Assembly: GCA_033439295.1 (NCBI GenBank)
Contig: JAVTLE010000005.1
Location: forward strand, 3,832,501 to 3,896,500
Reading direction: 5' to 3'
Length of the DNA stretch: 64,000 bases
Source: Deuterostichococcus epilithicus
Taxonomy: Eukaryota > Chlorophyta > Trebouxiophyceae > Prasiolales > Stichococcaceae
Below the pieces are notes generated by a model, which worked only from the letters and a program-made list of their open reading frames with translations, was not told the DNA's origin and searched no databases. Positions 1-64,000 of this stretch are shown in pieces (within the stretch, counting starts at the first letter, position 1; each line of letters opens with the position of its first letter). Position numbers and translations under genes: made by a program.

Positions 1-89
1 TGTACGGTCCCCGCCCTACCAAAACAATCAATAGCCATTCCTGAACAGTATGCAGCTCCAGGTTCTCGCTTGTCAAAGGTAGAGGCCAG

Positions 90-449
90 GTGCACATGCT
101 GCCACGCCTGGGGCTGTTGCAGCTGTGCGGAGCACGACAGCACACGCTGCTGGGCCGCTTGCGGAACAGTCTGCAGCTTGCACGGCAAAGTGCTGCTTCT
201 GTGATGGCGGCCGCGTACTGCGAAGCCTGCGACGACTGCTGCAGTGCCGGCCTCAGCACCGCGACAGCATACATTGTGCGGCTGGAAGCCACAGCACGTT
301 CTGGCAGTGGTGCAAGCGGCGGACATGCAGCAGACCCGCCACCGCGGACCGGCAGCGTCACTGTCGCAGAGCGGGATGTTGCGGCCTCCGAAGTCGCTGC
401 GGCTGCGGCACTGGTGGCGGCAGGTGTGCAACTGAATGGCAAGCAGCAG
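90..449 (+). CDS. possible 5' exon or separate short ORF upstream of phytochelatin synthase
   Basis: An open frame starts at an ATG at 90 (a second ATG lies at 96) and runs to a GT donor at 450. Its N-terminus is Arg/Leu-rich and organelle-presequence-like (MLPRLGLLQL...), followed by a small Cys cluster (YCEACDDCC) and an Ala-rich stretch. Splicing 449 to an AG at 567-568 would keep phase 0 and fuse it to the phytochelatin synthase N-terminus, so it could be a targeting extension. I do not recognise the sequence. Phytochelatin synthases are normally cytosolic and do not need it. It could equally be a 5' UTR or part of another gene that starts outside the window. Confidence 0.3.
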
Positions 450-586
450 GTGAGGTTGTCAGCAGGTCCCCGCGGTTGACACCGAGTTTGCGACAGGACA
501 CAACGCCTGAGCACATCCGAGGCCCGTTACCTTGGGAATGATCGTGTGGCAGCATGTGCAAGCTGCAGCGTGCAGCAGCGCCGAAG

Positions 587-3500
587 ATGCCGCTACCGGG
601 CAAAACTTTCTACAAGAGGGTGCTGCCGTCGCCGCCTGCAATCGCCTTCTCGTCGGCTGAAGGTGCAGGCTTCCGTGACTGGTCTGCAATTGTGCTGTGA
701 CAACACACATGCGAACGCCATCCAGCCTGCACCGTGACACTCCCGAATCCCCACGTAACACAGGAGCAACCTTGTGACTGGAGTGCAGGCAAGCAGCTGT
801 TTGGCGAGGCGCTCGCGGCTGGCAGCATGCAGAGCTTCTTCTCGCTCATCGAGCAGTTCAGGTGTGCTGTGCTGACTGAGGAATCGAACGGCATTCTTGC
901 GGACAGGATTTCCTGACAGCGCTGAAGTCTGGCTGGGGCTGCAGCACACTCGCAGCCCAAGCTGCACACCCACACGAGCAATGTATCACTCACACAGGAC
1001 GCAGGACGAGCCCGCATTCTGCGGCCTGGCCTCCCTCGCCATGGTGCTCAATGCGCTGTCCATCGGTGGGTTTCACTGTTCGGACTGCACATCCCCCCTT
1101 GAGCACCTTCGTTGCAATTTGCTTCATTCTTTGCCAGACTGGCATGTGTTCTGTGCGCCGCCGGACTGCACATGCGCTGCTGATGGTGTCTGAGCTGCAA
1201 CGACCTTCGTATCTCTGACAGCATACCTGCTGCCCTGCAGATCCGCGCCGAGCGTGGAAGGGTCCCTGGCGCTGGTTCCACGAGGCTCTTCTGGACTGCT
1301 GCGCACCGCTGCCCAAGGTTGCCCAGGACGGCATCACGCTGACGCAGGTGCCCAAACGGGTCTGTCCGACGAAACTCTGCACAGTTGCAGGTTGCTGCCG
1401 CGGAGTTGAAGGTGGCGTTATTTCTGGACAGCAGCTGTGCCGGTCGGCTGTGCTGCAGTGCGTCACGTTCAAGCACATGGCGTCATGTCCGGCGCTGCAT
1501 TGGGGGCGCCATGCAGCAAGGACACGGGCCTAGCCGGGCCTTTACTGTGCCGCACGCCTTGCAGTGCCTTGCGCCCGCAGTGGGCGCCCACGCATGGATG
1601 CCACAGCGCTGCATCATCGAGGTCGCAGCGCTGCCACAACCCCGAGCCTTGAGCGCGTTCAGCTGTCCCGCCACCGGCAGGCCGCCTGCCTGGCGCGGTG
1701 CAACGGCGCGGCGGTGGAGGTTGTTGCCGCAGGCGGCGCGGACGTTGACACCTTCAGGCGGCATGTGGCCGAGGTCGCGGCGGCGGACCACCGCCACCTC
1801 GTGGTCTCCTACTCCCGCAAACAGTTCCTGCAGACAGGTGGGAGGTTGTGATACATTTATGCACAACAGAGTGATACACAGTACCTGACAGGCGCTCCCT
1901 CGTCGTCTCCCGTCCCAGCCTGTAGGCGTGTATGGGGCCTGACGCATGAACGTCTGTGTGAATGTGGCGAACCTTCAAGCTCTGCCACGCCACCCATGTC
2001 CTGGTGGCGCTGGCCTGATGCACCCTCGGGCGCTTGCATGACGGTTTTAAATTGCACAGCTCTTGGCCGCCTGCATGTGCCATTGACAACACGCTGCTGG
2101 AGCGAGCTCAGACCCACGGGCATGTTCTACGATTGGGCTCCCTGCTTGCCTGAGACATGAGCGCAGGGAGCTGGCGACGGCAAGCAGCATGTATGTTCTC
2201 TGACACTCGACCGCTGCAGATAATTTCAATTTCTGAAATTACGAGTTTATGCCACTCAGGCGACGGCCACTTCAGCCCCATCGGCGGCTACCATGCGGGG
2301 CGGGACCTGGTGCTCATCCTGGACACCGCGCGATTCAAATACCCGCCACACTGGTGCGCTGTCAAGGGGGTTACTAGGACGATGTAAACCCCCTGGCGGT
2401 GTCGCAGCAATGCCTGCCGTGCTGCATGTGCCCTCTGCCGAGGCCCGATGTGGGGGCGGGCCGCCTCGTTTGCGACCCTTTCAGAGGCACCAATTTTCCT
2501 GAGCCAGAGGCGTCATCATGCAATACTCACCGGCGGTCGGCCCCCTGGGAGCGGCAGATGGCTAGGTTTCCTCCGCTACTGCACGCGCCCTGAGATCGCG
2601 TCTCATGCGGCGCAGCCTGGCAGCAGCATGCCTGACGCGCATGGTTGCATGCGTATCTGACCACAGAAAGATGCACACGATACACACATGATGATCTGGC
2701 TATGAAATGCGCACTGGGTGCTGCTGCAGGGTGCCGCTGCCAGAGCTGCACAGAGCCATGTTCGAGCGGCTTGACCCGGTGCGCCTCCTCTCAGTGCTTT
2801 AGGCCTCTTTTGAAGGTACTAAGGCGTTTGGACCTCCGAGACCTCCTGTCAGGGCCCGTTGCGTCGAAGCGTGTTCTGCTGGCGGCCTGCTGCGGCGGAG
2901 GCCGGCGGCCTTGTGTCCCGCTGCCGGCTGTGGATGTCCGCTCGAAACCGTTTCAAAAGTGGAGCGTGCAGCAGCGTGGAGCCTCGCCTGCGCCACGTTG
3001 CAGGCCAGCCACCACTCCAGGGGGCCTGCACTGCACAATTCAAGCACCCGCACCGGTGTCAAGCACTGCGCTTTGGCGCCTAGGCCGTAGCTTTAGTCTT
3101 GGCGCCGGCCTTGGCTGGTGGCAACGCCGCTGCTGCTCTTCCAGAACGGTTGGCGCTCCAGAGAGCAAAAGGTAATGGACGATCCTTCTCCCTAAAACCC
3201 TAAAGATCCTTCTCGAACCGCAGGTGACCGGCAAGGCGCGCGGCTACATGCTGCTCGGCGCGGAGCAGCTGGCACATAGCGTGCTGCTGTCGCTCGACCG
3301 ACGCAACAGGCGAGTTTGAATTTTGACCTTTGTTGCTTGCCGGCGACGAGTTCATCTGCTGGCGCGTTCCGCGGCTGCAGCATCGCTGGGCTCTTGCTGA
3401 CGCAGTCGGCACTGCGACAGCATCATTAAGCCCCCGGGAAGCCGCAGCACAAGTACAGGCAGAAATTGTCGAGTGCTCCTTTGGATGCAAGTCGCACACT

Positions 3501-5173
3501 GTCATGCCGCTGTGCTCCTTTTGTCGAACAGGAGCTGAGTTCGTTTTGGCCACACGTACATACTTCCGGTCGCAGGGGCTGGCGCGAGGTGCAGCGCTAT
3601 CTGGTTGAGGGCCTGCCGCACCTGATCGGCCAGCACGGCCGTGAGTTCGGCTCTGGCGGAGCGCTGCTGGCGGCCGCCGTCGCAGCGGCGCCCATTGCAG
3701 CTGTGCCGGCATTCATTGCCGCGCGGACCGACGGTGGCGGCGGAAGCGGCGATGGTGGCGGAAGCGGCGGTGGCGGCGGCCCCTGCGTCAACCCGCAGGC
3801 GGTTGAGGCACTGCTGACCGAGCTGCAGGCGCTGCCTTTGAGCCAGGTGGGATGCTGTGTCTCACGTTGAGGGCGAACAGTCGTGTCTGAACGATTTCAG
3901 AGGTGAAGATGCTGCTGCTCCATCAGGTGCCAAGCAAAGTGCACGAAGCACTAGATGACGTGCTGCTGACCAAGCTGCGAGCGCTGCCGCCTCTCCAGGC
4001 GAGCATCGACCTTGTCTAGACGAGGTCGAGATTTGGGACATCTCAGCACCCCACTGATGCTGGACGGCGATTTATACGTGGCCGTGCCGCCACTTTGCGA
4101 TGTAGTCTGTTTGTGATTTTACTGCTTCGTTGTATGCATCCTTCGGTTCCCAGCTCGCTTGCAGGACGGCTTGCTCCTGTGATCGGCTCTCATGACGCAA
4201 CGTTTGGCTGTCTCTTCGCAGCAGGTGGTCGGAGGCTGCGCCGCCGCTGCCGCAGGGCTCCGATCTGCCGCTGTGCACGCAATCCTCGGGCACCGACCCT
4301 GCCATCGACCGTGACTCAATTGTGGGCCCTGCCATTCGTAACAATGCCGGGCGGCGCGCTGTCGGCACAGGTACCGAGCCGCCACCATGCGGACAAGGCT
4401 GCTGCTGCGTCTCTGTTGCAGGTGGTCAGAGGCGCGGCGCTGGCGCAAGGCATCAGACAGCCGTCTTGTAGCAAGCTCGCCCATGCACTCGTCGACCCCG
4501 GCGCGAGTATGCGCACCTGCCTGTACCGCAGGTAGTCGGAGGCGCGGCGCCGGCGCAGGGAACCGGGCTGCCACTGCTGACTGCACGGCTGACCTTCATG
4601 CTGCTCCTGGCGCCTGCCGCTACATGGGAAGCAGTTCCGGACCCCCAGGTGCCATCCCACCTCGGAGCTGCCGTTTCTGATGGTGTTGGAGGGAGGCACT
4701 GTTGCAATCGCCAGTCGGGTCTTGCCCCCGGTCAAGGCAGCGGAGGCAGTTCTCCTGGCCGTTACCCTGCGGTGGAAAGAAACGATGCAGCTAGTTGGCT
4801 GCCACTGACATTTGCATGCCGCCTTGCTGACACGGCGCCATATGTCAGCAGAAGTTTGTTTGCTTTGACACATAGCAAAACTTGAATGAAGAACCCCACC
4901 TCCCCGTGTGAGGTGCGGAGGGAGATCGCGGGGGTGACACCAGGCGCTCCTTCCCATCATGAGCGACCCCTTTCCACTTTAACAACCTCCTGCTGCCAGC
5001 AGGTGCGTCGGGAGATCGAAGGATTACTGAATCTGGAGGGCGCATCCATCGTGGCGGCGGAGGCGGCATACCTACGGCAGCAGGCCGCCCAGATTCCGGT
5101 TTTGGAGGCCGAGTCGGCGGCGCTCTCGGCCTGCCGCCATTGCGCGGGTGGCGATGCTGCGGTGGGCGGCTGA
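587..5173 (+). CDS. PCS1: phytochelatin synthase (glutathione gamma-glutamylcysteinyltransferase), 11 exons
   Basis: This enzyme makes phytochelatins from glutathione for cytosolic heavy-metal chelation. Exons, all in consistent phase: 587-662, 789-861, 998-1065, 1241-1347, 1663-1837, 2260-2353, 2730-2778, 3224-3309, 3576-3846, 4532-4648, 5003-5173, giving about 428 residues. The N-terminus [19 protein letters not shown] is typical. The catalytic triad is present: Cys58 in PAFCGLASL, His170 in GHFSPIGGY, Asp188 in [15 protein letters not shown] Gly/Ser-rich linker ([12 protein letters not shown]) precedes the C-terminal PCS_C-like region ([12 protein letters not shown]...TW, then [13 protein letters not shown]). 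ATG 554 would add 11 residues; an in-frame stop lies just upstream of it. Intron 8 needs a GC donor (AACAG|GCGAGT). Decayed copies of the two last exon starts sit in the introns before them, so the C-terminal exon choice is less certain than the catalytic half. Confidence 0.92.
3224..3310 (+). other. phytochelatin synthase exon with CCCTAAA-like acceptor tract and GC donor
   Basis: The acceptor before 3224 is preceded by CCCTAAAACCCTAAAG at 3191-3206, a telomere-like stretch in the position of a polypyrimidine tract. The donor after 3309 is AACAG|GCGAGT. Only this GC donor keeps phase 2 into the exon that begins at 3576 with residues [11 protein letters not shown]. Confidence 0.6.
4222..4562 (+). 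repeat. three degenerate copies of an exon start within phytochelatin synthase
   Basis: The motif CAGGTGGTCGGAGGC followed by a GC-rich GCC/GCG run occurs at 4222, 4419 and 4529. The third copy is used as the real exon ([12 protein letters not shown]...), because only it leads into the conserved [12 protein letters not shown] stretch. The first two would read [11 protein letters not shown] and [10 protein letters not shown] and then break. Spacings are about 197 and 110 bp. They look like tandem duplications spanning a 3' splice site. Confidence 0.75.
4910..5022 (+). repeat. duplicated start of the last phytochelatin synthase exon
   Basis: GAGGTGCGGAGGGAGATCGC at 4910 matches CAGGTGCGTCGGGAGATCGA at 5000, a 90 bp offset. 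The downstream copy is the exon in use, with AG at 5001-5002. The upstream copy lies in the preceding intron and has lost its CAG (GAG instead). Confidence 0.7.
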
Positions 5174-5995
5174 CGAAGGCTGGAATGGCCGAGCCACCAT
5201 GGGCCGTGCGGCGGCTGCAATACAGATGTGGCGGTGTTGGCTGGGGCAGTGAAGTGATGGAACAGTAGCGTCGCTGGCTGAGGGGTGGGGGCTTATCACA
5301 GCGATTCGTCAGCTCAACTTGGAAACGGTGTGATGCGCTCATCTCTGGCGGCTGAGTAAGCGGCAGGTCACTGAATGACTCGACCGTGTGGATGTGGGGC
5401 GATGTGCCCAGAGCTGGCTTTGGACCTTCGAAAAGTGAGCTCGCCATTTTCAAGAATCGCCATTTTCAAGAACCAAGACAACATGCTGCGAGTATGGATA
5501 CACAAAGAAGTCAGCCCCGCTGCGCTATTCACATCCAATGAAAGGCCCCAAAACCTGAATAAGAGTCTGCTCCACATTCAGAACAAGTGCGCAAAATGCT
5601 GATGATCCACCAGGACAAGTGCAAACAACCTGTACCTACACGCCGCGGCTGAGGTCATTGCAAGAAACAAGCAAGCTTGCGACCATCCAACCGAAGCGCA
5701 CACCTGAAGCAGTCAGAAAGCAGACGGGATATTACGGGCGCCACCCTGCCAGCCCATGCGCCACATCAACGCGGCGAATGCGGCCGGCAGCGGTGCCGCC
5801 GGCGGCAGCAGGAAGCGGCCGACAGCCAGCGCAATGGCCACCGCGGCGGCCGCTTCCTGCCTCGTGACCGATGTTCCATCCTTGTGTCAGACTGTGAAGC
5901 GCCCCCTGCCAGATGCAGGATTCAGGCTTGGCGGGGTGCACACCGCACTACAATGGCGGCGGCGGTCCACCGACCGCCGCCGCTACGGATGCGCA
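5174..5995. other. convergent intergenic region, no gene supported
   Basis: This lies between the stop of phytochelatin synthase (+) and the stop of the TMEM45-like gene (-), so it should hold both 3' UTRs and polyadenylation sites. Base composition falls (AT-richer around 5440-5700). Short ORFs here resemble no protein I know. Confidence 0.5.
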
Positions 5996-8955
5996 TCACC
6001 AGTCGTCCGCCGCGACGCGCGACACAATGGAGAATGGTGAGACCCCAGAATACTCTCGGGAACCATCGCCGCTGCCGTCGCCGCCGCCGCGGAGGCACAA
6101 GCCCTCGTCTTCGCCGTCGCTGCGCGGGCTGCTTGGCCGGCTCTCGTTTGCTGAGTCCGACCGCATGTGCATGGTCCCCTGCAACTGCAGCTCGGGGTTG
6201 CTGCCGCCGGTGCAGCTGCTGCCGCCGGTGACGCTGCCGCTGCCTGCCGTCCTGGAGGCATGTGCTGCCGCCTTGCCGCCGGCCACCCTGTCCTTGCCAT
6301 CGCCAGCGGCGCTGCTAAACGCCAGGTCCTGCTGCGTCTGAGGCAGCAGGCTGTAGCTTGTGTTGGCCAGCCGCTGCGATGCCACCACCGCAAGGACATA
6401 GCCTGCAGATGTTGGCAAAGCTGCATCGTCAGCAAAAGTGTGGCTGCACCAGCGTCTCCAGGCGCCGCTTGGCCGGCCGCAGCAACATGTGCAGTCTCCA
6501 TTTGCTTGCAGCAGCTTCGAGCGCAACGTCAGCGTGCATGCGCATCGCCAGTAGAGGCGTGCGGTAGAACGGCAGAGGAGTTCAGACAGTCGAGAGGTAA
6601 TGCGCACAGGCGCAGATGCTGGCAGCGATGGCGACGGCGATCCACACAAAATAGACGGGGGGCATCATGGTCGAGCCTGGGTAGTCAAGTGACCAGCGCG
6701 ACTCCCCTGCAGGGCCACATGCCGAGTCAGTGGCGGGTTCATGAGCTCGCGGCCGGCAGAGCTCTTCGGTCTGAATGGGCACGTGGCAGGGGGAACGACA
6801 GCCCCCTTTGGTCCCGAGGCGGCCTCAGGGCGGGCAGCTGCTCTCCGCGGTGCTGCCAGCAGGAGGTAGAGCCCAGCTGGTGCCGAAACTGCACGTACAC
6901 GGGCTGCAAAGTGCCTGCGGCCTGCTGATAAATGGGTAGAGAGGGAGGAGGGGAGGGAGGGGGTGGGGGGGTGCGCACCACCCCACATGATGCGCGCGAT
7001 CTGGATCAGCCACGCGCCCTGCAGGAGTGCAAAGAAGCCGCGCCCAGCCGCTGCCAGTGGCGACTTCGGATGCCACAGCTCCAGCGCGACGGAGCCCGAG
7101 GCGCCGTAGATGGACAGCACCTGCGCACGAGGTCAAGTCTTTTTTTGGGAATCATGTCATGGACTAGTTTTACGCTGCAGGCGCCAAAGCTCCAGCGCGT
7201 CGGAGCCCAAGGCGTCACAGCTGGACAGCACCTGCACACGATTTCGAGTCTGTCAGCATCATCTCATGGTAGAGTTTGGCGCTTAATGCTGACGTCCGCA
7301 GGCAGGTGCTGACATGCGCCGCCGCGCCGACAGCCCCTTGCAGTGTTCCTCACATCACGCTCGCGAAATTCTTTCGCGAGCCTCAGTGCTGATCGGCCAG
7401 GGAGACACGCACCAGCAGCCCAGGCACGTTGCCTGGGCACCGTTGATGGGTTGAGGCGCTGCGGAGGTCCGCAGCTCGAAGCCAAAGCAGAGGGTCCTCC
7501 CCGAGCGAGACTGGTCATGCCACAGAACTTGCATATCGAGGACGGCTCACCAGCAGCCGGTGCACGACCTGGTCCAGCGGCTCGTGCTTGGTGTGGTTGG
7601 CCATGAGGAAGCCCTCCACAAAGAGCGCCCCCGACAGCGCCAGCTGCGGGTGCGCATGGCGGCATGTCAGGTTTCCCAAGTTTGGCGGGCGCTCAGAGAT
7701 TTGCTGGGGCGCACGTGCGCGCACATCACGGTGTCAGGCGTATGAACACGTGCAGACGAGAATTGTGTTGCGATCCTGCAGCGTGGTGGCCTGGGCCTGT
7801 CCAGAGGTAGTCGGCCCCCCAGCTCAGCAGGCAGCCTGGCAATCCTGCGAGTGCATCGCAATGCTGCCGGGACCAGGCTGCAACGGCAATGTCGTTTCCA
7901 GGACCGTCCCTGGCACACCCAAGGAAAATCCTAAGGGGTAATTCCACTGGCCGCACCTGCTGCAGACCCTGTGGCAGCGGCACCACCATGGCGACCCAGT
8001 CGAGAGCGCCCGCCAGGAAGAAAGCTGGGTAGACACTCGCGTGCTGCCAGTTGTTCAGGTGCGTCATGGCGAAGCGGCCGTCCGGACACGTAAGCGTCCT
8101 GCAAAGTTCACGTTGAAGGATGCCCTCACTCCAGATGCACCACAGCGTCACTCCAGATGCACTACTGCATTGGGACCTGGTCTGACCGTGGTGGTGGGTG
8201 GATGAGGCTGCAGCGTCGCAACCGCGAGGCTTGGCGCTGTTCCTGTGTCTTTGCGCCGCCGGCAGTGGCAAAACATGTCTGTGAATGCGTCTGCTGCCAG
8301 CTTTCCCCAAGGACCAGCAAGGGGGTTGCCAAACAGCATCTGCAGGCAGCTCCCGGTCATGTGGAGACATGGCGCACGCGGACCTCCAGCAGCTGCACAG
8401 CACCCACCTGAACTCGTCGTGGTCGCCGTACAGCTCGATGTAGGTGATGATGAGCGGGCCGAAGAACTTGACGAGTGGCTCCAGCGGCAGGGTGCAGCCC
8501 CGCACGCTCGGCCCGTACCACGGCCTGGCCTCAAAACGCCGGGCGCCGCTGCGGGCATAGCTCCACAGCACCCAAGTTGTCCACCAGGCCCCCCTGTGGT
8601 GTGACGGCAGGGGCGTTCAAAGGTGGCGGTCTGCAGGCTGCACTTCGGGCTGAATGACGCGGCGAGACTGATGCAGGGAGGATCGGAGGCAGCAAGTGCC
8701 AGTCCGCCACCTGGGGTGCTGCTGTCGGGTGCGCAGGTGGCATCGATGCAACAGGAGGCGCCCGCCAGACTGGGGTTCCAGCCGCCGTGCAGAGACACCC
8801 TGATCTGGCAGTGCGGCAGCATGATGTGCCAGGCAAAAACTGTGCAGTGCGCGCGGCACAGCAGCACATGGTGAAGGCTCGGCGCACCAGATGATGAACA
8901 CGATGCCTGGCCCCACATGTCCTTTCCAGGTGCCGTAGGTCCGCCTGCGTATTTT
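5996..8955 (-). CDS. TMEM45/DUF716-family multi-pass membrane protein (start exon not found)
   Basis: I assign this from several conserved segments in the right order on the minus strand. The N-terminal GTWKGHVGPGIVFIIW (about 8890-8940) corresponds to the GHALPG-type start of TMEM45 proteins. PLVKFFGPLIITYIELYG lies at about 8411-8530, MTHLNNWQHASVYPAFFLAG at about 7955-8075, GALFVEGFLMANHTKHEPLD at about 7560-7650, LLQGAWLIQIARIMW at about 6990-7120, and MMPPVYFVWIAVAIAASICA at about 6610-6690. The conserved LxxWQH motif and ExxLFxxH-like helix (here VEGFLMANH) are visible. A low-complexity cytosolic tail rich in Ser/Gly/Asp ends at a TGA at 5996-5998. Function of the family is poorly defined. 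No ATG precedes GTWKGH in frame (a TAA is close upstream), so a further 5' exon must lie above 8955. Confidence 0.8.
6931..6975 (+). repeat. G-rich low-complexity tract in a TMEM45-like intron
   Basis: A run of GGGAGG and GGGGG blocks with little other sequence. On the gene's sense (minus) strand it is a C/T-rich tract, so it may simply be a polypyrimidine-rich intron segment. On the plus strand it could fold as a G-quadruplex. Confidence 0.5.
7050..7235 (-). repeat. duplicated exon start in the TMEM45-like gene
   Basis: The exon beginning at 7120 (minus; CAG|GTGCTGTCCATCTACGGC, residues VLSIYGASGSVALELW) has a decayed upstream copy beginning at 7231 (CAG|GTGCTGTCCAGCTGTGAC...). The offset is 111 bp and includes the acceptor. 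About 70 bases align with scattered substitutions. Confidence 0.8.
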
Positions 8956-8959
8956 CAAA

Positions 8960-10012
8960 GTCGAAAGGCTGGGGAGGCATTATCGGTCAGCAGATACATG
9001 ATGCATGGTGGGACGCCGAGCGCCGCCAGCTGTGCCGCATGTGGCAGCTGCAGGGGAAGGGCAGCCACCTCAGCTAACGTGTGCGTCTCAGCAAAACTCT
9101 CTGAAAGGTGTCTGAAGGTCGCTGCCCGCTCGAAACTGGCAGAAACCCAGCTGTGCCAAACCCTCTCGAAACAGCAATATGGTAGGCTGGTATGCGCGAC
9201 GGAACCCAGCGACCTGCTAGTTCTGGCAGCTTGAGGGGAGCAGTAAGACGGGACTGCTGCGGCCGAGGTGTAGTCAGTGGACAGGCTGCACCTGTCGGCC
9301 TCTGGTACATGCACTTTCCAGGGCGAACGAACCGGCGGGTGCAGCCCGCCCACGAATGCAAAGAGCAGGACAGCGGCAGCTCATACCTTTTTTAGAGCCC
9401 CTATGACTGCCACCTTGCAACAGGAAGCTTGGCGAGGTGGTATCAAGTACGCGCATGGTCAGTCGCTCTCTCGACACTCTCTCGTCACATCCCCCATTTA
9501 ACATGAATGGGGAATACGCACGCCGCGACTCGCACCATATCTCGCGGCCATCGCAGTCGATGGCTGGATGAGACCCGGGCGCATGGTCAGTGGCGTTATC
9601 CGCGTAATGCTGCGCCAGCATTGTTGCACGGCCTGGCAGCTCGCCCCCTGCTCCGGGAAAGGCTGTCCCTTCTTTCCGAGGCGCCGTCTGGCCGTTTTCT
9701 GGCCGTTCGGGCCGAGCTCCTTGTCTGCAGGAGGGTGTATCGTGTATTGCAGATTGGCAGCAGTGGCGGAGATTGCACACATGCCCGTGCAAGCCCAGGT
9801 TACCCAGCTGGAGCACGATGACCAAGTTATGCGAAAGTCTTCGCGTGGCGCAGACTCGCAACCACACCCCCCTCCGAACACTATCTCATCCGCCCTGGAC
9901 CACAGGTTTCCCGAGCTGTCGTCTGCTGGTCTGTTGAGCCAACCGGGGCTGTCAGTGAGCAGCAGCCATTGAGTGCAGCCACTGAGTGACGCCCCGACCC
10001 TTGGGAAATGCA
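8960..10012. other. no confident gene; should contain the TMEM45-like first exon and promoter
   Basis: Between the first recognised TMEM45 exon and the bL28m stop, both on the minus strand. Minus-strand ORFs of up to about 197 codons exist (9274-9867) but have no recognisable domain and look like chance reading frames in GC-rich DNA. Confidence 0.4.
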
Positions 10013-11054
10013 TCAGCCGGGCGTCGCCGCCCCAAGGTGGCCCGCTGACTGCCCAGGGCCCTGCTGCACATCTGCCGTGCCGCGCGGTGCCGCCGCAGGG
10101 GCGCCGCCCGCCACTGGAGCTCCCTGCCAGCCCGGGGGAGCCCGCGGCGGCGGCACCATCCCCACAGCCAGCATCTCCGCCCGCAGCGCTGCGCCCACGT
10201 CGGAGCCCATTTTCTTATCTGGCGTGTTTAGGATGTAGGCGTCCAGTCCCCCCGCCTTGTCGATGCACCTGCGGCACATGGCCCCCATGACCTCGGCTGC
10301 GGCGCAAGGTGCATGGCGATGATGACGAGCCCTGGTGGTCGATGTGTTGCCTGCCTTGATTGTGCACCCGCGGCAGGAGCCGTCGGCACAGAGCTTTGGA
10401 AGCAGTCACATACACATGCCCAGCGGCGGCTGCTGCCAGCGTGACATGGTACGTTGCGCGTTTTCACCCTTCACCCAGCTCTTCCGGCTAGATGCTGGTT
10501 CCAGCCACAAATACAAGCGTTTGCCCCCATGCCAGCTGACAGCTACACCTTTGCCAGCGTGCGCATGTGGGTTAGAGGCCAGCTTGTCTGTCAGGAGCCA
10601 GCAGGCATGCCAAAAGTTGCACAGATCTTGGTGTATACTGCCATGAGAGGCCCCAGTTTGGCTGCGCAAAGCTTGTCATCAGCTGTGTGTTGCTTACCGC
10701 AGCGCGTGCGCGGTGACCTTGAAGGGGATGTGCCTGTCCAGGATCTCGCTGTACAGCTTCTTGCTCTGCACATTCGGCTTCCACTTGCGGCGCGACCTGC
10801 AACCACGCAGATGCTGCTCCCTTCACCAGCTGTCGGGATCAAGGCAGTTGCGCAGTCTCGTCAGGATTCGTTGACACCATGCAGGACGGAGCGTGCACGG
10901 CAAACACCGCCACAGAAGATGCGCAGATAACTCGCCGGTTGCCGCCGTCCTCAGAGATCATGTTGCCCGAGAGCACCATGCGTCCTGCGTACAGTCCTCG
11001 CCGTGCTCGCCGCAGCAGGTTCCTGCCCGTCAGATATGTCGCTCCCGACGCCAT
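10013..11054 (-). CDS. MRPL28: mitochondrial large-subunit ribosomal protein bL28m, 3 exons
   Basis: Component of the mitochondrial 54S/39S large subunit. Exons on the minus strand: 11054-10936, 10796-10698 and 10268-10013, giving 157 residues. Exon 1 carries RRARRGLYAGRMVLSGNMIS and EDGGN. Exon 2 carries RSRRKWKPNVQSKKLYSEIL and HIPFKVTAHAL. Exon 3 carries CIDKAGGLDAYILNTPDKKM. This order matches the L28p-related core and the C-terminal CIDKAGG extension of mitochondrial L28. The C-terminal tail after residue about 115 is Ala/Pro/Gly-rich. Intron 1 requires a GC donor (AACCG|GCGAGT at 10936/10935) to produce GGNRSRRKW; the nearby GT would break frame. The start ATG at 11054 directly precedes the conserved region, as in plant homologues. 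Confidence 0.93.
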
Positions 11055-11664
11055 GGCTGCCTCTCACGCTGGAGTGCCTTCGTGTGCCCCACCCCAGGTA
11101 CGGCAGCGGCAGGTACAGCCGCTGACCAAAGCCGAAGAGGAGGGTGTGCTGACGCCAAGACACAGTGCTGCACGCAATGGACGATCAACGCCAAGCTGTG
11201 GCCCGACACTCAGGCTGGCGCTGAATGCTTACGGCCCTCCCTGACGTCGAGGTGTTGTGCAACAGCCACAGGTAGGACAAGGTCGCCACAGCCGCTGTGA
11301 ACGTATGTCAGGCGGGCGCAGGTTGATCCCTTGGTGAGCTGCAGGTAGGAGATATGGAGGCGAAGATTTGCTCTGCACCAGCAAAAAGTCATGCAGGGTT
11401 TGCATGCACGTCCCTGTCGCCGAGTCACTTCGAGGCACATCACAGTTTCCCAAATTGACACAGCAAATACACACGGAGCTGCCAGTTGTTGCTGCGCTTG
11501 CTGCTGCTGCTGACGCGCTTGCCGTACTGTCGCCTCGGCAACTCTGTCTTGCCTAAACATTGCTGTTGCCTCATTCGAGGCAAGCCGTCCGTGAGCCGAA
11601 CGAGATTTTTCAGGACTTACTCCATCAACAGAAGCCATCACATCTGCTACAAGCATCCGCCGCG
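11055..11664. promoter_or_regulatory. shared upstream region of bL28m (-) and a small ORF (+)
   Basis: A 610 bp gap between two divergent start codons. It must hold both promoters and 5' UTRs. I see no clear TATA box. A minus-strand ORF with a Gln-rich stretch (11210-11656) crosses it but has no recognisable domain and would overlap the start of the plus-strand gene. Confidence 0.45.
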
Positions 11665-12176
11665 ATGGGGTGGCTGTTGTTCACTGTCAGCAACGTCGCC
11701 ATCACCAGCGTTGCGCTGGGCGCGCTGAAACGGCAGGGCGTGCTCGAGTAAGCAGTGACTATCTGCAGATGCCCTACCGAGATGTCAGCCTGACAGGCCC
11801 ACTAAATTGCCGCCCAGTTTCTGCAGCTGCCAGCTGCCTATGCATGCGTGTGGGCCGGAAGCTGCGGCAGCATCTTGCTGTGCTGATCGATGCGGTGCCA
11901 TGGTCGCAGGATCCACTCGGAGAAAATCAAGAACGACGCGTTCAGGACGGCGTTCCAGACAGCGGTGGGTGCCGTTGGCAGGCGCTCTGCACAATAGCTG
12001 GCAGGCGCATTGCTGGCACATCATGCAGCGTTTCCTGTAATGTTGTAGCTGCATTGCACCAGCGTTGTTCTGCAAAAATTGCTCATCTGCAACTGCCATC
12101 GGCAATGCAGGTCGGCTTTGGTGAGGACCTGACCTTGCGGGCAGAGAATTTATTCAAGGACCTCACATCGAAGTGA
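11665..12176 (+). CDS. unrecognised small protein with one N-terminal membrane segment, 3 exons
   Basis: Exons 11665-11747, 11910-11964 and 12111-12176 join in consistent phase to a 67-residue product. Residues 2-20 (GWLLFTVSNVAITSVALGA) are a likely transmembrane segment or signal anchor. The rest is charged and amphipathic (IHSEKIKNDAFRTAFQTA, then VGFGEDLTLRAENLFKDLTS). I do not recognise a family. The donor after 11964 is GCG|GTGGGT; the alternative four bases downstream would change the last exon's frame. Clean junctions and the shared upstream region with bL28m support a real gene, perhaps an organelle or ER membrane microprotein. Confidence 0.5.
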
Positions 12177-12649
12177 AGGTGACGCCGCGCAGTGTGCATC
12201 ATGCCACGCTGCAGGCTGTGACCTGTGTGATCACGCTGGCCATCGTGATGTTCTGACTGGGACTGCCTCAATTCGATGCAGGGAACACAGACGCAGCTGA
12301 GGGCTCGCAGCAGCAGTGGCAGGACTGGGAGGGCGCTGCTCACAGCTTCTCTGTTCTCGAAAGGCAATCGCTGCTTGTGAGACACGGAGAGAATGCAGAA
12401 GCCGCAAAAGTGAACCGTAAGATTTGCACCTGCCGGGTGGCACGTGTTGACAGTGCAGCAGGAGCATTTTAGTCAGCGTTAAGGTGTTGACAGACCACAT
12501 ATGAGAGATCCCATGCGGCATCCTTGATAGGTCAGGAACACCATGCCTTGGTGAAAGTGACCCTGTTGCACAACACCAGGAATCGCAGGCTTGCCACTCA
12601 TGCCGCTGCAGACGGCGCCGCCACAGGCAAATGGCTGCACTTGCGGCGG
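12177..12649. other. convergent intergenic region, nothing recognised
   Basis: Lies between the stop of the small plus-strand gene and the stop of the PTRHD1-like gene. It should hold both 3' UTRs. No coding or repeat signal was seen. Confidence 0.45.
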
Positions 12650-14006
12650 TCAGGCACCCTTGCACAGCTTGAGCTTCTTGAAGTGGTGCGCCACCTCCGA
12701 CTTACGCGCCGGCGCCGTCGCCAATGCCGTTGCAAAGTCCTCCGGCTGCTCCACCCATAGCTTGTGGCCGATGCCGGCTGCCTCCAGCTTGGCCGCTAGG
12801 TTGCGCAGCTGCGTCTCTCCCTTGATCTCCAGCACGACCTGCAGGTTGCTCGGATAACATCAGCGAATCTGCTGGATTCATGCCCAGCTGGGCCGCCAGG
12901 TTGCCCAGCTGCGTCTCTCCCTAGATCTCCGGCACCACCTGCAGGATGCTTTAACATCATCCGAACATCTGCTGCTTCATCCCAGCTGGGCTGCCAGGTT
13001 GCACAGCTGCGGCTTGCCCTTGATCTGCAGCAATGCAGCACGACCTACTGCAGTATCTGCTGACATGAAATTAAATCTACACTGCAAGATGACCCATCAA
13101 TCTGGGACACACACAGCGCCGCACTCCCCCACCCCCCCTCTCCCCCGCGCGCGGTGGAACTACAGCACCACCCGCATTAGGGTGCATTATTGAGCAGGAA
13201 GTTCTGAGCTGCCAGATTTGATGCTCGGTTTCACAACAGACACGTTTGCATATGCAAGCGGCCGTGTACAATCCGCGCGGAAGCCAGGCCGGCGGGGACT
13301 GCCGCTCGTCATCACTGCTGTCAAATGCACACATTGCCCCTGAGCTCTATCAAAACGATCACGGCATGCAGTGTGCGCCGGTACCTTGTGCATCTGGTCC
13401 AAAGCGTCCGGGCCACAGTACAGGCTGGCGGCAGGATCGTTGCGGCTGGCCCACAGCGCTGCCGTCGCCGCATGGCACGCCTGGAGGATGGCACACCGCC
13501 GCCTCGTCTGGTGCTGCCGTCAGCGCATATGAGCGGCAGCATCCGACAAGCAGGTGTCGGACGGCTCGCTGCCGATCCAGCGATAGCATCCAGAGTGCAC
13601 TATTCGCAGCAGGTGCATCTGGTCACAGGCGTGCATTCGACCGCTGTGTGCTTGGGCCTTCTGCACTTTGCATCATCTCAAAGCCTGGCAACGGCGTCAC
13701 TTGGCTGTTGTGCGGCAGCAGTCCTGTGCGAGCACGAGCATCTACAGGGTGCGCACTGTGATCAGCGTGCTTCCAGGTCGGACTCGGAGGACATGTCGAT
13801 GGCTTGCCCACCTGCGCGACGACGCTGCCGAGCGGCCAGCCAAGCTCCGTCCACAGGTCACGCCGCAGCACCACGTACTGAAGCAGCACGTCATCAGGCG
13901 GTGCAGAGGCGTCACCCTGCGCCGTGGCTATCGAGCTGGCAGCCTTGGACGGCTCGCGCATGTCCAGTGCACCAAAACATGCCTCATCGGGTAGGCTGCA
14001 GCTCAT
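12650..14006 (-). CDS. PTRHD1: PTRHD1-type peptidyl-tRNA hydrolase (PTH2 superfamily), 3 exons
   Basis: Member of the PTH2-fold group; PTH2 enzymes release peptides from stalled peptidyl-tRNA. Minus-strand exons 14006-13812, 13480-13385 and 12838-12650, all phase 0, give 159 residues. Conserved segments: LLQYVVLRRDLWTELGWPLG and SVVAQ (about 41-65), ACHAATAALW (66-75), ALDQMHK, VVLEIKGETQLRNLAAKLEA, GIGHKLWVEQPED and KSEVAHHFKKLKLCKG. The AQACHA-like motif and HKLWVEQPE stretch are typical of PTRHD1. Length equals human PTRHD1 within about 20 residues. ATG 14006 is the nearest in-frame start to the conserved core; the frame stays open upstream, so a longer N-terminus is possible. Intron 2 holds decayed copies of exon 3's start. 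Confidence 0.92.
12789..13060 (-). repeat. three tandem degenerate copies of the PTRHD1 exon 3 start
   Basis: On the plus strand the block GGTTGCGCAGCTGCGTCTCT, then CCCTTGATCTCC and CTGCAG, recurs at about 12798, 12899 and 12996, an offset of about 98-101 bp. The lowest-coordinate copy is the real exon (VVLEIKGETQLRN). The other two lie in the preceding intron and carry substitutions, including a TAG-like change in the middle copy. Each retains a CTGCAG acceptor. Confidence 0.85.
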
Positions 14007-14627
14007 GGCACCGCGTCGCCGGCCGGTGGCTGCCGAGCGGCTTGCAGCGGCGCTGCAGCGTGGTGCTACCCTCCGGGTGTGAGGGGAGCGAGCCGCAGAG
14101 GCGGCGGCGGCTGCCGGCTGGCGGTCCGGCCGTCCGGCCGCGGCAACGGCTGCGCGGCACGGGGCGAGGCCGTCGCAGCGTCGGGCAAGCGCCTGCGCTT
14201 TGCGCACCACGTGCATGTATCGAGCTTCGATCAGGCTGTGTAGCAGCACGCGTGTCGCTCGGTATTGTGCTTATTCTGCCTGAAGCGCCGCTCTCTGTGT
14301 CAGCGACCGCACTCTGACTGCGCTGCCGGCTCCTGGGGCACACAATAAGGGCTCTGCTTGCTCGACGACTCACAAACACAGTGTCAAGATTGAGGTTATT
14401 GCTGTGACTTACAAAATGCGTTGTGAGCCAAATCCATTGGAGCGATGGACGATGAGTTTTGAAGTGCTGGCCTGCCCAGTGTTGAAATTGGGCACCTGCA
14501 GCTTGCACACTGCCTTGCATGGCGGCAGACATTTCAGTCTTCGCGTCCCGTGCGATGAAACCTCACACGTACAGCTGATTTGCCTCCTGGAGTAGCCGCT
14601 TTCAACTTGCCTGGCGAATGTGATACG
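14007..14627. promoter_or_regulatory. shared upstream region between PTRHD1 (-) and TRM112 (+)
   Basis: A 621 bp gap between divergent start codons. The first 250 bp on the PTRHD1 side stay open in the PTRHD1 frame, so part may be coding N-terminus or 5' UTR. The TRM112 side is AT-richer. No classical promoter element is obvious. Confidence 0.5.
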
Positions 14628-15561
14628 ATGAAGCTGCTCACGCACAACATGCTGGCGTGCCACATACGCAGCCACAAGCACGAAGAGCCGCAACCATTTC
14701 TCATAGAGGCCGAAGAGATCGAGGAACTGGACGCTGACTTTGACCCGGATTTCCTGCGGCACATCTGGGACAGGATTGAGTGGGGCACGTTGAGGGCTGC
14801 AGCCATCAGCATGGGTGAGCTGCTCTTGAAGTAAAAAAGATCTTCTCATGCATGCAGCAGCATACAGGTGCTTGCCACATGCAAGCGTAGCGATGTACAC
14901 TGATCCAGTCCGCAGGCCGGCGGCAGCATGCACAGACAGGCGCCGCGCCGTGGGCCCTGTGCCTCTGCTCTTTGCAGCGTGTGAGGAGCTCCTCATGCTC
15001 ATTGATGATGACGTTACTCATGTTTTCATGACGGTGTGCGTTGAAGGCCACAATGACATTTGCAGGCCTGGACAACCTGCCAGAGACGGCGTCGCGGGAG
15101 TCGCTGGAGGATGAGGAGTTCCTGGCGGCCTTCCACCACGCACTTCTAGAGGTGAAAGGCGCCCTGCGCCGGCTATGTGCTATGCTGCCGCAGCCACCGC
15201 CTCTGGCTGCCAGCCCTGCCAGGTTGCATCGGGAAAATGCGGCCGGCGCCCACTGGCGGCTGCATGGTGCGCCGCCGGCTCGGGGCAGCAGAGCTTGCCG
15301 GCAGGACCGCAGCAGCGGCGCACTCCCGTGCTGCCTACAAGGCAGACGGGTTTGACAGCACATGGCGGTTCTTTCCAGCCGACTCTGGGACTGCTTCTGG
15401 GATTGATTGCGCCTGTCGAAGCTGATGGCGTCACACACACGTTGCCCTGTCGATCGCAGGTGGGCCTCAAAGAGGGGGCGCTGGTCTGCCCGCTGGACGG
15501 CCGCCGCTTCCTCGTCAAGAAGGGCATCCCGAACATGCTGCTGGAAGAGCAGGAGGTGTAG
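14628..15561 (+). CDS. TRM112: TRM112, activator subunit of tRNA/rRNA/eRF1 methyltransferases, 3 exons
   Basis: Small protein that stabilises several methyltransferases acting on tRNA, 18S rRNA and eRF1. Exons 14628-14814, 15066-15151 and 15460-15561 give 124 residues, the usual length. The N-terminus MKLLTHNMLACHI is diagnostic, as are the middle FHHALLEV and the C-terminus GALVCPLDGRRFLVKKGIPN followed by MLLEEQEV. The start ATG at 14628 coincides with the conserved MKLLTHN. It is divergent from PTRHD1, another translation-quality gene. No oddities in frame or length. Confidence 0.96.
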
Positions 15562-16411
15562 GGTTCAGAGTTGTCACCCTAGAAGCAAGGGCCATAACAG
15601 CCGCCGCCGGCGGCGGCGGGCAAGACCGGCAATCGGGCCTCAGGCTGCCGCTGGACCGCCGCGCAACGGCATCCAGCGCTGCAGGAACACCTGCGGCAGC
15701 GCAGCCGGCGGCGACCACTGCTGCGTACCGCAAGACCAGGGCCGCGTCAGGCGGCTGAGCGCTGGAGGGGCCGCTGATGCTGACGCCTGCGGAAAGGCTA
15801 TCAGGAGCATCCAGTGCCCAGCGGCATGGCTGCCGTCCTGTGTCCCGCCCGCAGTGGCCTCAGCCGCATCAGTGGCAAGCGCCTGGCGGGAAGCGACGTG
15901 ATGCTTCAGGGGATGCCAAGGCCCGCCATGGCAGCAGCAGTGGCGATGGACCGGATGCTGGCACAGCCGGCCTCGAACTGCAATGGCCGCAGCGGGGCGC
16001 AGGGCACCCAACTTCAGCGCGCCCGCGTCAACAAGTTCCGACTGGTGCAACTGCGTATGCCCTGCGCACAAGCCCGCTGTGGGGGCCCACAGTCCCGTGT
16101 GACATACGCGAGTCTGAATCCGGGAGGGCCTCAGTGCTTGATTTGCCCTCCTCCTGATGGCCACAGCCTCTGGCAGATACAGTTCTGACCCTCTGTTTGA
16201 TTTTCAGCATGTCTGTAGTTGAATCTAGATTTAAAAGTGGCCGCCAAATCTGGGAACCTAGAGGGTCCTTGAATGCGGTGCACGCAAATGCTTCGAAGGT
16301 CTGTCCTGATCTCTGATCCTGAATGTTGGCGCAACAAATTCTGGAAATATTATTGGAGCTCCATATCCCTTGTGCTGTTCTGAGCATCCGCTTGTGGTGA
16401 AAAGTGCATGT
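15562..16411. other. convergent intergenic region, no gene supported
   Basis: 3' side of TRM112 (+) and of the GT77-like gene (-). A short (CCG)n run lies at about 15600-15620, directly after TRM112. ORFs in both directions up to 174 codons lack any recognisable domain. Confidence 0.45.
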
Positions 16412-16933
16412 CTAGCCTCCCCAAATCATATCGAAAATGCTGCCTCCTTCAGCAACAGCCTTGCCGTCATGTAGCGGATGCCCTGGTGGCATAGGCCAAC
16501 GCTGCCGCCGGAGCAGCAAGCCCCTACCGCGATGAGCTTCGCCCCCCTCCGGCGCTGCCCCTTGCCTCGGATGCGGCGATGGTGGCCACTCTGGCGGCGG
16601 CGCGCCCACGTCTTGCCACGACAGGAAGGTGCAGGGGTGGTTGTCATGTTGCAGGGAGGCGGCGTCCTGGTCGCTCAGCTCATCGCAGAACGCCGGCCAT
16701 TGCAGCATCTGTGGCGCCCAGGGCGGCCGGCGCTTTGACAGAATCCCGCGTTCAAGCGCAGTCGCTGCTGTCCTGGGTCCGGCGTCCGAGCCCGTGCTGT
16801 TGCTGCCGATCAAGGCCTCCGTCGCGGGCGTCAGGTTGCCGGCCAGCGGCGCAGGCTGGGCATACCGCCAGGCGACGGACGAGCGGTTGCCATCCACAGG
16901 CTGCTCACCGCTGCACATAATTGAGCGCAACAC
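16412..16933 (-). CDS. uncertain minus-strand ORF, possible C-terminal exon(s) of the GT77-like gene
   Basis: An open frame of 174 codons reads LQWPAFCDELSDQDAASLQH in one segment; a second overlapping minus frame (16426-16647) ends LKLIAVGACC-like. Neither matches a family I can name. The GT77-like gene still needs a terminal exon after its donor near 17253 (residues AEWCC), and this is the nearest candidate on the right strand. It may equally be 3' UTR. Confidence 0.25.
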   Translation of the reverse strand: MLRSIMCSGEQPVDGNRSSVAWRYAQPAPLAGNLTPATEALIGSNSTGSDAGPRTAATALERGILSKRRPPWAPQMLQWPAFCDELSDQDAASLQHDNHPCTFLSWQDVGAPPPEWPPSPHPRQGAAPEGGEAHRGRGLLLRRQRWPMPPGHPLHDGKAVAEGGSIFDMIWGG

Positions 16934-17252
16934 GCACTCAATCCCCAGGAAATGCAGCTATCTGCTTGCTATCAAGCCTTCCCAGTGCCCCAGCCTTAAG
17001 TCCACCAATCCGCGTGTATATGCTTTACACACATGCCGTGCAGCTCGCAGAGCATGGTCGGATCTGCAACAGGAGCCAGGCCCGCAATACCCCACCTGGT
17101 GGGTGCCTCATATCATGCGCAGTCGCATGCCCGCTCGGCGCCGCTCATTGACTGATCAGCGGCCCATCCGCTATTGATATGGCAACATCGTCTTGATGGC
17201 AGACACCTTTGGCTTAGGCTTGAGCCTACTCACGCACTAAAGTCCTTTCTCT

Positions 17253-20200
17253 ACCTGCAGCACCATTCGGCGGCGCTCGTGTCCAGGACGGCTCGCGCCA
17301 CGGCGTCGAATTCGGCGTCTCCCGCCGCGCTGCCAAAGCCGCCGAATGCGCCGGGCCGGAAGCCGCGCAGCCGCAGCACGGCTGTGTTGGCGTTGACAGT
17401 TGCCAGGGCCAACGCCAGAGCCTCCGCTACACGTGTCGTATCACAAGCCGTGAGCCTTGGGACTATCGCACTGCTACCAATCGCATTGCTACTCTCTCGG
17501 CTGCCGATGGCGTTGGTGACGTGGCGCCAGGTGCTGTGCCCCAGAAGGCACCTCTTGGCGCAAGCGCCCGGTTGTCGCCGAAGAACCCCCGTCATGATTG
17601 ATGAAAGTGCTTGCCAAACGCCCGGATTGTCAACGGGGCTGCACACATAGCTGCTTAAGAACATACACCACTGCTGCAGATAAACCCGCCTGTGATGCCC
17701 GCGCGGATGTAGAGGCGGGTGGGCGCCCAGCCGGCGTCTGATGCGGCCGCCTCCTGCGCTGCCGCTGTCGTGCCCAGCACGGCAACCGTCGCGGTGCTGC
17801 GCCTCACCGCCGCCGGCACCTGCGCAGCCGTGCACTGCACAGACGGGCCTCAGGGGGGAGCCTGACCCAGTTGACGGCAGCGCTGTCACACCAAGCAGAC
17901 AAGGCTGTGATCTGCGATCCAACTCATTCAAATGCCGCAAGCACGTAGGTTTGAGTTGTCGTAAGCAGGCAGAGCCAGGCCGAAATTTTCTCTGTGCCCT
18001 CAGCACACTTTGGGAACAAGAGGCGTCAGCGCCAGTGGTGCGACGAGTGGGGGGTGCCCACGGTCAACAGAGTGTCAGCGCAGCTGCCAGTCGGCTGACA
18101 GTTGTGCTGGGTGGCCTGCACCCGCCAAGGTTCTGGCGCCGCACCCGGGCGTCGTCAAGGAAGCCAGGCAGGCGGTGCGGCACAGAGTGCTGCTCCAGGG
18201 TGGCCACGTCCAGGAACATGTCAGCCGGGCAATCGAACGGCAGACGAGTGTCGGAGCCGGGAACGGCGCAGGCCTCCAGGATGCTGCCGTGCCTGAAAGG
18301 AAGGCGGGAGACACATCTGTTGCAGACGACGATCATAGTAAACACGCAGTGGATGCGTCGAGCATGATGAAGCACGACGCGGCGCCTGCCTGCTGCTTTC
18401 CCCAGCCCACCAGACCATGATGGTCGAGAGCAGTTGCGTCCGCTTGTCAGCCGCTACGTGAGCAGCAACAACACCGTTGCTGCTTCACTGTCTCATGGCT
18501 GTCTCATGGCCGCTGTGGAGCGGCAGAAGGCAATGCACCTGTCCTGGTCGCACCAGCAGCGCATCTGCGGCAGCACCAGCGTCCGGTTGAGCACCCTATG
18601 CGTGTGCAGGTAGACAGGGCTGTAGAGCTCTCAAATCCTCGCCAACCACCGCACTCCAAGGACCAAGAGCAGCAGACTGTACAGCATGCTTTCAGCGTCA
18701 TGTGGCCAGGGCTGGAGCTGCTTCGCCCGCTGGCTGCGGCCTCAGATGGTGCGCCTCACGGCTTCAGTGCCAGCAGGAGCCCAGCTGTCATTTCTGTAAC
18801 TGATCATGAAGGTGCTCTGCCCGGGTAAGCGCAAACTGCCAGCCCCAGCAGTCAGCCCACTGCTTACTGGCATCAGTAATTTGAGAAATGTGTTTGGGTA
18901 GGGTTCACAGCAGATCCTTGCCGGCCTCACCAGGCCATGGCCCAGGCGTCTCGGAATGACGCCAACTGGTATGTTGCCGCAATAAAATGTGCGTGCAGGT
19001 TCGCCATTGGGCGGCCCTTTCTTCCCTGGTGCTCCGCTGCGGCGGCCGCGACCGCTGCATTGACAGTGTTATCGTAGGCCAGGAATCCGTTCTCAGTGCC
19101 TTGGCTTGGCAGGATGCGCCCGCCGCCGCCCCCGGCGCTGCTGACGCCGCCGCCGGTGCCGATGCCACCGCTGCCTGAGCCAGTGGCATGGTTGCCAGAG
19201 GACTCATCAGTTGCAGCAGCGCCAATGGCAGCGTCCTTCCGCGCAGCTGCCGGCCCGGTACGAGCCGGATGGCAGCAGGAGAAGTAGGAAGGCGGGTCGA
19301 GGGCCCAGAGGCCCGCTTCGCGCAACCGCGCCCGCTGTGCTGCCATACCGCCCCTGGCACCAGTCGAGTGCACTGCAAGCGGCGCGGCGCCATGCCTGCC
19401 GGTATGGCAGCATTGTGTTGAGGGTTTGATGAATCAGCAGGCGTGCAGCACTATTTTATAATCGAGACAGGAAGTGCATGTGCGTGATGCTGAAACAACT
19501 GCTATTCTGGGATTGTCATTTCCAGACGGACGCACAGCGAGACCCGCCATGCGCCGTTCTAGTGTGGTGTGCTGTTTGCAGCCCTGCTATCCATAGCGCA
19601 GACACATACACAACCCTTGTTTCTTCCTTTGTCAACTCTCGCATAGAGCTGAAGGCAGAGCCACACACTATGCACGCTGCAGGCGCCAGATGCGACAAAC
19701 CAATGCAAGTGATGTCAGATGAATTGAGATAGAGAGATAATGTTAAGGGAGACCAGGTGAGTCCGAACAATACCAGACATTGCCGAGGGTGATGGCATTG
19801 GCGTTCACAAAGCTCACCTCAGGTGCAGGCGCTGCTGGAAGTAGACGTGCCCGTTGGTCGCTGCCAGCACCGGCAGCGGCGCCAATTGTAGGCCGTCATT
19901 GAAGGCCCAGATGACGCGTTGATCCTCCTCTGTCGCCTGCGCCGGCGTCGGCGGGCATCGTTTGCAAAAGTGTAAGACGTGTCTTGGAGCGGAGTACGAC
20001 ACCCATGGTTGAAGTGTAAGACTAGATAGCATTCCAGTCATGCGATGGCGTCTCTGGCAAACACAGCACCCGATGATCACATCAGGGAGATTTGCCTGGC
20101 ATGCCTGGTGCCACAAAGAGAAGAGAGCCACAGCATGCATGTGGAACTCGCACAATTTGATTTGGCTTCCTCTTGCACTCACATGAGTGGGCGCAATCTT

Positions 20201-23051
20201 CAGACCCAGCAGCAGGTTGAGCGCCTCGTGATCCGTCATCTGGCCGCCACCTCCTGCGTGAGATGTCTGGAGCTGAGTATTTGCTAGCAGCAGGTAGCAC
20301 AGCTATCCAAAACTGCTGGGCATGCATGCTGTGCACCACATCCTACAAGTTCTCAGTGAGGGAGCTATGCTCCGGCTTTGGCTCTCGTCAATTGCAAACA
20401 AAGCACTTCCTGAGGCAGCAGCCGCCTGCTCATGCCACGGCCTGACAGCTGCTCACCACGCATGCATCTGTCCATGCCGGGACATCGGCCGGGACAACAG
20501 CCAAGCAGTGATTGGCTTCCGTTGAGAAAGCGAGGCAAGCTGTTTGCGGGGGCCCTGGTGCTGGCAACACAGGCAGGTCTGCCATGCTCAATGCCTGCAC
20601 ACCAGCGCCGGCAGCCTGGTGGGCAGAGTCTGCCAGGAGCAGCTGCCAGGAGGCCAGCAGCTCTGCTGTGGCAGGCGTGGCACGGAGCACCGCGACACCG
20701 GCGTTGAAGGCGGTGCCGGAAACAGAGCCCGGAAGGTGGCCGCACCGCGGCGGTGAGCCGCCTGACGGGCCGGCGCCAGCCTCCGCCTGCGAGCAGTAGA
20801 TCAGCTGTTGATAGACCTTCAGGACGTCTGGAGCCTGCACCACGCACGACAGATATTGCCACAGGTGATCGCTTCACAAAAGTCTGCGCCGAGGATGACA
20901 GCCGCAGCTTTTGACAGAGCACTGTATGTCACCTGCGTTCATGCGCTCGATGAGGCTGCTCTAACCCTCCATATGGTGCTTTTTAAATTTGAAACTACAA
21001 TCTCATCTGCATCAAATTCTTTCGGATTGAACCGCGCCTCATGCGACAGGCAGTCTGTGGCAATGAAGGCGTCAGCTGCAGGGTGCGCCGCCAGCAGCGT
21101 GTCGACGCGCCGCAGCCACACCGCGCCAGCGTTCGACAGCGCCACCGCCGCCATGCCGCGGTCCAGCAGCAGCCGCTCTATCAATGCTGGACGGCCGGCG
21201 CCCGCGTGCCGCAGGTAGGTGAAGTTCCCGCGGGCCTGCCTGCAGGCAATACGTGGCTGGCGCCGGTTCAAGCGTTCAACCCAGGATGCAAGGCGAGGAG
21301 CTTGAGATCACTAGGTGTGCGGCATTGTTTGGTCAACTGCTGGAGGGAAAACGAGAATATGGTGTGTGTTCCCGAACCTCCCCGTGGCTACTGCTCTGGC
21401 GCAATGGTGATGCGCGTCTTGATTGTGTCAGGAGGCTCTGTGGATTCGTCAGTGTTCCTCAGTGTTCCTGATGCAACCGCCACAACTCTGGGTTCTATGA
21501 ACCTGCCATTACTATACGTGCTTGCGCTTGTTTCATCAAAGCTACGTCAGGCAATGAGGGCGGCACGGTGCTGCAGGCTGTTCGGGCTCGCTCATTGCCA
21601 GCGACTTGCTGCTAAAAATTGCCCCATGGTGCAGCCGCAGCGCCGCCCGCTTCCCGAATGGCCAACTGGAGAAGAAAATGCAGGAGACGGTTCGACTCCC
21701 ACCCGGTTGGTGTACCGTCCAGCTCCGCATCAGTCAGGTGCGGCACCCCGTGCACGGCGCAAAGCCTTCCAGCTTCCGCATCGAGCGGAAGCACCAGGTG
21801 CGGCACGCCCAGCACCCGTGCGTGCGCCGCCCAGTTCAACATCAGCTGTCCACGGCCGCCGCCGCCGGCGGCAGCAGTGACGTACACCGTTGCGTCGGCA
21901 GGAATGTCTGCAAGTGACTGCGCATGCGCAGGGGCAGCAACAGTCGACGAGACGCTGCTGCCGGGAGCAGTGGACGGTCGCCAGGCTGCGAGCTGGCCAG
22001 GGTCTCATCGACAGGCAGTGCAGTCGGACAGCACCTCCACTGCTGCGAGTCGCTGCAGCGTCCTGCATGCTCTTGATTGTTTACCGAGGCTATTATCATG
22101 CGATGCACCCGAAGTAGTCAACGCTGCTGTGCCAGTAGAAAGGGATGTGCGCCCGTCTGTTGGATGAATGCGCGGTGTCAAAGCGGCGCAGGGCAGCAGG
22201 TGCGTGTGAGAGATGTGATAGAGAACTGCCTCTTACCTTGGGCCATGATGCCCGTTGCGGCTGACCATCCAGGCCAATGATGTAGTCTGCCGCCCAAGCC
22301 CGCTGTTGCAGCACCTGCTGAGCCTCTGCTGTTGTGGTATGTTCATGCAGAACCGGCCTTGGCAACACAGCGCCGCAGCCTTTACTGGGAGCTGCAAGCT
22401 TCGGCAGGGCTGCTGATGCGTGAAAGGCGGCCGCGCCCAGTGCGTCCACACTGCCCGCTGCCCTTTCACTGGTGTCCGCCAACATCTTTCCTGCTTGCGG
22501 CAGACCCTTCCCGCCGGACCGCCCGCTCGCCAGATCGCTGTACTCCTGCACGGCCGTGATTCTCGCTAGTTCTGCTGCCTCCGCCTCGAAGTCCAACGGT
22601 TCTGCCGAGGCAGCGACCGTTCCAATGCCGCCAGCGGCAATCTGCCGCGCGGCCTGCCGCACGCCGTGAAACCGCAGCAACTCTGCCGACTGTAGCCGAT
22701 GTAAGCTCATCGGCATTGGCTTTGGCAACAGCCCCTGAGGGTCCATGCTGTGCAGGCTGATGCCACTGCGCAGCGCCGCTGCGGCGGCCGCCACTGTCTC
22801 AACCTCATGCTGGTGCCTGTGCAATATTCACATAACCATTGCTGGAGGCTTGCGTTATATGCTCACTCTGATTTTTTTTGGGCGTCAAGATTGCGTCTGC
22901 AGTGATGGCTGCCGCAATCTCCCGCAACGTACTGCAGCAGCAATGACCCCTTTTCCAACCTGTGCAACTGCCGAGTCGTGAATAAGATGCCGAACAAAGC
23001 CAAGAATCCCAGCAGAATGCCAGTGGCTGCCCGCGATGCGTGCCTCCCCAT
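17253..23051 (-). CDS. GT77-family glycosyltransferase, XEG113/RRA arabinosyltransferase-like, Golgi type II
   Basis: GT77 enzymes transfer arabinose or related sugars to cell-wall glycoproteins in the Golgi. The first exon starts MGRHASRAATGILLGFLALF and is a classic signal anchor (TM about residues 9-25). In order come a variable stem (22100-22810), DIPADATVYVTAAAGGGG with QLMLNWAAHARVLGVPHLVL (about 21690-21920), ALSNAGAVWLRRVDTLLAAHP (21080-21160), FNAGVAVLRATPATAELLAS (about 20610-20720), QMTDHEALNLLL, LPVLAATNGHVYFQQRLHL (about 19820-19890), LREAGLWALDPPSYF (about 19280-19320), ENGFLAYDNTV and FIAATYQLASFRDAWAMA (about 18950-19100), LNRTLVLPQMRCWCDQDR (about 18540-18600), VPGSDTRLPFDCPADMFLD and a final TTRVAEALALALATV...EWCC segment (17253-17450). 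This two-part layout fits XEG113-like proteins. The usual DxD is replaced by NAG. The last exon and several junctions are unresolved. Confidence 0.8.
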
Positions 23052-23681
23052 CGCAGCGCCGAGAGGGAGATTCACGCTTGCGGCGCCGATGGCGTACTAG
23101 GCTCCGTGTGACGAGGCTCCCGCAGGGCCGCAGGCCATTCATGCGGCGGATGCATAAATCATTGCAGCGACCCGCTCTACCAGGAATGCCTTCAGTACAA
23201 TACCTACATCGGGTCAAAAGGTGACAACTTGCACATGGGATATGCGCTAGGATCAACCACTGGATGGCTTTACAACGCCGCAACTTCGACGAGACTGTTC
23301 TGGTGCTAGCTTATGACTCTGCATCATAATTGCATGACCATGATGTTTGATGATGGTAGTTTTGTGTTCCGTCTCTCACCAACTTGAAGATCAACCATAC
23401 ACCTTCTGTAATCGATGATCTTAGCACGTCGCAATTGTACCAGGCCTGCTGCCCTCCTCCTCTCTCCCAATCCTCCCGCCTACCTTGAACCCTCATTTGC
23501 GGTCCCCAGCAATGATTTGCCAGAGTGCGCCACAGTATGTCTGTGCCATCATTTACCGTGGAAGAGGTAAACCATCCTCTCAGACAGTCCGGCCATGGCT
23601 GCATGCCATCAGCCAGCCGGCCCACTCAATGCATGCCGGTGTGCGCCGCTCACCGGCCGCCCTGACGGCCTGGTCCCGACT
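23052..23681. other. intergenic region between two minus-strand genes
   Basis: Upstream of the GT77-like start and downstream of the RuBisCO-activase-like stop. It should contain a promoter for the former and the 3' UTR of the latter. No coding signal recognised. Confidence 0.45.
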
Positions 23682-26600
23682 TCATCCGGACAGCCCGATC
23701 ATGGACTGCCGAATCTTGCCGGTGGTGCGCATGTACTCCCCGCTGAGGCGCACGCGAGCGACTGCCTCCTGCTCCCCCCGCAGCCGCCGCCCCTCCTCCA
23801 GCAGCGCCTCCAGGTTGACGTGGTCCGTGCTGAACACTGGCAGCCGGTTCCTGGAGGCAAATCACCCGAAGGTTCCCACGAGACCATATTGACAGCTTAT
23901 ATTGTGGGACGACGCTAGAAGGTGGCAGCAGCGCTACCGGGTTCACATGGTCGGTGCCTAAACCCTGCCAAACGTCCTTGTCAAACCTGAACACCGGCCG
24001 ACAGTCACTGAGGGCGGCACAGCCATGTCAGAGGCCAACTTGGACTTTGTATCCTCTGGCCCCGCCGATCAGGAGAGTGAGCAGCGTCTAGCAGCAGGGC
24101 ATGTCGGCGGGCTGACTGTCTGCGAAAGGTGTTGAGGCACGGTTCTGGGCAATTCCCACGTAATAACCGTGTACAGCAATCATATATCTTCGAAAGCCTC
24201 TTGGAGACGCAAGGTTGCAACAGCTGCGGCTCAGTTCTGGCCAGGTCAGGTGGAGGGCACGAAAAGCTAGAAAAGAGAGTCGGTGACATGAAAAAGGTCA
24301 AAGCAGCCCGCACTTGTTCAGCAGCCGCTTGCCGAGCTCCGCCAGGTTGGAGTCCTCAGCCATGAGGTCCGCCCCAATGTCGTCCTTGATCCATCGCCGG
24401 ATTTGATTGTCATAGGTGCCCGCCCTGCGGCACAGTGGGGCGACAGGAGTTTTGACAGGAGTTCTGCATCGCTGGGGTAAGGCTCAGACGAGAGTGCTCT
24501 GACTCGGAGCCTTGTCGCTGAGCAAATTTGCGCGACAGCATATGCATGGCTGCTGCGGCGTCTCCTGCGCAATCACCAGCAGGTGAGTGCGCAGCAGGCG
24601 GCCATCGAAGCCCTTTACTTGCAACGGTTCGACTGAAAACGGTCAGCACCTGATAGCGCCAAAGAAGTCGAGCGGCTGGTCCGGGAATTCGTCCAGTAGG
24701 GTCTCCAGGTCGCTGGTGCTCACCTCGTCATCCTGCCGGATCGATGCCACGGCTCAGCGTCACGGTTGGTGGTCAGCAACTGGTTGGATTCGCGGCTGCA
24801 CAGTTTGAACCCTCGGTGTCTTCTGTCGAAACTCGGCGGCATGGCTCGGCCGCCTCGGCAGCCGCACGGCGGCATGCCAGACACCACACATGTACACAGC
24901 TGCACGCCAAGACGCCGCTCTGCTCGGCATGCGCTAGACGAGCGATGTGTCACTCGTACAGCAGCCGGCCTGCGAGCGCTTGCTTTGACAGGACTACGAT
25001 GCAGCATCAGTCCCACCTTATACATCTGCGTGAGGATGGCTAGCAAGTCCCCCCGGTCGGGCTTCCAGTAGAACTTCTCCATGCGGCCGCTGCGGATGAG
25101 CGGCGCGTACAGCGTACTGAAGTCGTTGCCTGCAGTCACAGAGGAGTTTCGTTTGCCCAACGATCTGGCGTCCTCATCTGCTACATGTGCTGGCGCATTG
25201 CAGGATTGGCGACTGGCTTCGCCAGGGATTTGGCATCGTCCTCTTGCGGGAACACCTGCGCTGCCACATGAGGGCAGGAAGACACCTGAACCAGGCGCGT
25301 ACTGGCTCGACAAGTGAGACCATGTCTGCACATTGATTTCGTTTGGTTGTTTGGACGTGATTCGATCCAGACACTACCTATGAGGAGATCAATCTATTGA
25401 CAAGAAACAATCTTGCAAGATGAGAAACAGAATCCTAAACCTAGGATCGTAGCGGCATGTATCCGCAGACCCTAAGGAGCACCGCGCACAGAGCAATGCG
25501 TGCGCCGCACCTGTCACGATGATTGGGATCCGGCGAATAAAATCCTGTTCGCGCCAGGAGCCGCCGCCAGAGACTTGGGTAGGGGCGTCGCAAATGTTCA
25601 TCAGAGTTCCCGTCACATTCTGCATTGATTGCACATGGAATGGTTGAAAACATGTTTCATACGCTGCAGACGCTCCAACGACTTGAGAGTAGCAGCATCG
25701 GCCTGTCACCAAAAAGCCTCAGAAGCACTTGTCCAAGCTCGTCAAGCGTTCCAGCAGCCACCTTGCAGCCGCCGTCTAGCAGACTTATTTGGTGGAGCCT
25801 CAGCCCAACCTGGTTGTTGACGGTGGTCTGCGTCGCCTTGAAGTGGCCCAGCCCCGCGTCCAGGTCGTTGATGAGCAGGCAGCTGAGCTTTCCGCGTACA
25901 CGCGACAACTCGCTCGCCCGCCGGTAGCGCTCCCTACGGCGCCGGCCAGCACATCGAATGGTGGGTCGTCACAACAGGCGTACCAATCATGCTACGCGAC
26001 CGCTTATCACGACATAATCCGCTGCTCGTAGCTGACGGCACGGCTGACAGCATCATAGCAATCATGCCTACTGCCAGCACGACGGTCGCCGCAGTGGCAA
26101 CGCGGGGCGCCACAACACTCGAAACTCGCCACCAGGCCTCAACAACGGATGTGCTTGGCAAACACTCCACCTGATCAGCCGGCCGGGGGTGCCTGCCCAC
26201 TCGTGCTCCAGCTCGCCAGCGCTCATGATGATGGGCTCCACCCTGCAGCAGAGTTGCGGTTCCCCCCTTGCGCCTCAGGCGTGGCAGCAGTGGCGAGATC
26301 TACCTCTTGAAAGCCCTCGACAGCTGCAGGGCTTGCGGTTGGCTCCGTCTGTACGTCTGTGTACAAATTTAGCGCTAGCGTGTCCGCATGGCTGCTTCGA
26401 GGGACAGCATTTCGAGCCACCGCGGGGGCCCAAAGCTACCCCAGCGGCGAGGGTGGCGGCCAGGGCCACACCGATGGCTGGCGCAATGCATGACAACATA
26501 TCTGCAGCGCTTGTGTCACACGCTCACCCGAGCTTCTTGAAGGCCAGCTCCGTCTGGAACGTCTTGCCGCAGCCCTTGGGCCCCCAGATGCCCTGCGAAG

Positions 26601-28543
26601 CACGCGGCTCCAGGGTCTCAAAAGGTGAACCCTTGACCAGATATGTGTGCCAAAAGCAGTGACCTGCTGCGCAGGCGATGCGTGTCAGTGAAGGTGAAAG
26701 GCGGGTCTGGCCTGGTCTGCCAGCAGCGCATATCTCGTAGACATGGCATCAGGCACCCACCAGGATGACCGGCACATCGGCGCCTTCGAGGCTTTCCCAC
26801 AGGAAGTTCTTCACGATGTGCATCTGCGGTTGCAGCAACGTTGTGTGTCTGGGACACATCGACAGGGACAGGCTGTGCCAAATTCGCATATCCTCGAACC
26901 CTGCACGACAGCAGGAGGCAAGGCCCGTCCCAGTTTAAGGGCGGTCAAGGCGGCAGGGGGTTCATCAGTGTCCTTGATCCGACAGCGAAGTAGGCAGCCG
27001 CACCGTGACGGCGCCCAGGAAGGCTGGCGAGATGTAGTAATCCCCCTGGATGTTGTCAAATCTGCGCCACCACACAAGATGTCCATGCTGAGCCATACAT
27101 GTAGCCCCTTGCAAAACCTACGCAGCGGCAGGTTGAGCGGGTGCCTGTATGCTTGAACGATGGTTGACAGCCAGCGCACCTTTTGAACTCGAAACCGCGC
27201 AGGCTGCCGTCCGCAATGTCCGACTTAGCGCCGAGGCCGAAGGCGGCGTTGCCATGGAACAGCGAGTCCAGCCCCAGCCCTGCTGTGGCACCTGCGCCAG
27301 AGTGGGGGGCTCTGCCTCTTGAGCACATCGGTTTTGCACACAGCTTGGCCGCCTTGCCTCCGCCATGCATGGAGGCCAGCATCCGGCTGCCTACCAGGGC
27401 AGGCTGGAAGCAGGCGCGCTGCCCGGAACAATCAGTGGGTTTTGTTTCGATGGTCAGGAGGACAGTCTGATGAACAGCGCGGGGGTGCCCTACAAGTCCT
27501 GCACAGCCTTTTCATCACAGATTCCTGTGGAAACCACCACACGCTCACCGACGTCCACATTGGTGTTGTAGTCTGCCTGTCCCAGCTCGTACAGGAAGTC
27601 ACCGCCGCCCCCGCGCGCATCCTTTGCCGCCCAGCTGGCCCGGATCTTGGTTTTGGCCGCCTCCCGTGCCTTGGGCGGCAGCCGCCGCACCGCCCGATCC
27701 AGCTCCTCCTCCGACGGCTGCCGTAGCTGCTGTGGCTCCTCCTGTTGCTGCTGCTGCTGTGGCGGCTGCCGGCCTGTGCCATTGGCCGCTGCCGTCCCGG
27801 TAGCCGGCTCTGCCGTCCAGGAGATCTGGCCGCCGGCGAGGGCAGCCTGCTGTGTGGACTCTGCTGGCGACTGGTCTGTCAGCTTTGGCTGCGGCGCCAG
27901 CCACTCCTGGCTGTCAGCGACCGTGCCGTTGCCGGCGCCACTGCCGTTCCCGCCGCCGCTGCTGCTGGCGTCTGCCTGACTGCCCGCCAGCGATGCCAGC
28001 GGCTGGTCCAGCACGGCGCTGCCGCTGCTGAGGTTGGACGCATCTGGGGTAGCGGCTTGCTGAAGATCCGCTGCGGCATTGCCATCGGCAGCTTCGGCAA
28101 TCAGCGATGCAGCGGAAGAAGCCACGTCCTTGATACCTGCAGCGAGCTTGTCTAGTACGCCCGGCTCGCTCTCGCCTGTGCATAGGAAGCGATGCGTCTA
28201 GCGCACCACTTGGGGAAGCAGTGCCATGGCACACGTCTTGTTGCTTCATGTCAACGCATAGATCGCACGTTGCAAGCAAGCAGTGGAAGCAATTGAACAA
28301 ACTGTACCGACCTGCAGCGCGGGCGGCTGCGACTTCACGGTCACTGCTGCCCTCGTTCAGGGGCGATGCCGCAACTGGCCACAGCAGCTGATGTCGTCTA
28401 ACACTGCGCTGTGCGAGCCCTGGCCGCCTGCAGCCGAAGGCGCCGCTGGACTTTTGTCGAGTTGTCCACAATGCGCCCTCACGGTGCCCCGCAGCGATCG
28501 ATGGACATGCGCTCTGCCGGGTGCTGAGCATCATGTGCGCCAT
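23682..28543 (-). CDS. RuBisCO-activase-like AAA+ ATPase (At1g73110 type), 13 exons, plastid-targeted
   Basis: AAA+ protein of the RuBisCO activase family, probably in the chloroplast stroma. Minus-strand exons: 28543-28312, 28175-27549, 27291-27180, 27061-27004, 26823-26761, 26592-26528, 26242-26171, 25933-25810, 25619-25511, 25129-25017, 24732-24650, 24424-24314, 23850-23682; all phases agree, giving 645 residues. Residues 1-70 are Ser/Arg/Ala-rich, as in a transit peptide. Then follow a Gln/Pro-rich region, FLYELGQADYNTNVD, LGLDSLFHGN, GDYYISPAFLG, Walker A GIWGPKGCGKTF, IIMSAGELEHEWAGTPGRLI, Walker B LLINDLDAG, the TVNNQ motif, GNDFSTLYAPLIRSGRMEKF and the LDFFGAIR helix. The C-terminus (GEYMRTTGKIRQSMIGL) matches the At1g73110 group, which differs from canonical RuBisCO activase by the long N-terminal extension. 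Whether it remodels RuBisCO is not known from sequence. Confidence 0.93.
23850..23999 (-). repeat. duplicated start of the last exon of the RuBisCO-activase-like gene
   Basis: In the intron before the exon starting at 23850, the minus-strand sequence CACCGACCATGTGAACCCGG repeats the exon's CACGGACCACGTCAACCTGG, and GGCCGGTGTTCAG repeats GCTGCCAGTGTTCAG. The intronic copy has about 33 extra bases between the two matching blocks. The offset is about 80-120 bp depending on the block. Confidence 0.7.
27725..27770 (-). repeat. Gln-encoding trinucleotide run in the RuBisCO-activase-like gene
   Basis: On the plus strand a CTG-rich run (TGTTGCTGCTGCTGCTG and flanks) encodes consecutive Gln residues on the minus strand. 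It lies within the low-complexity N-terminal extension and is likely to vary in length between strains. Confidence 0.6.
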
Positions 28544-29451
28544 AGGTGCTCCCAGGACTTGTTTGAAGCAAGTTGAGCAATGTGAAACCGTGGCAGCTGG
28601 AAGATCAATAATGTTTGAAAGAATGAGGTGCCCACAGAGAATGAGCCTGACCGAATGCAATAAAGAATTATTGAAGTAACCGCGCCGTCGCGGCCTTTCA
28701 GCACACTACTTCAGCCTGCGGAGCTCAAGAATGTCATCTGACGAGAGAGGCTCCCCCAGGGCAGTTGAAGCAGAAGCTTCAGTGCCGTGACTCTGGACTT
28801 ATGGCCAGCTGGCGAAGAGCTTCCCGGCTCCGACAGCAGGACGCAACAAGTTTTCAAACAGGCACGATCTGCACGCATGCGCCGGCCGATCCAATCTAGT
28901 CATACTCGCAGGTGTCGGAACGGGTGGGAGCTGCACCTCACATGGCTACACGATCGTGCAGGCACCGATTGTCGCGTCAGACGCCGTGATCTGTGGAGGA
29001 TCATGTCGACGAGTCACAGCCGGCCGGCGTCGCAGTCTGCCACGCATAGCAGTCAGACAGGCACAGCAAACGGTACAGAAGTTTGTGCTGCATTTGTCGA
29101 GCCCCTGGGTCTATCAACGACTTCGCGGCCGCTGCGTGATCAGCGCAACACAAACAGTAGACGTTGGCGCACGATACTCAACACATCGCGCTTGTGCAGG
29201 ATCGGGGAAGAAGACTGCGAAACAGCCTCGCAATAAAAACCCGGGAGTCAGAACTCAGGTGTGCGCCTACTGCAACCCCTCTCAGCTGACGACTCCTTGT
29301 ACGAATCCAGCGCGTGCGATGGCCGTCGCATCGATGGCCAATGCAGAAGAATCATATGCGCTTGAGTGCGCGCTAATGCAGCTGCAGTGACATTGCAGAT
29401 TCTGATTGTTCCCCGTGCCTCCGCCCTGATCTTGCTGACCCCATGTTGCAG
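28544..29451. promoter_or_regulatory. divergent upstream region of the AAA+ gene (-) and the zf-4CXXC gene (+)
   Basis: Contains the promoter of the AAA+ gene and must contain the 5' exon(s) of the zinc-finger gene, whose first recognised exon opens in phase 0 at 29452. An ATG-led stretch near 29318 (MAVASMANAEESYALECALM) ending in an in-frame stop is one possible fragment. A plus-strand ORF at 28787-29236 has no recognisable domain. Confidence 0.4.
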
Positions 29452-32400
29452 GGCGGCCGGATCTATGACAGCGAGAACGGTACCACCTGCCACCAGGCAC
29501 GCACACATGCCTAAAACGCGTACTATATGCGCTGTGCACATTAAATCGGCTGGCGAGGCCCCCGGCGGCGCCGCATGTCGCAAGTGTAATACGAGCAAAG
29601 CCCTGGCGCCGGCTGTACTTGCTGGTGCACAGTGACGATACACACTTTTTGTTCTGTTGATCAGTGCCGGCAGAAGACCGTGGAGACGAAGGCAAAGTGC
29701 AGGAAATGTACCCTGTGGTGGTGCCCTCGCTGCCTGCTGAACCGCTACGGCGAGGAGGTCGAGCAGGTGACTTGAGCACCAGATCCGAAAACATTTTACG
29801 CCTGTTCTGCACGCTGCAGAATCGTCGACGGTCCGCCACTGGATCAGTGATGAGCCAACCGGCCATCATTGGCGAATTGATGTCGACTCGCAGCGTGACG
29901 GCAGCTGCTTGTGCGTGCAGGTCTCCACCATTGACGACTGGGGATGCCCGCGCTGCCGGAAGCTCTGCAACTGCAGCAACTGCCGCAAGGTATGGCGCTG
30001 CCCATCTCCTCCAAGCGTAGCAAGTGACTTTCACCGTTTTCACGCCCCAACCCACCTGCAAGGCTTGCGGAGACGCGAAGCTTGGGCGGAAGCAGCGGAC
30101 AGACCAAGCCGCCCATGTGCACCGGCAGGCCCGCCAGGGTTTTGCGATTTGCGACCAACATGCCAACATGGACGCCGCGCAATTGCCCACGCAGAAATCA
30201 GGGCTGGCGGCCACGGGCATCCTGGCCAACCTCTCCAAGGCGGCCGGCTTTGACTCTGTGTCCGCGCTGCTGCAGCAGAACCCGCACGCACAGGTGCGGC
30301 GTGCATGACATCACCTCCATTACGTCTTGTTTCGTGATCACGACTCCCTTCTGCATTTGGACCACAAACTCGACCTACTGTGCGTGCCGGCGCCAGCCCA
30401 GGCGACAAGGCAGAGTCCAGCTTGGTTCGGGAGCAGTGCATGATGAACATCCCTCGATCCTGGCTTTGCAGCGGCCGCCGACGCCGCCGGCATCGCCGCC
30501 GGGGCTGGTGAAGCCCAAGCGCAAGGCGTCAGGGCCCAGCGGACTCAGCCAACAGGCCTCCGGCAGCCTGCCGCTCGCCAGCAAGCCGCCCGGCAGCCAG
30601 TCACGCAGCCAGACCGTGTCGCCGGCAAAGCGGGCGGCCGGCGCAAAGGGTGCCACCGCACAAGCGGACGCACAGGCGGCGGCTGACGGCGAGTGCACTG
30701 GTTCAAAGGCGGCGAACAAGGGAGCGGCCAGCGGCGGCAAGCGGCCTGGCGCCCGCATCGCCCCAGCCGGCAAGCGGGCGGCGGTGCCGACGCTNNTGCC
30801 GCCGGCCACTCAGCCGCTCGCGGCGGTCGCGGCGGCGCTGGCTGCTGCTGCGCCAGCGCAGGCCGCTGAGCCGGCGGCGAAGGAAGCCGCGCCAGCGCTG
30901 GAGCCATTTCTGAACCCCTTCCTCAAGTCGTCCTATGTCAAGCCGGCGCGCAAGGCCGGCCAGGATGGCGGCGACGGCGACGGCGAGCCGCGGCTCGCAG
31001 CCGCCAAGCGGCGGCGCACAAAGCCGGAGCTCGTGGACGAGGCGGAGCTGGGGCCGCCGATACACCCCATGCCGGTGTGCACCTGCAAACGAGGACGCAT
31101 CCCGTTATTCGATGGCTGAGCTGGTGACTTGCAGCTAACAAAGTCTGGCTGCCGCCGCCGGCCTCAGGAGCGGCGGAGCGATGGCAGGCAGAAGCGCGCC
31201 GTCCCGCGCGAGTATGCGCCTGTTTGGCCTGCTGGGAAGTGCTGCCAGGGCTCAAGCCGCGCCTGCTGCGGCAGCGGACTGACATGTCTCTCTGCGGATG
31301 AGGGCCGGTAGTGGTGCACCCGCAATCTTTCAGCGTGCTTCGAGGCGCTGACGTTTGAGCATTGCACACAAACCAGGCACTGCGGCAGCTGGCGCTACAT
31401 GCGGGCGGGACGGGGGAAAACCCGAGGCCGTTGCCGGCTGGCTGCTGCCCTGGCGACCTGGCCGAGGTCCTGGAATTCCTTCAGGCGCGCTTCACCTGCA
31501 CACGTGCTTCCCTGTTCACTATGGGGTGCTGACCCTTGAGCGGCTTCCCGCCCATTACAAGCATGCACCGCGCAGCAGCTGCTCGTTCCCGGTGCACGAT
31601 CGGCACCAAGGAGCTGGCTGTGCAGGCTTGCTTGATACGTACCTGTGGGCGACTTGCCTCAGAGACGCCCAATGCTATGCTCCCGCGCGGAACCCACCAT
31701 GCCGCCATGCGCTCCGCGGGCAACGCCGGGTGCTCGTGCCTCACTGCAGGCGTTTGGCGAGGCGCTGCAGCTGGACAAGCTGTCGCTGCCGGCGTTTGCG
31801 GGGCAGATGCTGGCGCCGGGGCCGCCATCGTGCGCCAGCGGCGGCGTCAGGTCGCGCGGCCGCGCTGTGGCCGATGCGCCGGTCGCCTCCGTGCACGTCG
31901 CGCTGCTCAACCTGGTAGGGCGCTATTCACACGACCCGTTCCTGCGGAAGCTGCCCATCCAACACTGTGCTGGCTCTGAGCTGCCGGGGGTGGTGCGCAC
32001 TTTGAGCAAGGGCGTCCCCCGCGGCCGGGTGGGCGCTCAGCATCGGGCACTCTGGCTGGAGCGGGCGGTGCCCCAGCGGTGTATTGCCAGGTCGGGCTGC
32101 TGGCTACGATGTGGACATCCTGCTGGAAGCAACACAGTACCCTTCCTGACGAGTTCCTGGGTGATGTCCAGGTCGCGATGGCGCACGAGGAGCCGCCCTG
32201 CGGGGAGGCCGCTGGCGCCTGGCAGGCCCGCTTCGCCCCCTGGCTGGCGGCGGCTGGTGCTGCTACAAGCAGCAACAGCCCCGCCGCTGGCTGCATCGTC
32301 TCTGGCGCTGAAGGCGGCGGCGCGGCGGCGCTAATCGCGCCGGCGGCGGCGCGCGGGCTGGCGGCGGCGGCCGCGGGGGCCGCGGCTTCTGGGGCCACCC

Positions 32401-34703
32401 GCCAGCGGAGCGGCTGGCAGCGACGCTGGCGCTGTGCCGCGACGCACTGGACTGCTGGCAGCTCAGGTGCTGCCCTCTCTCTCATCCCTCATTGCCACCT
32501 GTGCACGCCGCAGCAGTGTGCAGACTGGCCTTCCCAGTGGTCAGTGGCCGAGCTGCAAAGCACGAGTCTCGCCTCTGGCTGCCAGCGCCCGTTGGCCAGC
32601 GCCACGCCCCGCAACCCTTCGTGCACAGTCGTCGCCGGGTGCGCTGCGCTGCGGCTGCGCCTGGGGTGCGCCGCGACCCGAGCCGCTCACCCGAGCAACC
32701 AACTCGTGCGGCACTGAAGGCACACACGCTTGCCGAGAGGGAGTCTCACGTACGTTGAATCACATCGTTACAACCATATCAACTCATCCTATGACGTGCA
32801 GGGACCACATGGAGCAGCGGGCGGAGGCGGCGGCGGAGGCGGCCCGCGCGGCACGTGGCGCCAAGGCCGCTGCCCGCAAGGGCGCGAAGGCAGAGTGGGC
32901 GGCTGCCCGCGACAAGGAGCTCGCCCTGCTGCTGGCCGGGTGAGGGGCTGCACGAACGACTTCGGCGGGTTCAGGTGGAGCAGAGCCTCCGCACCCATGC
33001 AGGTTCCCAATCAGGTCCTGCGTCGCTGCACGCCGGGCGCCGCTGGAGGCTGACGCGGCGTGGAAGTCTGCTGTCGATGCCCAGGGAAACCCTAGACCCT
33101 AGATCCCTGGCCGCAGGTGCGGCGGCGGCGGGCTGAGCGCGGAGCAGCAGCGGGAGCTGACGGCGGCGGCGGCGGCCAAGGCGGACGCCGCGGCGGCGGC
33201 TGCCGGCGCCGGCGCCGCGACAGAGGCCGCCGCGGGCGCCGCGGCGCTGCGGGCGGCCCCACTGGGCCGCGACCGGCACGGGGGCGTGTACTGGGATTTG
33301 TCCTGCTCTGTGCTGCTGGCAGGTGCGCACCCAAACCCCGAGCCCTGAACCCCAAGGATGTTAGCGCACCCATTCAACTGCTGCACCACCGGCAGCGCCA
33401 CTCACGCTGCAACAGCAGGAGTGCAGGGCTGCTCACGGCTCCGCACAAGGCGTGTGGCACTGCGTCCAGGGGTGCAAAGCAGCACCATGGCGTGCCCCCT
33501 GGCTCTGGATGCCGGGCCGGGGCGCTGACTCGCCGACCGGCCTGACTGCAGGCTCGCGACAGCTGCTGGTGGACCGGCAGGGCCTGGGCGCCAGAAGCTG
33601 CCAGTTTGGCTCGCAGCCCGACGTCGGCGCGGTTGCCAGGCGCGCCTCTCAGTGCCCCACTCTCACTTCTTGTCCGACGCCAGCAGCTGCGCTGCACGCG
33701 CTGAACGAAAGAAGCGCACTGCCTGCCAATCTTCACCCTGCAGTTGCGCCGGACAGACGGAGGCGTGCTGGCTCCCAGGCCCCAAGCAGGTGCAGCATCA
33801 TGGTCGTGCAGCCGGCACGGCCGCTCCAGCAGTGTTGCAGATAGACCCTGAAGTGTGGCAGGGTCCTGCGTGGCGCAGGTCGCTGGACGAGCTGGGCCGT
33901 GTGGAGGCGCCGCTGCGAAAGGCGCTGGCAGCTGCTGCGTTCCCGCCGCCCGACCCAGCAGCGCCGTGCATCGCTGCGGCGCTGCCTACGCCGCAGCCCG
34001 CGCCGGCCGCTTCAGACGCCAGCGGCGCTGTGTGTGGCGGCGAAGAGGCGGCGGCCGCTGCTGGTGCAGGCGACTCGGGGGCCAGCCTCTCCACGGCGCC
34101 GCTGCTGGCAGCCAGCGGCAGCGGCAGCGGTGGCGGAGCCAGTGCGAGCGCTTCAGCAGAGGCCGCTAAGGTGCCGGCGGGCGAGGTGGAATCCCCGCCG
34201 CCGGCGCCGCGCCGCCGCACAGAAGACGCCGGCGCCTCCCCTCCCCGCCCACTGTCGGGTGCGCGCTGGCCTGGAAGGCACCTGGGGTGGCCACACCTCC
34301 CTCAAGGGCCCTCCTGCATGAGCCGCCCGTCCATCGGCGCATTGCCACGGCGTGCCGCGGCAGCACTCCGGTCCAGGCGACTGGCACTTCGCATTTTCGC
34401 ACTGTGGTGTTCCCAACGGTCTCTCCTCTCTGACGGCAATGCCGTGCCTGAGCAGGCACGCCGCCGACGAAGCGCTTCCGCAGCATGGCGGAAGTCATCG
34501 CGGCGGCGCCGTCGCCGGCGAGGGGCGGTCACGCCGGCTCCCCGCCCGCGGCCGGCGGGAAGCGTCTGGCCACTGCGTTGCCGAGCACAGGCAATGGCAA
34601 GGTCGCGTCGGTCAATCGCCGGCGCAACGGCTCGGGGCAGGTACCGGAAACGCCGCCCGACTGCGGCGCCAGCCTGGCGGAGCGTGCCAATGGTGCCAAG
34701 TGA
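29452..34703 (+). CDS. zf-4CXXC_R1 (CDCA7-like) protein with DDT and WHIM-type regions (5' end missing)
   Basis: Probable chromatin protein; CDCA7-type zinc fingers bind DNA and recruit remodellers. Resolved exons: 29452-29496 (GGRIYDSENGTTCHQ), 29665-29766 (CRQKTVETKAKCRKC and CPRCLLNRYGEEVEQ), 29921-29989 (WGCPRCRKLCNCSNCRK), 30195-30293 (GLAATGILANLSKAAGFDSV), 30472-31074 (Pro/Ala/Lys-rich linker), 31377-31484 (GDLAEVLEFLQ), 31750-31914 (AFGEALQLDKLSLPAFAG and VASVHVALLNL, a DDT domain), an exon ending at 32466 (ERLAATLALCRDALDCWQL), 32802-32939 and 33117-33322 (APLGRDRHGGVYWDL, WHIM-like). A final exon ends at 34703. Two introns need GC donors (CACCAG|GCACGC and CTTCAG|GCGCGC). Bases 30795-30796 are N, within the linker. 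Several middle and last junctions are approximate. Confidence 0.85.
30795..30796. other. assembly ambiguity (NN)
   Basis: Two undetermined bases inside the linker exon of the zf-4CXXC gene. The surrounding frame stays open, so they do not break the model. Confidence 0.95.
33330..33356 (+). repeat. CCCTAAA-like degenerate telomeric motif in an intron
   Basis: Units resembling CCCCAAAC, CCCGAGC, CCTGAAC and CCCAAG follow each other directly downstream of a donor. A second one (AAACCCTAGACCCTAGATCC, about 33087-33106) precedes the acceptor of the exon at 33117. Confidence 0.5.
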
Positions 34704-36142
34704 CAGCCATGCTGCAGATCATACAAGCCGAGGAGATGGCCGGCACTGGCTGCGTCAGCAGCGGCAGCACAAGTCGCAGCAGCAGCACCATCGGTGCTAC
34801 TTCACGAGACGAGACGATCCTTAGCTGCTTACACGCGTGGCACCTACTCAGGCCTGAGGAAGGAGGACGTGGGTGGGATCATGTCGTGGAGCACTCGGAA
34901 TATCAGTTCCCGAGGGTCACACACGCTTTCATCAATGAAACGGCACAGAATGCTGTGGCGCTTTTGTCGGCAGATGCTGGGTCTTCGAGTTTGCTGGCAC
35001 TTCTTGAAAGTCAGTACGTCCACTTCTTGGCGATCAGTGCGTTTTGACCATCGCTCGCGATTCTTCTTTCAAGAGAATGCATGCCCCCCATGCAAACAAT
35101 CCAACTTGAGATCTGCCGAGCCATGCCCGAGCGGCGCTCTGTATCTCCTGTAGCAGGCAATTGCAGACCGGCACAGCACCCGGCAGCAGCAAACGGCAAG
35201 ACTCCCTCTGAATGCAGCCATCAACGCAACCAAAGCCTGGTTAAGCAGCGCCCGCTCTGCGGGCTGCAGGCCTGACGTGTGTCATTAGCGCAGCCGGTAG
35301 GATGCGTCCCACCTTCGTTGTTGCATCCCAGGCTTCTGGTGCTGCTTGATGCGGTACGAGTACTATCCTTTCCTTCGGATCTTCACACCGTCAGCAGACC
35401 TGCAGGTCCGCCCGAAAGCACAGCGGCAGCAAAAGCTTGCCGCGCTGCAGCGCCCCCGTCAGCTGCACTGACCTGCCCCTGTGCTTCCTGCAGGAGAGCA
35501 GCCGGCAACAGGCTTGTGAGACTTAGCAACGGTGCGACTGCGGTGTCTGCTTTGGACTTGCTGCAACACTGCACACGCGCAATCACACATATGGTCCTGG
35601 CTGCCGTATAGCGGGCAGCATGCGACCGTCGAGCTCCGCCACGCGGCCACACACATCTTGCTGGGTGACACCAAGCACAGAAGCTTTGCTGGCGCCTGGC
35701 CAGAATGCACAAATGCTGACAACAGAACGCCAGGGGGAACATAGACTTCTCACCTGAGCACGCTAAATCGGTTTGCAAAGGACAGACGCAACCGCACATT
35801 GCTCCCAATAAACTGCCGCTTCGTCACGCCACCTGCCGGCAACCTCCGCGGCGGCAGTGACCCTGCGGATGGCCGCAGCAGCTCCGTTGGTGCCATGTCC
35901 AGTAAGGCCATCTAGGTTAGGATCAAATCGATGAGTTGTTAGGTCTGACCTCTCTGCAGACTGGCAGATGCATTGCAGCACCCCTGTGCAAGATGCAGCC
36001 GGGTTTGTCAGCGGCTGTCGGGTGCACAGCACGGATGGGTTTTCGCGATAATTGCAGCGGACCTGCCAGGCGCAGAGAGCTCGTCACGTAGGACTGTGCT
36101 CTCAGGAACGGCGCTGCGGAGCTCTTGGTCGGAAGAAGAACG
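34704..36142. other. gene-poor stretch; one possible minus-strand coding fragment
   Basis: No confident gene. On the minus strand at about 35763-35965, a reading frame contains DPNLDGLTGHGTNGAAAAIR and AAEVAGRWRDEAAVYWEQCA, which looks more protein-like than its surroundings and could be a 3' exon of the secreted-protein gene above it. I do not recognise it. Confidence 0.35.
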
Positions 36143-37132
36143 TCAACAGTCTGTACGGTAGAGTCGATGCACGCCACCGTGTTCCTGCCGCCCGCACTGC
36201 TGACAAATGCAGGCAGCACCAACTCGGCTGCATGCACGGCACAAGTGGGCTGTGAGCGAAGCCTCTTCACCGCAAGTAATGTTGAGGCAGGGTTCCCAAG
36301 CGGACTGGTGCAGTGCTACAGCACGACTCTCAATGCTGTGGCTAGACGCATGCTGTCCGCCAGCAGAGCTCCAAGCCTGGACCCTGATCCGAGCGCCTGG
36401 TGGCTGATGAGTTCGCATGTTTGCACGCGGTTGGATGTGGACAGGACACGCACCGCATGTGCGGGATGTGCGGCCCGACGCCACCGGGGGGTAGCAGCGC
36501 GCGCGGCCGCGCCTTGCCGCAAAGGGGCTGCCGCGGCTGACGCACTCGGCGCAGCTTCCCTGCCTGGTCAGGTACTGGCCTGCAGCGGGGCAGGTCAGGA
36601 TCCCAGGAACCCTGAACGCCGCCATCGCGGGCGAGCCCAGCACCGCCACGCCGCCGCCGCCGCTGCCGGCGGCTGGGGCGACCGTCTCCGAGGCCGACTG
36701 CACGTCGCACGTGACGTAGTGCGAGCCGTGCACCCGTGTCAGGGACAGCCCGAGGGCCAGGCTGAAGCGGTGCTGCGCCGCCGAGCCGGCGGCGGTGGCT
36801 AGCAGCAGCCAAGCACGCTGGCCGCTAAGGCTGTCGGCACAGGTGACGTTGAGGCGAAGTGCCGGTGCCGAGGTGGCGTCGCCACCGCTGCGCTTGCAGG
36901 CCACGCTGACGGCGCCGCGGAGCGTCACGTGGGCGCCAGGCATTGCCGTGGCAGGGCTGGCAGCCAGCCCAATAACCCGCGCATGACAGCTGGCTGCGGC
37001 GGTGGTGTCAGCCAGGCCAGGTGTTTGGGCGTCCAGACTTTCGGTCGTGTGCACACCAAGCAGCAGCGCCAGGAGCGTCAGTGCCATCGCCGAACCGGTG
37101 GAGGTGAATCCGCACTGAGGCGGTGCCGGCAT
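36143..37132 (-). CDS. unrecognised secreted Cys-rich protein, single open frame
   Basis: A 329-residue frame from ATG 37132 (or ATG 37087). From the second ATG the protein starts MALTLLALLLGVHTTESLDA, a good signal peptide. The first 200 residues look like a beta-rich extracellular domain (ARVIGLAASPATAMPGAHVT, HYVTCDVQSASETV). A Cys motif CPAAGQYLTRQGSCAEC resembles the GCC2/GCC3-type CPAG...C..C repeats of receptor ectodomains. After about residue 230 the composition changes and the frame may be running through an intron, so the true 3' end could lie elsewhere. The product is likely in the secretory route or cell surface. No family assigned. Confidence 0.5.
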   Translation of the reverse strand: MPAPPQCGFTSTGSAMALTLLALLLGVHTTESLDAQTPGLADTTAAASCHARVIGLAASPATAMPGAHVTLRGAVSVACKRSGGDATSAPALRLNVTCADSLSGQRAWLLLATAAGSAAQHRFSLALGLSLTRVHGSHYVTCDVQSASETVAPAAGSGGGGVAVLGSPAMAAFRVPGILTCPAAGQYLTRQGSCAECVSRGSPFAARRGRARCYPPVASGRTSRTCGACPVHIQPRANMRTHQPPGARIRVQAWSSAGGQHASSHSIESRAVALHQSAWEPCLNITCGEEASLTAHLCRACSRVGAACICQQCGRQEHGGVHRLYRTDC

Positions 37133-37897
37133 TGTCGCCTTGGCAGATTCTGCTGCTCAAGTCACGCAGACCCAGCAGAGCTTTGGGCCTAGCTGCTCGC
37201 GTCGCTGCAGCAGCCTGCTCGGCTGCAGTGGATTTGCCAGCTGCTGGTGGCCAAGATGCGCCACCGCAAATCTTGCGGCTGCGGGCGCCGTAGAGACTGT
37301 ATCGCCTGCACATCACAGCGGCGGGTGAAGTTCTCGTCCGGATGATCTGACGGCTGGCACGAGTACGCGTATCGAGTTGGTCCCGTGCCACATCGATGAT
37401 TTGGTTGCAGCCGGCAGCGTCTGTTGGTCATGCCTCACATGCCTCACGTCGAAACTGAAGCGAGAAACTATGCAAGAAAATGCTTTGCCACACTCACGCA
37501 GCGGCAGGATGGCCACTGGCCCTGCAGTACCGCCGGCCATGCAAAGAGGGGTCGGAGGATTGGTGGATCGATGTCGAGCATGAGGCTGTGGTCCCTTGAT
37601 TGCAGCCTAACAAAACGAACGTTACACTTGCCGTCGTTTCTCACGCAAGCGATTGCAGACTCGGCATGGCGCATCTGCGCGAGTACGACAGACTAGTGCG
37701 GCGCGCACCTTTGCGTCGACGCACACCGCTGCCGCGAATCTGCCCCAATCGCCGCTGAGGCTTCCCGAGGATCCTGCAGCTCGCGGCACGGCTTTGCGAT
37801 CTCAGGAACGCAAGCGAAGAGCAGGCGCAAATAGCTGCTGCTACTTGGCCCTGGTGTGAGCGCAGCACGGGACACTCGGATCAGTCACGAGTCCCGA
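37133..37897. promoter_or_regulatory. divergent upstream region of the secreted protein (-) and CTR (+)
   Basis: A 765 bp gap between two start codons. I looked for copper-response cores (GTAC): several GTAC occur (for example near 37683 and 37365), but GTAC is too short to be diagnostic by itself. Confidence 0.35.
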
Positions 37898-40139
37898 ATG
37901 TCGGCATGTCCGACAGGCAGTCAGGCACGTTGTGCAGGGTGTGCTTTCTTTATCACTTCAAGTCTAGTCTTTGGTCTGTTTCGTCACGGTCACGGCTGGG
38001 CGAATCTGGCGACTGGCAGGCGCGGCACGCAGGGCTTAGCATCGTCAGCAGGCTACAGCATTCGGAACATTTCGACCCTTCAGGCCTGCACAGTCAGCGC
38101 CCTGCTGCTGCTGTCCGTCATCGCACTGTCTCCTGGCACCAGTTACGCCTCAGCGGCTTCGGCTTACTCGCACTCACACGGCGACCAACACTCTCATCAC
38201 AGCAGTGGAGCTGACGCTCTGCACAACAGCGCCATGCACATGATGCAGATGTACTTCGAGGTGAGCTGCCCGATGAAGCGACTTTCAAGCGATCGTTTCT
38301 TTGACTTTCTCGGGATGCTCTAGGATGCGCAAGGCTGCGCAGCAAGTGATGGCTTCACCAGTGTTGCCGCACGCAAGCGGACAGCAGCAGGCATGCTGCG
38401 ACCAAGTGACATGGCATAGGTGGCTGTATGGCACGCGCATTCATTGCCTTGCAAAGCAAAGACAGTCCAGTGCATCGCTGGAGGAAGAACTTGTGAAGCC
38501 GAGGCTGCTCCTGGAAGGGGAGGGGCACCTGTGGAGAAGCTGCCTGTCCATGGCCCTGCCGCCGCAGGTCCCCCGCCTCGGCTGGACCAACGCAGCCGGC
38601 CGGTGCACCATGCCGTGTTTTTCAAGCAGCAGACCGACCGTATACGACGACGACCGAACCGAAATCAGCGCACGGTCCTGATGTCGCCTCCGCCACTCAC
38701 AGGCGGGCACGCACGTGACGCTGTGGCTGCGCTCGTGGCACACCTCGACGCACTTGCAGTATGCCGCCAGCGTGGTAGGGCTGCTGCTGCTGGCGGTCGT
38801 TGCGGAGTGCCTCGCTGCGATGCGCGCCAGGTGAGCTTCCTGCTGCTTGTACGGCGTCGGGCTCCTTCCCCACTCCGCTGCAGCAGTTGAATGAAGAAAG
38901 CCTTTGTGCTGGCGCTTCGCCGACTTGTGTCATGCCGCAATCGGCGAGCAGCAGCGCGGCGGCAGCACCCTGTGCGGGCTCGCATAACCCTGTTTGCAGC
39001 CCTCTCATATGGCCCTGGGCTTTCTTACATGCTCAGCACGTCGGCAGTGTTCGCCCCAGGGAGAGTTGCTGCCCTCCACCCGGAGCACAGCTGCAGAGGC
39101 AACACGTCGGTGCTGGCGGCCTCTCAACGCGGCCGCTGAGAGCAGACTCACCTGTGCTCGATGACTGGGCTAAACCTGGCTAAAACCCTAAACCCTCAGG
39201 CTGGCGCGGGCGGCTGCAGCGCCGGGCGGCGCCGGCAGCGGCAACGCGGTGTGGCCCGATGATGCAGGAGCTGGGCCGCAGTCGGCAGCGGAGCCCCTGC
39301 TGGGCTTCGTGACTGCCAGGTGAGGGCCTGACGGGTCCTGTGCAGGCACAGCGATAGTCGGCCTGCGGCTCCCTGTGAGGGCGTGCTGGACGCATGTCGC
39401 CACCGGCTGTGCAGAGCATGCGTCATTCGGCAAATGAGCATGCCCCGTCACACGGTGCCCACGCGACTGCGCGGCAGAACCGCGGGCGTTTGAACTGCTT
39501 TTGCTGTGTGATGCAGTAACGTTCCTCCTTCTTTCAACTTGTCCTGACTGTCAGAGGACTTGGCAAGGCTGACGTGGCAGGTCGATGTGGCGGCAGCAGC
39601 AACCCCGCAGCGTCCTCACTTGCAAGTGATGTGCTACCATTGCTCTTGCACAGGGCATCGACGCCGGCGCGGCTGCGGGCGGTGCTGGCGCTGCTGTACG
39701 CGCTCAACGTCGCCGTCGCCTACCTGCTCATGCTGGTAGGAAGCATCCCCCCTGCGTGTGTTCCCCATTTCTGCGCGCCGGCTGCCGTCCCGGCCTGGTC
39801 TTGCGCCTCTCGACGCGCTCACGGCGTGCCCTACACGACCTTCCCTCGCATATGGGGCCCTGCAAAGGTGTACCCCTCCCACTGCCTCCTCGAGCGCGCC
39901 GGTAACAGTCAGCTCCGTAGGGAAGATCGACAAAGCCTGGTGTAAGCTGGCGTACTTGAGCGCCTGCCCCTGTAGAGCGGGCAATCCACACCCTTGTGTG
40001 CCTGCCGCAGGCGGTCATGACCTACAACGTTGGCTACTTCGTTGCCATCGTGGCCGGCTTTGGGCTGGGTCACTTTGCGTTTGCGGACTTCAAGGCAGGC
40101 GGAGCTGGCGGCGGCGACGCCTGCTGCCCGCAGCCCTGA
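37898..40139 (+). CDS. CTR: CTR-family high-affinity copper transporter, 5 exons
   Basis: CTR proteins import Cu(I) as trimers at the plasma membrane or vacuole. Exons 37898-38260, 38703-38830, 39200-39319, 39654-39735 and 40011-40139 join with consistent phases to 273 residues. The N-terminal part has a hydrophobic segment (VSALLLLSVIALSPG, probable signal peptide) and then His/Met metal ligands (YSHSHGDQHSHHS, MHMMQM). TM1 region: VTLWLRSWHTSTHLQYAASV and LLLLAVVAECLA. TM2 and TM3: LALLYALNVAVAYLLMLAVM and GYFVAIVAGFGLGHFAF, containing the MxxxM (MLAVM) and GxxxG (GFGLG) motifs. The tail ends in CCPQP, a Cys pair as in CTR C-termini. The loop between TM1 and TM2 is Ala/Gly-rich. The start could be a later ATG; the long N-terminus before the hydrophobic segment is unusual. 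Confidence 0.9.
39181..39199 (+). repeat. telomere-like CCCTAAA repeat forming an intron 3' end
   Basis: TAAAACCCTAAACCCTCAG leads straight into the AG acceptor of CTR exon 3 at 39200. About two and a half CCCTAAA units occupy the polypyrimidine-tract position. Confidence 0.8.
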
Positions 40140-41004
40140 CAGGGCCTGCCCCTGCACGAGTGCAGCAGACCAGCCTGGCTCGTCTGCACAGTAGAAGGGA
40201 ACCTGTGTACGGGCTGCACGGCAGAGGCGCCGCTGACGCACGAGGGTAGTGAGGGTATCGGGCTGGCGCACCTAGAGCAGGAGTTTCCAGGAGAAGGCAG
40301 CAGCAGCTTCCAGCGCGCTGCACGAAGAACTACCGGAGTGACAGATGGTGGTCGTTTGAGTTTGTTTGTTGATGGCGCCTGCTTATCGTCGGGCAGCTCG
40401 GTACAGGGTGAATTTGCTGGCACCGACCGTGAATTGAAGTGTGTTACTAGAGTGTTCCATGTCGTCAAAGCGCCACCAAAACGCGCACTTAACCTGAAGA
40501 CTTGAAGACCTGCTTATTTTACCGAGCATGCCAACGAGATCGCAGCACGGGCGCCCAGCAAGCCAGCGGAGGCACTCCGGGTCATCACCTGGTGTGTCAA
40601 CCTTGAAGCTGGTCATATCAGCCGGTATGCGTCAAACTTGCGTTGAAGAGCAGGTACCCAGTTTCAAGATGCGTGAGCAATGGATCACTTGATGATGCTT
40701 TGACGTCTGCCTGCAATCTGATGCAACACAAGGAAGCATCCCTATCTGACGGTTCCAAACTTCATAAACTTCATACCGTAGTTCGACAGTGACCTTCCGC
40801 CATGGTGGAGCATGCAAACATCCTGCCTTGTGCGGTCGGCGGCAACAATATCCATTGAGCCATGCTGGCCTCAATAATCCGCAAATGTCACGATTTGCCG
40901 CAATGTGGCACAGCATCGTCCTCCAGTCTTGGCGGATGATGCGAGGCTGCCGCAGGTGGGGTGCGCGCCACCCCCCCTGGTGCATCCCTCACGGTGGCAA
41001 CTCA
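40140..41004. other. convergent intergenic region between CTR and GT14-like
   Basis: Both genes end here. The sequence is AT-richer than the coding regions (40380-40900). No coding signal recognised. Confidence 0.45.
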
Positions 41005-44000
41005 TCAAGGCGGCGGCAGCTCAGCCGCCGCCTCCGTCGCCGCCTCTGCCGAGCGGCAGCCGCCGGACGCCATGCACGGCAGCCGCCGCAGCCAAGCAGG
41101 GATCCTGCTTTCCGCGTCCTGCCGCCTTCGGTGCTTGGCCCGCCACGGCGCCAGCACGCCCGACGGCTCGCTTGCCTCGGTGAGCGCCTCATAGACCAGG
41201 TCCCGGGTGGAGGGGCCCCACTTGCGGGAGAACATCGAGCACCTCACCTGCGGGCCCCGCACGAAAGTGTGAACCAGCTGCAGGCCCGCAATATATCAGT
41301 AATAGGTTATTTGGCATGACCCTATACCCTTCAGAATGCAGGTTTGGTGGCTGGTCCACGTGGGGGCTGGAACATTCCGCCTCCGCGTCAGCACTCGTGA
41401 CCAACCGAAGCATCACTGCACTGCAAGAACACACTGTAGGACATTGCAGCATATGCAGCGCGCCCGCAGCGCACCATTTCGTCCACCCTGTAGCTGTAAG
41501 GCGCGGTCTGCGGTGCCGCCGGGCAGCGGTAGCGGAGCAGGCTGGCGGCCGTCTCGAAGTTGCCCGGTAGGTTGATGTCGCTGCGGCAAGGACAGGCAGC
41601 GTCGAACCGGTAGGCAGGTGAACAGAACTTGTGACGGCTCGCAGGCACGACTAGCCTCAGCGGGCCCCTGACGTCTCAGGAGCAGCGCTGGTGATGCGAG
41701 CAAGCGCCTCACTCACGAAAGCAATGCTGAAACAGAGGCAGAGCCGGAGCCAGCAGCAGGCAAAGCGCCATGCAGCGGGCGGTGCAGCCTGCGTCCCTGA
41801 AGATTCTGGGATCTTCAGCAGCGGCACCTCACCTGATGGCGTCCCTGTAGGGGCACTTGCCGGTCTGGTTCCGCACTGTGTTGATGGTTTCCAGACTGGC
41901 GTCCTGCAGGCGAGGCGTGGAGCATATCTATTTGAAAATTGCCAGTGCGAATTCCTCTGTTCGGTGTCCCTTTGCTGCTCCACGGGCTGGCACAGGCAGC
42001 ACTGGGGGGCCCAGGCCCCGCTGCTGGGGAGCAGCGTGTTCAGGGGGTTGCAGCCCGGCTGCAGGGCAAGTGGAGACTGGGGCTGACAATGCAGGCGCAC
42101 AGGGCTGCGATCTGCAGGCAGCGCCGCCGCTGGGTGCATGTGTGCATCCACAGGGCACCGGCCGTTCAGAAACCCTGACAACATACAGGCGATACACACA
42201 TTTCCAGGCGCCTCCCATGCCCCCCCGTCTATGTTCATCATGCGAGCCTCCAGCACTTTTCCCCTGCACAGGGGCCCCTCGAAAGGAGTTGTATCATCCC
42301 TTGCCTTCATCCAGTAGGTGAAGGGGCTGCCAGTGCCGGGCGCCCGCGTCCAGTCCACATGCATCGCGTTGCCCGCGCAGGTGGTCTCGCCACTGAACCC
42401 CGCAGCCGCCAGCACCGTGGGATAGTAGTGCTCGTCGCTCACGCACGGGTACGGCTTGCTGCGGGGGCAGGGCTCAAGGTTAGAGGGCGGCCAGTTCGAT
42501 AGGTTTCGCCCGTCAGCGGCGGCGTCGCTCCATGTGCTGTGCTGATGCCGTTGAAGATGGCACGACGTCCAAGGAAGGGCTGCCACTGGCTTTGGGCTCC
42601 TGGCGCAGTGACCCTGTAGCTTGTCAAAGACAATCGCAGCAATGCACGTGGTCTTTGATTTACCCCAGAAGACGCAACACACAAAACATAATGCTGCTAT
42701 TCCTGCAGAACTCTCTGATGCGCCGCAACAGAGCCCGGCTGCGGAGCCCAACGCCCGCTGTCGCCTCTGCCAGTTTTCCTTCAGTACAGCATCAGGATGC
42801 CGACCCTGAAGCCAAAGCGGGGCCCTCCTCAATGGTAGCGACCCACAGCAGTGGGCGGCCGAGCTGCCGCCCAGCAGCTGGCGGGTTGCGGCGGTTTTTC
42901 GTGGGTCCCAACCCTGCGTCGTCCGCTTGAAGCCCCAGAGGAGCCAACTCTCACCTGGTGTTTGTTCGGGGGTCCACCCATTCCCGCGCTAGGCACGGCG
43001 GCGAGATGGCCTCCCACACCGCCGTGTCACGTGCCAGCACCTGAAAAGATGATCGAGTCAGACAGGCTCCTTGGGTAGGATGTCGACGCAGTCGGGCTCC
43101 CGGCATTTGGCACCAGGCATGCATGAGTGCGCTAAATGCAGACATGCCGTGGGCTGCTGCCGCAGGAAGGACACCGTCCACAGACACTACCAACTCTGAA
43201 CCCTAAGACCAGGCGCACCTCCGCGTGGTGGCGCAGGATCATGGACCACTGGCTGGTCTTCCGCCACATGTGCGGCTTAAGGAAGCTGGTCTCCAGCTGC
43301 GGCACCCACATCACGCGCGTTTGCTGCGACTGCGAGAGCAGCACAGAGGCGCGGCATTGGCGCAAGGAGGAGAAGCGGCGGCAAATCCAGCTGATGGTCG
43401 ATGCAGCCTGGCTGGGTCGCATGTGCGAGTCGGACTTCGTTGTTGTTTCTTCAGGCAGCTGGCTTCTTCTTCATGGGCACAGCAAACGGCACGCAAGCAG
43501 GCCATGTGCAGGATGTGGCGACCCTCAGAAAGCGCTCCGATGCGCCCGGCGCCGCAACCTTGCGCAGCGGAACACCCCCGGGATGCGGGCCGGATATTCG
43601 CACATGGGGGTTTGGTGCGGAGGCTCGCACCTCGCAGGCAGACATGCGCGTCTTGCTCTCGCCCATAAGCTGCGCCCACACCAGGTGCGGCGGGTACAGT
43701 GGGATGGTGGTCTCGTCCACGAATTGGAAGCGCTGGTTGGCGGGGTTGGCCACCGCCGCCGCCAGCAGCAGCCGCATGGCCGCCGTCACCGAGTGGTGAC
43801 CCCATTCCACCTGCCGGGGTTTAAAGTTCAAACCCTTTGCAGGGAGGGGGAGGAGGGTAGGCAGGCAAGGATGCATGCGAGCCGGAGCTGCGGATAGCTC
43901 ATGCAAGCACACGTCACAGGCATGATGCGAAGCAGCTGGGTGCCAGGGGGCTGCGTGTGGCAAGACTTGGCAGGGTTCTGCACACTGGGAAGGCCAGACA

Positions 44001-45178
44001 TGCCCTTACCTTGACTCGGTCCCGCAGCTCCCGGCCATGGAACAGGTGACCGGCACCGTAGGGCCCGAAAAACGGTGCCGGGTGCACGTACACGCTGTAC
44101 AGGTGCTGCGCCGCAAGGATGCCCGCGTTGCCGTTGCGCCGTCGGCCGCCCGCCCGCGGCAGCGCCCACTTCAGCGCCCGCCGCCGCCGTGCTGCCTGCA
44201 GGCGGGCGAGCCGTCGCTGCCGGCCTGCCAGGTCGGCATCGCCGCCGCCGCCCCTCCCAAGTTCCAATTCCAGTTGCGTTGCCGATGGCTCGGCGTCGCC
44301 GCCGCCGGACCCGGCAGTAGCGCCGCCAAAGCTGCCGTCCTCCAACTCGCCAACGCTACCGCCCCTGCCAACCACCGGTGCATTGCCGGCATCGTCAGGA
44401 TCCAGGACGGCAGCCTCCTGGCCCGGCTCGGCGCCGCCGCCGTCGCCGCCGCAGCAGGCAGCCGCAATGATCGACGTCGGCACCAGGCCCCTGGCGTCAT
44501 CCAGCCAGGCTGCCCAGGTGCGCTCGTGGTGAATGGGGCCCCTCACCAGGAACATCAGCGCCACCTGCAGCCACCATGTAGGCTGGGTGCTCGCCATTGT
44601 CTGCTTGGACCGGAAGGGTGCACCTTACTGGGCACTCCACAGCGCTACTCTGCCAGGTGCATGCTGAGCGCCTTGGTATAAGAGGCTGCAACAGGCCCGT
44701 TCTCATGCCCTTCCGGCTGCAACCCTTCGCGGCGGCGCTTGCGGTATCGAGCAATTTCATTGCTTAAAATAATGAAATCTCATTTTATGTCTGTACGTTT
44801 AGCGTAGCATTCTTGCAGACGTACATCACTCAGGTGAATGAGGATGATCACCTTGGGCACATCAAAGTGCGGCCCACACCGCCGCCGCCGCCCCAGAGCA
44901 GAACCCGCACTCGCTGGCGCTGCATCCCTGCCTGCTCCCCTGCCTGCAGCACTGCCGCCACCGCCGCCGCCGCCGCCGCCATCGACGCCGCCGCCGGACA
45001 GGTCCCTCCGGTTGAAGGTCACCAGCAGCGGCGATGCCGAGCTGTCCGCGCCGCTGCCACCGCCGCTGCCAAACCCCGAGCCGTCCAGCCACCCAAATTG
45101 GAAGGCGCACAGCAGGACCACCACTGGCAACGCCCAGGCGGTGCGCAACAGTCTGCGGCTTCGCGGGGCCCCAGGCAT
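41005..45178 (-). CDS. GT14-like (core-2/I-branching, plant DUF266/BC10) glycosyltransferase
   Basis: Type II Golgi glycosyltransferase. Resolved minus exons: 45178-44852, 44564-44010 and 43810-43631, phase 0 throughout. Exon 1 starts MPGAPRSRRLLRTAW with a TM (ALPVVVLLCAFQF) and a poly-Gly stem, ending HFDVPK. Exon 2 reads VALMFLVRGPIHHERTWAAW and ends LYSVYVHPAPFFGPYGAG, LFHGRELRDRVK. Exon 3 reads VEWGHHSVTAAMRLLLAAAV and NQRFQFVDETTIPLYPP, the typical NERFVLLSES-like core. Later segments are TSFLKPHMWRKTSQWSMILR (about 43220-43290), VSDEHYYPTVLAAAGF (about 42400-42450), VDWTRAPG, DASLETINTVRNQTGKCPY (41837-41905) and MFSRKWGPSTRDLVYEAL (41180-41240), matching the CxFARKF-like end of the family. 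A Ser/Gly/acidic insertion of about 100 residues interrupts exon 2. The stop at 41005-41007 is the likely end. Confidence 0.87.
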
Positions 45179-46823
45179 CAACCCTGCAAGTTTGAGACAA
45201 CACTCGAGTGGATGCCGCTAGACAGTACGCACACAGCCTGCCAGGACAGGCGCAAGCAATTACCCAGGTAGACTTTAACGAAACCAGTCTGATCACCTGA
45301 CACCGACAGAGCTGAAACATTTTCTCGCCCAGCACCTCACACAAGACTGGTTTTCAGGAGATGTGTGCAGGATCGGGGCGCCAAATGATGTGCACAGGAC
45401 GACTCGACATCAATGGAACGACCAGCAATCAGCTGAAGCCTCGATGTGTCCGCGCCAAGGTGAGAATCATAGGCTAATGTGCATCAGTTTGCGCCACGAT
45501 TTCGAGGCTGCTGCAGTCCAATATGAGAACACACAGCTTGATTCCCTGTTCGCGAGATGCAGCTCTGAGCCGCAGCAATGACAAATCATTACAAGTGGTG
45601 CTTGCTGCTTCCGGAACTAAACTCTCTCTTCAACCAAATTCTAGGTTTTCCCTAAATGGGCTCTTGATGTTTCAGTGCCATCCGTCCTCCGTCTCGAGTC
45701 TTAGGACCGGCCCTGATGACAAGCCTCTGTTGCGCGAGTTCCGCTCGCGGGGTGCACCGTGCCGGAACATACGGGATCCTGAACACCCCGCTGAAGCCTC
45801 GCCACACGAGCACCCTGCGTTCTGGCCCTGAACTCTGGCAGCGCAGCGCTCCGAGAGGGCTGAGCACGTCAGATCCTATTGTCCAAATGCAGTCAAATGC
45901 CTCTCGGAACGCGTTGATGGTTTCTATGTGTGTTGGACGTCGCTCGCATTGACCAGCTCTGTTATTCAAACTGCCTGCAGCAGCCGTTAGGCGGTCATCG
46001 TGTGTGCTGAACGCTCAAACACCAGCCACCACGAAGTGTTGCGGGCGGTGCAACATTTCCGCAATACGGTGAGCATATGTGAGTATGACATGACTTGTCT
46101 GTTTGATTTCCTCGCCTTCCTTGCTTCTGTCATGCCAAAGTGACTTGAATAATACCTGGTTTATCTTCTGGCAGGTGCGGACAGAGGAGACGAAGCTCAA
46201 CTTGATCAAGGTCTTGGGCTTCGTGTTCGCGTGCTTCGGGATATGCCCCGCTACCACATGCGAGTTCTTGGACCAGGTTTTCGTCAGAAGCTGTGTCACC
46301 GGAGATGAATCAACCTATGAAATGGTGAGAAGCTTGACCCGTCCAGCCGCAGACTTGCAATTTGGACGGCGCATCTTCCATTACCTTGACTTCTAGCAGC
46401 ACATGAGGTCTCTGCCTGCAGGCGTGCGTCACGACCGAGGCCCGACGGACGCAATGCCACTATCTTCCCCACGACAGTGGAGAAAAATTCCAAAGGATGC
46501 TGTATCACCGTGTGCCTGACGCCTGAGTCACGTCAGCTCTCCTCCAGCGAGACTGCTGGATACTCGAGGTTACAGTCGGAAAGCAGAAGCAAGCTGGCGA
46601 ACCAATTTGGCAAATGAAACTCGCAATGGAGATGGTGCGAGCAGAATCATGCGGGCAACCGATGCCAAATGATCTCCGGGAGAAAGTGACCAGTCAAACA
46701 AACAGTTGAAACGACAGGAAGCAGGTAGAGTTTTCCAGTATCAGAGCTGAGGGCAATATGGTTCCTGCCTGTACACGCATTTCAGATTCAGATTGCTGGC
46801 TTCATGCCGCTGCGCCCTCCAGA
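45179..46823. other. gene-poor, AT-richer stretch, nothing recognised
   Basis: Upstream of the GT14-like gene and downstream of the SDR gene. A plus-strand ORF at 46103-46396 shows no known domain. Base composition is clearly lower in GC than the flanking genes. It probably holds the GT14-like promoter and the SDR 3' UTR. Confidence 0.4.
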
Positions 46824-47180
46824 TCAGCGCCACCAACGCGGACGACTTCGGACTTCTTGCTTTTGTCCTGCGCACGAAGCAGTGTAACACATAAGCACGC
46901 ACTCAGCGGTACCACAGCTACAGCAAGACACATCGTTCCCGAGTAATTGGAATGATATAAGGCCACACGCGATGATGCCACATTCTACATGTTTGGCCCT
47001 GCTGGACCTGGCTACCTTGAAGTGACACCGCTGGTAGACTGCAGTCCTGGACATCGGACTCGCTTGAAACGGCCATGTGATTAATAAGGCAAATGTGCAT
47101 GTGCCTGTGCACATGCGGCGAGCTGCCTCACACGGCAGTCGCGGAAACGGAATGCCTGTACAATCAAAAGGGGATCTCGC

Positions 47181-49512
47181 CTGGAGTGTGCGCAATATGA
47201 TGTCGGCAAACGTGCGATGCGAATAGGGCATGCCACCCGACTTGTTCGCGTCGCCGTGGCGCTGCACAGCCGCCGACAGCCGCACCTGGAGTGCAATCGT
47301 CAACAGTGTCGTAAGACATGGCGTCACATCATTTGGTGGAATCATGGAGGCGCAGCAGGCGGTTGCCGGACTTGTCTCGTGGCGGCGTAGGTTGCGGCGG
47401 CCGCCTAATGCACCGCACACGGCAATGACAGCAGCCACGGCGACAAGTCCGCAACGGTGTCTGGGAGTCTCGTGCAGGGAGTCAGCTCATGCGGGCTGCG
47501 CGCCGGGTGACGCGCGCAACACGCAGCCATGTATTGGGGAGTAGGAGGAGTGTAGGAGGCCAATCATCTTTTCGCTGTAACAAGTCCGCACCTCGTTCAG
47601 GCGGAAGGCCTTGTCGCGGAGTTCCTCCCGCAGCACAGTGCTGATGCCGAACAGTGTGGAGGCCCCAACGGTGACCAGTCCCGATCCCGGCAGGAACAAC
47701 TGCTCGCCTGGCTCGGAAGAAATGAAAGACACCGGTTTTCAGGTTGCCCAAATTCGCTTCAATGTGCAATTGAAGCAACCGCGTCAGCTGCCGGCGGGCC
47801 GCCGGGGGCTGCAGGCACCACCGTGTCCAGAGATCTGCTCGCAAAGTCTTGAACATGGCCACGTCCGAAGCTGCCGCATCGTGACATGAAAAGCGGCCCC
47901 TACAGTAAGCATGGCACATCGCATTTGAGGTGGCAAGACATGCAGCACGTCAGGTGTCCGCGTTCACAGCAGCATCAGGCGGCATGGCACATAGCTCGTC
48001 AGCTGCGGCTGGGAGACGCTTCCCCTCGTGCATTTGCCACAAGGATCTGCGAAATGACTCAAGTACATAGGTCGCTGTCAGACAGCCCTTGCCAAGCGGC
48101 ACCGCCACATCTTGTCTTGTGTCTGCATATTGCTGCAAAAAATTCGCAATACATATCCCACCTGTGGCGCTGCAGATCATGCTCAAGCCGCTGACACATA
48201 TCCCCTCAGAGTCAAACCATGGACACACACCTGCGGAGCCAGAGACGATGATGTAGCCGCTGTCGGGGCTGTCATTCAGCAGTGGCACCAACGCCTTCGC
48301 GACCAGCCAGTGCGCCACAGCGAGGTTCAGGATCTGCTGCGTAACCTCCGACAGCGGCTGCTCCAGCAGCGGGCCTGCATGCGCCAGGAATGCGCCGGTC
48401 AAACTTCCTGGATGACTCATCATTAGCACGCTCCTTGCCAGCACTGGTCTGTGATGCCCGGTGCGGCAGCATGCAGCATGTCCGCCACTTCAACCAACCA
48501 AACCCACACATTGCTGGCAAAGCACTGCGCTGTGCTGGCCTTTGCCGTGGGGTGCGTCATGGGTTGGGGGCAGGTTGGTGAGGATGACAGGAGACCAACA
48601 GGCCAGCATGCAGGAATCTCAAAGACGGCACACCCTTTTGCCACCAGGAGCCGATGGAAGTCACAACGAAGTCGATCGTCCCATACTTGGAGCTGATCTC
48701 CTGCGCCAGGAGCTCGACGCCGGCCTCGGTTCCAACGTCCGCCTCCAGCACCTGACGACACCACGCATATGAGTTGGCATAGGCGCACTCTACAAGCGTG
48801 GAGAATTTGACAGAGCAGGCATGGTGTGGCTGGTGCGTTGACGATTGCAGCGCTGGCTCGAGAATGTCGTCTTACAGATATACAATCTGGTTCGAGGTAG
48901 GCAAAGTCAGATTCAGCAGGATCAACATGGTGCTATGAAGAAAAGGGCTGCAGGCCTCAGCTGTTCCAGGCCATGTTAGGCGCGCTTTGCATGCTGTGCT
49001 CCATGCAGCATGCACGCTGTGCTTCAAAATCTGTGCTGTGCTTGCCCAAGTGCACCTTTGATCTTCACAGCTGTGCATGTGCAGGGGTCTTGAGCAGGCA
49101 GACCTGCAGTTTGTCGCTTGGCACTCCAGCGACATCCGCCTCCAGGCGAGCGGCCCCCTTGGCATCGCGAACTGGCGCAACCACTGACGCTTTGCCCTCC
49201 AGCAAAGCCTGCAGAACGGACTGTCTAGGTCTGATGGCGGTCCAGCGTTTGCTGATTGCACAGAAAGCACAGCAATTGCACCTTAGGTAGCCCTGACTGT
49301 CTGGAGGTTGCTCACCCTGATAATGCCGGAGCCGATGATGCCGGACCCACCTACAAGGCTTGAAAATGCGTGCTCATCGATTTCGATGCCTTGAACAGCC
49401 TTTCAAAGCTATGCGTATGCCGTTTGTACGAAGTTGTGAGCTGATGCTGACGCATATGCAGCTGCTGAGGGTGCGCACCTGTAACGACGGCGGTTTTGCC
49501 CTCGAACGCCAT
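47181..49512 (-). CDS. atypical short-chain dehydrogenase/reductase-like protein, at least 7 exons
   Basis: Rossmann-fold SDR. Minus exons: 49512-49479 (MAFEGKTAVVT), 49350-49316 (GGSGIIGSGIIR), 49208-49104 (ALLEGKASVVAPVR), 48752-48634 (VLEADVGTEAGVELLAQEIS and SIGSWWQKG), about 48420-48235 (PLLEQPLSEVTQQILNLAVA, SGYIIVSGSAG), 47707-47592 (LVTVGASTLFGISTVLREEL) and 47285-47181 (VRLSAAVQRHGDANKSGGMP). The TGxxGxIG cofactor loop is present (VTGGSGIIGSGI). The catalytic YxxxK is not: the region where it should fall reads VTVGASTLFGIST. This resembles the group of plant/bacterial SDR-like proteins that keep the fold without the Tyr. The end is uncertain: the last listed exon stops at a GC donor (CTCCAG|GCGAGA) or reads on as far as 46824. 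Confidence 0.8.
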
Positions 49513-50727
49513 GGTTGAGCAACACAAGCAGACGTATGTAAGGTGTAAATTGATGATTGGTTGCAGAGACTGAGACCAACACTATGCCATGTCGTGCATT
49601 ACATCAAGATCTGGAGGCTTATGTCAGGCGCTCCCAGTGGAGCCCCAGTTCTCAGCCAGGCGTCAGACTTGACTGTCAGTTATTGGGGACCGGAATTCTA
49701 TCGCTTAGTCACGCCCGACCAGGCCAAGATCGCCGTCGTCACAATATCAGCTCCCGTGGTTGGAAAGTCACAGATTTGCAGCGGCGTTCTTCTCTTGCTA
49801 TACCCTCTCGTGACGACGCTTCTTGGCTTGACCCAGCGTAGTCGGGCTTCGATCACTCTCTTTGATCGAACCTTTTCGAAACCTGTAGTGCTGTTCGAGG
49901 CGTGATCCCCGTCTGTCCTGTCTGGTTAGAACAGTGGTCTGAAGGCAAGCAATGATTCGAGCTCGTGGCGACGCTAACACCTCTCATAGCAAATTTAGAC
50001 GGGTGAGCAGTTCAACGTGAAGACGGCTCGAGTCTGCGCATTCCCGATCACCTCGCGTCCTGGCCAGGTACAATGGAGAAGGTGTCTGGGACAGACATGT
50101 AACCGCCTCGCATCGGCGGTGCTGGTCCTCGTGCAGGAGCTTGGGATGGGGATCGCTAGGTCCTTGCCAGCTGCGAATACTACTGCACTCCTGACACAGC
50201 CTCCGCTCTCCCGTACCCAAGGAAAGGTCCGACTCAGAGCTGTGACCAATGCATGCCAATTCAGGCGGTTGCTGGGAGAGGCAAGCGGTGGCTGGCTGGC
50301 AATTGGCAGCCGCTGGGCGTGTGACGATTGCTGCTGAGCGACATCTGGTTGCCGAATGAAGCGGCATGGTGAAGCAGCAGCCAGACGCCAGCATTGCTCC
50401 CGCGGACAAGCTTCGCAGCCCCCCCCAACTTTAGAAGTAGCCTGACGGCCGAAACCGCCAGCCCCCAGCCATCTAGTCGTCTGACCGCCAGCCAGGGGTC
50501 TCGGGCCAGTAGTCCACGTCCGGTGCCGCAGCCGCCTGCTGGTTGTGCTAATTAAACCCGGCGGTGCATGCCACACAGCGGCGGCTGCCGACGCAAGCAA
50601 CTCCCGCCTGCCCTGACAGGGCAGCCGCGAGCTAGCAGGGACGCCTTTCGGAGTGCCTCTTGGCCCCAGGCTCTGTGAAGCCTGCTAAAGCCTGCCGCCG
50701 GGCACTGCGCACGTGCGAAGACAGCAC
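49513..50727. promoter_or_regulatory. divergent upstream region of the SDR (-) and sialidase-like gene (+)
   Basis: A 1.2 kb gap between start codons. A plus-strand ORF at 49561-49905 begins at a non-ATG codon and has no recognisable domain, so I treat it as chance. The part next to the sialidase-like start is very GC-rich. Confidence 0.4.
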
Positions 50728-53700
50728 ATGCGGGCGGCCGCACCGGCGCGGCGGCAGCAGCCGCAGCTGCGCGGCGCCTTGGCGCGCGTGGCGGCGGTGG
50801 CGGCGCTGGTGGCGGCAGCGTCGGTGATATCCTTCCAGCTGGGCTCCGGGCGGCTGGCGGGCCTAGTGCCGCTGCCGGCGCCGCCGGTGTGCGCCCAGCC
50901 GCTGCTCAACGCGACGGCGGCAATCGCCGGCGGCCGTCCCAACAAGCCACAGCAGGTGGGCGTGGTGCATCATAAAAACCCTATTTCAGATTCCCAACAG
51001 AGTCTGAAAGGCGTGGCCCACCATGCAGAAGCATGCTCTGGCGCGCAAGGCTGGCAAATGCGATATGCTATCGTCACTGCGTCCAGCGGCAGCGCTGCTG
51101 CATCAAGTGCCAACACAGCCTCCCCATCCCAGACAGCCTGCCCAGACTCCCGACACCCGCCCTTGCAGGAGGGCGACCTGCAGGCCAGCTTCCAGCTGCC
51201 GGGCGATACCCTGGCGGAGCGCACCTTTGTGGCGCAGCTGGAGGCGCCAGCGCGCTTCGTCGCGTCGCCGTCCATCCTGGCGCTGCCGTCGGGGCGGCTG
51301 CTGGTGCTGTACGAGAAGTGAGGCGCCCCCAGCAGCAAAACGCCCGGCCGCCGTCTCCATCGCCTGGCGACAAGCCAGCAGCACGACCAGCGTGCTTGCG
51401 TGTCATCGCCTGATGCCACGACCAAAGCACCATGCCGCAGCCGTGCAAGGGAGCATGGCCCTAGAAACCCCTACAACGCTACAGTGCTTGCTCCGCACAG
51501 GCAGGCGGCGTGGGGCGTGCACGCGCCGGAGACATCCACCAAGGTGGTCATGGCGTCGGACGACGGCGGCGCCAGCTGGCAGCACGTCGGCTCGCCGCGG
51601 CCGCTGCACTGGCCGTCCATCTTCCAGTGCGCCTCGGGTGGGTGCGCGACGCTGCATGGTGTTTAGCAATGAGGCGTTTGATAGCAAGACACCATACGCA
51701 GAAAGCCTTGCGCGCCGTTGCCGGTTGAGGATGACAGTGCCTCCCCGCTCCTCCCTTCACAGGCTTCATAGGCGTTTACATCTGTCGAGGCTCCCGTGTG
51801 CCTGCTCCAGGTGTGTACATCATCGGGGTGGAGCGCCACTTCTCGGCGGACAACAACATCGTCGTGACCCGCATGCTGGACGAGGGCGGAGCACGCTGGA
51901 GCGTCCCCGCTCGCGTCACCACGGTATGTTATCTGATCTTCAGGCAGGTCAAGCTTTCGGTCGGTGTGGTGGTTGCGTTGCCTGAGTGAGGCGCGCGCTG
52001 GAGCCCTATACCCTAAGACCTAAGGCCTCTCCACCGCTGGTCAGGGTCGTTCCAGAACTGCTAGAGGAGTCTGGCACAAGTCTCTGAAGGTCAGCGCGCA
52101 CGGGAGCCCCCCTGGGACGCACTCTCGATCAGGCAGGTTGGATTTGGCAGCTTGGCTGTCAGCAGGGAACAGTCGATTGAGACCTCTGGGCGGGCGCCGC
52201 GGCAAGGGGTGTCCGGATTCTGGGCGGCGGAGCTCAGGACTCTGCGGCCCTGCGAGTGCCTCGTTGACGTGCGGCCCGGCCGCAGTAGTGGCCGCCGCAG
52301 CAGCAGAGACAGCAGGAGGACCCGCGCTGCCTGGGCTCTGCGCGCAGCGCTGGTCGGTGTCCTTGTGTGTGGGGAGCCGAGAAGTGGGGTTGTTGCCGCT
52401 GTTGTGGGGGCTTCCGCTGGAGTGCGTTGACTGCTTGCTGGACTCGGCATCCATCAGCGCAGGGTCAGCACAGCGGACCGCAGTCACGCCAGACTACACA
52501 TGTAGGCTCAGCCCCGATCTAACTCAAAACGCTGCTGGGCCACCGCTGACTGCAGGGGCTGAGCGCGGTGATGGCTAACACGGGAGTGGACGTGTCGTGG
52601 GGGCGCGTCACCAAGCCTTTTGAGATCATCCCTGTCAAAGGGAACCCCGTCAAGGTGCTGGGCAAAGTTTCCTGCCAAGGTTCCAGCCAAGGAGCCAATT
52701 TTCGCAACAAAGTCTGCATGCTGCAGTGGCCCCTAGGCTGACGGCAGGCCGTGCAGCTCACCTGCTTGCGCGGCTGAACAACCAGCAGTCGACTCGATCG
52801 TGCCCGGGCCTGCGCCTGCGGCTGCAGCCAGCCATGCGGTGCCGCCCTGCGCCGTGGTGCAACCTGCCCCCATCATCGCCGGCAGCCGCGGCTGTCCAGC
52901 AGGCCAGCTTTCAAAGAGGTCGCTGCACTCCACAGTGGCTGCCATTTAGCCGGCTTGCGCCCCCGCCCGGTGTTGACCTGCTGAGCGTTTCTGCGGCGCA
53001 GGCGTCAAACATCATGCACCAGGCGGAGATCAAGATCAGCATGGGGCCTGACCGTTTCTCGTGGACCAACCCGCCGCGTGTCAATCTCACAGTGGAGGTG
53101 CGTCCTCACTCCAGCGTGCAAGCGGCCCATCAGCTTGTTTGGACAAGCAGATCTTCTGGACCTGTTCTGGCTTTTGCTAGTAACTTCAGCACAAGGGCAC
53201 AGGCCCCATGTGCTCTCCCCCACACATCGGGCTGTGTGTGCGGATCAGGGTCCTGCCGCATGCCCAGCAGCACAGGCCGGCCGACGTCTTGAGACGGCGC
53301 TTTCTGGTGCTGTCCCCACTGGGCCACAGGCAGCCACAGCTCGCCTGTGCTTAGCAGCTGTCACTCAGATGCGGGTCCGCCTTTCTGGCTGCACGTGGGT
53401 CCTGTCAATGTGCCTTTCAAGGTGCTCGTGCAGGACTCCCGGGGTTTCCCTGTGAACACGCTGGTGAAGGTGGACTTCGAGCCGCACCCACTGTTCTTCC
53501 GCATCCTGGCGGTCGACCACTCCCACAACTTCCTGCAGGTGTGCAGCTGCTACCTCTTGCGTTGCAGTTGGCGCACAAGCACACAGCTCCTGTTCGAAGC
53601 AGCAGAGGCTGATTTTGACGCAGCTGATGTTGATCTCCACCCAGGCGCGACTCTGCTTCCGAGAAGCACGACCAGCGATGGTCTCCTTCAGCCGCTCAAG

Positions 53701-56700
53701 CCTTCCGCTGCGCTACAGCAGTGACTTTGGGATCTCATCCGACTCGCCACACATTTATCTAAAAGCTAACTCACACAACGGTCCTGGGCCGTGTCATGCC
53801 CAGCTCGGGAGATTCCCTTCCTGCTGCAATGCACTCGTCCTGATGGCATGACCCGTCTCTGCGGCGCAGCTGCGGCTGGAGCGCTTCACGCTGTACTGGA
53901 CCGGCGGCGATGTGGTCATCGAGGAGGGTGCGACGCTGCGGGTGGGCTCGGGGGCGCATATCTACGGCGGCGTCGACTGGGTGTCCATGGGGATGTCCGC
54001 TGACGAGACACAGGATCTGACGCGGCCCGAGGTGCGGGCGCTTCCCAGCACCTCTTCATGCCGCGAATGCCGAGGAAGTTTGCACGAAGTCTGGAGGGCG
54101 TCTGCTTTCCGTCTCTGCATGCTATGCGATAACTCAGGATGCGCCAGACATGCAGTTCTCAGCCAGCAGCTACCCATGAGCCGCTACTGCTGTTTGCGCT
54201 GTAGGCGTGGACGTTCACGGAGCCGCTGGGCAACCCTGCCAGCGTAAGGGTACAGGACATGGCGGCCTTGTTCGACGTCGCCTTCCGGCCCGACTATGTC
54301 GTCCGCAAGTCCATCATCGGCTTCGACCACGATTTCATCCACGACACCGCAGCGGCGCTGGACGCCGGCTTCGGCAGCCTGTACTGGATGGAGGGCGTCG
54401 CCGTGCGGCTGCAGGTAGTGGACACAGCGTTCCAGGGGTCCAGCTCTTGAACCCAGGCTGCGCTGCAATCGTCGTGGCGCTGGCGGCTGGCTTGGCGCAC
54501 CCTTTTCCACGACCCTGGTTGTAAGTGTGCCCCTGCGGCCGCAATGCCTGATGTCCTGATGCTGAACGATTCTAGTGATGAGCAGATGAGCGACCCCGGC
54601 ACTCGGACCCTGCAGGACCGGCGGGGCGCCAGCGGCAAGCTGCTGGTCACGCTGCGCGTCAACAACGACCTGTTCTGCGACATGGCGGCGCTAGTGGCGC
54701 TCGACGATAGCGCGCTGCGGGAGCAGCAATTGCAGGCGCCTGCTCCAAGCGGCCTGGCGGTGGCCATCGCGGCGGCTGCCGATCCTGCTGCCGTCGCACA
54801 CCGCCGGCGGCGCCGGCGGCGGGCGCTGCAGCGGGTGCCACCGGGTAAACATTCTGGGTTCTGGTGGCGGAGGCGAGCACGGCGGCGCTTGCAGCAGGAG
54901 ATGCAGCAGCGGGATGGTGGAAATAGTGGATCAGCTGCCAAGGCGGGCGCCACAGCTGCAGAGGCGGCCGCCTCTGAGCTGCAGCAGCGGCAGAGCGCCG
55001 CCGACGCGGCGCTGCCGCTGCTGTCTGCGGCAGCTGCAGACGCCGCGGCGGCGCAGCAGGCGCAGCCGCAGGCGCTGACGGATTCTGCTGAGGATGTCGT
55101 GCCTGCGCCGGCTGCGACGCCGCGCCTCGAGCGAGAGTTCCTGCGCTTCAGGTGGGGTGCAAGAGTGGCCCTGGCCTGGTTGTGAGCGGCGATCGGCATC
55201 CCTGAACAGTGGGAATGTGCACGTTCGTGCCAGGTGCCAGAGAGGTCCGAGCGGCGGGAGTCCTGTCACTGAGCTTGCATTGCTGGCTGCGGGTGCAGCG
55301 AGCGTCTGCCCTCCAGGCCAAGCCCTCTGTGTCTTCTTCATCATCAAGCGCAAAGAGGCTGGCAGCTGCGCACCCTGACAGAGTCCGCAACCCCTGTCTA
55401 GGAACGTGCCTGGCCTGGCCATCGGGCACCCAGCGATCCTGTACGACAACACGACCGACCTGTACTGGATGGCGTCCAACATGAACCGCGACTCCACGCG
55501 GCGCTGGCGACAGCCGTGGCAGAAGGACCGCAAGAAGCTGCACATCACCCCCTTCTCCAAATGCGAGGTGGGCCGCGCGGCAGCACCCTCACCTCCGAGC
55601 AGCTTACTCCTGCAGCCCCTCGTCGAGTAATGATGGATAAGTGAGTGATGGCCTGCCGGCGTGCGGGAAGTTTCCTCACCGCCGCCACTCAGCCTCTGAA
55701 GTCCAGTCTGCAATGGCAGGTGGACCGCACGACCACACGGTCGTGCTTCAGCAGCGATGTCATCAACTGCTGGCCCGCACACGTTTTTACGTGCAGACCC
55801 TGTCGATGCTGAGGCTAGGATCTCTGGTTCAAAGAATCTTAGATCGACCGCACGACCGTTGGGCTGTACGGCAGTGGCAACGCCATCAGCTTGTGGCCCG
55901 CCGACGTGCTGTCAGTCTGCCAGTAACTGCCCGCCAACCTCTTGTACCACCTTGCAGGTGGACCGCACGACCATGGGCCTGTACTACAGCGGCAATGCCA
56001 TCGACTGGTGGCCTGCCGGCGTGCTGGACTACCACCTGGACTTTGCGGAGCACTTCACGTACCCCCACATGGCGGTGTCGGGCGATGACCTGCTCGTCGT
56101 CATGCGTGCGACGGCGCCACCGCTTAACGATACTGCGACCAGCAAGTGGTACGTTCTCAGGATCAGAAACTTGCAATTCTGTTGGCGGTCTCGTTGCAGG
56201 AACCGTAACTAATGCGTTGCGAGACAGCGCTTCAATCAATGGTGCCTCCAGTTGTTCAAGCTGGTTTGAGGGGTTTGCATGACGGCTGAGGCGCCGAGAC
56301 AGCTGCATTGGAACAGCAGCGCGGTGGCCGCACTCACCACCGCGCCGCTAGTTCACCAACGCCACTGCGACCACATCAAGGTCTGGTGCGAGGGCTCGGG
56401 GGCGTTTGAGACTGTCAGGAACTCTTTGACGCCCGTTGGTGGTGGTGGTGGTGGGGGGGCAAACGGCGCCGCGGCCAGCACGTGGCGCGCCACTGTGATG
56501 CGCTGCTGGTCGTGCACCATTGATTGGGTTCGGCTCATTGGCAAGGCTGGCGCCTTTGTGCGCCGCTCCGCACGACCCCCGCACGACCCTCTGCCGTCTG
56601 CCAACCGGGTTTGTGCCTGTTTTGGCTTCAAACCCATACTTTTGGTGTCCCCTCTCTGCGCAGGTACAACAATCACAACAGCAATGCCGTCAGCTTTCAT

Positions 56701-56796
56701 CGGGTGGTGGACTTCCGGCGCTATGCCAACGTTGCATGGGCGACGTACGAGGGCGAGTACACTCAGCGGCCCCGCGTGGTGTCCTCCGTGAACTGA
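50728..56796 (+). CDS. membrane-anchored BNR/Asp-box sialidase-like protein, many exons
   Basis: Beta-propeller protein of the exo-alpha-sialidase-like superfamily, probably in the secretory route. ATG 50728 begins an N-terminal anchor (residues about 20-38, ARVAAVAALVAAASVISFQL). Resolved exons: 50728-50955, 51169-51317 (SPSILALPSGRLLVLYEK), 51501-51637 (VVMASDDGGASWQHVG, an SxDxGxxW Asp-box; HWPSIFQCASG), 51811-51923 (VYIIGVERHFSADNNIVVTR). Later segments follow the same family: WTFTEPLGNP, YWMEGVAVRLQ, KLLVTLRVNND, AIGHPAILYDNTTDLYWMAS, DWWPAGVLDYHLDFAEHFTY with PHMAVSGDDLLVVMRAT, and the final NNHNSNAVSFHRVVDFRRYA ending at a TGA at 56794-56796. Between blades there is extra coding sequence at 52570-53540 (DVSWGRVTKPFEIIPVK; PFKVLVQDSRGFPVN) and a low-complexity Ala/Gln/Arg insertion at 54760-55130. 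Substrate unknown; green algae are not known for sialic acid. Confidence 0.75.
55720..56030 (+). repeat. three copies of an exon start in the sialidase-like gene
   Basis: AGGTGGACCGCACGACCA recurs at 55718, as AGATCGACCGCACGACCG at 55841, and at 55956 in the real exon (VDRTTMGLYYSGNAIDWWPA). Offsets are 123 and 115 bp. Each copy runs on for about 60 aligned bases (the copies read ...SSDVINCWPA and GLYGSGNAISLWPAD). The upstream two lie in the intron. Confidence 0.85.
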
Positions 56797-57932
56797 TGTT
56801 CTCCTGGGAATTGTTGGAAGGCTAGTGAGAGCTGTGGCCCTTCAGCGGCGGTTCACCCCTTGAGTGGCAAATCACCCCTTCAGTGGCACTCCACCTTCAA
56901 CGCTGCCAAGGAGCGGTGCAATGGGTGCTAGCGCCGCAGGCAGCCGCTGGCGGTTGCGCGCACAGCTGCGGCCGGCCACACATTGTGCAATGCCCAGCTC
57001 AACCAGTTTGCCCCGACGGCACTGGTTGAGGTGCCGGGAGGCGGCCATATACGCATGGCATGAAGGGTTGCGGCAGCTGCCGCGCGGCTTGGGACGTGTC
57101 AGAGATGAATGAAATAATGGTGAAGCAAGTTCAGTGAAGCTTTGCTGTTAGGTATGTTTTGCAGCAGAAGTAGAACACGCCAACTTCAGTGTCGAAGCAT
57201 GTGAAGCAGACATCGATGACTTGAACAGTGCGTCGTCAATTAATCAAGGTGTCCTGCGCCTAGCAGCTGCACTCTGGATGCGTATGCCGTGCCCTGCTAC
57301 GCAACTGCTGCTGCTGCATGCGCTACTGAATCGATGACGTATCAATCTCAGCTTACCGTCCGTCGGTTAAATACTGGCTGGAGGTGCTACCAGCAGCTGG
57401 TAGTATGTCACGTGCAGTTGACGTATTGCAGGGTATACTCGAATGGAGGTCGCGACTCACGTGCAACATTACATAAGACCTGCAAACTGTCAACAGACAC
57501 CACGTTTCTTGCGGCTTCGCGACGCAATACAGAACGCTATTCAGCCAGTGGCTGGTCCGGATTCGCAACGCAGCCATCTCGCACGCCTGATAGGGCCTGT
57601 GAATGGGTAAGTACTCCAACAAGGTACACATCGGTGTAGCGGGGGCTTGAAGCCTGCCCTCGAAAGCGTTTGCGTGACAAATACGCAAGCTTCGACGCGC
57701 ACGACGGAGACACGCATTGACATTATGTGCTCTGCATACTGGCTGAGCTAGCGATCTCACACACGTCAGACCGGCAGCGGCCGCAGCGTGGCCAGCAGCG
57801 TGACAGCATCAGCTTCCAAGCTTGTCAGACTCGGGCAGCGAACAGCCGGCACCGCGTGGCCGGCTGCCGTTGCACTGCATGCGGCGCCCCAGCTGCCGCT
57901 AGGTGCGCAGCCGCACTCGGTGGGGTGGCGTG
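56797..57932. other. intergenic region between sialidase-like gene and TFIIB
   Basis: 3' UTR of the sialidase-like gene and promoter of TFIIB. A small internal repeat (CCCCTTGAGTGGCAAATCAC and CCCCTTCAGTGGCACTCCAC) lies at about 56857-56896. No coding signal recognised. Confidence 0.45.
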
Positions 57933-60900
57933 ATGAGCATTGCCGCGCAGCATGCTGCGGTGGCGACGCGCCAGAAGTACGAGCAGAAATGCCCGGACTG
58001 CGGCGGCAGCGACTTCGTTGAGGACTTTTCTGCCGGCGACCTCATCTGCAGAGTGCGCTCACCAGACGCCGGCGTCCATGTCGCACTGCAAGTTTCATGC
58101 CCGGCTGAGGCAGGCTGACTGCGTCACGGCCAGGATTACCAAGTTGTTTGATGCCAAAGCATCAAAATGCGTGGCTATGCCAACATCCAAAGTAGACTGT
58201 GATTTGCTCCAAGCAGAGATGACGGACACCTGACCTGCCATGCACATCTGCGCCTCCCATGTCGCAGGAGTGTGGGCTGGTGGTGGAGGCCCACGCCATT
58301 GACGTTCGCTCCGAATGGCGCACCTTCAGCGACTCGGTACGTTGCTGACCCCCAGGCTGGAACGTGACTGTGCCATTGACAACATGGTGGCCTTGGCCCA
58401 GGCAGCAATGGACCTGCGGCTGTGCGAGGTGCATGCATGCCGCCAAGGGGGAACGCCAGGCTGCTGCATGCACAGGCGCCATGGGGCGCTGGCGGAGGCT
58501 GTCACCGCCTGCATCTTTGCCCTTGTTCAATCTCGGCCAGACGAGTCTGCCCACCAGTGCAGACGCAGCAGACTCTGGCCAGGCCAGTGTGCCGGCCAAC
58601 ACAGCCTGCTGCTCGCACTGCTCCTGACTGCTCCCACCTGGAGCCTCATTTCAGGGTGTCATGTTGAAAAACAGGACAAGCAGACCGTGGACCCCAACCG
58701 GGTGGGCGGCCCCACCAACGCGCTGCTGGGCGAAAACTCGCTGAGCACCACCATTGGCGCCGCCGCCGGGGCCGCCTTGAACGACCCGGCATCCAGAAAC
58801 CTCCAGCGCCTGGCCGCCAGGCGGGTCATTGCAAAACCTAAACCTTCAGATGGCGGTTCAGCAGCACCCTGAACCTGCACAGCTGTGGGCAGAAGAGGCT
58901 GGGGGACTGGTCTAGGGCATTTTGGGCATCTGGCGGGGCTGACCCGGCATGTGGCAGACGCAAGAGTCGCTGTAGGCATGCCCAAAGGCCGTCCGCGCCA
59001 GCTGCCACCTGCAAGTCCTGCTCGTCAGCACCCTGCCTGACCAGCGGCCGTGCCCTGCTTCCCGCAGAAGCGGCGGCGGCGGCGGCGAGAAGAACCTGTC
59101 GGCCGCCTTCCGCGGCATCGGCTCCATTTGCGACCGCCTGGGGCTGGTGCGCGTCATCCGCGACCGCGCCTGCGAGCTGTACAAGCAGGTGGGCGTGCAT
59201 TGCCCGTGAAATGCACTGTATCAAGGGAACCGCTCAGTCATTTCGCCATGTGCCGAAGGACCGTGGACCTAGGTGACCATGCTCCTTGGCGGCGCCTGCA
59301 GGTTGCTCAACATTTGGGCGATTATTCGATCTACTCCAATACCAATTGCGTCTGCAGGCCGCCAGGATTGCATAATAGGACACAAGGCATGCTGATTCAC
59401 TCAAGCAGGCCAATGCTGTGCAGAGGGTGGGATGCCCATGCAGTGGCGGCCACTGCTGCGCAGGTCGTCGACACAGGCGGCGTCATGGGGCAGGCAACGG
59501 CGCGACGGTGATATCTGCGAGGCAGCAGACGTTGAGCAACGCTCCCATGCATGACCTGTCGTGCTGATGCACTCCCGCCATGCTCAGGTGACGGACACTG
59601 GCGGCGTGAAGGGGCGGCAGGCGACGGCGATGCACGCGGCGGTGGTGTATATGGCCTGCCGCCTGGAGCACAACCCCCGCACCTTCAAGGAGATCCTCGC
59701 GGGCGCGCCCGGCACCTCCAAGGTATTAATCCCTAGGAAATTATGGAATGAGTACTAGACTCAAAGGCGGCGACTCGGACTTCTTGTTCAGCGCTGGGTC
59801 CCGCCGGCAAGGCACAGGGTAGACTGGTTCACAGTTTGTGCTCGTGAGGAGCACTGATGTCGTGCTGTCGTGCGCCTTATCGACTTTGGTAGCCTGGGAC
59901 AGAAACGGCATGCGGGCGCTCTGTGAGAACCGCACCAGTGGAGCTGCAGGAGGGCATCAGGTGCGCACACGTTGCACATCTTGTGGTACCAACGTCAATT
60001 CTACAACCTGAACCCCCGACCTCAAACCTCAAACCTCAAGATGTCGCTATGTGCAGGTGGACATTGGGCGGGCATACACGGCCATCCAGCGGGAGCTGGG
60101 CCAGGTCGTGGACGCAATCCACCCGGCAGACTATGTGCGCCGATTTTGCAACCGCCTCGGCCTGGCGCAGTCCGACGTCAAGGTCCGAGCCGTGCCAGTG
60201 GCCTGCGGCAGAGTGACTCGCGTGCCCCGGCAGTCTTGCGGTTGTTGCTGTCGCTGCGAGAGCGTGCAGCTGCGTGCTTGGTGGGCACTGCCGCTGCCGC
60301 GCAGCAGCAGCTGCCAGCGGACAGCAGGCCAAGCGCTCTGCCGCAGCCTGCTGCTGCGACTGCCGCGCCGCAGCAGGCGCGAGCTCTGCCGAGCTCCTGG
60401 CAAGGTGTCGACGGTGTCGGGTGGTGATTCTAAACCCTAAACCCTAACCGATTCCAGGTGGCGACGGAGGTGGCGGAGAAGGCGTGCCCGCGCGCCGGGC
60501 AGCGCGAGAACGGCGTCAGCAAGCCCTGGGACGGGCGCAGCCCCACGTCCATCGCCGCGGCGCTCATCTTCCTGGTCACCAGCCTGCCCAAGGTGCCGCT
60601 GCTTGGCTGTCGCGCCCGCCTTGCACCATGCAGGATGCTCCGCGGAGAGAGCTGCTCTTCATCTCTGAGGAGCCATTGCGATGCCCGCCGCCGCCACTGT
60701 TACTGCAGCGCCACCCCCGCCCTGCGTCTGGTAGCTCATCGCCTGCTGGCTCCAGAACTCGGCACTCTCAGTTCGCAGGCATCCAAGAAAAAAGGAAATG
60801 AAAGGGAAACAAGCATCCATTTGGCACCTGATCCGCAGGCGTCTCAGCACCCGCGCGCGCACGAGGTGGCGGCCGCGACCGGAGTCGCGGTCGTCACCAT

Positions 60901-61003
60901 CCGCATCGCGTACCAGGACCTGGTCACAGACGCCGCGGCGCTGGTGCCGCCCTGGTTCGCGGGGCCCCAGGCGCTGGCGCAGCTGCCCGACCTGGCGGGG
61001 TGA
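57933..61003 (+). CDS. TFIIB: transcription initiation factor IIB, 8 exons
   Basis: General RNA polymerase II factor linking TBP-DNA to the polymerase. Exons 57933-58052, 58268-58336, 58675-58820, 59068-59188, 59588-59722, 60057-60182, 60458-60592 and 60839-61003 join with consistent phases to 338 residues. The N-terminal Zn ribbon is CPDCGGSDFVEDFSAGDLIC with RECGLV; the B-finger/linker reads SEWRTFSDS and VGGPTNALLGENSLSTTIG. Cyclin repeat 1: EKNLSAAFRGIGSICDRLGL to QATAMHAAVVYMACR. Cyclin repeat 2: KPWDGRSPTSIAAALIFLVT to VVTIRIAYQDL. Length is typical. Intron 3 needs a GC donor (GCCAG|GCGGGT at 58820/58821). Intron 4 contains a decayed copy of exon 5's start, and intron 6 ends in CCCTAAA repeats. 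Confidence 0.95.
59464..59640 (+). repeat. duplicated exon 5 start in TFIIB
   Basis: CAGGTCGTCGACACAGGCGG at 59461 repeats CAGGTGACGGACACTGGCGG at 59585, offset 124 bp, with the same acceptor. The upstream copy would read VVDTGGVMGQATARR and then stop, against VTDTGGVKGRQATAMHAA in the real exon. Confidence 0.8.
60430..60457 (+). repeat. telomere-like CCCTAAA repeat at TFIIB intron 6 acceptor
   Basis: TAAACCCTAAACCCTAACCG followed by ATTCCAG directly precedes exon 7 at 60458. It holds two perfect CCCTAAA-phase units and one CCCTAAC. Confidence 0.85.
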
Positions 61004-61899
61004 CGCCATTAGCCTCAAGCTGCGGGGCAGGGAGCCTTCCCCTGGCAGCCACCTGCTTGGGGGCGCGCCAGCGCATGCGAGGCGCTCGCTGGTGTGCTGT
61101 CACCCGGCCTGGCGGCATCGCGGCTTGGGAGCAAGCGTAGAGCCTGAGTGCTTGACAGGAGGGGCGTGCCGCCTGGTCCATCAGCATGGTGGGCCCCAAA
61201 ACCTAGGGACAAAGCAGACATGGCCGTGTGACAGAGCCGGCGTTCACTCAAACAATAGTTGTAACAGCGTGTAGGCCTGAGCGAGCAACTAAAACGGCGG
61301 AGTGCGGCTGGTTGGCAGAACTTGCCCCTGCCTGGCAGGCGGGCGGTATTTGCATGGGAGCTGGAAACTGTACAATGAAATTCTGCCATTTCCAGAGGCA
61401 ACAACACTTTGAAAAGCAGGTGTGCAAGCGCATCGAGGCAAGACCAAAGCATGTCTGTGCCTGCGGTCCAGGTGCTCGTCCTGCTTGCACGCTGCGTTAG
61501 GCAACACCCTTCTACATCATCCCCAGAAGCAGAGGCAGTAACGATGTGCAGAGCCTTGTTACCAGCCAATCCACGCCACGTGACGAGTGTGAGGAGTGCT
61601 AGCCGAGTGTGAGGACTGCTGAACCCTTCTGCCAGCAGGCAAATTGCAGGGCCGACACGTGGCTTGGATCTGACGACACGCAGCCCGCTCTGAGGACACC
61701 TGTCACCAAATTGGCGCTTGTTGAAAGACGAGAGCTGGTGAACAGTATCGCAGTCATTGTGCTGTACACAACACACCAATGCCACGCATTCTCATCCGCA
61801 GTTGCGCCTCCACAGCCCTTCCACTCCCGCCGACTTGCGCAGTCGAGGATATACCCCCACGACAGTCGTCTACCGCTCAAGCAAGTCGCCCGCCTCAGA
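61004..61899. other. intergenic region between TFIIB and the secreted Cys-rich gene
   Basis: TFIIB 3' UTR and promoter of the following gene. A short direct repeat (GAGTGTGAGGA / CGAGTGTGAGGA) is present at about 61587-61617. A long minus-strand ORF (61015-61785) has no recognisable domain. Confidence 0.45.
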
Positions 61900-62795
61900 A
61901 TGGCTACGCTCTCCAGAGCAAGCTTGCTGCTCGTGGCGGTGTTTGCTGCGGCAGCCCTGTCGCCTTCGACTGCGGTAAGCGCAGTAATCGTTCTTGGTGC
62001 AGGCGTCGTGCATGAGATGCGGCCGCGGCAAGACGTTTAGCAAGCTCCAAAGCTGGTCTGCCGCCCAAATTTCCGCCGTTCAATCTATGACATTTTCATG
62101 TCTTGTTGTACTATGTCATGCAGCTTAATGAGGGCTGCTCCTTTGCCAGCGATTGCCCAGGTACAGTCACGCACCTCAAGTCCACGCTTACGAAATGCTG
62201 GCATCTCCGTGTGCTGCAAGCACTCCGTCTGCAATATATACATCTAGCGGCAGCCTGCATCCAAGTACCATACATGGCGTCTTGAGATAACCGGTGACCG
62301 GTCCGATTGCAGCCGAAGAGCAGTGCGACTTCTACCTGGGTTGCTGCCTACCTTCCGGCGACTCCTGTCAGACTGACACCGGTGCGCATCTGCTGGTGGT
62401 GTAAGAGCGGTGTACGTCAGGCCATCCACTAGTCTGCCTACCTATGGTGTTGCACGCACCAAGCTGCAAATCGGTGTCCACATTCTGCTGACGAGATGGC
62501 ATTGGTGTGCCCAGATTGCTGTGGGGAGTTGCTCTGTCGGGAGCAGAGCAGCGGCGGCAGAAGCTCCAGCACCGCAGCCTCCGCTGCCAGCAGCAGCGGT
62601 GGCAACGGCGGCGGCAGTAGTAGTGCAGCGGCTTCTGCTGCGACCAGCGGTGGAGGGAGCGGCAACAGCGGCGGCAGCAGCAGCGCAGCGTCTTCTGCAG
62701 CGACCGGCGGCGGCAGTGACAACGGCGGCAGCAGCTCTGTTGCATCGGCGGCGGCTGCGAGCAGCGGCGGCGGCGGAGGCTTTGTCTGCACCTGA
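61900..62795 (+). CDS. secreted cystine-knot-like small protein with Ser/Gly/Ala-rich tail, 4 exons
   Basis: Exons 61900-61974, 62124-62160, 62313-62381 and 62515-62795 join with consistent phases to 153 residues. Residues 1-25 (MATLSRASLLLVAVFAAAAL...) are a signal peptide. The mature N-terminus has nine Cys in about 45 residues with spacing C-x5-C-x5-C-x5-CC-x6-C-x5-CC-x4-C (SFASDC, FYLGCCLPSGDSC, DTDCCGELLC). This spacing resembles knottin/EB-type disulfide modules. The rest is a low-complexity Ser/Gly/Ala tail of about 90 residues ending GFVCT, with a tenth Cys. Tails of this kind in algal secreted proteins may be O-glycosylated or act as a wall tether (inference). No family assigned. Exon borders fall between Cys pairs, and all four junctions are canonical GT-AG. 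Confidence 0.75.
62517..62785 (+). repeat. imperfect GGC/AGC low-complexity coding repeat
   Basis: Encodes the Ser/Gly/Ala tail of the cystine-knot-like protein. Imperfect units of the form GGCGGCAGC and AGCAGTGCAGCG alternate (SSSAAASAATSGGGSGNSGG pattern), likely variable in number. Confidence 0.7.
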
Positions 62796-63472
62796 CCAAT
62801 GCGTGTGAGCGGCTTACTGTCAGAGCCTCGCAAAGCACGCAGTCCAAACCAGGACAGAAAAAAGTTCTAACTCTCTGGGGCACTGTCTGAGGCCCCACAT
62901 GGCCTAGTAAGAGGCGGCAAACAGGAAGGCTGCTGCTCGATGGGTATGTGAGGCAGGCACTAGAATTCGTTGACAGGTTGGCCGCTGGTCTGAAAGGTGT
63001 GTGCACAAGTCGTTTTTAAACTCGGACCAAAACGATGTGGAGCCTCATGCGACGACAATTGCAACCTTGTAGAACGCAGATCTTGATGACAGGTTGGGTA
63101 CATCGTTTGGTAACAACTGGTCGGTGGTCAGTGGTCCATAGTGTGGACAGTTTGGCTGGTGCGTCGTTGCCTCCAAAGATGGATAGCCACAATTCGTTTC
63201 ACGTCTGTGGACTCCAGAATGCTTGTCGAGCCATACTTGCTGCCCCAAACTGACGCTCTGAAAACCCAGTCAGCAAGCTTGTCATCTATAAGCGGCATCA
63301 AAGCCGGCCACCAATTGCACATTCGGTTGCCTTATCCCACCTGATTGTGGCCAGCACTCCGGCAGAGCCGACTCTCGAAACCGCTCGACTGCCCGTTGCA
63401 GCATCAGCACACCCCAAAACGACATGGCTTGCGCCAGGCTTCCGGCAACACCCGCGGCGGCAGCAGCGTTAC
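62796..63472. other. convergent intergenic region, nothing recognised
   Basis: Between the Cys-rich gene (+) and the SDR at the right edge (-). AT-richer, with no coding signal. Confidence 0.4.
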
Positions 63473-63718
63473 TCAATTGACGGGCAGATCGGAAGGTGCC
63501 GCCTCCGCCACCCGCCCCTGCTTCTCCAGGCTGCCCATCAGCAGCCTGTCCCAAAAGCGGTCTGGCACCAGCCGCCGTACCCGCATCTGCAGCGCCGCCG
63601 CGGCGCCGACGACCTGCCGCGTCCGCGGCCGCGGCGCATTGAGCGTCGCCGAGATGGCTGCCGCGACGTCCTCAGCGCTGACGCCGCGCGACTCCGCGTG
63701 TGCCGCGCCTGCCTGCAC
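63473..63718 (-). CDS. C-terminal exon of a short-chain dehydrogenase/reductase (truncated by window edge)
   Basis: An 81-residue last exon opens in phase 0 after a CCGCAG acceptor and ends at TGA 63473-63475. It reads ESRGVSAEDVAAAISATLNA, PRPRTRQVVGAAAALQMRVR and RLVPDRFWDRLLM. This is the typical end of classical SDRs of the retinol-dehydrogenase-like group (GVSPE.VA..I..AL..P.P.TRY.VG....L....R.LP.R..D). The cofactor and active-site exons lie beyond the right edge or in 63720-64000, where I see nothing convincing. It is a different gene from the atypical SDR at 47-49.5 kb. Confidence 0.75.
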   Translation of the reverse strand: MQAGAAHAESRGVSAEDVAAAISATLNAPRPRTRQVVGAAAALQMRVRRLVPDRFWDRLLMGSLEKQGRVAEAAPSDLPVN

Positions 63719-64000
63719 CTGCGGCAATGACATGTCCACTTCAGCTCGTGGCTTGGAAGACATTAGTGCAGCAGATAAACTTATGTGTGTGTGCCGAAAC
63801 GGATGTGTATTGAGATGCAGGGAATTACACGCCCACTGCATCCTGCTGCCAGGAGTCATCGCCACAGCAGTCCTTCCAATCATAAAAATAAAATCGAACT
63901 GCGAGATCCAAGCAGAGAGGACTGAAGACAGCATGTGGCATGCATTTTCAACGCACATATGAAATTTGAAGAGTCCATGAAGAAATCTCTGACCTGGCGG
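63719..64000. other. intron sequence of the edge SDR gene
   Basis: Directly upstream (minus strand) of the last SDR exon. AT-rich, with no recognisable exon before the end of the window. Confidence 0.4.

What the first reader, a model, noticed from the sequence alone, without database searches (positions are those of the whole stretch)
4222..59640. Recurrent decayed tandem copies of exon starts just upstream of 3' splice sites
In at least six genes the intron before an exon holds one or two degenerate copies of that exon's first 25-70 bases, usually with the AG acceptor. Cases: phytochelatin synthase (4222/4419/4529 and 4910/5000), TMEM45-like (7231/7120), PTRHD1 (about 12996/12899/12798), RuBisCO-activase-like (about 23960/23850), sialidase-like (55718/55841/55956) and TFIIB (59461/59585). 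Most offsets are about 90-125 bp. Apart from the activase case, the duplicated segment has exon sequence starting with GT right after AG, i.e. an AGGT proto-splice site. Tandem duplication of an AGGT segment is a proposed route to new introns. Here the copies sit at the 3' end of longer introns, as if a process repeatedly duplicates DNA across acceptors. In the resolved cases the copy nearest the downstream exon is the one in use. This may be a genome-wide mutational habit of this alga.
Basis: seen in the sequence. Interest (0 to 1): 0.75.

Follow-up and report, generated by a model that had tools for sequence, protein, structure and literature searches.

The report
Introns lengthened by splice-site-spanning tandem duplications
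In this green alga, short DNA stretches spanning the border between an exon and an intron seem to have been doubled in place again and again, with splicing hiding the extra copy, so introns grow in steps of roughly 100 bases while the protein stays the same.

Summary
The repeats are real and not confined to the window. Copy-bearing introns are longer, median 429 versus 217 bp. Best reading: tandem duplications across splice sites (acceptor offsets average 105 bp) are hidden by splicing; the spare copy decays neutrally and the intron stays longer. Frame supports this: exon-internal tandem loci have periods divisible by three in 12 of 12, exon-intron ones in 8 of 26. The AGGT intron-gain reading fails: copies lie inside long introns, and GT-starting exons are not enriched outside the window (4 of 15 versus 73 of 383). 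Open puzzle: boundary loci outnumber intron-only ones 26 to 4, though a uniform process predicts about 0.7-1.1 to 1. No RNA, sister species or whole genome was available, and one 50-kb stretch shows none at the same threshold (0 of 110).

The parts
4532..4648 (+). Phytochelatin synthase: exon copy judged to be in use ([39 protein letters not shown])
   Evidence: my reading of frame and AG/GT borders; resemblance to the C-terminal part of plant enzymes is recalled, not tested. PF05023 supports the gene but not this exon. The gene finder read this spot otherwise, taking copy 4422-4531 as exon
4422..4471 (+). copy 1 of that exon start, with AG
   Evidence: (110-bp offset)
4225..4274 (+). copy 2 of that exon start, with AG
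   Evidence: 307-bp offset
3963..3988 (+). donor-type copy of the upstream exon end (3811-3836)
   Evidence: 152-bp offset
7183..7251 (-). TMEM45-like (DUF716) intron: copy of intron tail plus exon start; exon in use is 6979-7120
   Evidence: 111-bp offset, 84% identity
12884..12938 (-). PTRHD1 (PTH2) intron: nearest copy of exon start (exon in use 12650-12838); TAG in the exon's frame
   Evidence: 49 of 55 identical
12982..13036 (-). PTRHD1 intron: second copy
   Evidence: 44 of 55 identical
23926..23970 (-). RuBisCO-activase-like intron: copy of exon start (exon in use 23754-23850); acceptor AG not kept
   Evidence: 127-128-bp offset
55843..55913 (+). sialidase-like intron: nearest copy of exon start (exon in use 55958-56148)
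   Evidence: 115-bp offset, 55 of 71 identical
55720..55790 (+). sialidase-like intron: second copy
   Evidence: 49 of 71 identical
55643..55668 (+). sialidase-like intron: partial third intronic copy
   Evidence: 360-bp offset, 23 of 26 identical
59457..59502 (+). TFIIB intron (59189-59587): copy of exon start (exon in use from 59588), acceptor AG kept
   Evidence: 124-bp offset

Best explanation
Tandem DNA duplications, averaging about 105 bp at acceptors, recur across exon-intron borders. The unit carries the last few dozen bases of the intron plus the first few dozen of the exon (or exon end plus intron start at donors). After an acceptor duplication the spliceosome joins to the distal acceptor, after a donor duplication to the proximal donor; the mRNA is unchanged and the spare copy becomes intron. 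It then decays at about the neutral rate, leaving the intron longer, and the step can repeat at the same border, so the copy nearest the exon is usually the youngest. Shown: copies, offsets, neutral-like decay, length effect, frame contrast, serial order in 3 of the 4 arrays compared. Inferred: use of the distal site (homology, not RNA), DNA-level origin (repair of staggered nicks is my guess at the source), and why borders are hit more than intron interiors.
For: 20 of 516 acceptor and 11 of 516 donor cases against 0.48 and 0.37 expected from length-matched mismatched introns; reverse-complement control 2 and 0. Other pairings near zero in the first 449 introns: exon tail against preceding intron 0 of 229, exon head against following intron 1 of 221. 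Median intron 429 versus 217 bp; 0 of 303 below 250 bp, 24 of 125 at 300-600 bp. Exon-internal tandem loci keep frame in 12 of 12, exon-intron ones in 8 of 26. Mismatch at codon positions 1, 2, 3: 72 of 437, 78 of 436, 110 of 431 (p 0.0016); a neutral copy against an exon free only at third positions would, by my estimate, look like this. Copy acceptors kept as AG in 14 of 20, neutral expectation 12.8-14.4. In 3 of 4 arrays compared the nearest copy is most like the exon: PTRHD1 0.89/0.80, sialidase-like 0.77/0.69, C1 25121 0.85/0.74. TFIIB aligns to human TFIIB without insertion at the junction. A search with the TMEM45 unit found only itself in the genome.
Against: No RNA evidence; gene models are home-made and disagree with my reading of the phytochelatin-synthase case. 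The fourth array (PCS) does not show the order (0.73/0.83). A process blind to position should leave many intron-only duplications: 23-33 expected for 26 boundary loci, 4 found, so survivorship alone does not explain the pattern. Young copies are rare: 2 of 25 above 0.90 identity, 7.8-10.1 expected for steady production. One stretch has none (0 of 110). Donor offsets are longer (mean 168 versus 105, p 0.001), which the simple model does not predict. In the narrower scan, 6 of 7 exon-exon offsets were multiples of three; the seventh (127, C3 9767) is a donor-type repeat whose spare copy the gene finder called an exon, and merged it into a boundary locus.
Confidence: 0.75

Rival explanations
1. 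Ordinary tandem duplication, uniform along the genome, seen at borders only because exon-internal ones are purged and intron-only ones decay out of sight sooner.
For: Exon-internal survivors are in frame in 12 of 12 loci; tandem repeats also occur in intergenic DNA (3 loci).
Against: With decay and opportunity simulated, boundary to intron-only should be about 0.73 (score 18, units 70-150 bp) or 0.8-1.1 after fitting ages; observed 26 to 4 (score 19, offsets 25-400), or 25 to 5 if a GC-rich intronic array is moved (p 6e-7 and 5e-6). The test assumes equal neutral rates, and loci cluster in genes (p 0.0016), so the p values are too small.
Confidence: 0.25
2. AGGT intron gain (Rogers/Hellsten model): duplicated exonic AGGT segments turned into introns.
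For: GT after AG in 8 of 20 acceptor cases versus 97 of 496 other introns (p 0.03).
Against: The excess comes from the window on which the idea was formed: outside it 4 of 15 versus 73 of 383 (p 0.33; or 61 of 273 if the C5 stretch is left out). Offsets (49-139 bp) equal intron length (293-1556 bp) in 0 of 20 cases, and in 16 of 20 the alignment runs across the acceptor into or up to intron tail.
Confidence: 0.05
3. The copies are functional: decoy or alternative acceptors whose use yields unproductive mRNA.
For: The 14 kept copy acceptors score 4.5 on average, near used ones (5.6) and far above random intronic AG (-0.1); reading on from the copy site would shift frame or meet a stop in 19 of 20, or 13 of the 14 that keep AG.
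Against: AG retention and scores match neutral decay (P 0.11-0.31); the codon-position pattern fits an unconstrained copy.
Confidence: 0.12
4. Selection for longer introns or for spare splice sites fixes boundary duplications.
For: Boundary excess over intron-only loci; clustering in some genes (7 of 28 and 4 of 13 introns).
Against: No sign that spare sites are maintained.
Confidence: 0.12

Closest known systems
Potato RdRp gene, tandem duplication crossing an intron-exon border (Ma, Lan and Niu 2016, PMC4974935; abstract, introduction and results section read)
   Same: A tandem unit made of intron 3' side plus exon 5' side, bringing its own acceptor; that paper also notes an 83-bp duplication inside the first intron
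   Different: There an exon is added and a new intron with a recruited donor arises, in one case. Here the upstream copy seems to be spliced out, the intron just grows, the pattern recurs in tens of introns, and donors are hit too
AGGT tandem-duplication intron gain (Rogers 1989; Hellsten 2011; seen only as described in PMC4974935 and in passages of PMC3443670)
   Same: Tandem duplication hidden by splicing
   Different: No AGGT requirement and no new intron seen here
Drosophila novel intron positions by intron sliding or tandem duplication (PMC2891723, passages seen)
   Same: Tandem duplication with splicing or NMD as the filter
   Different: Concerns intron position and proto-splice sites within exons
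Small tandem duplications from break repair (PMC8355091, passages seen)
   Same: Head-to-tail duplications; [quoted passage not shown]
   Different: The passages seen say nothing of exon-intron borders
Direct repeats near intron borders (Rogers and Bendich 2025, PMC11782384; abstract and first part of results read)
   Same: Direct repeats at splice borders
   Different: 4-30 bp repeats pairing the two ends of an intron, not exon starts copied about 105 bp upstream

Membership tests
AGGT tandem-duplication intron gain | AGGT in the duplicated segment | tested here: not met
   GT after AG in 8 of 20 acceptor cases; outside the window 4 of 15 against 73 of 383 others
AGGT tandem-duplication intron gain | copies bound the intron (offset equals intron length) | tested here: not met
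   0 of 20: offsets 49-139, introns 293-1556 bp
AGGT tandem-duplication intron gain | intron absent from close relatives | not testable with these tools
   no relative genome held
Boundary-crossing tandem duplication (potato RdRp type) | unit contains intron end plus exon start | tested here: met
The TMEM45 unit aligns over 105 bp, 56 of it intron
Boundary-crossing tandem duplication (potato RdRp type) | extra exon kept in mRNA and a new intron formed | tested here: inconclusive
   direct extension from the copy site would shift frame or meet a stop in 19 of 20, and TFIIB homology has no insertion; no RNA, and an extra exon with a recruited donor was not tested
Introner elements | similar copies dispersed in the genome | tested here: not met
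   one unit tested (7050-7260): 1 match in the genome, itself; the tool scores only its best candidates
Break-repair tandem duplications | head-to-tail copies whose spacing equals unit length | tested here: inconclusive
   clear for PTRHD1 (154-bp alignment at 100-bp offset); decay hides unit ends in most others, and junction microhomology was not measured

The most novel reading that the evidence does not exclude
Tandem duplication in this alga is targeted to exon-intron borders, about ten times more often than to intron interiors, by a process tied to transcription, splicing or exon chromatin, and this step-by-step ratchet is a main source of its longer introns.
Probability: 0.35. Interest if true: 0.8.

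Novelty: new variant of a known kind. Interest (0 to 1): 0.55.

Why it matters
To my knowledge, how introns lengthen without mobile elements is poorly documented. Here visible copies sit in 24 of 125 introns of 300-600 bp, and in 12 of 28 of 400-500 bp outside one stretch, which suggests that splice-hidden duplication is a major route. It also poses a direct test for splice-site choice: upstream acceptors that still score well seem to be passed over in favour of similar ones about 105 bp further on.

Tried and rejected
Chance and low complexity: rejected by offset controls, reverse-complement and mismatched-intron controls. Mobile element: the one unit tested has no second genomic match. Selection to destroy or keep the spare acceptor: neither seen. 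GC-rich exon starts as the trigger: exon-head GC 0.670 in cases, 0.681 in other exons after introns over 250 bp. Detection bias as the cause of the boundary excess: simulated two ways, not enough. A first gene-finder run gave 1152 introns with many tiny exons and was discarded; a stricter one was used. A plasmid DNA search gave nothing; PTRHD1 had no solved relative at E 0.001. Ten literature searches listed no paper that, by its title or the start of its abstract, describes systematic intron growth by boundary-spanning duplication; only the top listings were seen, and most subscription papers are not held. Gao and Lynch 2009 was not read.

Rows dropped before counts: genes under 300 coding bases (522 introns predicted, 516 used); repeats with simple-repeat index 0.6 or more in the diagonal scans. 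The 25 identities used were typed from lengths and scores: of its 27 exon-intron rows, two C5 rows at score 18 and the second PTRHD1 row were left out, and C3 9767 was added. Offsets were typed, those. One 'boundary' locus (C6 10176) is mostly an intronic array; counts are given both ways. The 49-bp case (C1 8625) is weak. In C5, two weak exon-intron diagonals at score 18 and one donor-side match (C5 23836, an exon-internal 51-bp repeat) fall below or outside the thresholds used for the '0 of 110'.
Full report
What was checked. The window is C5:3832501-3896500 of a 46.8-Mb, 21-contig genome. All six genes hold copies; the second phytochelatin-synthase case (4910/5000) is too short to count.

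Sample and gene models. A small HMM gene finder was trained on these and the window. It settled on donor CAG|GTGCG-like and acceptor YGCAG|G motifs, and on the full set gave 522 introns with a median of 222.5 bp, of which 516 were used. Pfam supports phytochelatin synthase, DUF716 (TMEM45-like), PTH2, RuBisCO-activase and TFIIB; two pieces of the sialidase-like gene had no Pfam hit at E 0.01. No RNA supports these models.

Excess over chance. Exon start against its own preceding intron: 20 of 516 at score 19 or more, 0.48 expected from length-matched mismatched introns, 2 on the reverse complement. Exon end against its own following intron: 11 of 516, 0.37 expected, 0 reversed. In the first 449 introns, exon ends against preceding introns gave 0 of 229 and exon starts against following introns 1 of 221. 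A scan that does not use gene models to find repeats gave 46 diagonals at offsets 50-200, against 0 at 1000-1150, 1 at 2000-2150 and 3 at 400-550.

Shape. Acceptor-type offsets average 105 bp (SD 22, n 20), donor-type 168 bp (n 11), p 0.001. By stretch, acceptor/donor cases: window 5/1 of 118, C1 11/6 of 219, C5 0/0 of 110, C3 2/3 of 43, C6 2/1 of 26. The absence in C5 is not explained by intron length (P 0.0018). Cases cluster by gene: 7 of 28 and 4 of 13 introns in two gene models (p 0.0016; 0.017 without C5).

Length effect. Copy-bearing introns have a median of 429 bp, others 217 bp. None of 303 introns under 250 bp has a copy at this threshold; 24 of 125 between 300 and 600 bp do; outside the C5 stretch 12 of 28 between 400 and 500 bp do. 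Part of this follows from needing room for a copy.

Splicing hides the copy. Independent tandem loci with both copies in exons have periods divisible by three in 12 of 12; exon-intron loci in 8 of 26, close to one third. In the narrower scan it was 6 of 7; the seventh is a donor-type repeat (C3 9767) whose spare copy the gene finder called an exon. Duplications that are translated must keep frame; those across a border need not. Reading on from the copy site would shift the frame or meet a stop in 19 of 20 cases, 13 of the 14 that keep AG. TFIIB aligns to human TFIIB without insertion at the junction, and 114 residues cover positions 3-115 of the PTH2 profile.

The spare copy decays neutrally. 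Mismatch by codon position, acceptor and donor cases pooled, is 72 of 437, 78 of 436 and 110 of 431 (p 0.0016): by my reading the first two positions reflect mainly the copy's decay, the third adds synonymous change in the exon. Copy acceptors remain AG in 14 of 20 (neutral expectation 12.8-14.4) and the mean score of those kept, 4.5, lies within the neutral range. In three of the four multi-copy arrays compared the nearest copy is closest to the exon, as serial duplication predicts; the phytochelatin-synthase array is the exception.

What does not fit a simple story. Random placement of units and neutral decay predict about 0.73 boundary loci per intron-only locus, or 0.8-1.1 after fitting observed ages. 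Observed: 26 boundary, 4 intron-only, 12 exon-only, 3 intergenic, 2 exon-intergenic; moving one intronic array gives 25 to 5 (p 5e-6; too small, since loci cluster). The simulations and the counts differ slightly in score cut-off and offset range. Young copies are scarce (2 of 25 above 0.90 identity against 7.8-10.1 expected). Either borders are mutational targets, or such duplications were favoured, or they came in a past burst; these data do not decide. Exon-start GC is not raised.

Against the AGGT reading. GT follows AG in 8 of 20 acceptor cases and 97 of 496 others (p 0.03), but outside the window, where the idea was not formed, in 4 of 15 against 73 of 383 (p 0.33). In none of the 20 does the copy pair bound its intron. 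The nearest precedent found is the potato RdRp border-crossing duplication (PMC4974935), where the copy is described as giving a new intron instead of a longer one.

Verdict. A real, recurrent pattern: splice-hidden tandem duplication across acceptors and donors that lengthens introns. It is a new variant of a known kind; the boundary preference is the surprising part and rests on 254 kb of home-made annotation.

Noticed in passing
L012-L016 (C5:1000001-1050000): No boundary copies in 110 introns at the threshold used (P 0.0018); exon GC 0.706 and AG|GT acceptors 0.108 against 0.672 and 0.237 in C1: a region of different gene character.
   Followed up: partly
L004:5753-5908 (C1 25753/25831): A 78-bp, in-frame duplication at an acceptor that the gene finder reads as a longer exon: possibly a used upstream copy.
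   Followed up: partly
L017:6291 to L018:1883: One gene model with copies in 4 of 13 introns; one intron (9114-9657) has both a donor-type and an acceptor-type copy.
   Followed up: partly
L020:176-537: GC-rich intronic array with a period of about 87 bp.
   Followed up: no
L006:570-719 (C1 40570/40647): A young-looking intron-only duplication: 77-bp period, 92% identity over 73 bp.
   Followed up: no
window 50728-56796: The gene called sialidase-like has no Pfam match at E 0.01 in the two pieces tested; the name is unverified.
   Followed up: partly
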